From positions 25,423,033-25,487,032 of the forward strand of contig CM049309.1 in the NCBI GenBank assembly GCA_026874595.1: 64,000 bases of DNA, read 5' to 3'. Position numbers and translations under genes: made by a program. The first letter of the stretch is position 1. Every line of letters starts with the position of its first letter. This DNA comes from Sipunculus nudus (Eukaryota; Annelida; Sipuncula; Golfingiida; Sipunculidae). Of this stretch, positions 1 through 64,000 are shown piece after piece. The notes beneath the pieces were generated by a model. The model did no database searches. It had not been told where the DNA came from and saw only the letters and a list, made by a program, of their open reading frames with translations.

Positions 1-222
1 TGTGAAAATAGTATTCCATTTGTTAATAAAATAAATGAAATCAATTGTCTGCTCTGTCTCCAAAGGTACTATCAAAATCATACATAAGCTAAACAACAAC
101 AACTCATAATACAGCTTACCGGTATACTTATTACCACACAAAACCAGCATGTGCCTCATTTCTAAATCATATTTTTTTATCATATATAACAGCTGAGCGC
201 CGTGACCCATAGGTCCCTTGTT
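1..222 (+). mobile_element. Family 2 element, 3' tail (cut by window start)
   Basis: The stretch ends with the family 2 terminus: the inverted copy of the 5' end (CAGCTGAGC) at 190, a one-base-decayed version of the palindrome GACCCATGGGTC, then CCTTGTTT. The whole 220 bp is closely similar to 51,940-52,163, the tail of another family 2 copy, so both belong to one subfamily. No coding sequence. The element body lies outside the window. Confidence 0.75.
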
Positions 223-1118
223 TGTTTCCCTGCTATAACTTTCCTAAATATTATCCAATGTCATTCAAATTTTGGTCAGTGATTGCTCTCATGCTTACCT
301 TGGTTTGGATTTGTTTTGAAATGTCTGGCTTATGTCCGTCGGTCTTTCTGTCACTCTGTCAGGGTTTTGTTTCTGTGGGATAACTTTCCTAAATTTTATC
401 CGATTTTATTCAAATTTTAGTCAGTGATTGCTCTCATGCATACCATGGTTGAGATTTGTTTTGGAGTGTCTGGCTTCTGTCTGTCTGTCTGTCTGTCACG
501 TTGTCTGTCCATCTGTCAGGTTTTTTTGTTTCCCTGCTATAACTTTCCTAAATATTATCCGATGTCATTCAAATTTTGGTCAGTGATTGCTCTCATGCTT
601 ACCTTGGTTTGGATTTGTTTTGAAATGTCTGGCTTATGTCCGTCGGTCTTTCTGTCACTCTGTCAGGGTTTTGTTTCTGTGGGATAACTTTCCTAAATGT
701 TATTCGATTTTATTCAAATTTTAGTCAGTGATTGCTGTCATGCATACCATGGTTGAGATTTGTTTTGGAGTGTCTGGCTTCTGTCTGTCTGTCACGTTGT
801 CTGTCCATCTGTCAGTTTTTTTTGTTTCCCTGCTATAACTTTCCTAAATATTATCCGATGTCATTCAAATTTTGGTCAGTGATTGCTCTCATACTTACCT
901 TGGTTTGGATTTGTTTTGAAGTGTCTGGCTTATGTCCGTCAGTCTTTCTGTCACTCTGTCAGGGTTTTGGTTCTGTAGGATAACTTTCCTTAATGTTATC
1001 CGATTTTATTCAAATTTTAGTCAGTGATTGCTGTCATGCATACCACGGTTGAGATTTGTTTTGGAGTGTCTGGCTTCTGTCTGTCTGTCTGTCTGTCTGT
1101 CACTCTGTCTGTCCGTCC
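219..1118 (+). repeat. Dimeric ~300-bp tandem array with GTCT/GTCC tracts
   Basis: The phrase GTCAGTGATTGCT recurs at 275, 420, 579, 724, 875 and 1020, so the basic unit is about 145-159 bp. Two unit types alternate, one reading ATGCTTACCTTGG and the other ATGCATACCATGG after the phrase, giving a composite period near 300 bp with about three composites. Length differences come mainly from the GTCT tracts. Short open frames here are by-products of the periodicity. The array begins exactly where the family 2 tail stops. Confidence 0.9.
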
Positions 1119-1341
1119 TTTATCAAGCATGAAAAACAACAAGATCCCAAAGCGGGGGACATTAATTCCACGAATTTGTGTGTTATTTAATAAAATATAT
1201 TTTTTATAATATTTCTTAATTACATATTATTTCTGAATAAATAAATAAGAATAAAAGTCATCCAGGAAACCTCTGGTATAGCCAAACTTACATGATAGGA
1301 GATTATTTGGAATTAAAGATAAGGGTGTCATTATATTGTGT
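1119..1341. other. AT-rich spacer, nothing recognised
   Basis: Contains the phrase AAAGCGGGGGACATTAATTC followed by AT-rich sequence. No gene, RNA or repeat boundary could be supported. Confidence 0.5.
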
Positions 1342-3244
1342 CAGATAAAGCATACTTTGCGGATACTATGTTTTCAGCTGCACGCCGCCGCCACCGACGC
1401 TGCCGCGGCCGCCGCGTAGGTGTCCGGAGAACTCCTCCGTAACCGCTGGGTGGAATTTTCCGAAACTCAGGATTATGTTCGGGTCACATGTGAACTGCTG
1501 CGCCCGGATTTTGATTTGACCTCTGCATGACCTTTCCTCTGCGCTCTGCGTCCGTTTGTGCGTCTGTTTCCACACATAAACCCACATATCTCGGGAACCG
1601 TTTGACCGATCAGGAAAATTTTTTTGCAAAAATGTAGCCCTCGGAGAGCTTTATAACATACACCAAAAATGGTGGCGCCACCTGCAACCATGTTTGCACA
1701 GTGTCCATCTGTTTGTCTGCCTTGGGTTAAAATCACTCATATCTCTGCAGTGACTTGACTAATTCACCTGAAATTCGGCATGCGTATACATCCTGGATAG
1801 CTTTTCTGATTTTATGACAGGTGGCGCCACCTACATTCACGTTTACGCTGCAGACATCCAAGCTCATATCTCGGGAACCGTTTGACCGATCAGGAAAATT
1901 TTTTTGCACAAATGTAGCCCTTGGAGAGCTTTATAACATACACAAAAAATGGTGGCCCCACCTGCAACCATGTTTGCACAGTGTCCATCTGTTCGTCTGC
2001 CTTGGGTTAAAATCACTCATATCTCTGCAGTGACTTGACTAATTCACCTGAAATTCAGCATGCGCAAACATCCTGGATAGCTTTTCTGATTTTATGACAG
2101 GTGGCGCCACCTACATTCACGTTTACGCTGCAGACATCCAAGCTCATATCTTGGGAACCGTTTGACCGATCAGGAAAATTCTTTTGCACAAATGTAGCCC
2201 TTGGAGAGCTTTATAACATGCACAAAAATGGTGGCGCCACCTGCAACCATGTTTGCACAGTGTTCATCTGTTCGTCTGCCTTGGGTTAAAATCACTCATA
2301 TCTCTGCAGTGACTTGACTAATTCACCTGAAATTTGGCATGCGTATACATCCTGGATAGCTTTTCTGATTTTATGACAGGTGTTGCCACCTACATACACG
2401 TTTACGCTGCAGACATCCAAGCTCATATCTCAGGAACCATTTGACCGATCAGGAAAATTTTTTTGCACAAATGTAGCCCTTGGAGAGCTTTATAACATAC
2501 ACAAAAAATGGTGGCGCCACCTGCAACCATGTTTGCACAGTGTCCAGCTGTTCGTCTGCCTTGGGTTAAAATCACTCATATCTCTGCAGTGGTTTGACTA
2601 ATTCACCTGAAATTCGGCATGCTTATACATCCTGGATAGCTTTTCTAATTTTATGACAGGTGGCGCCACCTACAATCAAGTTTACGCTGCAGACATCCAA
2701 GCTCATATCTAGGGAACCGTTTGACCGATTGGGCCAAAATTTTGCATGTGTATAAATCTCATATAGCTCTTTATCATAGCAAAACTGGTGGCGCCACCTG
2801 CAGCCATGTTTGCACAGCTCCAGTCTGTTTGTCTGCCATGGGATAAAATCACTCATGCATTCTACTTTATGCATCAGATATCCAAGCTCATATCTTGGGA
2901 ACCGTTTGACCGATTGGGCCAAAGTTTGGCATGTTTATAGTTCTCACAAAGCTCTTTATCATACACTAAACTGGTGGCACCACCTGCAACCCTTTTTTGC
3001 ACAGCGTCCATCTGTTTGTCTGCCAAGGGCAAAAATCACTCATATACAATATAGTGGTTTGACTTATCTGCCTTAAATTTTACATATGTATACAACTTGG
3101 ACGGCTTTCTGGATTTTTTGGTAGGTAGCGCAACCTACATACACAATTTGGCTGCAGACATCCATGCTAATATGCAACACTTCACCCGTTCCACTCTGAT
3201 TTAGGCGGATACAAGTAGTCGCTTGTCGACTACCCGTATTCTAG
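1342..3244 (+). mobile_element. Family 1 Helitron2-like element, copy A (longest)
   Basis: The 5' hairpin is decayed (only TTTGCGGATAC at 1356 survives well). The 3' end is intact: ATIR-like GGCGGATAC, hairpin GTAGTCGCTTGTCGACTAC at 3215-3233, then CCGTATTCTAG ending at 3244 and followed by T. A CTAG end after a short hairpin is the classical rolling-circle signature; the inverted copy of the 5' end inside the 3' hairpin is the Helitron2/Helentron variant. Between the ends lie tandem modules with a composite period of 279-280 bp (starts near 1820, 2100, 2379, 2659), each holding two palindromes GGTGGCGCCACC (for example 1671, 1820, 2100, 2230, 2510, 2659, 2787). No Rep/helicase coding is present, so the copy is non-autonomous. 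Confidence 0.8.
3215..3244 (+). other. 3' terminal hairpin plus CTAG of family 1 (copy A)
   Basis: GTAGTCG and CGACTAC pair across the loop CTTGT, followed after CCGTATT by CTAG and then T. The same structure, with up to a few changes, ends copies at 11,406, 12,005, 21,605, 29,167, 30,612, 41,891, 43,877 and 63,564. In rolling-circle elements this hairpin acts as the stop signal for transfer; that role is inferred from the family. Confidence 0.85.
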
Positions 3245-3365
3245 TTTGAATTTGTAATGAACAATTAAATTTATGCAGTGTTATTCCGCTGCGCTGAAGA
3301 GTAAATTTATGTCTGTAAATTAAGTTCAATCTCTGATTGTCCTTTATGTTTTGTCCACGGGAAAT

Positions 3366-3900
3366 CATTCAAATCCAGACACCTCAAACTCAATGTTGGA
3401 AGGAAATCAATTTTCAACATCAGAATTGTATCCCAACATTAAAATTATGACCGGATGCCTCAAATTCAGCATTGCTATTGTCAGATTGACATTGCCCTTA
3501 GTGGGCTTCACATCAGGCTGGTATTTAATATGGCGGAAACACTAGGTTGAGCATGAGCATTTGGTGGCCTTTGGTAGCTGTCGCCAGCCGGTGCTACTCG
3601 CAACAAAATGTGAACTATGTACGGAGATTTCATCTGTTGAAATTGATTCAAATGCATTGACTTCAAACTCGATATTGGGACGGAAAATGTTTTCAACATG
3701 CGTATTTTATCCTGACATTGAGTTTATGACTGGATGTCTCAAATTCAGCAATGATTTTGTCAGATTTACATTGCCATGACTGGGCCTCAAATGAGGCAGA
3801 CATTCAATATGGCAGAAACACTGGGGTATTCGAGAGTGTTTGGGGGTGTTCGGCTGCTGTCACCTTCAGGTGCACCCACAATCATATTAGGATTATTGCA
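3366..3900 (+). repeat. Diverged tandem duplication, period ~280 bp
   Basis: Two diverged copies of one sequence follow each other. Paired landmarks are CAAATCCAGACACCTCAAAC (3370) with CAAATGCATTGACTTCAAAC (about 3650), and ATGGCGGAAACAC (about 3529) with ATGGCAGAAACAC (about 3809). Short open frames cross both copies but are not conserved between them. Unidentified; possibly the remains of a modular element. Confidence 0.7.
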
Positions 3901-4904
3901 TAGGCCAAATTGTTCCTGTCAATCAACATTTTGACATCTTTTGCAATAGTTAGAGTTATAATTATCAAATGCTATCGTTATTTTTTGTGTGCAGCATTGA
4001 AATAGTGACCAAAGTTTGCCGGCACTAACAACTTGTTTGCCTTGTTTATACGACGTGAAAAGACCCGGGTCAACCAATATTGATGCTTATTGGTCGAGTC
4101 AGTCATTGTGATACAGAATTCCCACAATTTACATGAGATCTATGAATGAATCTTAATGTGTCATTCACAGCTTGCATGAAGCGTTCCGCAGAGCTGCTCA
4201 GCTCGGACACTTGCGCAACATAACTAGTTGGTGGCTGCTGATATATCGGACTTGGGTGTCCGTTCATGACAGGATTTTGGACCAAACAGGACTGTCCCTG
4301 TCCGCGTTTAGCAGGTGTCTGCTCATGAGAGGTCAATTTTAACAGGAAATGGGTCGGGACAATGGCTTAGTGTCCGTACATTGAAAATGTCTGCTCATCC
4401 TGGTGTCCCCTCATTTTGGGCCATGGTGTACTATAGTTGCATCCTATAAGTCACTTTCCATATTGGCAGCAGATTAGTGACTTTGGTCAGTTCTGGGACT
4501 CTGAGGGTGTGTGTGTGTGTCACTGTGTGTGTGTGATGGTGTGTGTACACATTTTCTCACGTTCCTGTTGGGTGGGCGATACAGTCCTCTGGACATTTTC
4601 TAGTTGTACCTGTGACAAAGAGAACTGACTCCTAGAGTATTTGTCCTCATAGTATTAACATTAAATATATTAGGTTATATGGTGCAAACACTGTGCAATA
4701 AGACAACTAAAATTACACTTTTTGCAATATAGAGAAACCAAAAAATAAAATTTGATTTTGCAAATGATTTTATATATATTAAATATTGTTCCAAAGTCCA
4801 ACCCCTTTTAGTTGTAAAGTTTTACTCTAAGCTGCAGTTTTACATAGTGGCACATAGACAAAATGCATTCTTCTTGTAATGTAATGATGTACCTCTAAGT
4901 TTTT
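3901..4904. other. No gene seen; includes a (GT)n microsatellite
   Basis: Sequence 4180-4420 has several loose repeats of TGTCCG and TGCTCAT, as in a decayed element. A compound GT tract lies at about 4507-4552. The rest is AT-rich. A 77-codon open frame on the minus strand at 4103-4336 falls in the TGTCCG region and shows no family features. Confidence 0.5.
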
Positions 4905-4979
4905 ATGCCCCCGCCACAAAGTGCTCCAGGCATATAGTTTTACCCATGTCCGTCCTTCCGTCATACCGAAATCAAACAG

Positions 4980-5700
4980 TTGTACGGACTATTTTTCGCA
5001 ATGCCTGCAGATATTGGCTGGATTTTTTAGTGTGGACAGATAATGACCAGTTACAGATCGAGTTCGCGTTTCGTCCCGGTTGACCTACTTTTGACCGTTT
5101 TACGGCTCCTAAACTTTGAAAATTTCATGAAAAATAGAAATTTTCATGACAAATACACATGTACAGATTTTTTTTTCGCAATGCCTGCAGATTTTGGCCT
5201 GATTTTTGGTGTGTGGGCAGATAATGACCAGTTACAGATCGAGTTCGCGTTTCGTCCTGGTTGACCTGCTTTAGACCATTTTACAGCTCCTAAACTTAGA
5301 AAATTTCATGAAAAATAGAAATTTTCATGACAAATACACATGTACAGATTTTTTTTCGCAATGCCTGCAGATTTTGGCCTGATTTTTGGTGTGTGGGCAG
5401 ATAATGACCAGTTACAGATCGAGTTCGCGTTTCGTCCCGGTTGACCTGCTTTAGACCATTTTACAGCTCCTAAACTTAGAAAATTTCATGAAAAATAGAA
5501 ATTTTCATGACAAATACACATGTACAGACTTTTTTCCACAGTGCCTGCAGATATTGGCCTGATTTTTGGTGTGTAGGTAGAAAATGACCAGATATAGATC
5601 TAGTTCGTGTTTTGTCCCGGTTGACCTATTTTTGACCATTTAACTGCTCCTTAATTTAGAAAATTTCATGAAAAATAGAAATTTTCATGACAAATGTACA
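4980..5700 (+). repeat. 180-bp tandem modules inside the family 5 element
   Basis: Unit landmarks are spaced exactly 180 bp at 4996, 5176, 5356 and 5536. The middle copies are nearly identical and the outer copies more diverged. The unit has GCCTGCAGAT near its start and the self-complementary stretch GAAAATTTCATGAAAAATAG near its end. Unlike families 1, 2b and 6 it lacks GGTGGCGCCACC. Confidence 0.85.
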
Positions 5701-5714
5701 TTGACAGCCGTTTT

Positions 5715-6695
5715 TAGCCCTCAGCTCATAGGCTGATGGGCTATTGTCGTCACCCAAGCTGTCTGTCTTGCCGTCCGTCTGTCAGTCAGTCTGTCTGTCT
5801 GTCTGACGTCCGTCCGTCCGCGTCTGTTTACTTTTACCTTTTGAGCAGGATTTCTCTAAAAGGATTTACGTTTGGAATTTTATTTCATCAGTGAAGATGT
5901 ATATCGATAAAATCTTAGTCAAGTTCGGAGATAGGTGACCTTGACCCATTTTTCTACATTTTAGAGTTGATTATAGAAAAATACTCAGGAGCTTATATAT
6001 CAGGAACCATTGTGTGGATTTTCACAAAACTTACTATGATCATTGGGACTGATGGTCTGTACGTGCTGCACAATTTTGGTGGTGCCACCTGCAATTTCTG
6101 ATTTTTTAATCAAATTTTATCAAATTTTTCAATTTTGGCCTTGTGAGCGGGATATCTCTAAAAGGATTCACCGTTGGAATTTTATTTCATCAGTGAAGAT
6201 GTATATCAACAAAATCTTGGTCAAGTGCAAAGATGGGTGACCTTGACCTATTTTTCTTTGTTTTAGAGCTGATTATACAAAAACACTCAGAAGCTTAATC
6301 TTAGGAACCATTGTGTGGATTTTCACAAAACTTACTATGGTCATTTGGAATGATGGTCTGTGCATGCTGCACAATTTTGGTGGCACCACCTACAATTTCT
6401 GATTTTTTAATGAATTTTTTTCAGATTGTTCAATTTTGGCTATTGTGCAGGATATCTTTAAAGGTATTCAACACAGGAACTTAATTTCTTCAGTGCTAAT
6501 GCATAATATTTACAAAATTTTGGTCAAGTTCAAAGATGGGTGATCTTGACCTACTTTTCAAGGTCACAGAGCTTAGTGTGGAAAAAACTTAGGAGCTTAT
6601 TTCTCAGGAAGCATTTGGTGGATTGTTATGAAACATGGTACACACCTCTCCAATTTAAATTTATAACTGATTATCAGCTTTTGCTTATATTCTAG
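5715..6695 (+). mobile_element. Family 3 element nested in the family 5 element
   Basis: The 5' end folds back as TAGCCC/GGGCTA with an inner TCAGC/GCTGA stem (5715-5743) and is followed by GTCT/GTCC microsatellite. The 3' end reads TATTCTAG (to 6695) followed by TTTT, preceded by a weak CTGAT/ATCAG stem. Interior modules of about 305 bp repeat GGAATTTTATTTCATCAGTG (5876, 6178) and contain GGTGGTGCCACC (6079) and GGTGGCACCACC (6380), decayed forms of the palindrome seen in families 1, 2b and 6. Family 5 modules lie on both sides. Confidence 0.65.
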
Positions 6696-7078
6696 TTTTG
6701 CAATGCAATGCTTACAGATACTAGCCTAATGTTTGGTCTGTTGCGCATAATGATCACTTACAGATCAAGTTCGCGTTTCTTCCCAGTTGACTTATTTTTG
6801 ACCATATGACAGATCCTGAACATAGAAAATTTCATGAAAGACAGAAATTTTTATGAAAATGCACGTATGGACTTTTTTTCACAATGCCTGCAGATACTGG
6901 CCTGATTTTTGGTGTGTTGCTTGAAAATGACCCGTTACAGATCGAGTTTGCATTTTGCCCTTGTTGACCTACTTTTGACCATATGACACCTCCTGAACTT
7001 AAAAAAATTTTACAAAATTTAACAAATGTTTCTAATTTGCCCCAGGCGGGGGCATTCGTGTCGTTCCGACACATCTAG

Positions 7079-7211
7079 TTGCAAAATAATTCAGGTACAT
7101 TTGAAGGTAACATTTCATAATTATCCTTATATATATATAAATAAACCAATACTATAATTGTGGTTATTTTCTAGTCTTAGTAACTAAAGGAAATAAACAG
7201 ATCATTTATGA
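7079..7211. other. AT-rich spacer
   Basis: Short AT-rich gap with a TA microsatellite near 7128-7140; nothing else seen. Confidence 0.5.
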
Positions 7212-10200
7212 TTTTTAGCTAAGCTGACTATAAGTCATCTGAGCTGTAGTCATGGTCAATTGTCCATCGTCCATCAGTCTGTCCGTCCGTCTGTAGACGT
7301 GGCATGTTTTGAAACCATAAGACCTAGGAATCCAAAATTCTGCATACTGTTAGATGTTCCTAAGATCTCTTACCAAGCTGAAAACTGGGTCTTTGCCACT
7401 TTAATCCTTTGAGAATTTAAGGAAAAACCTAAATTTTTTGATTAAAAACCAATTTTCACACTTTAGGACTGCCTAATATCTAAACCACTCATCTGTTTTT
7501 CTTCATATTTACCATAAATATTCCTCTATATAGTTCCTATATACATGCCAGAAATTAGATCTGTATTATATAATTTTAAAAAGTTATGGGCTCAAACATA
7601 ATGCATTTTGTAAAAAATCAGGAAAGATATTTGATCACTGAACACAAAGCATGTTAAAGCTAAGGACTTTTTTCCCGGTAATATAACTTGAATAAATCAA
7701 AATTATATAGTATACCCAAAATTAGATCAAAATCTTTTAAATTGTTTTAAATATTAGCAAAAATAAAAAATTGGTACCATAAATTTTGTCCAACTTTGGC
7801 CAAAGCACTTTTTAGCTCAGCTGACTATAAGTCATCTGAGCTATAGTCATGGTCCATTGTCGTCCATCCGTCCGTCCGTCCATAGATGTGGCACGTTTTG
7901 ATACTGTAAGACCTAGGAATCCAAAATTCAGCATAATGTTAGATGTCCCCAAGATCTCCTACCAAGCTGAAAACTGGGTCTTTGCGACTTCGTTCCTTTG
8001 AGAAATTAAGGAAAAACCTCAATTTTTTATTAAAATCCTATTTTCACACTTCAGGACTGCCTAATATCAAAACCACTCATCTGTTTTTCCTCATATTTAC
8101 CATAAATATTCCTCTATATAATTACTATGTACATGCCAGAAATTAAGTCTGTAAAGTATAAATTCTTTAAGTTATGGGCCCAAACATAATGGACTTTGTA
8201 AAAAATCAGGAAAAATAATAACTCACTTAACATGAAAAATTTTGAAACTAGAGTCTATTTTCTCAAGTATATAACTATGTTTAATTAAGATTCAATTGTT
8301 TACCCAAAATTAGATCTGAATTTTGTAAATTTTTTAAGTTTTAAGCATTAAAAAAAATCAGTACCTTAAATTTTGCCCAACTTTGACCATGGCACGTTTT
8401 TTTCCTGTAAGCACAATTGATTTAATTTTCACAGCATGTAAACATAAATATTTAGTTTGTCTAAATCTGAAATTTGAAAATAAAAGCTTGAAAATTAAGC
8501 TAGTTATTGATTTTTTTTCTGTAGTCACTTGCTTTGATTACAGATGCAGGGTCCCACTCCAGGTCACTGGAAGTCGGCTATGCCAGGGTTTCTGATTTGT
8601 TACAGTCACTGGGGGAGATCCCCTGCTGTGACAGGTGTACAGTTATTCTCATATCACCACCCCAATCACCCCCATCCCCCCCGCAAACCGAACCCACCAA
8701 GTGTTATGCAGTAATTGTTATTGTTTTCACTGTATCTCCTTAATTGTAATGCTGTTTCCACTCCGATATGCCAAAACTTTCCTTGAAAAAATAATTCAAG
8801 CTGTAATCCAGAAGATGCAATGTTGTGTAATGTAGCATTTTTAAAGAAATCAATTTTCTTTTAAATGATTTTAACAAATATAATTGAACCCATCAGTATG
8901 CTTAAATTATTATAAAATATGAAGCATATAATGGATAAATAAAGACACAATTAAAAATTGTGAAATCTAAATCAAGTATTATTTTTAGATATTTATTGTT
9001 TTGCAGATTTAAAAGATATATTTTTGTGGTAAAAAATAAATAAACATTTGTATGCATGATGTGGTGTTATCTGACAAGATTGAGATTTATGATGATGCAA
9101 TTGAGAATTATGAATCAACTTTTATATTCAGATATATATGTTAAATTGGAAATCTATAGAAATATAAACTTAAATTAGAAAATAATTGATGTGATAAAAA
9201 AATGAGGATTTAATACAAACATTTGTTCATTATTTTCCTGCCTCAGCAGAATTTGAGATCAGGCTTTGTTTGCCCTGTTTTGTGTTGTTAATTAGTTATA
9301 TTTCAACTGTATACATTTCATAAAAAAAATACATTTATATTTAATAATATATATTATACAAAAAAATAGATTCAATTGAACAAATGTGTAAACTACTGAA
9401 ATGTCAACAGTTAATCGAAAAACCAACTAATGATCATGGTAATAGTACAGATCATTTGTTCACAAACTGCTCACATGCTTTAGTTTCAACAGTAGGAAAC
9501 ACATGGTCAGGTCACAAAATAGTTTTTGCAAAAATTTCTTGCTCATCAATACAAACCAATCATATAAACCAACCATGGCCTTTATTACCTCTTCCTCTTA
9601 CACTTTATCTCCATTTGATATTATTTTAGATTTTTACCTTCAAGGTTAACGTCAGCTGAGCACAGTGACCCATAGTCCCTTGTTTTCTGTAAGTACTGTG
9701 GATTTAATTTTCACAGCATGTACACATAAAGATTTAATAGGTTAAAATCTGAAATTTGAAAATAACAGCTGCAAAATTAGGCTAGTTATTGAATTTTTTT
9801 TTAGGCTTTTGTTGTATTCCCTTGCATTGTCAAGCAGTCCACTTTGGTCACTGTAGGTCATTCAGTGCAGCTCCCTATGCTCCCAGGCTGTTGCTATGTA
9901 ATCCCATCACTAGGGCAAGCCCTCTCTCCACGGAGTTGAGCTTGATTAGGCTGTCTGCAGTTAATACCATAGGGAGTCTTTTTTTTCTCCCCCACCCCCC
10001 ACCCCATTCTGTTGACAGACCTGTACTATGAACTAGATGAAACTTATAATTAACATTTTTTTCAGCAACGGGCAGTTACAACGGAGACCCCTCCCCCCAC
10101 CTACCCCTTCAATACACAGGACTTTTAAACAAGATGAATCTTACAATTTTAATGTTAAATTCTTTTTGTTGAGACCTTAACAATTTTAATTTATTTAAAG

Positions 10201-10660
10201 AAAAAAATGTTCAGGAATTTAATCCTAATATTCGAATGTGATAAAATATTAGGATGTAATGTATGTGCTAACTGACAAGATTTAAGAAGATATAAATACT
10301 TTGTAGCATTTCATTCATATCCCTTAAAGTTGGTGGGGACTAGGTGTGAATAACATTGTTAACGTAGTATTAAAATTAGGAATATTGGTCAAACTTTGTG
10401 GGATTAATTTTTAACTCAGCCATATATTTAACTTTTGAAAACTTAATTACCTTCAACCATCATTTGTTTATGAAATGTTACCTTTATATAACACTTACTG
10501 TAGGCCCATTTTTTCCCTTGTTGCATCACTAAATGGTTTAGCTCATGTCCATTATTCTTTAATTTACAGTTTCATTTTAGCTGGGCCATTTTCTCATAGC
10601 TTTTCATAGCTTCTGTTAACATGTCAGTCTGCTTAGCGTGATGACCCATGGGTCACTTGT
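7212..10660 (+). mobile_element. Family 2 element, outer copy of a nested pair
   Basis: The 5' end TTTTTAGCTAAGCTGACTATAAG at 7212 forms a foldback with AGTCATCTGAGCT and is followed by a (GTCC)n tract. The 3' end has GCTTAGCG in place of CAGCTGAGC, then a perfect GACCCATGGGTC at 10,643-10,654 and ACTTGT. The copy is split at about 7810 and resumes at about 9684 with CTGTAAGTACTGTGG, as in uninterrupted paralogues. No protein coding; frames such as 9384-9629 and 9789-10,031 have no recognisable family. Confidence 0.75.
7811..9683 (+). mobile_element. Family 2 element, inner copy
   Basis: The 5' end AGCTCAGCTGACT at 7814 pairs with AGTCATCTGAGCT, then CCGTCCGTCCGTCC. The 3' end at 9652-9683 has TCAGCTGAGC (a 10-bp inverted copy of the 5' end) and a decayed palindrome followed by CCCTTGTT. 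It lies in a T run of the outer copy with no visible target duplication. Interior features such as CCTACCAAGCTGAAAACTGG and AATATCAAAACCACTCATCT recur in the copies at 49,490 and 52,902. Confidence 0.8.
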
Positions 10661-11405
10661 TAGATCAGCTGACTATAAGTCATCTGAGCTAAAGTCATGG
10701 TCCTTTGTCCGTTGTCAGTCCAGCCGGCTGGATTGCCATTCGGCTGTCTGTTAACAGGGCATGTTTTAAACTGTTGGACCTACAAATCCAAAAGTTTGCA
10801 TACAGTTAGACGTCCCCAAAATCTCCTACCATGCTGAAAATTGGGTCACTGGGACTTCATTCCTTCTAGATATTAAGGAAAAAACTCAGTTTCCCATTAA
10901 AAACCCATTGTTACACTTCAAGACTGCCTAATATCAAAACAACTGCTTTGTTTTTGATTGTATTTAATATTCATATTCCTCCATATATTTCCTATTTCCT
11001 TCTATAGATTTCATACACCATGTCAAGTGTTGTTTACATCAAGCCCACCTAGTACAGCCTTCACCTGTGTTATGTAACTCACTCCAGGCAGCTTGCCTTG
11101 GCTCAGCTTGGCCACTACTGGCAGGCTTCCCCTCTGCTCCCCCCCCCCCCCCCCCCCCGATGGTGCATAAACTAGATGAAGGTTATAATTTTCTGTATTT
11201 GATTTATTCTTATTCTAGGCTTTTGCTACATTTAAGATTTTGTATTTTACCTACAGGGTTACAATGATTAAAGTGTACATTTAATTGTGTCCACAAAGTG
11301 GTGTATTGCTATGAAATTGTGGATGTTCATCAGTTAGGGATTCCTTACTTCAGAAGTGTAAAAACTTCAACAGTTGTGAAATAAATTATTAATTCCAGTA
11401 ATGAA

Positions 11406-11775
11406 CTAGAATACGGGTAGTCGACAAGCGACTACGTGTATCCGCCTAAATCAGAGAGGTACAGGTGAATTTAAGTGGGGATAGGATATAGAGGTAATGG
11501 GAAAACCTTGTGTGGAAGATGACATATTACATGAAAGATAAAGATTATATGGTGTGGTATTGTTATGATGTAAAGGCTAAATTACCTGGAGGGAGGGAGA
11601 GAGCCTGCAAATTTTAGGGTGAATAAGATCAACCACTGCAGACATATGCGTGATTTTGTCCCAAGAAAGACAAACAGATGGACATTGTGCAAAAACAGTT
11701 GAAGGTGGTGTTAATGAAAATTTAGGTGGTGCCACCTGTCACATAATGATAAAGACCTATGTTAGATGTTTTGGC
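11406..11775 (-). mobile_element. Family 1 fragment (3' part), copy B1
   Basis: Read on the minus strand, it ends with hairpin GTAGTCGCTTGTCGACTAC and CCGTATTCTAG at 11,406. It contains one decayed GGTGGTGCCACC (about 11,725) and then loses similarity in the G-rich tract at about 11,780. The 5' end is missing. Confidence 0.65.
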
Positions 11776-12004
11776 AGATACAGTTACAGTTATGCAGTTA
11801 AGTAATGCAACGTATTTGGGTTGGGGGGGGGGGCACTTGGAAGGGGGGGGGGGGTGGGGGGGTTGGCCACATGTGAATAATTCTACATCTGTGATAGTGG
11901 TGCTCCCCCAGTGTTGCATGATTAATAAATTTACCCAGGCAAGGCTGTAGTGACCTGGAGGTTGACAATGTGAATATATTAGAGCCTCTGAAAAACTTGA
12001 ATAA

Positions 12005-12930
12005 CTAAAAATACTGGTAGTCGACAAGCGACTACATGTATTTGCCAAAATCAGTATTGCAGATTAGCATGGAAGGTGGCGCCACCTGCCAACTTCACAA
12101 GAAATCTATCCAAGATATATTTTCATGCCAAATTTCAGGTAGATAAGTCATTGCACTGCAGATATATGCATGAATTTATCCCAAGGCAGACAAACAGATG
12201 GACTCTGTGCAAAAACTTTTGCAGGTGGCACCACCAGTTTTTGGTATGATAAAGAGCCACATTTGATCTATAAACATGCAAAATTTCAGTCAAACGAGTC
12301 CTGAGATGTCATCATGGATGTCTGCAGTGCAAATGCATAGGTAGGTGGCGCCACCTGTCATATCAACAAAAAAATCTATCCAAGATGTATACACATGCAA
12401 ATTTCATGTGAATAAGTCAAACCACTGCAGAGATATGCGTGATTTTATCCCAAGGCAGACAAGCAGATGGATGCTGTGCAAAAACAGTTGCAGGTGTGGC
12501 CACAATGTTTTGGGTATAATAAAGGGCTATGTTAAAGGGCTATGTTAGACGTATACATATGCAAAATTTCAGGCTGATCCGTCAAACCAGTCCTGAGATA
12601 TTAGCATGAACGTCTGGAGCGTAAACAGGGAGGTAGGTGGTGCCACCTGTCACAAAAATCGAAAACCTATACAAGATGTATAAACGTGCAAAATTTCAGC
12701 CCGATCAGTCAAACGAGTCCAGAGATATGGGGGTTTATGTGTGAACACAGATGCACAGATGGACGCAGAGCGCAGAGGAAAGGTCAGAGGTCAAAACAAA
12801 ATCGGGGCCCAGCAGTTCACATGTGACCCGAACATAATCCTGGGTTTCCAAAAAATTCCACCCACCCTACGCGGCGGCGACGGTGGGCTAAAAACATAGT
12901 ATCCGCAAAACTCTGTTTTGGCGGATACTT
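12005..12930 (-). mobile_element. Family 1 Helitron2-like element, copy B2
   Basis: On the minus strand it starts with the 5' hairpin, whose arms are GTATCCGCC and GCGGATAC with CAAAAC/GTTTTG inside (right edge about 12,928). It ends with hairpin GTAGTCGCTTGTCGACTAC at about 12,017-12,035. The terminal CTAG has mutated to TTAG. Modules carry GGTGGCGCCACC at 12,074 and 12,346 and decayed forms elsewhere. It adjoins fragment B1 in the same orientation, so the two may be separate insertions or one rearranged locus. Confidence 0.75.
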
Positions 12931-13180
12931 GCAGTTATAGCTGAGAAAGTAATTAGCATTAAGATTTTGTTTGTACCTCATTCAACCAACAGTGTGTATA
13001 CTTCATTTGAAAAGATGTTTTTATTTTATCAGATTTACTTAATCTTATTTCGGTGAATAAAATTAAGCATGTACTGAAAACTCCAATGTACAAAACATTT
13101 TAATAGTGATTCAAGGAATAATCTTGAAGATGCCATGTTGTGGCATTATTTTCTTTTAAATTCAATTTAAACATCAGTGC

Positions 13181-13750
13181 TGATAGCCCTTGAACCCGAT
13201 CCACTGAGCTTCCAGATGAACAGGGCACAGCATCTGCTATTGTGATCAGAATCTCCATACAGACTGGTTTTACTGATTGGGTTTCATGCTGAGGACATGT
13301 TGGAGTGGTGAGTCCACTCAGCAGTGCTGATCAGGTAATCGGAGGCTGTGACACCACCCCATAAGGATTATTGATTCTTCATTGACATGAAAACCCCTCT
13401 ACACAATCACTGTCATTCAGTGAAGCCTAAAAAGGGACATTTAGCTGCTTGTAAATGTATCCAAGATTCACTGCAATTCAACAATATCACTAAATTGAGC
13501 CTTAATTTACCAAACAGGATGTGTTTTTGTTCTTTGTTATTGGTTTCTGTGGCAACCATGGTGACAATCCTTTCAGTTCTGACTGCTGTTGTTTGTTTGG
13601 GTTCACTTATAAAATGAAGTAATTGTTAGTTTACTGTACATAACATCAGTTTATGCTCTAAGATATAGCAGTTTACTCATGCTACCATAGTTATTATTTT
13701 GCTAGTCTATGAATTTTGTAAATATGCAATTCTTCAAACTCATTTAGGCA
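13181..13750. other. Non-repetitive stretch, no gene recognised
   Basis: Sequence of more balanced composition at 13,190-13,370, then AT-rich. A 76-codon open frame at 13,387-13,617 has a hydrophobic C-terminal half but no recognisable domain, start context or splice structure; it is not called as a gene. Confidence 0.4.
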
Positions 13751-14215
13751 TTTTTAGCTCAGCTGACTGTAAGTTAACTGAGCTATAGTGATAGGTCAGT
13801 GTCTGTCTGTCTAGCTGTCAGTCCGTCTGTCTGTACATTAGACTGGCATGTTTTGACATTGTTGAACCTACAAAAAAATTATGGCATTCAGTTAGATGGA
13901 CTGCCTAATAACAAAACCAATTATGTGTTTCTTTTTATATATTTACCAACTTTATTTAATCAAGATTCAGTTGTATACCTAAAGTTCCATCTGAATTTTT
14001 TAAATATTTTATGTAATAAGCATAAAAAACTAGTACCTTAAATTTTGCCCAAATTTGAACGTGGCACATTTTTTACCTTAAGTACTGTTGATTTAATTTT
14101 CACAGCATGTACAAGTAAGTATTTAATCTGTTTAAATCTGAAAATAAAAGCTCACAATTTAGGCTAGTTATTGAATGAAACAATTTAAAATTGTGTATTT
14201 ATTTTATATATATAC

Positions 14216-16108
14216 ATGTCAGAGACGAGATTGAAATCCAGGCGGATTTTAAATTTGCCTAGACGAGATTGCGATTGTGATCTTGCCTAGGCAAGATTGC
14301 GATTGTGATCTTGCCTAGACGGATTTTGAACTCGCCTAGACGAGATCACAATCGCAATCTCGCCTAGGCGAGATTAAAATCTGTCTGGTGTCACCCAGGC
14401 GAGTTTAAAATCCGCCTGATATCACTTGACGAGTTTAAAATCTGTCTAGGTGAGATTAAAATAGTGATCTGATCTGATTTCCTAATATATTATGCATTGT
14501 AGTTGACATATGAAAGATGTTTTTAACACTGAACGGTTATGTATAATTCACAAGTAATATATTTATTTATATTTACAGAATATAATATTATACATGTAAT
14601 AATTAACATTAATTTTGGAAATGGAATGTTTTATCATTATATATTTTTATAAATATTTATGGTTATTTTTAGTTCACAAGTAATATATTTATTAAAATTT
14701 ACAGAATATTATATCAATGTAATAATTAACATATAGTTTGGAAATGGAATTTTTATTATTATATATTTTTATTAATAAACTTAGTAATAAGAAATTTACA
14801 TGGGTATTGTATATGCATATTTAAATGATATATGATGTGGGTTACTTCAGATTATTTACATAATAATTTTGTTGTCAGTATAAATTTGAAGTGAAACTGG
14901 TATTATTAATATTAATAATGAAGTATTTTAAAGAGACAGAATATAACTCATTTATTATTTATCAATATAATTCAGTGCATGTTCACATGCATAAATGATT
15001 TATTAATCTATGAATCTAGAAATTATACCTATTCTGATATGATAAAAATACTGCACAAAAAGGCAGATATCTTTTACCACAGTCTACATAAATATTTAAC
15101 CTTCACAAAATACCTCACAAAACCTTTTTATTTTAAAAAACATCAGAAGAATATATTATACATTAGAAGAAAAGACTAAATATGACAAAGGAATATTCAC
15201 ATGCATATACATCTGTGTATATCAACCTTTACCTATTCTCATATGATGTTAAATTACCAAAAAAAAAATTAATGGTTTATCAAAGTCCATAATAAATAGT
15301 GATACTCTGCATATTTTGTACAATGAGTGTTTATTCTTTGAAAGTTGAGTACCTGGGTGGAAAGAAGCATTTGAACTAGATCAATCAGCTGCCAAGCTTG
15401 GCAAGCAAGGAAAAAGTTCATATACAATGCTCTGCTTTCACACTAAAAATTATGATGTCTCTAATTGCCATATATTAAATACAGTTACAAATTATTTTTT
15501 TATATAAATTATTAGTGATTTTTACAACTCCAAGGTTGTAAAGAAAACTGGGAAAAAAATAAAGATTAATTAATTTTAAGCAAAAATTGGTATGATATGG
15601 ATGCTGTAGACCACATGAAACACATCAAAGGTGCAAGGAATAATCAAATACCTATGTAATAATTATATTTCCAAAATTAATGTTAATTATTTCATCAATA
15701 ATTTTAACATTACTGTGAAAATTAATTTTAAATATTACATTAATAGAATAATATTCAGTATATATTAATAAATATATTACTTGTGAACTATACATAACCA
15801 TTCAGTGTTAAAATATTGAAAGTCTGACTGAAAACATCTTTCATATGTCAACTGTAATGCATAATATATTAGGAAATCAGATCAGATCACTATTTTAATC
15901 TTGTCTAGGCAGATTTTAAACTCGCCTGGATGATATCAGACAGATTTTAAACTCGCCTAGGCGAGAATGCGATTGTGATCTCGTCTAGGTGAGTTTAAAA
16001 TCTGTCTAGGCGAGATCACAATCGCAATCTCGCCTAGGCGAGATCACAATCCCAATCTCGTCTAGGCGAATTTAAAATCCACCTGGATTTCAATCTCATC
16101 TCTGACAT
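14216..16108. mobile_element. 1.9-kb foldback element with long inverted arms
   Basis: The termini are ATGTCAGAGACGAGATTGAA at 14,216 and its inverted counterpart ending at 16,108. By eye the outer ~70 bp differ by only a few transitions. Inverted similarity continues through the GATC/CTAGG-rich arm and on to TAATTAACATTAATTTTGG (about 14,604) paired with CCAAAATTAATGTTAATTA (about 15,671), so each arm exceeds 400 bp. The arms contain repeated palindromes centred on CTCGCCTAGGCGAG (14,359 and 16,029) flanked by GCGATTGTGATC. The middle (14,640-15,650) is AT-rich with no transposase. It sits in TA-rich sequence of a family 2 copy, so a short TA-type target duplication cannot be resolved. Confidence 0.8.
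14549..14780. repeat. ~124-bp direct duplication inside the left arm of the foldback element
   Basis: TTCACAAGTAATATATTTATT occurs at about 14,549 and again at about 14,673, and both are followed by ACAGAATAT...GTAATAATTAACAT and GGAAATGGAAT. The duplication lies at the inner edge of the left arm and is not matched by two copies on the right. Confidence 0.7.
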
Positions 16109-16649
16109 ATATATATATGTATATATATTATTTATTTATTGGAAATGTGTAAAATTAATAACTTGAATAAAATTGATGAAATAAAAAAAATGATCTAATG
16201 CAAACATTTGTTCATTAATTTCTTGTCTTAACAAAATGAGAAATCAGTGATTGGCTTTGTTTGTCCTGTATGTATATGCAGAGGTGCTTTGTTTGTCTTG
16301 TTTGTATATGCAGAGGTGTTGTAATTCCTATCATTCTCCCCTCCCCTGCCATTGAGTCCTTGCACCTATGCACTGGAGAAATTAGTTCTATTGCAAATGT
16401 TTACAATTATTAAATTTTTAAAAATATATATATTAGAAAAAAATTAAGATCAAACTAAAGCATATTTTTGCCTCAGGAAATTGGACTTTAGCGGTCAGCT
16501 CTGTCCATTATCTCTCTCTTTATCATTTATTATATATTAATTGTGAACTTTTCCCCATTAGCACTGTTCAAATAACTTTCATATGCTGTAAAACAACCAT
16601 CTTTTAAATTATCTTCAATTTTATTTTATTACTATTCTCATGTACCAAA

Positions 16650-19572
16650 TGGTGCTGGACAGTGCATTCTGATATTGCATTGTAGTAGGTGTTTATGTTT
16701 AGTGCTGATCAGGGCACTGGACAGTGCATTCTGATATTGCATTGTAGTAGGTGTTCATGTTTAGTGCTGATCAGGGCACTGGACAGTGCATTCTTATATT
16801 GCATTGTAGTAGGTGTTCATGTTAAGTGCTGATCAGAGCACTGGAAAGTGCATTCTGATTTTGCATTGTAGTAGGTGTTCATGTTAAGTGCTGATTAGGG
16901 CACTGGACAGTGCATTCTGATATTGCGTTGTAGTAGGTGTTTATGTTAAGTGCTGATCAGGGCACTGGACAGTGCATTCTTATATTGCATTGTAGTAGGT
17001 GTTCATGTTAAGTGCTGATCAGGGCACTGGACAGTGGTTTCTGATTTTGCATTGTAGTAGGTGTTCATGTTTAGTGCTGATCAGGGCACTGGACAGTGCA
17101 TTCTTATATTGCATTGTAGTAGGTGTTCATGTTAAGTGCTGAACAGTGCACTGGACAGTGCATTCTGATATTGCGTTGTAGTAGGTGTTCATGTTTAGTG
17201 CTGATCAGGGCACTGGACAGTGCATTCTGATATTGCGTTGTAGTAGGTGTTTATGTTAAGTGCTGATCAGGGCACTGGATAGTGCATTCTTATATTGCAT
17301 TGTAGTAGGTGTTCATGTTAAGTGCTGATCAGTGCACTGGACAGTGCATTCTGATATTGCGTTGTAGTAGGTGTTCATGTTTAGTGCTGATCAGGGCACT
17401 GGACAGTGCATTCTTTAATTGCGTTGTAGTAGGTGTTCATGTTAAGTGCTGATCAGAGCACTGGACAGTGCATTCTTATATTGCATTGTAGTAGGTGTTC
17501 ATGTTTAGTGCTGATCAGGGCACTGGACAGTGCATTCTTGAATTGCATTGTAGTAGGTGTTCATGTTAAGTGCTGATCAGGGCACTTGACAGTGCATTCT
17601 GATTTTGCATTGTAGTAGGTGTTCATGTTAAGTGCTTATCAGGGCACCGGACAGTGCATTCTTATATTGCATTGTAGTAGGTGTTCATGTTAAGTGCTGA
17701 TCAGGGCACTGGACAGTGCATTCTGATTTTGCATTGTAGTAGGTGTTCATGTTTAGTGCTGATCAGGGCACTGGACAGTGCATTCTGATATTGCGTTGTA
17801 GTAGGTGTTCATGTTTAGTGCTGATCAGGGCACTGGACAGTGCATTCTGATATTGCGTTGTAGTAGGTGTTCATGTTTAGTGCTGATCAGGGCACTAGAC
17901 AGTGCATTCTTATATTGCATTGTAGTAGGTGTTCATGTTAAGTGCTGATCAGGGCACTGGACAGTGCATAATGATTTTGCATTGTAGTAGGTGTTCATGT
18001 TTAGTGCTGATCAGGGCACTGGACAGTGCATTCTGATTTTGCATTGTAGTAGGTGTTCATGTTAAGTGCTGATCAGTGCACTGGACAGTGCATTCTAATA
18101 TTGCGTTGTAGTAGGTGTTCATGTTTAGTGCTGATCAGGGCACTGGACAGTGTATTCTTATATTGCATTGTAGTAGGTGTTCATGTTAAGTGCTGATCAG
18201 GGCACTGGACAGTGCATTCTGATTTTGCATTGTAGTAGGTGTTCATGTTTAGTGCTGATCAGGGCACTGGACAGTGCATTCTTATATTGCATTGTAGTAG
18301 GTGTTCATGTTAAGTGCTGATCAGGGCACTGGACAGTGCATTCTGATTTTGCATTGTAGTAGGTGTTCATGTTTAGTGCTGATCAGGGCACTGGACAGTG
18401 CATTCTGATATTGCGTTGTAGTAGGTGTTCATGTTTAGTGCTGATCAGGGCACTGGACAGTGCATTCTGATATTGCGTTGTAGTAGGTGTTCATGTTTAG
18501 TGCTGATCAGGGCACTGGACAGTGCATTCTGATATTGCGTTGTAGTAGGAGTTCATGTTTAGTGCTGATCAGGGCACTGGACAGTGCATTCTGATATTGC
18601 GTTGTAGTAGGTGTTCATGTTTAGTGCTGATCAGGGCACTGGACAGTGCATTCTGATATTGCGTTGTAGTAGGTGTTCATGTTAAGTGCTGATCAGGGCA
18701 CTGGACAGTGCATTCTGATTTTGCATTGTAGTAGGTGTTCATGTTTAGTGCTGATCAGGGCACTGGACAGTGCATTCTGATATTGCGTTGTAGTAGGTGT
18801 TCATGTTTAGTGCTGATCAGGGCACTGGACAGTGCATTCCTATATTGCATTGTAGTAGGTGTTCATGTTAAGTGCTGATCAGGGCACTTGACAGTGCATT
18901 CTGATTTTGCATTGTAGTAGGTGTTCATGTTTAGTGCTGATCAGGGCACTGGACAGTGCATTCTTATATTGCATTGTAGTAGGTGTTCATGTTAAGTGCT
19001 GATCAGGGCACTGGACAGTGCATTCTGATTTTGCATTGTAGTAGGTGTTCATGTTTAGTGCTGATCAGGGCACTGGACAGTGCATTCTTATATTGCATTG
19101 TAGTAGGTGTTCATGTTTAGTGCTGATCAGGGCACTGGACAGTGCATTCTTATATTGCATTGTAGTAGGTGTTCATGTTTAGTGCTGATCAGGGCACTGG
19201 ACAGTGCATTCTTATATTGCATTGTAGTAGGTGTTCATGTTTAGTGCTGATCAGGGCACTGGACAGTGCATTCTGATATTATGTTGTAGTAGGTGTTCAT
19301 GTTTAGTGCTGATCAGGGCACTGGATAGTGCATTCTTATATTGCATTTTAGTAGGTGTTCATGTTAAGTGCTGATCAGGGCACTGGACAGTGCATTCTTA
19401 TATTGCGTTGTAGTAGGTGTTCATGTTTAGTGCTGATCAGGGCACTGGACAGTGCATTCTGATATTGCGTTGTAGTAGGTGTTCATGTTTAGTGCTGATC
19501 AGGGCACTGGACAGTGCATTCTGATATTGCGTTGTAGTAGGTGTTCATGTTTAATGCTGATCAGTTCACTGA
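16650..19572 (+). repeat. 62-bp satellite, about 47 copies
   Basis: The landmark GCACTGGACAGTGC repeats every 62 bp (for example 16,714 and 16,776). Each unit has the inverted repeat GCACTG/CAGTGC separated by GA, then GTAGTAGGTGTTCATG and GTGCTGATCAGG. Variation is concentrated at three places: GATATT/TATATT/GATTTT, GCATTG/GCGTTG and TTTAG/TTAAG. The variants are largely linked (TATATT-GCATTG-TTAAG; GATATT-GCGTTG-TTTAG; GATTTT-GCATTG-TTTAG), and identical types form runs near 18,404-18,650 and 19,085-19,260. No unit-spanning open frame exists. The array is preceded by decayed family 2 sequence. Confidence 0.97.
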
Positions 19573-20427
19573 TAGCAATATAGTCCTCACCCAGTACAAT
19601 ATATAGAGAGGTGGGCAGCAGTATACTGAAATACAGTATTACAAGAATTTATGTGGTCCGTTTGGTTTTGTAAATAATGACCTGAGGGAAACCATTTATC
19701 AGTGTTCCTACACTTCACAAAAGTCTCACAAAAAAGGCACTACCTACATAAGTCTTAACTTTTTTTCTGCAGAGTTATCCATTATAATAACAAGGAATGT
19801 ATAAAAAATAACCTAAGATACATGTGATTTCTCAAATGTGAATGATAGATCGGAATATTAATTGATCCAAACACAGGAGAACTTTTATCTGTAAAAATAA
19901 CGCATACTCTCAAACACCAAATTGTTATGGTAACAATACAATGGCGTACTTTTTAGAATCAGTTCTCGAGTGTCTTACCCCACATAAGTATTATCAGTCA
20001 GAAAAAGTACCACATAATTATTAAGGATATTATATTACGTCTGCCAAGCAACAAGTGAATATTTTACTGAATTTGTCATCAAATGAAGCTGATGGATGCT
20101 GACATACTTATAAATAGGTTAAGTGGCTAATGGACTGTAGATCATTGTCCAGGTTTGCCGTAATGGTCTAAACATTTTACTGAATGTCAAATGTCAGTGC
20201 ATATGGCCGGAATAATGGACAGTTTCCCCTGCAACATGCCATACAGCATTTTATAACAAAGAACCTTGCAATTAAGGTCAGAAGAAAGTGAACAAATTAC
20301 AGTGTTTTCTCCATAACCTTAATTGATTTTCTTTTCTGTTAGGTCCCATATTTGATAACTAAGTTCATACTTCTGGACAGGTCATTAGATTTTTATCTCA
20401 GCTGATCATAAATGAGCTATTCTAATT
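19573..20427. other. Non-repetitive stretch, no gene recognised
   Basis: AT-rich sequence without detectable repeats, splice-framed open reading or RNA-like features; possibly intron or intergenic DNA. Confidence 0.5.
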
Positions 20428-21605
20428 GTATCCGCCAAAACGAAGTTTTGCAGATACTATGTTTTTGACCGGGTTCCTCCGCCTCCGCGGCATTTGTTTC
20501 GGGAGAACTCCTCTAAGACTACTGGATGGATTTTTCCGAAACTTACACCATTTATCGGGTCACATGTGAACTGGTGCCTTACCAATTGGCCTTGACCTCT
20601 GACCTTTCCTCTCTGCCCAGCGTCCGTTTGTGAGTCTGTTTCCACACAAACCCACATATTTCGGGAACTGTTTGACCGATCAGGGAAAAATTTTGTACAA
20701 ATCTAGCCCTTGGATAGCTTATAACATACACAAAAAATGGTGGCGCCACCTGCAACCATGTTTGCACAGTGTCCACCTGTTCATCTGCCTTTGGTTAAAA
20801 TCACTCATATCTCTGCAGTGGTTTGACTAATTCACCTGAAATTCAGCATGCGTATACATCCTAGTTAGCTTTCTTGATTTTATGACAGGTGGCGCCACCT
20901 ACATTCATGTTCATGCTGCAGACATCCAAGCTCATATCTCGGGAACCGTTTGACCAATCAGGAAAAATTTTTTTACACAAATGTAGCCCTTGGATAGCTT
21001 TATGACGTACACAAAAATGGTGGCGCCACCTGCAGCCATTTTTGCACAGCGTCCATCTGTTTGTCTGCCTTGGGTTAAAATCATTCATATCTCTGCAGTG
21101 GTTTGATCAAATTACCTGTAATTCGGCATGCGTATACATCTTGGATAGCTTTCTTGATTTTATGACAGGTGGCGCCAGCTTCATTCATGTTCATGCTGCA
21201 GACATTAATGCTTATATCTCCAGACTTGTTTGACCAATCAGGAAATTTTTTTTACACAAATGTAGCCCTTGGATAGCTTTATAATATACACAAAAATGGT
21301 GGCGCCACCTGCAACTATTTTTGCACAGCGTCCATCTGTTTGTCTGCTGTGGGATAAAAACACTCATATCTCTGCAGTGGTTTGACTTTTCCACCTTAAA
21401 TTTTGTGTATACATCTTGGATAGTTTCTCGTTCAAATAACAGGTGGCACCACCTACAATCATGTTTAAGTGGCAGACATCCATTCTAATATGTAACACAT
21501 GTAACTCTGTTTCACCTTGCCAGTCAATCCATGCCTCACTTCACCCGTCCTACTCTGACTTTGGCGGATACACGTAGTCGCTTGTGGACTACCCCCGTAT
21601 TCTAG
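20428..21605 (+). mobile_element. Family 1 Helitron2-like element, copy C (complete)
   Basis: Starts with GTATCCGCC at 20,428, which folds on the decayed arm GCAGATAC, and ends with GGCGGATAC, a one-base-decayed hairpin (GTAGTCG/GGACTAC) and TCTAG at 21,605 followed by T. It has four modules of alternating type with GGTGGCGCCACC at 20,739, 20,888 and 21,019. Phrases CTCATATCTC, GGGAACCG and TTTGACC repeat in each. No protein coding; open frames on both strands here are reflections of the modules. Confidence 0.85.
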
Positions 21606-22199
21606 TTATCATAGGTCCCCCCAGCTGTACAATAACAGGGCACATGTCAGAGCTGTTAAAGGTGCACATAAATGCATCATTATCTGTCATAAAATGTTCA
21701 TACTGATCCTACAACTAGGTCACTGTGACCTTATTTGTATGAATTATGACCTCAGAAAACGTAATTCTTTCTGTGATGGTTCGTTCACCATGTAATTAAA
21801 GTGCAGAGTTGTGTAGCTAATGTTAAATGATTAAGAACGCTTAAAACTATAGGACAACTCTTGACCAAAGGTTTCTAATTCTGGCGGCTTTATTAACCTG
21901 TGGTGGTTGTTATTATAAGCATTTAAATCAGTAATACATGACTTTCTCAGACATCGGATCAAATTTTGAACTTCACCATGAACATCTTCTAATGTCTGTT
22001 TGAGGCTACTGAACAAAGACTTAACAAGTGATCACAGAATGTAAATAATGTACCTCATTTACTTGTATATCATGATTGAAAGGCTGCAGTTCCTCAATAA
22101 CTAATGTATGACTTCAAATTGACCTATGCATATTCAGCTTGGATATAGCTGGCTTAGACTCTTAGTAAGAGGGTTTGACTGGCAGGTTCCTGAGTGATG
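21606..22199. other. Non-repetitive stretch, no gene recognised
   Basis: AT-rich DNA. A 61-codon minus-strand frame at 21,831-22,016 is not supported by any family feature. Confidence 0.45.
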
Positions 22200-23541
22200 G
22201 TCAGTGCCCAGCCCCAGACATCAAGTCCTGTATAGAGTGATTATCAGGTACATGTGTTGACCATATCACCTTGTTGGGAACTGTAGACTGTGATTGTCTA
22301 GCCCCAGTCATCAAGTCCTGTATAGAATGATTATCAGGTACTTGTGTAAACCATATCACCTTGTTGGGAACTGTAGACTGTTATTGTCTAGCCCCAGACA
22401 TCAAGTCCTGTACAGAATGATTATCAGGTACGTGTGTTGACCATATCACCTTGTTGGGAACTGTAGACAGTGACTGTCCAGCCCCTGACATCAAGTCCTG
22501 TATAGAATGATTATCAGGTATGTTTGTTGACCATATCACCTTGTTGGGAACTGTAGACTGTGACTGTCCAGCCCCAGACATCAAGTCCTATACAGAATGA
22601 TTATCAGGTACGTGTGTTGACCATATCACCTTGTTGGGAACTGTAGACTGTGATTGTCTAGCCCCAGTCATCAAGTCCTGTATAGAATGATTATCAGGTA
22701 CTTGTGTTGACCATATCACCTTGTTGGGAACTGTAGACTGTGACTGTCCAGCCCCAGACATCAAGTCCTTTATAGAATGATTATCAGGTAATGTATTGAC
22801 CATATCACCTTGTTGGGAACTGTAGACTGTGATTGTGTAGCCCCAGACATCAAGTTCTTTGTAGAATGATTATCAGGTAATGTGTTGACCATATCACCTT
22901 GTTGGGAACTGTAGACTGTGATTGTCTAGCCCCAGACATCAAGTCCTGTACAGAATGATTATCAGGTATGTTTGTTGACCATATCACCTTGTTGGGAACT
23001 GTAGACTGTGACTGTCCAGCCCCAGACATCAAGTTCTTTATAGAATGATTATCAGGTACATGTGTTGACCATATCACCTTGTTGGGAACTGTAGACTGTG
23101 ACTGTCCAGCCCCAGACATCAAGTCCTGTATAGAATGATTATCAGGTATGTGTGTTGACCATATGACCTTGTTGGGAACTGTAGACTGTGATTGTCTAGC
23201 CCCAGACATCAAGTCCTGTATAGAATGATTATCAGGTACGTGTGTTGACCATATCACCTTGTTGGGAACTGTAGACTGTGACTGTCCAGCCCCAGACATC
23301 AAGTCCTGTATAGAATGATTATCAGGTATGTGTGTTGACCATATGACCTTGTTGGGAACTGTAGACTGTGATTGTCTAGCCCCAGACATCAAGTCCTGTA
23401 TAGAATGATTATCAGGTACGTGTGTTGACCATATCACCTTGTTGGGAACTGTGGACTGTGATTGTCCAGCCCCTGACATTAAGTCCTGTATAGAATAATC
23501 ATCAGATGTGTTGATTATATCACCTTGCTGGGAACTGTAGA
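22200..23541 (-). repeat. 90-bp tandem array open as a 30-residue repeat on the minus strand
   Basis: GCCCCAGACATCAAGTCC recurs at 22,211, 22,301, 22,391, 22,481, 22,571, 22,661, 22,751, 22,840, 22,929, 23,019, 23,109, 23,199, 23,289, 23,379 and 23,469, about 15 units. Ninety is divisible by three and one minus-strand frame has no stop, so the array reads as repeats containing SGAGQSQSTVPNKVIWS followed by PDNHSIQDL. The longest run is 209 codons at 22,850-23,479, starting at an internal ATG. Single-base deletions at the same place in two units (near 22,791 and 22,879) break the frame. From 23,109 on, A and B units alternate (period 180). No signal peptide, no flanking unique coding and no promoter are visible. 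I call it a minisatellite; expression is unproven. Confidence 0.9.
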
Positions 23542-24025
23542 TTCCTATAACTTTTGAAGTACTGCATATTTTTTCTTCAGTTATAACATACCGGTTGTTT
23601 CTCCCATATTTTTGGTGGAGTCGAAAATTGGAGAGCTTTACCTTGATCTTTAAGGTCTGATCTGCGGAAATGTAGTATTATTGTGAACACAATAACTTTT
23701 GAAGTATTGAAGATTTTTCCCTCAAATTTGATAGACAACATGTTTCAAACAGTTTCCCAGAGGTTGTATACTGGTGATCTTTTTTTTCTCTTGTATAATT
23801 AACTTGTATAGACCAGTCATGACTGGATTCAGTCTTCACTTATGTGTGACCTGTCACTCAAGGAAGAACCCTGTTGACTTTGGTGTCATCAGGTCAAAGG
23901 TCAAGATCACATCTGATAGTAATCTCAATTTGACTTTCAGATGATAAAATAATTGTTGTGAATTTTGGGCTAAAATATCATATGCGTTTAGTCAGCTGAG
24001 CTTCATTACTCATGGGTCACCCAGA
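23542..24025 (+). mobile_element. Family 2-type 3' remnant with a family 4-like module
   Basis: TCAGCTGAGC at 23,992 followed by a decayed palindrome (ACTCATGGGTC) marks a family 2-type terminus. Upstream, CATCAGGTCAAAGGTCAAG near 23,890 is the hallmark of the modules in the family 4 element. The 5' end is absent. Confidence 0.45.
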
Positions 24026-24149
24026 TGTTATCAAGACAAATCATAATTGAAAGATATAAGAAGTTCAAACTTCATTTGCCAACAGGTGCTGATAGGTCTG
24101 TGCCTGCTATATTTAATGCCGCTCCTGCCAATAAAAGGTTGGATATCTC

Positions 24150-24650
24150 AGGAACAGTCTAAGGATTAAATAATCATAAAATCTGTTATATCAAGATCAT
24201 GAAGAACTGCCGCACAAAACATGTGGCCTGAGGATTAAATAATCATGAAATCTGTTATATCAAGATCATGAAGAACTGCCGCACAAAACATGTGGCCTGA
24301 GGATTAAATAATCATGAAATCTGTTATATCAAGATCATGAAGAACTGCCGCACAAAACATGTGGCCTGAGGATTAAATAATCATGAAATCTGTTATATCA
24401 AGATCATGAAGAACTGCCGCACAAAACATGTGGCCTGAGGATTAAATAATCATGAAATCTGTTATATCAAGATCATGAAGAACTGCCGCACAAAACATGT
24501 GGCCTTAGGATTAAATAATCATGAAATCTGTTATATCAAGATCATGAAGAACTGCCGCACAAAACATGTGGCCTTAGGATTAAATTATCATGAAAATCTG
24601 TTATATCAAGATCATGAAAAACTGCTGCACAAAATATGTGGTGCCACCTT
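24150..24650 (+). repeat. 69-bp tandem array, about seven copies
   Basis: ATCTGTTATATCAAGATCAT repeats at 24,181, 24,250, 24,319, 24,388, 24,457, 24,526 and about 24,596. The first units are almost identical and the last differs at several bases and leads into GGTGCCACC and a poly-T run. Sixty-nine is divisible by three, which explains the 83-codon frame at 24,475-24,726. The near identity points to recent expansion. Confidence 0.92.
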
Positions 24651-27600
24651 TTTTTTTTTTTTTTTACACATTTTACTTGTGCTTGAGATTGAAAAACAGT
24701 GCCCATTAACCCAAATTTTTAATTAAAACCATCATATACCTATATATATATATATATAGTTCCAGTTTCACATTAAGACAGGTCCAGATGAGATTACATG
24801 TGAGCCCTGACTGGATGTCACCGGTGATTTGTTTTCTGATTTATGGAACAAAGACACATACATGTTTCACTTCTGACCAATGATAATATTAGGCCATTTT
24901 TCCCTAGGCTGGTAGACATGGAGAGTTCAAACTCTCTAACTTTACATGCACAGATATATGGGTTTTGCCTTTAGTATATGTGTCAAATTCAGCTATCGTG
25001 GGGCCATGGTCACAGACCACTAGGAGTAAAACATGTGACCTTGAAACAGGTTGATTTCAAATGATTTATTGCCTCATCAGGCCTGTATGCTTACAAATGA
25101 AGGAAACCCTTTATCTTTTTGGTCAATGGTGAACCTGTGTGTTCTTTGAGGTGACAGTGCAGAAGATTTAATTGTGGTGAATGTGTTATACTGCTGGGGA
25201 GGAGGATTGGCTGGGACATTATGGCAGCAAAGTAGTGAAATGGAAATAATGTATCCAGGATAAATGAGGCTTACCTTAATCTGCCAGGTAATTATTGGAG
25301 GATCTTGGTTTGAAAGACCAGGTCATCATAAATCTCATTACTGATTCTCATACTTGAATAATTCCATAATTGTTTGTAGATGAAAAAGAAAGTTAACCTC
25401 AGAACTTGTTGGGAAAACATTCAATCTAGAAAAAGGAATCAGCACCACTAATTAATTACCCGCAAGAATTTAACCAATGACTTTTGAGAAGATTTAAGTT
25501 GAAATGATTTTTCTTACAATTTTACTGATTGGTTTCCTTGCCTGTCAATTACAGGGTTTATTTCCCTGTCTGATAAAGTTGTGCAAGTAATATTAAAGGA
25601 AATATGATGCACTTTATAAAGAGGTTTCAAATATCCCTCATATCTTTGGTAATTTATGTGAAAATGAAGAGTGAATCTCAGAAGAGCTAACAAATATTTG
25701 TTTGGAAAGAGGGGTCATGTAAGCTGCATCTACGGTCAATTTTCTTATTCAATTCTGACATTTCTTTCAGCTTGTTTTAAAATGGTTTTAAAAACAATAA
25801 TAAAAAAAACTATTTTAAAATGGTTTAAAAAAATTGAAAAAAAAACTGTGACCGAAGTATAAAACAGAGTAAACAGGGACAAGAGCATGAGAAAGGTTAT
25901 TTTTGGGATGTCTTTACATACTATACCCCATCCCTACAAGTGGACACGCGGCTTTAGTCTTGTATTTTTTTGGATACATTGATTGAATGGGAATAAGACA
26001 ATATTCCGTGATATTAAACAGTCAGATTTACGTACCCATGTATATTTTAATGAAATAGTTTTGGATTTCAGTTTATGTGACAAAAGTCAATAGAGAGGAT
26101 TTTCTATGACACAAAGTGGGCTTGACTGTATCACAGAAACAGAGCACACCCTCTCATAAATACTATTCTGAGCTGTAGCCTATGAAGTTAGCCACATCTG
26201 ACATCATGGAGGCAAAAAAAAATATTAACATTCCTGAGCAAAGAGGCTGCAGTGTACCCTCCAAGCACCATGAGCAAGGACCTGACACCCCCTCCCAAGT
26301 TGTCATTTGGCACAGTCTAGCTGAGCCTCTGTGACGTCATACCTCCCCTCCCACTATGGTTGCTGCATGACAAGGTTCAGTGGTGCTGCTTTAAAAATGA
26401 CTTAACAGCGTCATTAGTAATATTATTTTATTTCAACAATAATTTATGGGAAATAAATTAGGGGGTCTCTCACATCTGTTGGTTCTTGCAACACTGAAGC
26501 CTGAAATTTAGTTTGTAACAAAATAAATGGAAAAATTATGTGGACCATGGTTGGTGGAACGGAGTATAGAGGCTCAAATTGATTTTCTGAACATTTTGGG
26601 ATTGTCTAAAATTTTATTTTGTGTTTATATTTGGGACCTGGTATGTTTAATATACAAAGAGAGTATTTTATACTATAAACACATATAATATTTTTTCTCC
26701 TTAAAATATTATGATATCTGCCAATATTTCATTTTACTCATAGAATCATGATTATACTCCTGAACACAAGGGGTGAAAAGCTTTCACCGGGTGAAATCAG
26801 TGGTGCAAAATAAAAAAACAGCAGGCACGCCACCTGGTGGCCACACAGTGTGATTTCACATATCAAGATTTTACATGCATCCAGCCATGCAGTGTTTCTA
26901 CTGTGTTTCTTCTTTCATGTATTTTTGTCACTTTTATTGGATAAAAGTTCATATGCAAACATGTAGGAGAACATGATATGACTCAATGTGACACTCTTGA
27001 ATTTTGTTTAATTTTAATATTTAATTTAAAAAGAAGTTTTGTTTACTTTCACAGGACTTCATTTTGATACATTTTCTAAAAATCCCTCTTGGTTTTCTCC
27101 CACAACAGTCTCCTTAATGCATTCTTCATGAAAAAAAAATTTGATTTTCAGTCAATTTTAATTTCTGTCCTTTCCATGTCTCATCCTTATGTAAATGTGT
27201 GTAAATAGTTGTCTGTTATAAATTGCCTGATGTCAACAAGGATTATAAATGAAGAGTAAAACGATTTATGCAAACACTTGCCAACAAAAGGTCTTTTTGG
27301 TCCTGAATGATATGCTATTGCCCACATAAAGAAGTTTGTTGATGTTATATGATCAGCGCTTTACCTAATGTTTGCTTGCTAATAGGTCCACACCCTAGCT
27401 AAAAAAATTGAATGAAACTTGGTCACACTGTGAATTGTGGACTAGGGAACATTTCGTAAAACTTTGGGATGGATCAGTGTGATATATGATAGAGGATCTG
27501 GAACTAAAAACTGTTTAGGTTACCCCTTTTTTCTGCTGTTTATTCTTCACAAAATATACATAAAAATAAATCATTCACCTAAAACTTTTATCAATTCTTT

Positions 27601-28314
27601 CTCAGCTCATGACCAAAATATCCACAAACTCCTTAAAATTACATAAGAATCTTTAAATATACTTATTGGATGAACTAACTGAAAGAGATGGATTTCCATG
27701 CCTCATCCTATTGTATCAGCGAGCGAGATAATCATGTCAGTGATGTAATAATGGAATAATGGATTGACAAAATAGCAAAATCATAATGGAAGTATAAGAA
27801 GGTCATTTACATATCTTCTGTATAAATGTAGCTGAATCTTTATCCACCGGTGAGAACCAGGGAACACGGAGCCATGGTGTATGTGATACAGGTTACCTGA
27901 AATCAGCCAGTGGTCTGCCATACCTATTGTACAAACTACAATAGAATATCTTGTTGTCTCTATACTGCATTTTATGTGATTCGAAGAAATTTTGTGCAAC
28001 AGTGGACCATGGGCCAAGGAACAACTGATTAATTTTTTTAAGGTTAGTCTGTTAAAAATTTGTGGATGTTGATGAGAATCCAGGTGTTGGTGGAGGTATA
28101 CACTCATATAAGTGTTCTCTAAATTTGTAATAAAAGTCCCAACGAAGTCTTTATGTGTCTAGTCCAAGTTATCCCACTGGCCAGTTTGAGGTGTAATGTT
28201 GCAAGATTATCCTCTAGATATTTATTCATATTGGCCCTCCATTTTCGCTCTAAAATTAGAATTGAACTGATAAAATGACCAAACCCCTTTAGAAAAATTT
28301 GACATCATATTTTT
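24651..28314. other. Long stretch without recognised genes or repeats
   Basis: Nothing here matches the repeat families in the window apart from simple runs: T (24,650-24,665), TA (24,741-24,759) and A-rich 25,795-25,845. Composition is AT-rich with a more balanced patch at 26,230-26,400. The longest open frame (108 codons, minus, 27,781-28,107) has no recognised domain, and I could not find flanking exon signals that would make it a gene. It is the best place in the window to look for host exons by transcript alignment. Confidence 0.4.
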
Positions 28315-29167
28315 GTATCTGCCACCACATTTGTTTCTGGAATAGAACTCTGAGACCACCAGACAGATTTTACTGAGAATTTTACACCATTAACACACCA
28401 CATGTGAACTGGTGCAAAAATATTTTGTGTTGACCACTGGCCTTTCCTCTCTCCAGTGCATCCATCTGTGCATCTGTTTTGACACATTAACCCACTTATC
28501 TTCGGATTCATTTCACCAGTCAGGCTAAAAATTTTACACAAATGTAGCCTTTGGATAGCATTATAACAAACACAAAAAATGGGGGCACCACCTGCAACCA
28601 TTTCTGCACAGAGTTCATCTGTTATTCTTCCATGGTATAAAATCACTCATATCTTGGCAGTAGTTTGACTCATCTGAATAAAATTTTGCATGTATGAACA
28701 TCTTGGATAGCTTTCTGGAATTTGTGGCAGGTGGCACCACCTACATTTATGTTTACATTGCAGACATCCATGCGTATATCTCAGGACTAGTTTGACATAT
28801 CCAACTGAAATTTAGCATGTGTATAGATCTCACATAACTCTCAATCATACAGAAAAATTTGGGGCACCACCTGCCACCATTTTTGCACAGCATCCATCTA
28901 TTTGTCTGCTTGGGGAAAAAAATCACTCATAGTACTAGCAGTGGTTTGACTTATATGCCTACGATTTTGTGTATGTAAACAACTGGGATAGCTTTCTGGA
29001 TTTTGTGGCAGGTGGGGCAACCTACATTTCAGCTGCAAACATGCATCCTGATATGCCACACACCTAACTCTAATTTCCCCTTGCCACTCAATCCATGCCT
29101 CACTTCACCCATCCCACTCTGATTTCGGCGGATACTTGTAGTCACTTGTCAACTACCTGTATTCTAG
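28315..29167 (+). mobile_element. Family 1 element, copy D (old)
   Basis: The 5' end GTATCTGCC at 28,315 is a decayed GTATCCGCC. The 3' end keeps GGCGGATAC, the hairpin arms GTAGTC/AACTAC with substitutions, and TTCTAG at 29,167 followed by TT. The palindromes are all decayed (GGGGCACCACC, GGTGGCACCACC), so this is one of the oldest copies here. Confidence 0.75.
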
Positions 29168-29531
29168 TTTTGCAATGGTTAAGGCCTGAGGATCACAAAA
29201 ACGTATGATGTCCACTTTTTACAAAGAAAAAAATCCTTGGTTACATATACTCCCACACTATAATATGCTTATTTTAACATGCTTATTAAAGTTTGTTTAT
29301 GCTCATTATTTTACAGCATTTTATTTCAGTTAATAAAGTAAGGTTTTTTTATTATACTTTGGCTCATGTCCATTATTCTATAATTTACGGGAAATCATTT
29401 TAGCAGGACCATTTTCTCTTAGCTTTTCAAAAGCTAATATATATGAAATACCAAAAGAAATAAGTATATTTTGCATTTGCTAACATTTTCCAAAATTCAG
29501 CTGAGCTACATGACCCATGGTTCCTTGTTTT
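29168..29531 (+). mobile_element. Family 2 3' remnant
   Basis: The segment GGCTCATGTCCATTATTCT (about 29,360) and CCATTTTCTCTTAGCTTTTC match 10,545-10,610 of the outer copy. It ends with TCAGCTGAGC at 29,497, GACCCATGG, and TTCCTTGTTTT. It begins where family 1 copy D ends, consistent with copy D having inserted into it, but the left half is not recognisable. Confidence 0.6.
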
Positions 29532-30611
29532 AGCTTGGCAAGACATTCAGTTATACTGATAGTTCTTCAGCCTTAAGCTAAGAATTTGTCATTCTTAAAA
29601 TCCATGTGGCCATCTGGTTAGCTATTAGGCCAGCTGCTAGCAAGACAAATTGTAACCATTTAATCAATGATTATTTATCTTGATATCCAAAAGTCCTCCA
29701 AAAATCTACTTGGAAAATTGAAATTAGGCCCTGTGACCTGTATTATGTAGTTTTTTTCACAAATTTTAAACAAACATGAGCAAATTTTATCACTGAAAGC
29801 AAATGGCCATTGGTGGTAATGAAGAAATTAGTTAATGTTGATCATCAGCTGTTCTCCCTACAAATCAGAAAAAAAGTGTTTTCAAACAGGTAATATGCAC
29901 AGGTACAGATTATCATTGGAGTACTGTAAAGCTTAGTTGAATTTTTGTCCAGTGTATGTCTGATACGTGGTGAAATCTCCATACAACAGCAGACACAAAT
30001 AAGTTAATATTGGCCACAATGCAGAAAAGTCCAACTACCAAATTCTTAACTGTGCAGAACGGAAATAATCAATAAATGTAGCATGTTCTTTCTGAGGAGG
30101 TCAAGCAGGTCGGTGTCCTTATTCATATTGGCCAGGCTGCAAGCAATTAAATAAATGCCTTTAAGGCCTAGTCAGTAACCAGGATGCTGCTTGGTATCTA
30201 ATCACTGCATGTCTAATGGTTAATTCAGGGATGAGATACAAGATTAGTGATTTGGCACCTCTTGATCTCCTGGCTATCTGGCTACATGATGAGGCTGACA
30301 GACACACAGCAAATCAGTGACAGTCTGGTTGACACTTGCACATCTCATGTTTAATCTGTCTTGAAATAATGCCCTTTAGCTTTTCTGACATATCGGGGTT
30401 AATATATATATACCAGTAAACTAAAATGCATAAAATTTTAGGAAGAACAATTTCAGATTTACCAGTTAGTTGAAATCATCATAATTAGACACAAAAACTG
30501 TTATGATGTGTTAGAATAAGTAATCAAGTTAATTATAATAATTACAACAAGAGCTCTAGAAACAAATGTTCAATCAAAAACAGTCATCAATCAGCTTGTA
30601 TCCATGAATAA
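29532..30611. other. Non-repetitive stretch, no gene recognised
   Basis: AT-rich sequence with no element boundary, array or plausible coding exon visible. Confidence 0.45.
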
Positions 30612-31470
30612 CTAGAATACGGGTAGTCGACAAGCCACTACTTGTATCCGCCTAAATCAGAGTGGAACGGGTGAAGTGAGGCATGGATTGAGTGGCAAGG
30701 GGAAATAGAGTGAAGTGTTGCATATTAGCATGGATTTCTACAGCCAAATTGTGTTTGTAGGTTGCGCCACCTACCACAAAATCCAGAAAGCCGTCCAAGT
30801 TGTATACATATGCAAAATTTAAGGCAGATAAGTCAAACCACTTCATGAATATGAGTGATTTTAGCCCGTGGCAGACAAACAGATGGACGCTGTGCAAAAA
30901 TGGTTGCAGGTGGCGCCACCAGTTTTGCCTATGATAAAGAGCAATGTGAGATCTATACACATGCAAAATTTTGGCCCAATCGGTCTAACGGTTCCCAAGA
31001 TATGAGCTTGGATGTCTGCAGCGTAAACGTGAATTTAGGTGGCGCCACCTGTCATAAAATCAGAAAAGCTATCCAGGATGTATACGCATGCCAAATTTCA
31101 GGTGAATTAGTCAAACCACTGCAGAGATATGAGTGATTTTAACCCAAGGCAGACGAACAGATGGACACTGTGCAAACATGGTTGCAGGTGGCGCCACCTT
31201 TTTTTGTGTATGTTATAAAGCTCTCCAAGGGCTACATTTGTGCAAAAAAAATTTCCTGATCGGTCAAACGGTTCCCAAGATATGTGGGTTTATGTGTGGA
31301 AACAGACGCACAAACGGACGCAGAGCGCAGAGGAAAGGTCAGAGGTCAAAACAAAATCAGGGCGCAGCAGTTCACATGTGACCTGAACAGGTTTTGTAAA
31401 ATTCAGCCCAGCGGTTATGGAGGAGTTCTCCGGACACATAGTATCCGCAAAACTCTGTTTTGCTGGATAC
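30612..31470 (-). mobile_element. Family 1 Helitron2-like element, copy E
   Basis: On the minus strand the 5' hairpin arms are at the right edge (about 31,441-31,470) and the 3' hairpin (GTAGTGGCTTGTCGACTAC, one arm mutated) and CCGTATTCTAG at 30,612. GGTGGCGCCACC is intact at 30,909, 31,038 and 31,187. Similarity to copies A and G is high, so this copy looks young. Confidence 0.85.
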
Positions 31471-31524
31471 AATTACAACCCTTCTGAAGCAGGAAGGATA
31501 TTAAGTAACCATAACTTCACCTTT

Positions 31525-31842
31525 TAGCTTAGCTGACTGAGAGGATATAACTTTATTTAATCAAGATTCAATTATAAAAAAGAAATGTGATAAGAATTTT
31601 GTAAATTTATTTTGCACACTTACCAATAGTGGAAGTTTCCTTTTAAGTTTGGGGTCAATGGGTCAAAGTTCAAGGTTACAGGGCCCATCCATTCACAAAT
31701 TAGTTTATGGATGTTAATTTCTGTTTGGGTAAACAGGTTGGCTTCAAACTGATCACAGGACCAATATTTTGGAAAAAAAACTCGTAAACATATCCCTATC
31801 TAGACAAATTCAGCTGAGTGTTGAGACTCATGGGTCCCTTGT
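31525..31842 (+). mobile_element. Short chimeric family 2 element (~320 bp)
   Basis: It begins with TTTTAGCTTAGCTGACT at 31,522 and ends with TCAGCTGAGTG, ACTCATGGGTC and CCTTGTT at 31,842. It lacks most of the family 2 interior. Its middle carries GGGTCAATGGGTCAAAG and CACAAATTAGTTTATGGATG, which belong to the module type of family 4 and of 42,110-42,770. It may be an internally deleted or recombinant copy. Confidence 0.6.
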
Positions 31843-32998
31843 TAGTATGTTTAACCAAAAATTGGATGGACTGTTATGAAATTTCACAATGTGAGCAACA
31901 TTTTGAATATCTTGTGTACCCTGCAGTTTTTTAGCTCAGCTGACTGTAAGTCATCTGAGCTATAGCGAATACCCTTTGTCCGTCGTCCGTCTGTCCGTCC
32001 ATCCGTTAACCTGGCACAAATCTTAAACGCTGGACCTAGAATCTTCATTCTTTGCACACTGAGAGACCTATGAAAAGTCTTGATGAAAACCAGAAATTAG
32101 GTCTCTGTTACCCATATCCTTCAAGCTATGGGGCCCCAAAGTACCCCCCCCCCCAGAATAGTAAAAATTTTCATTCAAAAACTTCAATATCTCATAAACT
32201 ACATCATCGATGGTCATGATTTTTGGCATACATATTGATCATGAGATGTTTCATCAGTTTCTGCAGACTGGTGGCGCCACCTGTATTTTTCAATTTTTTA
32301 CGAATTATTTTCTCTATTTTTGAGACCTTTAAAAATATGAACATCTGTTAACAGGGCACAAATCGTAAAGACTGGACCAAGAATCTTCATTCTTTACACA
32401 GTGAGAGACCTATGAAAAGTCTCCATGGAAACCAGAAATAAGGTCTCTGTTACCCATATTCTTTGAGCCGTGGGGCTCCCAATTACCCCCCCCCCCTCCC
32501 GAATAATGGAAAATTTGATAAAAAAAAACTGCAACATCTTAATAACTACAACACTAATGGTCATGATTTGTGGCATACATATTGATCAAGAGGTGTTCCA
32601 TCAGTTCCTGCAGACTGGTGGCGCCACCTGTATTTTTTCAAATTTTTACATTTTTTTTTCTCTATTTTTGAGACCTGTTAGGATGCTGTCATCTGTTAAT
32701 GTGGCACAAATTGTAACAACTGGACCTAGAATCTTCCTTCTTGTCATGCAAGGAGACCCATGAAAAGTGTCTTTGGAAACCTGAAATTAGGTCTCTGTTA
32801 CCCATATCCTTCAAGCTATAGGACTCAGAAGTATCCCTCAGAATAATGGAAAATTTGATACAAAAGCTGAAGTATCTAAACAACTAATGCAGAGATCACC
32901 ATGATTCTTTGCATGGATATTGACCATGTGTTTTAATTGGTTTCTGCAGACTGGGGGAGACACCTGTATTTTTTTAAAGTTTACGCATTTTTGAGATA

Positions 32999-34554
32999 CC
33001 GTAGATCCGCGTTTTGCCGCCGCATGTCGTCTAATGGCCGCACCCCATGTTCGTAAAATATCTGGAAGGCTCCTTCACTGGAGTAAAAAAACCTTACTTA
33101 ATGGCCGCACCACATTCTCACCACGTTCCATTGCCGGGTGGGGTATGGGAAGTTTTGGGAACACAACGTAAAAAGGTTCTTTTCTTAAACGCTAGGCTGC
33201 AGCTAGGAATGCTGCGGTATGCATGCTGATATGTGGTCAAGCATAACAGTTTTGGGAAACAGTTGCAACTGTGTATGTTGCTTGGCTTTGCTAATTAATT
33301 AATTTTATTAATTTGTTGAACCGCCTGATCTACCTGATTAGAATAGATGACAGTTTGTTCGGTTTATGACGACTCATCCAAGACGAATCCTAGTAGGGCC
33401 ACAAAATTAATTTGACACATCATTGAAAGCCGGAGAATCTTGCGCCTTTAACTTGACTAATTAAAGTTCAATGGGACATCAAAGCATTGTATGGGACGAC
33501 TGTAATTTAAACATTATTTAGACATTATACATCGTCGGTCATTTAACAACAAAACATTTAGATAAACAACTCCCGCGTCGGTGATCATATTTCCAGAACA
33601 CCTCAGGTTGTGCTGATCATAATATATGCAAAATGGTGTCCGAACCGTCAACCGGCAAAAGATGCAACAGAAAATGATTACGGAACTTGCGGGCCTTGGT
33701 GTACCTTGCGCCTTTACCCTGTCTCATTAAACTTCAATGGGACATCAAAGCCAACGGTACTCTTTATGATGGCTTTTATTTACACTCTATACAATGTCGG
33801 TCAATTAAAAACCTTGACAAAACCTTTTAATAAGCGATTTCGCGTCGAGCCTTTACGCATACACCCAGGGTCCTGCTGATCATAATATATGCACACTGGT
33901 GCCCGAACCGTCTGCTAGCAAAACGTGCCGTATTTAAAGATTACGGAACTAGCTGGTGAGGTTATGACCTTTGAGCGCCATCTATTGACAATTTGATGAA
34001 CGAAGAAGTATCTGAACATGAACGCAGGTTTAATTGCCGAAGAACGTATGGTCTTTGGTTATCTTTTTTTTACAGTTTATTTTAAAAGAAATGATATGTT
34101 CAAGAAATATCTTAAAATAATGTTTTACCGATATTGCAGCCATACTCAAATATAGATACAACCGTTAGTCTGGATAGAATGCATAATTTGGCGAGTGAAT
34201 ATCGATCTTTTATCAATCATTGCGTGAAAATTGCCGTGGTTTATGACTGACTCAGAAAAGTTTTATAATACATATAAGCCTGTTTAAAATGTCAATTTTA
34301 CATTTTTTAAAATTAATAATCAATAAAATTAATATACAAATATGCAGTATCATTAAATATACGTTCCCAGTATTCACTTCTTCCTCAGCCTATTATCGAC
34401 CATTGCCCCTCGGCGGGCCGTCGAGTCTCTTGTACATGTTTGAATTCAGCCTAACCTGCGTTTTATAGCCGCATCCCTTGTCGATAAATATTAGTCGGGA
34501 TTTTCAGCTGTAAGTCTTATTTTATGGCCGCGGCGGCAAAACGCGGATCTACGG
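32999..34554. mobile_element. TA-flanked TIR element, 1,556 bp, non-autonomous
   Basis: The terminal inverted repeats are 25 bp and perfect; they begin CCGTAGATCCGCGTTTTGCC at 32,999 and end at 34,554. TA flanks each end. The paralogous module at about 55,220-55,240 reads GAGATATATAAATACAG with no insert, so the empty site shows a TA duplication, typical of Tc1/mariner/pogo-type elements. Near both ends are repeats of TAATGGCCGCACC or a close form. The centre has a 266-bp direct duplication. It is less AT-rich and CpG-richer than its surroundings. No transposase is visible; open frames of 60 and 89 codons are unrelated to known transposases. Confidence 0.9.
33439..33960 (+). repeat. 266-bp tandem duplication inside the TIR element
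   Basis: CTTGCGCCTTTA begins at 33,439 and 33,705. Both copies continue with CAATGGGACATCAAAGC, GCTGATCATAATATATGC and GATTACGGAACT, with clear divergence between them, so the duplication is not new. Confidence 0.85.
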
Positions 34555-34702
34555 TATATAAATACAGACACAATTTCAGCCTGTTGGTTAATCTGTTTGA
34601 TGCTTCAGGTGAATGAGTATATACTACCATTCAGATGATAAAATTTCCTTTTACGAATCTCTTCCTGGTCAGCTGAGCATCATGACCCATGGGTCACTTG
34701 TT

Positions 34703-35320
34703 TCAATTTTCACCAGATTTAAAAAATATTTATGTCTCACTGAAGCTCAATTTTAATTTGGTTTTCCAATAAAACTGACTCCTTGGCTAGTACTATGAAG
34801 AATTGCTATTTGCCAGTATCTCAAAGTAATCACTAAACTTATGTATATTGAAAGCATTGTTAGTGGCATTAAACTTAAGTCTACTGAAACAATTAAATAT
34901 ATCAGGGATATATATATATAAAGATTGTTGCAAAACCATATGTAGTAATTTGAAGACAACTGATGCTTAAATATTGAGAAATGTGTAGATTTTTATTTAT
35001 AAATTTTTTCCCCTAACATGTGCATTTGAATATCATTTTAATTTTATTAGGAACTTATTTTAACATGGGATTGACAACATACTGTGTTAACCTATGACAA
35101 CATAAGATGAGGAAGCAGCAATAATAAAACTTTAAGTTTATATATATTTTCTAAGGTTAAATGTATTTTTTATATAAGAAGCCATCTTTCTTTCAGTTTA
35201 ATATGATATCATGTGTTTAAACAAGAGAATCCTGTCAGAGTGGTGAATTTTGGCTTGATAATTTGAGATAAATTACTGTCCTTCCAGACAGTTAATACAC
35301 TTAAAGGTCCATGAACTTTA
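34703..35320. other. AT-rich stretch, no gene recognised
   Basis: Only simple AT-rich sequence, including a TA run near 34,909-34,922. Confidence 0.5.
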
Positions 35321-37469
35321 TAGCTCAGCTGACTATAATTCATCTGAGATAGTCAAGGTCCTTTGTCCATCGTCAGTCCAGCCATCTGGCCGACCAGCTA
35401 GTCTTCCGTTAACAGGGCATGTTTTCAAACTGCTGGACCTACAAATCCAAAATTCAACATATAGTTAAATGTCCCTAAGTTCTCATACCAAATGCAAAAC
35501 TTGGTCACTGCAGCTTCGTTCCTTTGAGAAATTAAGGAAAACCTCCCGTTTTCCACTAAAAGCCTATTGTTACACTTCAAGAGTGCCTTATGTTAAAACC
35601 ACTGAAGTTATTTTGTTTATATTTGGCAAAGAAGAAAATATCTATATATTTCTCTTGTACATGCCAGAAATTAGGTCAGTATTGTATAACTTTTAGAAGT
35701 TATGGACCTGAACATGTATGTACCTTGACAAAATATCAGAAATTTGAAAGCAGTTGATAAAAAACTAGCTTTTATTCCAGTTTGAGAAGGCCATGTCAAG
35801 TGATATCAAGCCAACCCTGTGCACAGTGCACAGTTAGTGGCCTAGCCTTCACCTGTTATGTAATTTGTCTGGGGAACTTCAGCTGAGCCAGCTTGGGAAC
35901 CTCTCTCCTTCCCTTGATAGGTTATAATTTCTATGATATATTCAGATTTTGTTTCCAGATTTTTGTTTTGATGCAATATGTATATATTGCTATATATTCC
36001 CATTAGCCAACTACAAAAGAGCTGAAAACTTGTGTATTCTTTTATTGAATGTGGTTAATTCTGAGTACTTATAAAGTTGAGAAATGTTTAAAAAAAATCA
36101 TGGTAATATTGTTTACATGGTATACCCTCCCTTCAAAATGTCAGTCTGTAAACTTGATTTGAAAAGGGATTTATTATCTATTCTACTGATTATTTATTTT
36201 AGTTAAAATAAAAACATGGACACATGTTATTTGGATTGAAAACCTGTTGTCACTCCAGGGTACAAAACATGTTTGAAATAGTGGTTCATGGGGTAAGATA
36301 CCATGTTTTTGAATTTTGAATTTTTTTTGTGATTTTTAGTAAAAATTTCCTTTTAAATTAGGTTTTACATTCCGGCAAAAAATTAAATATGTGTTTCCAT
36401 AATTTTACATGATGTGGGCCAAATGAATTATATAATGATGCTAAAGATAATTCTGAATCAATTTCAGGTTTAGGATTATTTTATCCTGCATATTATATTT
36501 TATATATATATATATTATATTATATATATTTTTAATAAATTTATCCAATTAAAAAATTAGATGTGATAAAAAAATTTGAATCTAATACATGTATTCTTTA
36601 TTCCTCTGCCCCAGCAGAGTTTGTTATAAAATGATTTCTGTCAAATGTCTGCTTTTATATAAATTGCATTTGAAGGATGAGAGCAATATTTGACTGCTAG
36701 TGATAAGAAAAAATAATCATATGATAATTAAATTATAAAGATAGATCTGGCATATTGGTGTATACTTGCAGCATCATGCATCTATTTTAAAGCACACAGG
36801 ACCTTTGTTAGGTATAATGTTGGTGCACTAATCATACAAGACTGTCAGGAAACGTTTTAAAATTAAATTTTAGCTTAGCTGACTATATATCTAACATGAT
36901 CTGAGAAATATTAATTAACGTTTCAATTATTATTCTGTTATAAAATGCAACATTTAATAAAACTCTCAAGCCCATCTCTAATTTGCCTATGTCTAACTGT
37001 GTTTTAATATTCATAAGGTTCTTGTTAGCAACTTATGCCTGTTTTAGGTATGTAGTTGATTTCACTACATACCCCTTAAATGTTGAAATGTTTATAAAAT
37101 ATTTGATATGTTTGTTTATAGACCTTATTTAGATTCTGGACTTCATATACAGTCAATAAGTAAATGTATTATATATATGTGTGTGTGTGTGTGAATACTT
37201 TGATCATGTCATATCAACATGTTATTATAGAGATCATAAAATGCTCATCTATTGCATTCAGTAAGCATAGGTGCACAAGCAACTATACATGCAGGACAGA
37301 CTTATTATTAATATAGCCAAATAGAAGTACTGGTAGCATTTGCATTATGTTTGAAATACTACTATATAAAATATCTCTTTTTCTGTATGCTAGCATTTTA
37401 TACATTTCTATCATAGCTCAAGATCTAAGGCAAATTCAGCTGAGTGCCATGACCCATGGGTCCTTTGTT
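35321..37469 (+). mobile_element. Family 2 element
   Basis: AGCTCAGCTGACTATAA starts at 35,322 and interior landmarks follow (ACCTACAAATCCAAAATTC, ACACTTCAAGAGTGCC, ACATGCCAGAAATTAGG). It ends with TCAGCTGAGTGCC, a perfect GACCCATGGGTC at 37,451-37,462 and CTTTGTT. A second, decayed 5'-like phrase (TTTTAGCTTAGCTGACTATA) at 36,870 suggests that the last 600 bp may be a separate, internally deleted copy. Confidence 0.65.
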
Positions 37470-38689
37470 CAGTGTATGCATGATCTATATAAGTTTCATT
37501 TTATTGTAATAATTACTAAATAAAATGGACTTACTGAAATCTAAGATTTACATGCCTGTTATGTGTGCACTTTTCATGCCAAGTATTAGCCATGATTTAC
37601 TCAATTTCTGCAGTATTTGGACATTTTAAGGAGTCTACAGCCCTGCTGTTGTCTTTTAGATGAGTAAGGAGAACACCTTGTGATATTCAATCATACATAT
37701 AATTATCATGATGTGTGGTTTACAACAGATCACTGATTATTACCATCTGTCCAGATACTAAAGCCTTTATAATGATTTCTAAAGTGGAAGTCCAATAATG
37801 CTTTACCAGTATGCATCTTACATATCCTGTTTGATAGTTCTTCTGTTGTGTAGCTATCACATGCAATCCAGCGTGCTAACTGAGTTTTGTGACTGTATGG
37901 TACCTAAAATGTTACTTATATATGTCTGTTTATCAAGATAACTATTACACCAAGCAGAGATGTGCTGTTAAAAAATACAGAACTGATGTATGCCAGTGTA
38001 TTTTGGCTCCAGAAATTGTAAGTGGATTAGATTATCTAGATAGAAGAGTTATGTTGTGACACTACTGGTGGTTTCTTCAGTTTCTGAAGAACAGTGAAAT
38101 AGATTACTGGTACAAAGTAAGTTAATTACCAAAGATTGCATGGAGCAAGTTATTGTTTTTTTTTTTAGTTTGTATTGTTGATGGGTTGCAGCTTTGGCTG
38201 TGGTATAATAAATCATTAAATCAGTGATCCAGGTTACTGGAGTCTTTGTTATCCGTGGAGGGGTAGCTTTAACAAGGGTTTAGTGATGTAAGAAACCTGC
38301 TGATCAGTAAATGGCTGCACGCTCTCAACGTTGCCATTACCAGAGCAGGTTTCACAAAATAGCTTGTTGTGGTATACGGAGGTAACAAAATGAACTTGCA
38401 AAAAAAAATATACTGAATTATACAGATGGTTCTGCCCATGGAGAATAAAAGTGATTTAGGAGGCATATATTTGATTGCTAGTTCCCACATAGCACGAAAC
38501 TAAGCCATTACCAAAACAATACACCTGGGAACATGGCAGCGTAGTCAACTGAATGTTATGAATTAGGACATGCTTGTCTGCTTCTACCCCAATGATTATA
38601 TGCTTTTTGGTCAATGAAACCTGCAACAACACAAAGTAGAAAGCTTTAATAAATAAAGAATATTGAAATGATCACACTTTTCATGAACT
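37470..38689. other. Non-repetitive stretch, no gene recognised
   Basis: AT-rich DNA. A 73-codon minus-strand frame at 38,269-38,490 has no recognisable domain. No splice-bounded exon could be supported. Confidence 0.45.
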
Positions 38690-38860
38690 CATGGTCATAT
38701 TCTACAACATAACACATACAAACCAAAATCATGGTGATTTTCACTCCTGGCCATATTCTACAACATAACTCATCCAAACCAAACACATGATGTCTTTCAC
38801 TCCTTGCCATATCATACAACTTAACACATACAAACCAAAAACATGGTGTCAAGGGAGGTC
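38690..38860. repeat. 56-bp repeat, three diverged copies
   Basis: CATATTCTACAACATAAC recurs at 38,696 and 38,752 and in altered form at 38,808, each followed by CATACAAACCAAA or a close form and CATGGTG/CATGATG. It creates a 68-codon repetitive frame on the minus strand that I do not regard as a gene. Confidence 0.8.
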
Positions 38861-39070
38861 AATAAAAATCTCCTTGGAAACCTGAAATTAGGTCACTATG
38901 ACCTGTATCCCCATAGCTATGGGGCTTGAAAGTACCCACCAGAATAATAAAAAATTTGATACAAAACCTCCAATATCTTGATAATTACTGCATGGAATGT
39001 CATAAATCTTGCCTTGAAAATTGACCATGACTAGTTTTGTCAGTCCCCGAAAAGTGGTGGTGCCACCTAT
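38861..39070 (+). mobile_element. Family 2b module fragment
   Basis: TCTCCTTGGAAACCTGAAATTAGG, the gene-free module phrase CAGAATAATAAAAAATTTGA and a decayed GGTGGTGCCACC at about 39,056 match the modules at 32,100-32,630 and 53,600-55,170. Neither end of the element is present; family 6 begins immediately after. Confidence 0.65.
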
Positions 39071-39075
39071 ATTTA

Positions 39076-40140
39076 TAGCGAACCTGTGAGCATATGCGAT
39101 GGTGTGGCGTCGTCTGTCGTCCGTCGTCTATCGTCTGAACGTTAACCCAAACTATCTTGAAAATGGCAAGAGTTAGCATCATGAAATTTTATACAAAAAA
39201 TTAGTCATATAAAAAAACTCTATTGGATTTTGTTTATTTTTTGGCTAAATGCATTTTCTTAGATTTTATAGAGAAAAAGCTAAAAAACCTTTAAAAATCT
39301 TCTTCCCCAAAACTGTTCAGCCAAATTGTCCAATATTTCACAGAAATGATTCCTGGAACAATCTCTCTCAAGTTTGTTCGAATGGTTTAAGTTCGGTGAT
39401 TTTTCACTGAGTTACAGGAAGTTGAATCTGTCCAAAAAAGCATACAATCTCAGAAATGGCTGCAGCTGTCATTACCAAATTTTATGCCAATGTTGGTCAC
39501 ATGAGTCATATCTAAAATTGAGGTATTGGTGGCGCCACCTGCATCAGCCTTTTTTGTACGGGGGTCATCAGTGCCCGTATTATACTGATGTCTACAAAAA
39601 ACTTCTTCCCTGAAACCATATGGCTAAATTGTTTAATATTGCACAGAAATAATCCTAGGGTAGTGCTTTCTGAAGTTTGTTAAAATGGTCTCAGTTCAGT
39701 GACTTTTGGCTGAGTTATGGGAAGCTGAATTCAGTCATATGCCATAACAGCCCATTTTAGCTCAGTGGCTACAAAGATTTTCTTCTCAAAAACCACTGGG
39801 CCAAATTCTTAAATCTCACACATTAATTATCCTTAGATGTTTATCCTTCAAGCTTGTTCAAATGGTTTTGGTTCAGTGATTTTTGGCTGAGTTATGGGAA
39901 GCTCAACTAAGCCATTTTGCTGTATTTTCCCATATGAGTTATAAACCTGCAAAACGTTTTTTGACTGACGCCACTGAGGCCAATTTGTTTAATATTTTAC
40001 AAGGATATTCCCCTGAATAATTCTTATAATAATTGTCTTTTATAGTTCCAAAGAATGAATATAGGCTGAATTATAAAGATTGAATTGAGTCATTTTACCA
40101 TATATGTTAGCTGTGTAAAGCAGATACCTCTAGCCTGGCA
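39076..40140 (+). mobile_element. Family 6 element with ~180-310-bp modules
   Basis: AGCGAACCTGTGAGCATATG at 39,077 is followed by a GTC-rich tract and GTTAACCC, as in the copies at 40,436 and 63,881. The interior repeats AAATCTTCTTC...GCCAAATTGT...ATTTCACAG and GTGATTTTTGGCTGAGTTA-type phrases, starting near 39,290, 39,592, 39,770 and 39,950. GGTGGCGCCACC is intact at 39,528. The 3' end is not defined; similarity fades near 40,140. Confidence 0.6.
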
Positions 40141-40435
40141 CCAGTTTATCAGCATCCGTTACATCATGCCTCTAGACATTTAGATTTCAGATTATCTATG
40201 GTTAATATTGACAAGAATGTTTTAAAAAAGCTTTTAAAAAATGTAGATTTATGATTTTAGATATTCCTCAGGCCAGGCTATGTTTACAATCAGGTATACA
40301 GCTCTCTGTGAGTATATAAAGACGGCTGTACATGGATTATATATAATTGGTATCCATGCTCAATTCAAGATTTTGCCATCAGTTAGATGTATCTGTTTTA
40401 TAATTATGCATTCATTGTGCATCTGCATAAATTTT
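40141..40435. other. Unassigned AT-rich DNA
   Basis: No repeat or gene recognised between the two family 6 5' ends. Confidence 0.4.
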
Positions 40436-40640
40436 AGCGAAAGTGTGAGCTAATGCGATGGTGTGAGGGCGTCCGTCGTCTGTACGTTAACCCATACTAT
40501 TTTGAGATGAACTTAGTCATCTGTCTAAATGATTTTCAAGTTTACTTGAATGATTTTTGGCAGAATTATTGGACCTGTAACAATGAAAGGACTGCATCTT
40601 TTATTATTCTAGATAATGTGAATACAAGTTTATGAATATG
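40436..40640 (+). mobile_element. Family 6 5' fragment
   Basis: AGCGAAAGTGTGAGCTAATG at 40,436, GGCGTCCGTCGTCTG and GTTAACCCATACTATTTTGA reproduce the family 6 start. A single interior phrase (GAATGATTTTTGGCAGAATTAT) follows. The remainder is missing. Confidence 0.6.
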
Positions 40641-40734
40641 TCATCTTGAAAAAAAAAAACATTTTAGCCAAAGTCTTTCATTATGTGTAAACAGATTAAC
40701 CAACAGACCAGGATTGTGTCTGTATCTTTAAATA

Positions 40735-41000
40735 GGTTGAGAAACTGCCAGCTGTTTCAGATTTGGCAACAGATCAAGAGTTCATTGAGTACAGCCAGAT
40801 ATAGGTCAAGAGTTCAATCAGTGCAGCCCAGCACAAGGCATGTGATCACCTCATGGGTGACATGTGAACACCTCATGGGCACCATGGCATAAGGTCAGCC
40901 TGGATTTATTTATAGCTTTGGCAGACTGCCAACTGTGTCAGATTATGCAACAGGTCAAGAGTTCACTCAGTGCAGTCAGGTACAGGTCAAAAGACTGTAT
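40735..41000 (+). repeat. 181-bp direct duplication
   Basis: ACTGCCAGCTGTTTCAGAT at about 40,745 and ACTGCCAACTGTGTCAGAT at about 40,926 are each followed by GGTCAAGAGTTCA-type phrases. The repeat also contains the internal duplication of CACCTCATGGG at 40,848 and 40,870. Unidentified. Confidence 0.65.
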
Positions 41001-41002
41001 AG

Positions 41003-41891
41003 CTCTTAATATCATACACAAAACTGGAGGGACCACCTGCAACCATTTTTACACAGCGTCCATCTGTTTGTCTGCCATGGGATAAAATCACTCATATCTC
41101 TGTAGTGGTTTGACTTAACTGCCTAAAACTTTGAAGGTTTATACATCCTGGACAGCTTTTTTTATTTTAAGACAGATGGCACCACCTACATTCACGTTTA
41201 CACTGCAAACATCCGAGTTCATATCTCAGGAACTGTTTGACCGATTGGGCCAAAATTTTGCTTGTGTATAGATCTCACATAGCTCTTAATATAATACACA
41301 AAACTGGAGAGACCACCTGCAACCATTTTTGCACAGCGTCCATCTCTTTGTCTGCTGTGGGCTAAAATCACTCATATCTAAGTAGTGGTTTGACTTATCT
41401 GCCTAAAATTTTGCGTGTTTATACATCTTGGATAGCTTTCTCAATTTTTTATGACAGGTGGTGCCACCTACATGTTAACGCTGCACACATTCAGGCTTAT
41501 ATCTCAGGACTGTTTGGACATAACCCCCGGAAATTTTGCATGTGTATAGATCTCACATAGCTCTTAATCATACACAAAATTGGTGGCATCACCTGCCACC
41601 ATTTTTGCACAAGTCCTTCTGTTTGTCTGCTGTGGGATATAATCACTCATATACATGTAGCGGTTTGATTTATCTGCCTAAAATTTTGCATATGTATACA
41701 ACTTGGACAGCTTTCTGGAGTTTGTGGTAGGTGGAGCAACCTACATACACGTTTCGTCTGCAGACATCCATGCTAATATGCAACACACCTCACTCTATTT
41801 CCCCTTGCCACTCAATTCATGCCTCATTTCACCCATTCCACTCTGATTTTGGCAGATACACGTATTCGCTTGCCGACTACCCGTATTCTAG
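41003..41891 (+). mobile_element. Family 1 element, copy F (5' truncated)
   Basis: The 3' end has a decayed ATIR (GGCAGATAC), a decayed hairpin (GTATTCGCTTGCCGACTAC) and TTCTAG at 41,891 followed by TT. Modules carry only decayed palindromes (GGTGGTGCCACC at about 41,459; GGAGGGACCACC at about 41,027). No 5' hairpin is present; similarity begins abruptly at about 41,003. Confidence 0.7.
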
Positions 41892-42772
41892 TTCTCAGGA
41901 GGGGTGTGATGTATCAGGCTGAAATTGGGCATATGTATATATCTCTGATAGCTTCATTGTATACAAGACTGGTGGTGCCAGCTACAATCATGTCATTTTC
42001 TCAGCCATGATTACATCTAGTGTCCCAAAACCTGTTGTGTTTATTGATCACAAGTAGATGCCTTATAGTAACCACCCTGTCTGTCCATCCAACAATCTAC
42101 ACAAATTTGTTTCCAGATGATAACTCCAGGTTTGTTTGAAACATTGATTTGAAACTTGACTTACATATGGCCCACCACTAAAGCAAGAACCTATGTGATT
42201 TTTGGGTCACAAGGTCAAAAGTCAAGGTCACAGGACTAACTTTTTTTATTAAAGATTATGGCTGCATTTTAAGCCAAGTTTTTCATCCCAGACTTTCAAT
42301 CTTGCACATTTAGCTGACTTGCCAGTATGGGGAGAGCATAAATGAGTTTGGGGTCACAAGGTTAAAGGTCAAGGTCACAGAAGACATGTTTACAAATTAG
42401 TTGTAAATGATAACTCAAGTTTAGTTTGACATATTGGTTTCAAACTTAACTTATATATGGCTCAACACTAAAGTAAGAACCATTTTGATTTTGGTGTCCA
42501 TTGGTGAAAGGTGAAGGTCACAGGATGACCTTAGATCTTTCCTATAAAAAGAATGTGTATGCATTTCAAGGCAAACTTTTCATCACATACCTTCCATCTT
42601 CAAGATAATGCTAACCTGCCAATAGCGGAAGATTCTATTCCATTGTGGGGTCATAGGGTTCAAGGTCACAGGGCCCATCCATTCACAAATTAGTTTATGG
42701 ATGATAATTTACTTTGGATTGACAGACTGGCTTCAAACTTGATTTATTTATGACCCACCACTTAAGTTAATT
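41892..42772 (+). mobile_element. Module fragments of family 1 and family 4 type
   Basis: From 41,905 to 42,005 there is a family 1-like module ending in GGTGGTGCCAGC. From about 42,110 there are three units of about 290 bp (landmarks GATGATAACTCCAGG, AATGATAACTCAAG, GATGATAATTTAC at 42,117, 42,405 and 42,701), each with GGTCAAAGGTCAAGGTCACAG-type phrases as in the family 4 element at 57-58.5 kb. No termini are seen. Family 1 copy G starts at the right edge. Confidence 0.55.
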
Positions 42773-43877
42773 GTATCCGCCAAAACAGAGTTTTGCGGAT
42801 ACTATGTTTTTAGCTGCACGCCACCGCCGCCGCGGCGTAGGTTTCCGGAGAACTCCTCCGTAACCGCTGGGCAGAATTTTACGAAACCCGGGATAATGTT
42901 CGGGTCACATGTGAACTGCTGCGCCCCGATTTTGTTTTGACCTCTGACCTTTCCTCTGCGCTCTGCGTCCGTTTGTGCGTCTGTTTCCACACATAAACCC
43001 ACATATCCCGGGAACCGTTTGACAGATCAGGAAAATTTTTTTGCACAAATGTAGCCCTTGGAGAGCTTTATAACATACACAAAAAATGGTGGCGCCACCT
43101 GCAACCATGTTTGCACAGTGTCCATCTGTTCGTCTGCCTTGGGTTAAAATCACTCATATCTCTGCAGTGACTTGACTAATTCACCTGAAATTTGGCATGC
43201 GTATACATCATGGATAGCTTTTCTGATTTTGTGACAGGTGGCGCCACCTACATTCACGTTTACGCTGCAGACATCCAAGCTCATATCTCAGGAACCGTTT
43301 GACCGATCAGGAAAATTTTTTTGCACAAATGTAGCCCTTGGAGAGCTTTATAACATACACAAAAAATGGTGGCGCCACCTGCAACCATGTTTGCACAGTG
43401 TCAATCTGTTTGTCTGCCTTGGGTTAAAATCACTCATATCTCTGCAGTGACTTGACTAATTCACCTGAAATTCGGCATGCGTATACATCCTGGATAGCTT
43501 TTCTGATTTTATGACAGGTGGCGCCACCTACATTCACGTTTACGCTGCAGACATCAAAGCTCATATCTCAGGAACCGTTTGACCGATCAGGAAAATTTTT
43601 TTGCACAAATGTAGCCCTTGGAGAGCTTTATAACATACGCAAAAGTGGTTTGACTTATCTGCCTTAAATTTTGCATATGTATACAACTGGGACGGCTTTC
43701 TGGATTTTGTGGTCGGGGGGGGGGCAACCTTTATACACAATTTGGCTGCAGACATCCATGCTAATATGCAACACTTCACTCTATTTCCCCTTGCCACTTA
43801 ATCCATGCCTCACTTCACCCGTTCCACTCTGATTTAGGCGGATACACGTAGTCGCTTGTCGACTACCTGTATTCTAG
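42773..43877 (+). mobile_element. Family 1 Helitron2-like element, copy G (best preserved)
   Basis: Starts with GTATCCGCC and its foldback arm GCGGATAC (42,773-42,802), then a CG-rich segment with ACGCCACCGCCGCC. It ends with GGCGGATAC, a perfect hairpin GTAGTCGCTTGTCGACTAC and TTCTAG at 43,877. GGTGGCGCCACC is intact at 43,088, 43,237, 43,368 and 43,517, in a composite period of 280 bp. One module is cut short at 43,640, where the distal module type joins. No coding capacity. This is the best single copy from which to read the family's plan. Confidence 0.88.
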
Positions 43878-44216
43878 TTCATTTTGCTTTTCATTTTCTG
43901 GTACTTGCATTCTTTATGTACATGTTACCCATGTACTTATTGAAAATAATGGTCCAGCATTGAAGTATTATACCTGGTGTATATCCCATTTCACAGGTTA
44001 GCATTAGGCCTGTAGGTCTTGTTTGCATTTCAGAGCAGTACATTATGATATATATATCAAATTGTGAGAGTAGTCCTGATTTAGTCATTTTTTGCTGAAT
44101 CACAAGTAAGCCTGTTATCATACTGAGGGCTACAATCATCTTCTTTTTGCAAAATCTCTGTGCCAAACTCTTTCAATTATCATACAGGAATGTTTCTTAT
44201 GTGGTCCTTAATGTTG

Positions 44217-45552
44217 TTTTTAGCTCAGAGTCAGCGATTGCCCTTTGTCTATCTTCCTGCCATCCAGCCAACCAGTCATCCATTAACTGGACAAATTTAG
44301 AAACCATTGAACCTACAAATCCAAAATTCAACATTCAGTCCCTATAGCCAGGTTCTCCAGCTAAACCCAAACTTGATCACGGCAACTTCATTCCTCAAAG
44401 ATATTAAGGAAAACCCTCTGTCCAGTAAAAGCTAGCCTATATATTGTTACACTTCAAGAGTGTCTAAAATTGAAACTTACATGTTCACAGAATGTATATT
44501 AAAATTTCATGCACTTGAAAGACTTGATCCATGCATATTAAGTGAAGGATGGAATGCATTTTCATGTGACCCTTGTCATGTGACTCGAGTGGTCTAGCTT
44601 CATGCTTTCTTAACAATTTTGATCAAATAAATTGTGTTTATGTCAGCAACATCATGTTTTATTAACACACAGTAACAGTCATGCTTTATTAATAGACATA
44701 TTGGACATGAACATTGGATCTATGAAATAAATGAGCAATGACAGAAAAGTATAAGAACAGCATGGATCTTCTGTTATCGCCCATCTGCCCATTCTGAGTG
44801 TCAGACAATCTTCCTTTCTGCAATATAATAATTTTTCATATTCTTCCTATTATAATGAACACCCTGAGAAAAAATAATATTTTTTTCCTGTACATGCATG
44901 CAAAATGAAGAAGACATTACGGTAATTGAGATATAATTGTATACCAGAAATTAGATGATAGATTTTAAGCTCATATGATTTTTAGTCATGCAATCACCCT
45001 TTTCCTTCATCCTTCTAGTTATGTAACTTAGTTGGGCAGCAAGCTAGCAACAGGCATCTATCAGTAAACACCAAAGAACCCCCCCCCCCAAAAAAAAAAT
45101 GCTGTTTAAACTGGAATAAATTTGACAGCTAATTCATTTGTGATTTATTCAGTGAATATGGCGGTCTCAGGAATCTGTGAAATAACACAGTCTGGAACCA
45201 AGATTTTAGATAGTTAATTTTACTTCTCCTAATGCTATGACATTGGTAAGAGAAAAGAAAGACCTGCAACTATATGGCATGCATAATGTGACTCCTGGAG
45301 GATTAAACAAAACATTGTTGGAACTTTTCAAACAATCCAGTTAATGCAAGATGTGATCACAGGGAATCAGCTAATATCACGCAGCATTTGTACATACTAT
45401 TTATTACAGTCACAAATAGCTGATCATGAGATGCTCCTGCATCTTCCATCTAGTCTATAAGTGCAATGTCTTATGACCATTAGGATTTTATACATATGAA
45501 TATATTCTCATCATAAATTCCAGCTGAGCAGTTACCCACAGGTCCTTTGTTT
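44217..45552 (+). mobile_element. Family 2 element (decayed 5' end)
   Basis: TTTTTAGCTCAGAGTCAGCG at 44,217 is a shortened 5' end. The interior phrases ACCTACAAATCCAAAATTCA and ACACTTCAAGAGTG are present, and the copy ends with CCAGCTGAGC, a decayed palindrome (TTACCCACAGGTC) and CTTTGTTTT at 45,552. A C-run followed by an A-run lies at 45,079-45,099. Confidence 0.6.
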
Positions 45553-48500
45553 TAAAAATCTTAATATCAGTTAAGAGTGAATGATCTTTGATCTGTATGA
45601 AAATCAGAGCTAGGATTTATAATGCTTGACTGTCACCTATTGTCATGGCCTGTGGCGTTTATGTTTTCTTGCGACCTAAATGACTCAGAAATGTCATATG
45701 AAGATATGCATGAGATCTTGCATGCACACAGTAATACTTTTGCTTTATGATATAATTTTAAGTGGATATTGATCTTAAATAGTATACCACACTTAACATT
45801 TGTAATAAATCACATCACCTTATCTGCTGAACTACAGCTAGTACATAGTTATTAGCTTTTTTAGTTTAAAATAAGCTTATACTACATATAACTTGGCAAT
45901 AGACAAAAAGCTAAACCTGAGTTACCATGTGCAGTCTTTGGGTTACCATAAATTCTCCATTTATAAGCTGCATGTCTTTTAAAAGCTTTCTGTTACCTGT
46001 CTCTGATGCACTGAGAAAAAGATGACCTGGAAAATCCCCATTAAAGCCATACCTGGACTTCTGGTGCATGAACCTATACCAGATTGAGCAATTCAGACTA
46101 TTACCCTGGATCATCGACTGATCCATGATAAAATAAATTCAAAGACAGTAAATTGATGAGTTAGAGAAAGTTGATAATATAAAAAAGAACATAAAATCAA
46201 ATCTCTTAAACAGGATAGTAAAATGTGGTAGGCCGACTTTCAGTATCTGATGAATTATGCAGTCTTAACAGGAACCAAGGACCTGCAAGATTTGTCCACA
46301 GGTGAAAATGTAACTACGATAGAATTTATTATGCCCAGTGGTTTTTTTTAGTATCAAAACATTATATTAACATGTACTCTTAACAAAACTTAAATTTGCT
46401 GTCTTGTTTGTTGAATTTAAAGCCATTTTCTGGAGGTCCAGCGGATTTACAGACAATTTTATTATGTGTTTGTGTGCAAGGGCAAGAACTTTTTGAATGA
46501 CTGAAGTTTGAGATTTTCTTTGCAATTGAAGAGGAATATAAGAAGGATGGTAATAAATGTATTGTCTTATAAAAGTCACCACTTGATTAGATATGTAGAA
46601 TATATAAAATGTTTAAATAGATTATGTAAAATAGTACATATTTGAAAGATGAAACAAGAGGAAATTAGACGTTAGTTGCCAGTCACCTTCTGCAAAATAA
46701 TTTTGACAGCTGGTATCTGACATGGGATAGCAGCACCAATAGTCATTCGTTGTGCATATTACAGGCATATTACATGCCCATGTCTGATGAGTACACACAG
46801 CAAGTAATTTGTTGAAAAACACCAACCATTTGACATAACCTATCCCATATGATTTGAATATATTTATAGAAAAATATATTGTGTCTGGATCCTTTGCTGC
46901 ATGTTAGTTTTTCATTTCAAATTCAGGTTCCAGTTAAAATTGAATACATTTAATAGCAATAATTAAATCCATAGTCATGCTGGTTGCTTTCAGCGGCCCA
47001 GTTAAGCTGTGACCCTTGACCTCATGTTGTCGAATAAGTGTCCTCAAATCTGTAGGGGCATGAAATCCAAAGCTCCTGGTCATTTTCTTGTTGACTGGAC
47101 AGGTTTCACTGCTGTTGTTATAAATAGGTCACTTAGATGATTGTTGCTCCTGAAACAAAGAAGACCATTGTTTCCAATCATTTTAAATGACTGTGAACAA
47201 CATGTAAGGTGATACATACAATTATTTGCTTATAGCATGGTGGATACAAGTGTCAGAATTACCTGTTCTTGCAGAGATAGCAGTCTGAGCAGAGAAGATA
47301 ACCTGCATTTTTTAAATCAAACATACCAGTGTATTATATAACTGTTGTATTAAAGTCGGTTGGTTTTCTTTGTGATGATCATGTTTCTGAATTTTACATG
47401 GCACATAGCACATCCATTCTTATCGCTGATACATCTTGCTACGCACAGACGATGATAAAGTCAGCTAATCTGATAATTTACAAATGCTAGGGGACAGACC
47501 TTGCACGACAGAGCGTTAGCGGTTAGTCATTCAAGCCGGCATATTGACAAAATACATCTTCATTGTTTTATTAATATTATTTCAAAAAGAACCTGTAAAT
47601 TATGAGAAGTAATAACACCAGGTAAATATATTTTATTGAATGATGCATCATTTGGGGACTGACCTTGCACAACACCGTAGTTGTGGTCAGTGATTCAAGC
47701 CGGCATACAGATGAATTAAAGTCCCGTCTAGAAATGGGCTCTCCGGCTTAATTATCAGAATTTATCAGTTATGAATAAGTTATAGACATGCATGACTGAT
47801 GACATTTATACATCAGATCTACAAAATGGTTTACTCTAACCGGCCTTTCTATTTCCTCTTGAGGTTTGCCATCAGCTCCCTGATATCGCCCACATGTACG
47901 TCCATACCATGATGATGACTTCAAGTAAATCATCCATTAAAAGCGGCAGTGTGAGTTCAGCGAAAATTTGAAGGTCTTAGAGCACTAGTTTTCTAAATAA
48001 AGCCATGGCTTCAGATAGAGAATATACGGTACTTGGTTATTGCATGGATATCATCATGCTCAATCAGCAGACACTTATAAAAAGTGGTGTTGCCTCTGTA
48101 AAAGGATATTATATGAGCTACAAATTATTTTATTGACAATAAATTGTTAATATATATTTACTGAATAAAATTAACTTAATGGCAAATGCTGGTGTCTGTG
48201 TCTACCAGACATAAGTCAGACTCAGTGATATCCTTAATGGAACTACCAGACATCAGTCATATGGTATTTATGAATTTATCTCAAATGAAAAGCCTGTGAT
48301 AAGAGTATGTGGACCCAGGACAGACTGGATTTACTCAGGAGAATACTGAACATTTATAAATCATGTCATGGTAGCTGCTTGTCCATTTTGATCATGTACA
48401 GGATAAGGTACCATGTGGAACACAGGGTGAGTCATCTGTTGTAACACAAAACTACTGGTGTTCTTTAATTCATATCTAAAGTAAATATGAAATCTGCTTT

Positions 48501-48631
48501 GGTTTACCATTATTCAAATTGTGAAAAAAATCAGGAGATTTTAATTGCCACCTGTGTTTGTTTGTGCTCTTCTGTTTAGACTTGTTAATTGATCCTCTTT
48601 AGGTTAATGTACATCATTAAGACTTTATTAT
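45553..48631. other. Longest repeat-poor stretch; no gene recognised
   Basis: No element termini or tandem arrays apart from a short duplicated box at 47,490/47,654. Minus-strand frames of 71, 71 and 67 codons at 45,911-46,126, 46,367-46,582 and 46,622-46,825 have no recognisable domain. If this window lies within a host gene, this region and 24.65-28.3 kb are the likeliest unmasked intron or exon sequence. Confidence 0.4.
47490..47708 (+). repeat. Duplicated ~53-bp box, possibly SINE-related
   Basis: GGGGACAGACCTTGCACGAC at 47,490 and GGGGACTGACCTTGCACAAC at 47,654 are each followed after about 25 bp by ATTCAAGCCGGCAT. The ATTCAAGCC phrase loosely resembles an RNA polymerase III B box, but no matching A box or 3' tail was found, so a SINE origin is only a possibility. 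Confidence 0.4.
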
Positions 48632-49216
48632 CAGTTGAATGAATACTTACAAAACAACAAATTAATATATAATTTTTCAGTCATGTTTTTGGGTCTTTGT
48701 ATTCTACAGACACTTGTTTAACACATTTGTTTGACTGTATCAGACAAGAATGTGATAAAGGTCATATGATTATGTTAGATTTAAAGAAAGCATTTGATAC
48801 TGTAAACCACAACACTATGTTGATGAAACTTAAAATCTGTAGGTTTTGACGGTAATGCTATTTCCTGCTTCATCTCCTGCTTAACAGGGAGAAATCAAGT
48901 CACTGATGTCAATGATGTTTTATCAAATACAAAAGATATATCATGTGGCGTTTCTCAAGGCTCTATTCTGGGGCCTATTCTTTTCCTACTTTATGTTAAT
49001 TACATGCCAGCTGCTGTTTAATGTAAACTGTTACTGTATGCTGATGATACAGCCCTTCTAGTTTCAGAGAAAGATGCGTCAGAGATGGGACAGGTACTAA
49101 GTTTGAAGCTGGAGACAGTCAGTGAATGGTTGATTGAAAATAAATTATCTCTGCATCTCGGCAAAACCGAATCCAGCTTGTTCGGCAGTAAGGGAAGGTT
49201 ACGCAAAGCTGACTGA
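48632..49216 (+). pseudogene. LINE reverse transcriptase fragment (broken)
   Basis: The translation in pieces gives the core of a non-LTR retrotransposon reverse transcriptase. LNEYLQNNKLIY (from 48,635) and STDTCL (about 48,706) come first. LDLKKAFDTVNH (about 48,775) holds the first catalytic Asp, CGVSQGSILGPILFLLYVN (about 48,945) is the next conserved block, and YADD (49,037-49,048) carries the catalytic Asp pair. It then continues through SLHLGKTESSLFGS to a stop at 49,216. Frame changes lie near 48,675 and 48,840, and in-frame stops at 48,847 and 49,019, so it cannot encode a working enzyme. Endonuclease, 5' part and 3' UTR are missing. The block order and HLGKTES phrase fit the CR1/Jockey-related LINE group; the exact clade needs a tree. 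Confidence 0.92.
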
Positions 49217-49489
49217 GCGAGTGACCTATTTTCTTTGAACTTGATCTTGAACATGATCCCTTGCCATTTTTAAGTCAGATGCTTAGGTTCATTACACATA
49301 GGTCATTTATTGAGTTTTCATAAACTGTTAGGTATAGGATGCAACCCACTGGGTAGTTTCATAAGATGTACTGCTGTTTACTGAAGGAAAATATGATTCC
49401 ACAAGCTTCCTGTCATTATGATTCTGAAAACTGTTTTGCATATGAAACAGCAATTAATAAAAACATGTTGATGTTGTCAATAAATCAGT
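49217..49489. other. Spacer between LINE fragment and family 2 element
   Basis: No feature recognised; it may hold decayed LINE 3' sequence. Confidence 0.4.
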
Positions 49490-52163
49490 TTTTAGCTCAG
49501 CTGACTATAAGTCATCTGAGCTATAGTCATGGTCCATTGTCCGTCTGTCCGTGTGTCTGTCCGTCCGTCCGTCTGTCCGGATGTCCGTCCGTAAGACTGG
49601 CACATTTCATGACACCATTGGACCTACAAATCTGAAATTTGCCATACAGTTATATGTTTCAAAAATCTCCTACCATGCCGAAAATGTGGTCAATAGGACT
49701 TCGTTCCTTCGAGATATTAAGGAAAAACCTCAATTTTTTATTACAAATCTATTTTCACACTTCAGGACTGCCTAATATCAAAACCACTCATCTGGTTTTC
49801 TTCATATTTTCCATAAATATTCCTCTATATAGTTCCTATGAACATGCCAGAAATTAAGTCAGTATTATTTAATTTAAAAAAGTTATGGGCCCAAACATAA
49901 TGGACTTTGTAAAAAAATCAGGAAAGATATTTGGTCACTTAAGACCAAAAGTGTTAAAGGTAGGGACTTTTTTTTCAGTAATACAACTTTAATTGATCAA
50001 AATTTAATTGTATACAAAAAATTAGATCAAAATCTGTTAAATTTTTTTAAATATTGGCAAAAATATAAAATTGGTACCTTAAATTTTGCCCAAGTTTGAC
50101 CATGGCACTTTTTTTTCATGTAAGTACTGTGGATTTAATTTTCACAGCATGTTTTTGTTAGCATTTTGTCTGTTAACACAAAAAATTTGAAACTAGTTGA
50201 TAAAAAACTGTAGATTTTATTCAAGTTTTCAAGCACCATGTCACATCAAGTTTACATCAAGCTAGTGTTATGCAGTTTGCTAGAGCTCAGCTCCCCAGCT
50301 TCAGCTCTAAGTTCCTTAAATTTAGCATACAGTTAGATGTCTCCAAAATCCCCTACCATGCCAAGAATTTGGAAGGACTTAATTCCTTCGAAATATTAAT
50401 GAAAAACTTCATTTTTCCATTAAAAACCCATTGTTACACTGTAAGACTGCCTAATATCAAAACCACTGATTTGACTTTGATCATATATAATATACATATT
50501 TTTCTATACATTCGCTATGCACATGCCAGAAATGATGTCAGTATTGCGTAATTGTTTTAAGTTATTGGCCCAAACATAACGCACTTTTTAAAAAATCAAG
50601 AAATATATTTACTCCCTTAACAAGAGGATTGCTGAAGCTAGAGATTTTTTGTCAAGGATGTAACATTATTTAATCAAGATTCAATTGAATACCAAAAATT
50701 AGTTCTGAATTTTTCAAATTTTATAAGTTATTAGTATAAATATAAAATTAGTACCTTAAATTTTGCCCAAATTTGACCATGGCACATTTGTTTCCTGAGA
50801 GCACTGTTGATATAATTTTCATATCATGCACACATAAGGATTTCATCTTTGTAGTTTAGAAAGCTGAAAGAAATTAGCCAAATATTGTAGCTTTTATTAA
50901 TGTTTATATGAGACCATGTCAGACCCAGGCTTAATCCAGCCCCTCTTCAGTCACCTGTATGTTGACCTTGTTGACCTTTCATCAGATTATGCATGCTTGA
51001 GCGAAGCATACACTGGGGCAGCCAGGCAGCTAATGGCCAGCCACAGTTGATCCAGGTGTCCAACCCAACTCATCTAGTAGTTGTTTTGAAAAACAACATA
51101 ACAATAAACAATAAATTAATAATTTTGTATTGGTTTTTTATAACAAATTAAAGAAAAATTAATAGAAAAGGAATTTGTTAGTAGATGAGTAACAGAAAAT
51201 TAACTTGCAGTTACTGATGATGTAAGAATCTTGTATGGATGGATAGAATGTCAATGTCAATGTTATTCCAAATAACACCATGCAGTCACCTATGGTATTT
51301 TTCAGTGAAATTTTAATAATAAAAAAATAAATCATATTATTCATTACAAATCATTAGGGATCATATGGAGGAAATTAATGATAGACAAAGATGCAGTTGA
51401 TAATATTAATCTAGATTCCTATTGTGTCTAGTGTGTAGATTGATGTGAAAGTAGTCCAAAGTGAATATATTACATTTATTTTTTTTAATATAAATAAAAG
51501 CCATAAAACCAGGTACTTATGATCATTTTTTAAATTTGTGAATTTTGTATATTTTGGATTCTCAACATCTTTGTTTGGCTAAAACTGAATAAATACTAGA
51601 CATGGTGCGAATGCTTTGCAAATGTATTTGTATACGAATATGAATATGTACTGCATTAAAAAATTTTATTGCGTAAGAATGGGAATTCAGGTAAAAATGA
51701 AAGTATTTGAATACCAGTGCAGATACTTTCAAAATGAATTCATGAATGCATTCATGAATATATTCTATAATATTATTTCAATAATCATTTTAGTTATATT
51801 TTATTTTAAAAAATCATATGATTTTCTTTATATTTTTTTTTAAATAAAAATTATATTGGCACAATATTTGTTATTAAATTTTAATAAATAGTTAAACTCT
51901 TCTATAATATGTGCTGCTTATAAGTTGTATGGCCAAGTCAAAATCTGTGTGACAATAGCACTCCATTTGTTAATAAAATAAATGAAATCAGTCCTCTTCC
52001 CTGTCTCCAAAGATACTATCAAAATCATACATAAGCTAAATACAAACAACTCATAATAAAGCTTATATTTATTACCACACAAAACTAGCATGTGCCTCTT
52101 TCCCAAATCATATTTTTAGATCATATATAACAGCTGAGCGCCGTGACCCATGGGTCCCTTGTT
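49490..52163 (+). mobile_element. Family 2 element, complete, 2.7 kb
   Basis: AGCTCAGCTGACTATAAGTC at 49,494 folds on AGTCATCTGAGCT; a (GTCC/GTCT)n tract follows. The interior has two successive module sets (ATACAGTTAGATGTCTCC-type phrases near 49,650 and 50,330). The 3' end has CAGCTGAGC, a perfect GACCCATGGGTC at 52,145-52,156 and CCTTGTTTT. The last 220 bp match the tail at the start of the window. No coding capacity: the 75-codon frame at 51,616-51,843 is AT-rich noise. Confidence 0.85.
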
Positions 52164-52901
52164 TTCAGTTGTAATCAGAATGAATTGTTCATAATGACTC
52201 GCCTAAATATTTCACAATATCTGGCTTATTCTGCATTAAGTGAACTTGAATAAAAAAGCAGAATGTACATGTTTGGTAATGAAACTCATCATTTGAGAGG
52301 ATGCAGCATCCATTATAATTCATGATTATGTTGTGCTATTTTGGTATAAAGCTGAAAATAAGTGAGCAGCTTGCAGTGTAATTGGGACTCCTCAGGCCTG
52401 GCACTCTTTGATGTTTACTATTTATTAATGTGTGGCTGAAGGTTTGGCTGTAGGCCATGACAGTAGAGCTGGTAACATGAAGCCTGACCTTCATTCATAC
52501 CTTGATGTGTCTCACCATCAACACTTACCCGCTGACAAACATGAAAGGTTACCTGCCATGGGAAGCTTCTCACAAAATCTTATCTTTATGTTTTGTAAGG
52601 GAAAAGCCAGATAGTTCATGGCAGAACTATTGATGGCTTCTCTCACATGGAGTTTTATGGAGTTTTCTTTTGGTCACATGCTTTGGTTCAGGCATGATGA
52701 TATGTCAAAGAATGATACATCAGTTTGATTTTTGGACACTGGCAAATATTAATTATATAAGTCATAAATATATATCTAATATCTTAAATAATATTGACAT
52801 ATTTATTTTTCTGACTGCATTGTAAGCAGGATGATCAGAAAATTTGGTAATGAATAAAGAAGGGCACTAAAATGGCCCAGTCCATGATTTAACATCCAAC
52901 C
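52164..52901. other. Non-repetitive stretch, no gene recognised
   Basis: Composition is balanced at 52,430-52,690. A 60-codon frame at 52,432-52,614 has no recognised domain and no clear splice sites; not called. Confidence 0.45.
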
Positions 52902-53430
52902 TTTTTTAGCTCAGCTGACTTGTAAGTCATCTGAGCTATAGTCGAGGTCCGTTGTCCGTCGTCCATCTGTCCGTCCGGCTGTTAGACTGGCATGTTTTGA
53001 AACTGTTAGACCTACAAATCCAAAATCGGCATGCTATTAGATGTCCCCAAGATCTCCTACAAAACCGAAAACTGGGTCACTGCGACTTCATTCCTCTAAG
53101 AAATTAAGCAAAAACCTCAAATTTCCATTAAGAACCTATTATCACACTTCAGGACTGCCTAATATCAAAACTACTTATCTGTTTTCCTTAATATTTACCA
53201 GGAGTATTCTCCTAAATATTTCGTTTTACAAGCCAAAAATTAAGATTGTTCAGTGTAATTTCTATAAGTTATGGGCTTGAACATATTGGACTGTGTAAAA
53301 AATCAGGAAAAATATTTGCTCACTTAACATGAAAAGTTTTGATGCTAGAGACTTTTTTCCCCAAGTATATAAGTTTGTTTAATTAAGATTCAATTGTATA
53401 CCCAAAATTAGACCTGAATTTTGTAAATTT

Positions 53431-55376
53431 TTAGCTCAGCTGACTGTAAGTCATCTGAGCTATGGCAATCACTGTTTGTCCGTCGTCCGTCTGTCGTGCC
53501 ATCCGTCTGTCTGTATGTCCGTCCGTCCGTCCGTCTGTCCGTTAACCTGGCACAAATCGTAACCGCTGGACTTAGAATTTTTTAACTTTACATTCTGAGA
53601 GGTCCATAAAAAATCTCCTTGGTAACCAGAAATTAGGTCTCTGTTACCCATAGCCTTTGAGCTATGGGGCCCCAAAGTACCCCCCAGAATATTCAAAAAT
53701 TTCATACAAAAACTTCAATATCTCATTAACTACATAACTGATGGTCATGATTTTTTGCATACATATTGATCATGAGAAGTTTCATCAGTTCCTGCAGACT
53801 GGTGGCGCCACCTGTATTTTTCAATTTTTTACAAATTTTTTTCTCTATTTTTGAGACCTTTAAAAATGTGAACATCTGTTAACAAGGCACAAATCATAAA
53901 GACTGGACCTAGAATCTTCATTTCGTACACAGTGAGAGACCTACGATAAGTCTCCATGGAAACCAGAAATTAGGTCTCTGTTACCCATATCCTTGGAGCT
54001 ATTAGGCCCCAAAGTACCCCCCCCCCCCCCCCCCAGAATAGTAAAATATTTCATACAAAAACTTCAATATCTCATTAACTACATCACTGATGGTCATTAT
54101 GTTTTGCATACATATTGATCATGAGATGTTTCTTCAGTGTCTGCAGACTGGTGGCGCCACCTGTATTTTTTTATTTTTTACGAATTGTTTTCTCTATTTT
54201 TGAGACCTTTAAAACTGTGAACATCTGTCAACAGGGCACAAATTGTAAAGACTGGACCTAGAATCTTCATTCCTCACACAGTGAGAGACCTATGAAAAGT
54301 CTCCATGGAAACCTGAAATAAGGTCTCTGTTACCCATATCCTTTGAGCTGCAGGGCTACCAATTACCCCCCAGAATAATGGAAATTTGATAGAAACAAAT
54401 TGCAACATCTCAATAACTACAACACTGATGGTCATGATTTTTGGCATACATATTGATCAAGAGGTGTTCCATCAGTTCCTGTAGACTGGTGGTGCCACCT
54501 GTATTTTTTCAAATTTTTACAATTATTTTTCTCTTTTTTTGAGACCTTTAAGGATGTAGTTATCTGTCAACAGGGTACAAATCGTAACGACTGGATCTAG
54601 AATCTTCATTCTTGATACACAGGGAGACCCATGAAAAGTCTTCATGGAAACCTGAAATTAGGTCTCTGTTACCAATATCCTTTGAGCTATGGCACTCTAA
54701 AGTACAGCTCAGAATAATGGAAAAATTGTTACAAAAGCTGAAGTATATGAACAACTAATGCAGAGATCACCATAATTGTTTGTATGGATATTGATCATGG
54801 ATTGTTTCATCAGTTTCTGCAGATTGGTGGCACCACCTGTATTTGTTCGGGTTTTTTAACAATTTTTTTTTCTCTTTTTTTTGAGACCTTTATGGATGCT
54901 GTCATCTGTTAATGTGGCACAAATTGTAACAACAGGACCTAGAATCTTCATTCTTGTCATGCAAGGAGGCCCATGAAAAGTGTCTATGGAAACCTGAAAT
55001 GATGTCTCTGTTACCCATATCCTTCAAGCTATAGGACTCCAAAGTATCCCTCAGAATAATGGAAAATTTGATACAAAAGCTGAAGTATCTGATCAACTAA
55101 TCCAGAGATCACCATGATTCTTTGCATGGATATTGACCATTAAGTGTTTTTATTAGTTGCTGCAGACCGGTGGAACCACCTGTATTTTGGTTTTAAAGTT
55201 TATATGCATTTTTTCTCTATTTTTGAGATATATAAATACAGTCACAATCTTGGCCTGTTGGTTAATCTGTTTGATGCTTCAGTTGAAAGGGTATATACTA
55301 CCATTCAGATGATAAAATTTCCTTTGGCAAATCTCTTTCCTGTCAGCTGAGCGTCATGACCCATGGGTCACTTGTT
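53431..55376 (+). mobile_element. Family 2b element nested in family 2
   Basis: AGCTCAGCTGACTGTAAG at 53,433 with AGTCATCTGAGCT; a GTCC tract; five modules of about 340 bp; 3' end TCAGCTGAGC, perfect GACCCATGGGTC at 55,358-55,369 and ACTTGTT. GGTGGCGCCACC is intact at 53,801 and 54,150 and decayed at about 54,488, 54,826 and 55,170, so the array decays from 5' to 3'. Host sequence is TTTTGTAAATTT on the left and GTAAGTATTAGCATAAAAAT on the right, continuous in paralogues, with no target duplication. Confidence 0.87.
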
Positions 55377-56495
55377 GTAAGTATTAGCATAAAAATAAAA
55401 TTAGTACCTTAAATTTTGCTCAACTTTAAACATGGCACGTTTTTGTCCTGTGAGTGTTGTTGATTTAATTTTCACAGCATGTAAACATACATATATTAAA
55501 TCTGTTTAAATCTGAAATTTGAAAATAAAAGCTTGAAAATTAGGCTAGTTATTGAATTTTTTCTTGAGGCTCTATTGTAGTCATTTGTTTTGTCCAGATG
55601 CAGGCAACTAACTTCTGGTTAGCTATGCCAGGGTTCCTGATTTGTTACTGTCACTGGGATAGATCCCTGCTGTGACAGGTGTACTGTTATTCTCATATCA
55701 CCCCCAACCCCCAACAACCCTACCAATCAAGTGTTATGCAGTTACAGATATTGTTTGCACTGTATTTCCTTAATTGAAATTCTGTTTCACTCCAATATAC
55801 AAAACTTTCCTTGAAAAAGTACTTCAAGGAATAATCTAGAAGATTCCATGTTGTGTATATGCATCATTTTTAAAGAAACCAATTTTCTTTTAAATGATTT
55901 TAACAAATTAAAAATATAATTAAACCATCAGTATGCATTAATTTATAAAATATGAAGCAAATAATGGATTAAATAAAGGCACAATTTAAAATTGTGAAAT
56001 CTAAATTAAGTATTACTTTTTAGATATTTATTGTTTTGCAAATTTAAAAGATATTTTTTTTGTGGTAAAAAATAATATACATTTGTAACATGCATGATAT
56101 GAGGTTATCTGATTGAGATTTATGATGATGCAAATTAGAATTATGAATCAACTTTTATATTCAAAGATATATATTACATTGGAAATGTATAGAAATATAA
56201 ACTTAAAATAAATAAAAAATGATAGGATAATAAAATGAGGTTCTAATACATACATTTATTCACTATTTTCCTGCCTCACATTTATTCACTATTTTCCTGC
56301 CTCAGGAGAAATTCTGCCATTGATTCCTTTGCACCTGTGCACTGGGACATCAGTTTTATTGCAAATGTGTAAAATATATTTAATTTTTTAAAAAATTGGG
56401 TTAGAAAATATAAAGATCTGATTGAAACATATTCTTTGCTCTGAGAATGGAACATAAAGTGATCAGCTCTGTCTGTCCATCATCTCTCTGTTATT

Positions 56496-58701
56496 GTATC
56501 CCCAGACAAAGTCGGGATACTATGGTTTCACGATGGTCCCGCCGCTGCCGCCGCAGAAAAATCTTGTGAGTGGGATAACTCAAAAAATATTTCACTGATC
56601 TTTTTCAAACTTTACATTTGTATAGATATAGGTAAGGGGACGAAGCCTATTTAAAATTGGGTCATGACCTATGCTTCGAGAGTGACCTTGACCTTGAATA
56701 GGTCCATTTTTGCTGAAAATAACACAAATTCTTAAATATCTCAAGTAAGCTTGCATGGACTGGTCCAAAAATCAAGGTGACCGAAGATCTTGGATAGCCT
56801 TGTGATATACCAAATACTGGTGGCACCACCTACTATCCTTTTCTTGTTTTTATGCCTTTTAATACCCCCATAATTGCCACTTGACAGTTCTGTAAGCATT
56901 ATAAGTAAAAATCTAATGGACATATTTCTTTCATATTATGCACATGTAGAGAGATGGGTTATGGGATGAGGTCTATTTACATTTGGGTCATGACCTTTAC
57001 ACACCTCTTATGATATCTCCAGTGTTGATAGCCATATGGATTTCAAACGTGACTTATGTATGGCCTACCACTAAAGTAAGAACCCTATAGGTTCTAGGGT
57101 TATGAGGTCAAAGGTCAAGGTCACTAGACTCGCATCTTAAAAGATACTGTGGATGCATTTTAAGCCAAACTTTCATCCCAGGTCTTTCATCTTGAATATA
57201 TAGCTCACTTGCCAATAGTGGATGATCCATATCAATTTGGGGGTCACAAGGTCAAAGGTCAAGGCCACAGGAGCTATCTGTCCAAAAATTAGTTTCTGGA
57301 TGATAATTCCTGCTTTTATTGATGTATTGATTTCAAACTTGACTTGTATATGTCCCATTGAAAAAGCAAGACTCCAATTGATTTTGGGGTCATGAGGTCA
57401 AAGGTGAAGGTCACAGGACACATCTTTAAAAAAATTGTGGATGCATTTTTAGCCAAACATTTCATCTCAGACCTTTCATCTTGCACATATAGTTCATCTG
57501 CCAATAGAGGAAGACCCCTATCAATTTTGAGGTCACAAGGTCAAAGGTGAAGGTCACAGGAGCCATCTGTCCGAAAATTAGTTTCTGGATGATAATTCCT
57601 GCTTTTATTGATGTATGGATTTCAAACTTGACTTGTATATGACCCATTGGAAAAGCAAGACCCGAATTGATTTTGGGGTCATGAGGTCAAAGGTCAAGGT
57701 CACAGGACACATCTTAAAAAATATTGTGGATGCATTTTCAGCCAAACAATTCATCTCAGATCTTTCATCTTGCACATATAGTTCACCTGCCAAGAGTGGA
57801 AGACCCCTATCAATTTTGAGGTCACAAGGTCACAGGTGAAGGTCACAGGAGCCATCTGTCCAAAAATTAGTTTCTGGATGATAATTCCTGCTTTTATTGA
57901 TGTATGGATTTCAAACTTGACTTGTTATGTCCCATTGGAAAAGCAAGACCAGAATTGATTTTGGGGTCATGAGGTCAAAGGTCATGGTCACAGGACACAT
58001 CTTAAAAAATATTGTGGATGCATTTTCAGCCAAACAATTCATCTCAGACCTTTCATCTTGCACATATAGTTCACCTGCCAAGAGTGGAAGACCCCTATCA
58101 ATTTTGAGGTCACAAGGTCACAGGTGAAGGTCACAGGAGCCATCTGTCCAAAAATTAGTTTCTGGATGATAATTCCTGCTTTTATTGATGTATGGATTTC
58201 AAACTTGACTTGTATATGTCCCATTGGAAAAGCAAGACCAGAATTGATTTTGGGGTCATGAGGTCAAAGGTCATGGTCACAGGACACATCTTTAAAAAGA
58301 TGTGGATGCATTTACAGCCAAACATTTCATCTCAGATCTTTCATCTTGCACATATAGTTCACCTGCCAAGAGTGTAAGACCCCTATCAATTTTGAGGTCA
58401 GAAGGTCAAAGGTGAAGGTCACAGGAGCCATCTGTCCAAAAATTTCATCTTGCACATACAGTTCCCCCTGCCAATAGAGGTAGACACCTGTCAATTTCTT
58501 GGATAGCCTTGTGATGTGCCAAAAGGTCAAGGTCACAGGACCAACATCTTCAAAAAGATTGTGGATTGATAGATGGAAGAAACAATAATTGCTTGCCAAG
58601 TGTCAGTATATGCTGCTAAAAATTGGGGCCTAATCTTAAAAGGGGGGGGGGGTACTATGTCTCGGGATACTCTGGCACCTGCGGTGCCAAGAAATGTCTA
58701 G
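56496..58701 (+). mobile_element. Family 4 Helitron2-like element
   Basis: The 5' end folds as GTATCCC/GGGATAC with an inner GAC/GTC (56,496-56,520) and a CCGCCGCTGCCGCCGC tract follows. Near the 3' end the inverted copy GGGATAC (about 58,664) is followed by the hairpin TGGCACCTGCGGTGCCA and AAGAAATGTCTAG, ending at 58,701 before TT. This matches family 1 in plan but not in sequence except for GTATCC and CTAG. The interior has one GGTGGCACCACC (56,820) and four units of about 287-290 bp. No coding capacity. Confidence 0.85.
57000..58500 (+). repeat. ~288-bp modules of the family 4 element
   Basis: CTGGATGATAATTCCTGC marks unit starts at 57,297, 57,584, 57,873 and 58,163. Each unit is itself dimeric: GGTCAAAGGTCAAGGTCACAG-type phrases occur twice per unit, about 145 bp apart. 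The mirrored pairs of ~60-codon frames on both strands come from this periodicity. Confidence 0.88.
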
Positions 58702-59357
58702 TTATTAATTATATATTAATTATGAAATTTTTCCTATAAGCACTGTTGAAATAATTCTCATATGCTCTATGTGTATGGATTTAAGCTATTAAAGTCTGAA
58801 ATTTGAAAGCAACTTATATATTTAGTTGTGTGATATTGCAGATGTTGAACTTTAATCCCATCATTTCCCCCCCCCCCTCCCTTCCCCCCCCCCCCCCCCC
58901 CCCCCCCCCGCCCCCAACACACACACCACCACCATCAGGTCCTTGCATCTGTGGCTTTGGACATTAGTTATATTACAACTATACATTTTATGAAATAAAA
59001 AAAAATACATATCTTTAATAATATATATATATTATAAAAATATAGATCCAATTGAACAAAAGTGTAAACTACTGAACTGTCAACAATTTTATCAAAAAGC
59101 TAACCAGTGATCATTGTGATCTTATGGTCACAAACTGCTCCCATGCTTCAATTTTAACATTAGGAAATGCATGGTTTGGTAATAAAATATTATTTGCAAC
59201 AATTTCTTACTCATCAATACAAACCAATCATGTCAACCAGCCATGGCCTATGTTACCTTTTCCTCTCTTAGACTTTTGTCTCCATTTGATATTATTTTAG
59301 AATTTTACCTTCAAGGTCAACTTTAGCTGAGCACAGTGACCCATGGATCCCTTGTTT

Positions 59358-60265
59358 AAAAGACAAAACTAGAAAAGTTCATGACTCCATTTTATGGACC
59401 TGTGCTGATCAGAGTCCGAGTACAGCTTACAGTAAGTTATTGCAATAAGGAATTCAAAGAAGTATGTCAGATTGAGGTCATGTGATTTATCCTTTAAAAA
59501 AGGCCCCAGTACTGGTCTGTACCACAGTTGTCAGAAGCTGAAATGAGGCCACTGCTTGTGATTTGCAGCTCTGCTAGCTCAGCTTTCCTGACTGATTTAT
59601 TTACCTATCAAGGGGGTAAATTACGGGTCAGTTATGCCAGTCTACAGATGATCATTATATAATATAAAATTGTGGTAAAAAAAATTTACAGCTTCACAAA
59701 TGTTAGTCTTTTCAAATGTGAGAATTTTCTGAACATTAATTTAGGACTCTCCTGGGAGAGGATCTGTTAATCTTTAATCCCAAGTGAGATAGACAAAAGG
59801 CTGCAGTCATACACTATAACCTTCCTATTTACATTGCTTGAGCCTCACTCTAGGTATGTCCATCTCTTCCAGCTCAGTTCTGATTGTCCTATGCCAGGTT
59901 GTACTGGGGCATCCTTTAATCATTTGCCAACTAGAGTCCTCCTGAGTGCTACCTTTGGGATACAAAGTTAATCCATTGTAAGCAAGTCATTCCAAATTAA
60001 AACCTGTTTATATTATATACATTATCAAATGAATTGTTTTGAGCATTTTAATAAACAACCCGGCCTGTAACATCTTCATGGTCAAGTTTTGTACACTTAA
60101 TTAATGATACTGAAGTAACATAATTTAACATATTAAAAACAAATGCGAGAAATTAAGCTGGGCTTGATCATAATTCATATCACAAAGTTTATTTTTCTTA
60201 TAAAAAACTTCCTGATTCTTACAGGCTTCTCTTTGATTCAGCAACAACCTTCTCAGTGCCTGAAA
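59358..60265. other. Non-repetitive stretch, no gene recognised
   Basis: AT-rich sequence between the family 2 terminus and the 41-bp array. No gene or repeat boundary supported. Confidence 0.45.
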
Positions 60266-62355
60266 CAAACTGAAAATCTCCTGGTCTTTATTGTTATTTC
60301 CAACAACAATCTGAAAATCTCCTGGTCTTTATTGTTATTTCCAACAACAATCTGAAAATCTCCTGGTCTTTATTGTTATTTCCAACAACAATCTGAAAAT
60401 CTCCTGTTCTTTGTTGTTATTTCCAACAACAATCTGAAAATCTCCTGGTCTTTATTGTTATTTCCAACAACAATCTGAAAATCACCTCCTGGTCTTTATT
60501 GTTATTTCCAACAACAATCTGAAAATCTCCTGGTCTTAATTGTCATTTCCAACAACAATCTGAAAATCTCCTGGTCTTTATTGTTATTTCCAACAACAAT
60601 CTGAAAATCTCCTGGTCTTTATTGCTATTTCCAACAACAACCTGAAAATCTCCTGGTCTTAATTGTTATTTCCAACAACAATCTGAAAATCTCCTGGTCT
60701 TTATTGTTATTTCCAACAACAATCTGAAAATCTCCTGGTCTTCATTGTTATTTCCAACAACAATCTGAAAATCTCCTGGTCTTCATTGTTATTTCCAACA
60801 ACAATCTGAAAATCTCCTGGTCTTTATTGTTATTTCCAACAACAATCTGAAAATCTCCTGGTCTTTATTGTTATTTCCAACAACAACCTGAAAATCTCCT
60901 GGTCTTTATTGTTATTTCCAACAACAATCTGAAAATCTCCTGGTCTTTATTGTTATTTCCAACAACAATCTGAAAATCTCCTGGTCTTCATTGTTATTTC
61001 CAACAACAATCTGAAAATCTCCTGGTCTTTATTGTTATTTCCAACAACAATCTGAAAATCTCCTGGTCTTTATTGTTATTTCCAACAACAATCTGAAAAT
61101 CTCCTGGTCTTTATTGTTATTTCCAACAACAATCTGAAAATCTCCTGGTCTTTATTGTTATTTCCAACAACAATCTGAAAATCTCCTGGTCTTTATTGTT
61201 ATTTCCAACAACAATCTGAAAATCTCCTGGTCTGTATTGTTATTTCCAACAACAATCTGAAAATCTCCTGGTCTTTATTGTTATTTCCAACAACAATCTG
61301 AAAATCTCCTGGTCTTTATTGTTATTTCCAACAACCATCTGAAAATCTCCTGGTCTTTATTGTTATTTCCAACAACCATCTGAAAATCTCCTGGTCTGTA
61401 TTGTTATTTCCAACAACAATCTGAAAATCTCCTGGTCTGTATTGTTATTTCCAACAACAATCTGAAAATCTCCTGGTCTGTATTGTTATTTCCAACAACA
61501 ATCTGAAAATCTCCTGGTCTTTATTGTTATTTCCAACAACAATCTGAAAATCTCCTGGTCTTTATTGTTATTTCCAACAACCATCTGAAAATCTCCTGGT
61601 CTTTATTGTTATTTCCAACAACCATCAGAAAATCTCCTGGTCTTTATTGCTAATTCCAACAACAATCTGAAAATCTCCTGGTCTTTATTGCTATTTCCAA
61701 CAACAATCTGAAAATCTCCTGGTCTTTATCGTTATTTCCAACAACAATCTGAAAATCTCCTGGTCTTTATTGCTATTTTCAACAACAATCTGAAAATCTC
61801 CTGGTCTTTATTGCTATTTCCAACAACAATCTGAAAATCTCCTGGTCTTTATTGCTATTTCCAACAACCATCTGAAAATCTCCTGGTCTTTATTGCTATT
61901 TCCAACAACAATCTGAAAATCTCCTGGTCTTTATTGCTATTTCCAACAACTATCTGAAAATCTCCTGGTCTTTATTGCTATTTCCAACAACAATCTGAAA
62001 ATCTCCTGGTCTTTATTGCTATTTCCAACAACAATCTGAAAATCTCCTGGTCTTTATTGCTATTTCCAACAACAATCTGAAAATCTCCTGGTCTTTATTG
62101 CTATTTCCAACAACAATCTGAAAATCTCCTGGTCTTTATTGTTATTTCCAACAACAATCTGAAAATCTCCTGGTCTTTATTGCTATTTCCAACAACAATC
62201 TGAAAATCTCCTGGTCTTTATTGTTATTTCCAACAACAAACTGAAAATCTCCTTGTCTTTATTGTTATTTCCAACAACAATCTGAAAATCTCCTTGTCTT
62301 TATTGTTATTTCCAACAACAAACTGAAAATCTCCTTGTCTTTAATGCTATTTCCA
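60266..62355 (+). repeat. 41-bp tandem array, about 51 copies
   Basis: CTGAAAATCTCCTGG recurs every 41 bp from 60,270. Units are nearly identical, with scattered single-base variants and one 4-bp insertion near 60,483. Variants cluster: ATTGCTATTT units dominate about 61,640-62,220, CAACAACCATC units occur at about 61,335-61,625, and CTCCTTGTC units lie at the right edge. The unit length is not a multiple of three and no frame runs through. Confidence 0.97.
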
Positions 62356-62927
62356 CATATTTTCCTGCCATGGTAGGTAATGGCCACCTTGTGTTTTTTG
62401 TGGGAGTGTGTGTGTAATTTCTGACTTGTCTCAGTGATTTCTATTACTCAGACCCCCAGTGGTGCCCCTAGAAGAGATGCCTTCCAACTGACGTAAGCCT
62501 CTTGTTTGTCTGTTTAGCAGAGACAAAGGCATGCTGAATCCAATGTAATGACCAGCTTATAACCTAATGACTACAGATCTAAATTAGTTTTGTCATGATT
62601 AAAGGCACATGCAGCATTATTAGTATTTATTTAATCTTTTCCCGCCAATAAGGTCTATTATGTAACCTGTTGATACCAAATGATGCAAATTTCTACCCAT
62701 GGCCTATGTTGTCACTATGTACATATGGGTTTCAGTGCATCCAAGATAGACTTAAAATTTTGGACTTGGTAATTAATTAGTTATCAGTGATGTGACATTT
62801 TGCAGAATGTTAACAATATCATCTGAATTTCCACATACAGAAATTTTACATAACCAAGATTTTATTGGGAAAGACGAGATTTAATTTTTTTATCTGGAAA
62901 TGGTCGTAAAATCTCATTTTAAAAAAA
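62356..62927. other. Non-repetitive stretch, no gene recognised
   Basis: Contains a short GT tract at about 62,407-62,414. No coding or element boundary found. Confidence 0.45.
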
Positions 62928-63564
62928 TTGCTCATATCTCAGGAGTGAATCAATTTATTGGTCTGAAATTTGGCATATACATCCTTCTTGGAGAGTTTTC
63001 TTACAGACAAGACAGGTGGTGCCATCTTCCTTCCCTTTTACTTAAAATACATTAATGCCCTTTTCACAGGAGTGACTTGCTGTAATGGCCTGAAATTGTG
63101 CATGTCTATAGATCTTATATACCTCCATCTTGTATTCAAGACTGGTGGCGCCATCAGCAATTTTTTTTATGGTGCATCCATCTGTCTGTTTGCTTTAAGA
63201 AAAATCACCCATATCTGAGGAGTGGATGGATATATCAGCCAGAAATTTTGGCATGTTTAACCGTCTTGGAAAGCTTTGTTGTAGACCAAACAGGTGGCAC
63301 CACCTGCTGTTCTGTTTTTATAGAATACATTGTTGCAATTTTCTCGGTTAGTGGAATTGGTGTCTCAGCCTGAAATCTTGCATGGTGTATCCATCAGTGA
63401 TCTGTTTTTGGTAAAAATTGCACATGTATGAAGAATTTAAATGGCAACACTCATGCCACAAATTTGAAGTCATGTCGTGTCAGGAACATTCCATTCATTA
63501 TTTTACCCATGCCTCTGTATTATGGCAGATACAAGTAGTCGCTTGTCCACTACCCGTATTCTAG
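62928..63564 (+). mobile_element. Family 1 element, copy H (5' truncated, old)
   Basis: It ends with a decayed ATIR (GGCAGATAC), hairpin GTAGTCGCTTGTCCACTAC and CCGTATTCTAG at 63,564 before TT. Modules carry decayed palindromes (GGTGGTGCCATC at about 63,014, GGTGGCGCCATC at about 63,145, GGTGGCACCACC at about 63,293). The interior is strongly diverged from copies A and G while the 3' hairpin is largely kept. Confidence 0.75.
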
Positions 63565-63880
63565 TTTTAAGGGTACTTCTAAAAGCTGGAATAAAAATAT
63601 TACAAGAGCTTAAAAGATTACAATACCTTATTAGCACTTTGTTGACATGTACACATGAGGAACAAATCTTGAGATACTGGTACCATCATTATGAGTGACA
63701 GTTCAAAGTTCTTCCATGTCAGAGACCAGTTATTGATTTCAACATCAGGTTAACTGATTCCATCAAATGGTTAATAATCACATTAAACAGGTTATTAAGA
63801 TATAAACCTTTGACAATAACTGTAACTGTATTACAAGATTTTTGTTGATTGCAAGTGTCCATCAGGCTGCTGTCATTTTT
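63565..63880. other. Spacer, nothing recognised
   Basis: AT-rich sequence between a family 1 terminus and a family 6 start. Confidence 0.45.
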
Positions 63881-64000
63881 AGCGAACCTGTGAGCTTATG
63901 CGATGGTGTGGCGTCATCTGGCGTCCGTCGGCCGTCGTCTGTTGTCCGGCGTCTGTACGTTAACCCATACTATCTTTAAAACGGCAAGAGGTAGCATCAC
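63881..64000 (+). mobile_element. Family 6 element, 5' end (cut by window end)
   Basis: AGCGAACCTGTGAGCTTATG followed by GGCGTCCGTCGGCCGTCGTC and GTTAACCCATACTATCTTTA matches the starts at 39,077 and 40,436. The body continues outside the window. Confidence 0.7.

Follow-up and report, generated by a model that had tools for sequence, protein, structure and literature searches.

We know of no settled reason for the presence of satellite-like repeats in Helentrons. In some oyster clusters, two conserved segments are common to monomers of otherwise dissimilar sequence (PMC7492417), the monomers of the bivalve satellites BIV160/Cg170 contain two conserved motifs, and the phBglII400 satellite has a 12-bp palindrome at clustered array junctions (both in PMC5139131); by description, these satellites may be likened to the modules examined here. 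We analyzed a window of 64,000 nucleotides from Sipunculus nudus (contig CM049309.1, positions 25,423,033 to 25,487,032) and found that its palindrome-bearing elements resemble Cg_HINE of Crassostrea gigas and the Pearl/CvA elements, which PMC7492417 describes as having subterminal inverted repeats, a short palindrome at the 3' end, insertion at oligo-T, short satellite-like arrays, there mostly of 140-180-bp monomers, and many dispersed copies. Unlike those elements, compared by description, the present ones have as a conserved segment a 12-bp palindrome common to seven module consensuses, and several different element ends. A search of 274,260 bases with the two BIV160 primers given in PMC5139131 showed no match to bivF at up to 6 mismatches in 25 positions, and the best match to bivR had 5 mismatches in 21. 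The carrier type is already known from oysters; in the literature searched, we found no description of the present box, only an unrelated occurrence of the string GGTGGCGCCACC, no occurrence of AACCGTTTGACC, and nothing on Helentron and CTCF together.

Palindrome copies and their carrier elements

All eleven coordinates at which the first-pass annotation had placed an exact palindrome contain one, and the near-matches that it gave for families 3 and 4 are real sites but start one base earlier, at 6078 and 56819. The window has 25 exact and 18 one-mismatch palindromes, 43 in all, versus 0.00 expected from 100 dinucleotide shuffles. Genome-wide counting, which the annotation had proposed, found the exact palindrome at 111,757 places (control, 14), along with 106,472 one-mismatch copies. 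Its claim of a fixed place per module was borne out by spacings that alternate between ~149 and ~131 bp in the 280-bp unit of family 1 and measure ~340-350 bp in family 2b. The motif ATATCTC lies 70-82 bp upstream of the palindrome at 63,700 places in the genome, compared with 120 at 32-44 bp, and the 12 bp are usually bordered by ACT before and TGY after. The more than 110,000 genome copies apparently result from rolling-circle transposons that bear the palindrome at a fixed spot in satellite-like repeats.

Family 1 is represented in the window by a HINE-like element at 1359..3244 (plus strand), the first 5' bases of which were not recognised; its 280-bp tandem units include exact palindromes at 1671, 1820, 2100, 2230, 2510, 2659 and 2787 and one-mismatch palindromes at 1951 and 2973, and its 3' end reads GGCGGATACAA-GTAGTCG-CTTGT-CGACTAC-CCGTATTCTAG, then TT. 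Both ends are present in the element at 42771..43877 (plus), with exact palindromes at 43088, 43237, 43368 and 43517. The element at 20426..21605 (plus) starts with the exact 5' end TTGTATCCGCC, its 3' end was read from the sequence, and it contains exact palindromes at 20739, 20888, 21019 and 21298 and one-mismatch palindromes at 21168 and 21442. On the minus strand, 11406..12930 has a 5' end recognised as a two-mismatch match, exact palindromes at 12075 and 12344 and one-mismatch palindromes at 11725, 12224 and 12636, and 30612..31472 has exact palindromes at 30909, 31038 and 31187 and a one-mismatch palindrome at 30760. Two further plus-strand elements contain only changed palindromes, 28313..29167 at 28730 (one mismatch) and 40999..41891, for which no 5' end was found, at 41457 (one mismatch) and 41175, 41582 and 41730 (two).

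Family 2b is represented on the plus strand by 53430..55374, which runs from TTTTTAGCTCAGCTGAC to GTCAGCTGAGCG-TCATGACCCATGGGTCACTTG followed by TT and has exact palindromes at 53801 and 54150 and one-mismatch palindromes at 54488 and 54826, and by 31930..33000, which has the same 5' end, 348-bp modules and exact palindromes at 32270 and 32617, and for which the end is approximate, no 3' end having been found. The remaining sites are also on the plus strand. A family-6 element probably extends from the start TATAGCGAACCTGTGAGC up to the palindrome at 39528 (39074..39539, both being assigned to one element), just downstream of a one-mismatch palindrome at 39056 inside a 2b-like module. Family-3 modules at 6078..6390 have CpG-decayed palindromes at 6078 and 6379, which are exact in context L037; a HINE-like element of family E (7), with ends placed by eye at 56494..58690, has a CpG-decayed palindrome at 56819 in its E module and none at up to one mismatch in the 289-bp tandem modules that follow; and diverged modules at 63144..63304 have one-mismatch palindromes at 63144 and 63293, beyond which 63545-63564 matches the 3' end of family 1.

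The elements have several characteristics of HINEs. Subterminal inverted repeats were found in family 1 (TTGTATCCGCC, exact at 20426 and 42771, and inverted GGCGGATACAA, exact at 3204) and in family 2 (GCTCAGCTGAC and GTCAGCTGAGC in 53430..55374), as were a short 3' hairpin (GTAGTCG-CTTGT-CGACTAC in family 1, TGACCCATGGGTCA in family 2) and central, non-coding satellite-like arrays of 280 and 348/349 bp. HINEs also insert between T residues without target-site duplication; TT follows all six family-1 3' ends inspected, TT being also part of the search pattern. The sole listed open reading frame of at least 200 aa in the window lies outside these elements, in a 90-bp tandem array.

Relatedness of the modules and conservation of the palindrome

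The modules had been thought not to align between families beyond the frame ACTGGTGGCGCCACCTG. This proved incorrect, since ATATCTC is common to most of them and their upstream flanks align above the null. Among 11 module sequences examined, ATATCTC was exact at -81 to -85 in seven, had one mismatch at -84 in L026 and two in module D (-83) and L028 (-81), and was absent from the expected place in L015. Upstream flanks exceeded shuffled flanks (p<0.05) in 24 of 35 module pairs, and the median pairwise flank identity was 0.44 versus 0.33 after shuffling. A column test of the upstream flanks of 13 module sequences, some of which are near one another (L032/E 0.68, L026/C 0.66), gave a mean majority of 0.508 versus 0.426 for the shift null, the highest of 500 nulls being 0.453. 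As judged from these alignments, the palindrome modules are one old superfamily, borne by several Helentron-type non-autonomous (HINE) transposon families. Long ancestry shared across the module, which the annotation had named as evidence against a selected protein-binding or recombination site, was thus largely found, in the upstream part.

The palindrome is the same, letter for letter, in all seven module consensuses (two subtypes of 1L, 1R, 2b, 6, E and 3), while flanks between families fall to ~44% identity. Because the families were first gathered by a palindrome match that allowed up to two mismatches, this agreement arises partly from how they were chosen. When the ATATCTC boxes were taken as the starting point, the palindrome (at most two mismatches) was at the expected place for 25 of 37 boxes in the window, with 6-9 mismatches at ten and 3-5 at two; in 14 random 10-kb pieces the corresponding numbers were 7, 19 and 1 of 27 boxes. 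At a control offset, two mismatches were seen at one of the 37 window boxes, and all others in both sets had 5-9. Within family 1L, a palindrome-masked profile (24 of 60 hits used) showed no palindrome excess, at 0.927 versus 0.920 for the left and 0.934 for the right flank as detected. The same analysis of family 1R (45 of 69 hits used) gave 0.935 versus 0.848 and 0.849, and the per-site change was 0.9% in ten palindrome sites versus 1.6% in eight sites of one flank, a modest gap. The expectation that the palindrome is conserved beyond its flanks therefore holds between families but not among 1L copies, where the two are equally conserved, and only modestly in 1R. A palindrome that stays unchanged in a changing repeat suggests that some protein reads it.

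Palindrome decay is CpG-driven, as had been proposed: GGTGGTGCCACC or GGTGGCACCACC constitute 14 of the 18 one-mismatch copies in the window and 45,699 of 106,472 genome-wide (43%), although they represent two of 36 possible changes. We also considered whether the box has no function, reflecting old shared ancestry plus chance, or short gene-conversion tracts that spread it between families. The common ancestry of the modules, the nearly neutral decay of recent copies and the gathering of families by the palindrome are consistent with this, yet 12 of 12 letters are kept in consensuses with ~44% identical flanks despite the decaying CpG, and we consider it very unlikely. Furthermore, exchange of modules at the palindrome, which the annotation had offered, was contradicted by upstream and downstream halves that, when classified separately, were concordant in 116 of 117 scored contexts (47 of 164 were left out because a half had <0.6 identity), so that no clear chimera is seen there. 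In the discordant context (L037, 700) the right flank is T-rich, and the mismatch between halves is probably an artefact.

Insertion of new elements beside the palindrome showed no clear excess: 7 of 61 element 5' ends lie at most 60 bp downstream of it, versus 6.0% (1,336 of 22,326) of TTT positions. Two of these seven 5' ends look alike, and we claim no insertion preference.

Candidate readers of the palindrome

In DNA fold centroids, palindrome 1 of family 1 pairs with 2 and 3 with 4, and the two palindromes of 2b pair together, as they would if neighbouring boxes paired in single-stranded intermediates, looped out modules and aided array growth. We regard such a pairing signal as highly improbable: any GC-rich palindrome would suffice, yet the same letters recur across families; among 40 contexts, each 811 bp long, 16 have a single palindrome (at most two mismatches), so that the same 12-mer is kept there without a second copy near; and the folding energies of the family 1 and 2b folds are not exceptional (z -0.52 and -1.89).

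The palindrome might instead be a cis-signal of the transposition machinery, bound by the Helentron Rep/helicase or a partner in rolling-circle replication or module amplification. Sampled exact copies sit, by eye, in module-like repeats, and scoring 150 of 195 candidates gave 143 Rep (PF14214) matches in the genome, some of which have long open frames. However, two 10-kb autonomous-type pieces (2 of the 143 matches) contained neither the palindrome at up to two mismatches nor family-1/2 5' ends, although their 5' flank reached no more than 100-190 bp beyond the frame; three ~3.5-kb pieces around other Rep matches lacked the palindrome even with one mismatch allowed; and other HINE-type modules in the window (221-1097, 4981-5695 and 57098-58444) are without it. 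We consider this explanation unlikely.

The explanation that we favor, and consider probable from comparison of the modules, is that the palindrome is a protein-binding box kept in the source elements of an old module superfamily, while inserted copies decay almost neutrally. The palindrome would be the most conserved box of satellite-like modules (~140-350 bp) in several HINE families, and its loss from a source element would have reduced the number of copies left, since a sequence-specific DNA-binding protein would depend on the box. This putative binder would more likely belong to the host, as a chromatin or transcription factor, than be the transposase, and decay after insertion would be almost neutral and quickest at the central CpG.

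CTCF-like zinc-finger proteins are one candidate class of binder, given that YAGGTGGCGCCA (minus strand) is near the 3' two thirds of what we take to be the CTCF motif; the matrix and the human CTCF zinc fingers used below are likewise presumed. On the last 11 columns (9-19) of this matrix, AGGTGGCGCCA scored 16.98 of 18.36 bits and fits the core AG(G/A)(G/T)GGC(G/A)(C/G), and of the 16 scores this high in the 14 random pieces, 14 belonged to the palindrome; a single piece contributed 12 of these, and some were counted once on each strand. A likely CTCF orthologue was found at C11:67037740 (272 bits and 58% identity to the human zinc fingers, compared with 151 bits and 41% for the second-best match). 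The seven consensuses lack the 5' CCA triplet and therefore scored only 6.1-8.8 bits out of 30.6 on the full matrix, and of seven single sequences scored (two without an exact palindrome were skipped), L032 reached 16.7, L017 12.7, L015 11.2, L028 9.5 and the other three 4.1-7.3. Therefore, despite the resemblance of AGGTGGCGCCA to the 3' core and the CTCF-like host gene, CTCF is a lead only.

In rodents, B2 SINEs have dispersed CTCF sites. They resemble the present elements in being mobile and having many CTCF-core-like motifs; the latter differ in being rolling-circle elements with tandem modules, a palindromic core and no 5' part of the CTCF motif, and are known here from their sequence. 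A CCCTC-like motif occurs at squid TAD boundaries and the CTCF motif in annelid open chromatin, as described in PMC9023564, PMC7854359 and PMC10658182, the last of which calls CTCF use in Spiralia poorly known. Rolling-circle transposons may even have seeded more than 100,000 candidate binding sites for CTCF or a related architectural protein of the host, with nucleosome-like spacing, kept for the life of the superfamily for favourable chromatin, a scenario that we hold to be quite doubtful.

A box with 111,757 exact copies is a concrete bait sequence for protein pull-down, and it allows one to ask whether Helentron repeats are passive cargo or recruiters of host factors. If the factor were CTCF-like, transposon-borne insulator motifs would be extended from mammals to the present animal genome.

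Abundance and conservation of the palindromic box

The 12-bp palindromic box, GGTGGCGCCACC, was found at every exact coordinate reported in the first-pass annotation, and its two near-matches also exist, at positions shifted by one. The window contains 25 exact and 18 one-mismatch copies (0.00 in shuffles), and the 153 contigs of the 1.427-Gb assembly together contain 111,757 exact copies, compared with 14 for a control with its letters reversed. A random sample of 14 10-kb pieces, taken from base 10,000,001 of contigs C1-C14, held 10 exact and four one-mismatch copies spread over five pieces, with eight of the exact copies in a single piece, L004. The box is real and strongly kept, and it resides in an element of a type that is already known; no description of the box and its scale was found in the literature searched, which covered few subscription papers or figures.

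All seven module consensuses, representing half-modules 1L (two subtypes) and 1R of family 1 and families 2b, 6, E and 3, carry the identical 12 letters. Across 13 module sequences the kept frame extends asymmetrically beyond them, with A (11/13), C (9/13) and T (10/13) before the palindrome, and T (12/13), G (9/13), C or T (12/13) and A (9/13) after it. Because the families were gathered via the palindrome itself, the test was also run starting from the upstream ATATCTC motif, on both strands. Of the 37 ATATCTC boxes in the window, 25 had the palindrome with at most two mismatches, whereas its expected place showed three or four mismatches in two and six to nine in 10; of the 27 in the random pieces, seven had it with at most one mismatch and 20 showed five to nine. 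At a control offset it was found at 1/37 and 0/27, respectively.

Relatedness of the modules and their carriers

When anchored on the palindrome, the consensuses were in register, with small or no shift. ATATCTC was exact at -81 to -85 in consensuses A1, A2, B, C, E and F and the single copy L032, with near-forms at the corresponding place in consensus D, L026 and L028 and none in L015. Genome-wide, ATATCTC preceded the palindrome by 70-82 bp in 63,700 cases (32,124 + 31,576), or 57% of the 111,757 provided that none was counted on both strands, and by 32-44 bp in 120; among 100 matches listed at the shorter spacing, many resemble internal deletions of these modules. Flank identity between consensus pairs was 0.30-0.68 (median 0.44; shuffled flanks 0.33), with p<0.05 in 24 of 35 pairs and D fitting most poorly. 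In a column test of 13 palindrome-anchored sequences (six consensuses and seven single copies), mean majority in the upstream flanks was 0.508, whereas the highest of 500 shifted nulls was 0.453. At this depth, box spacing, pairwise flanks and the column test therefore refute the earlier claim that modules are not alignable between families, as regards the upstream flank, on which homology was assessed.

Family 1 starts 5' with TTGTATCCGCC and carries near its 3' end the inverted copy GGCGGATACAA, followed by a hairpin, CTAG and then TT. Family 2 starts with TTTTTAGCTCAGCTGAC and ends with GTCAGCTGAGCG, a 14-bp palindrome and CTTG, then TT. These ends, together with central arrays of 280-bp and about 348-bp units, give both families the layout of oyster HINEs (non-autonomous Helentrons), as set out in PMC7492417. 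Families 6 and E have different starts and, judged by eye, are built in a similar way.

Tandem modules of other families at 221-1097, 4981-5695 and 57098-58444 lack the palindrome; judged by eye, the 145-bp module of one such array (ATAACTTTCCTAAATATTATCCGATGTCATTCAAATTTTGG) seems distantly related to the ATATCTC half-module. Plain tandem arrays occupy 16655-19571 (62 bp x 47), 60264-62355 (41 bp x 51), 24162-24641 (69 bp x 7) and 22208-23541 (90 bp x 15), and the sole ORF of at least 200 amino acids among those listed for the window (22850-23479, minus strand) lies inside the 90-bp array.

Candidate recognition of the box

The box is letter-perfect in several families, and is kept also where it has no neighbouring copy (as in 16 of 40 811-bp contexts); this points to putative protein recognition rather than pairing between modules. 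It might serve as a signal for the Helentron transposase; however, two autonomous-type pieces lack both the palindrome and the family-1/2 5' ends, which weighs mildly against this, these being the two of 143 matches to the Rep replication domain examined over 10 kb, each with its 5' flank cut short. Pieces L060 and L061 hold two RepHel-type reading frames, 2,250 and 2,235 codons long, that share 86% DNA identity across 6.6 kb, and self-matches shifted in 69-base steps within their first 750 bases suggest an in-frame 23-codon repeat close to the start.

The proposed exchange of modules at the palindrome yielded no clear case. HINE 5' ends lie 6-8 bp after the palindrome in four places (39056-39092, L021, L028 and L044), not clearly more frequently than T-runs generally, and no clear insertion preference next to the palindrome was seen.

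The genome encodes a probable orthologue of CTCF, whose zinc fingers 3-5 have helices almost unchanged from those of the human protein. On the 3' eleven columns of the CTCF matrix, AGGTGGCGCCA scores 16.98 of 18.36 bits, and the T at +13, kept in 12/13 module sequences, is the A wanted by the motif on the minus strand. Although the modules share this 3' core, they lack the upstream CCA of CTCF sites, full-matrix scores of the consensuses are low, and the G allowed at the fourth core place occurs in none of the seven consensuses, themselves chosen via the palindrome. We therefore class the box as CTCF-core-like, not as a CTCF site. Apart from the best match to the CTCF query, many of the matches listed are stretches of C2H2 zinc fingers that cluster on contig C16, suggesting that genes have expanded locally there; others lie on C7, C9 and C11.

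Decay of inserted copies

Palindromes with at most one mismatch number 218,229 genome-wide, 106,472 of them with exactly one. The two CpG transitions, among 36 possible changes, account for 45,699 of the latter (43%), bearing out the CpG-type decay proposed earlier. In family 1R, the full 35-mer is intact in 3,538 copies; freeing the ten non-CpG palindrome sites gave 3,881 (0.9% change per site), and freeing eight flank sites gave 4,024 (1.6%). In family 1L the palindrome was no better conserved than its flanks. Preferential conservation of the palindrome over its flanks held between families and, modestly, for 1R but not for 1L. The small difference in 1R and its absence in 1L indicate that copies decay nearly neutrally after insertion; constraint, if any, would act on the source elements across long times.
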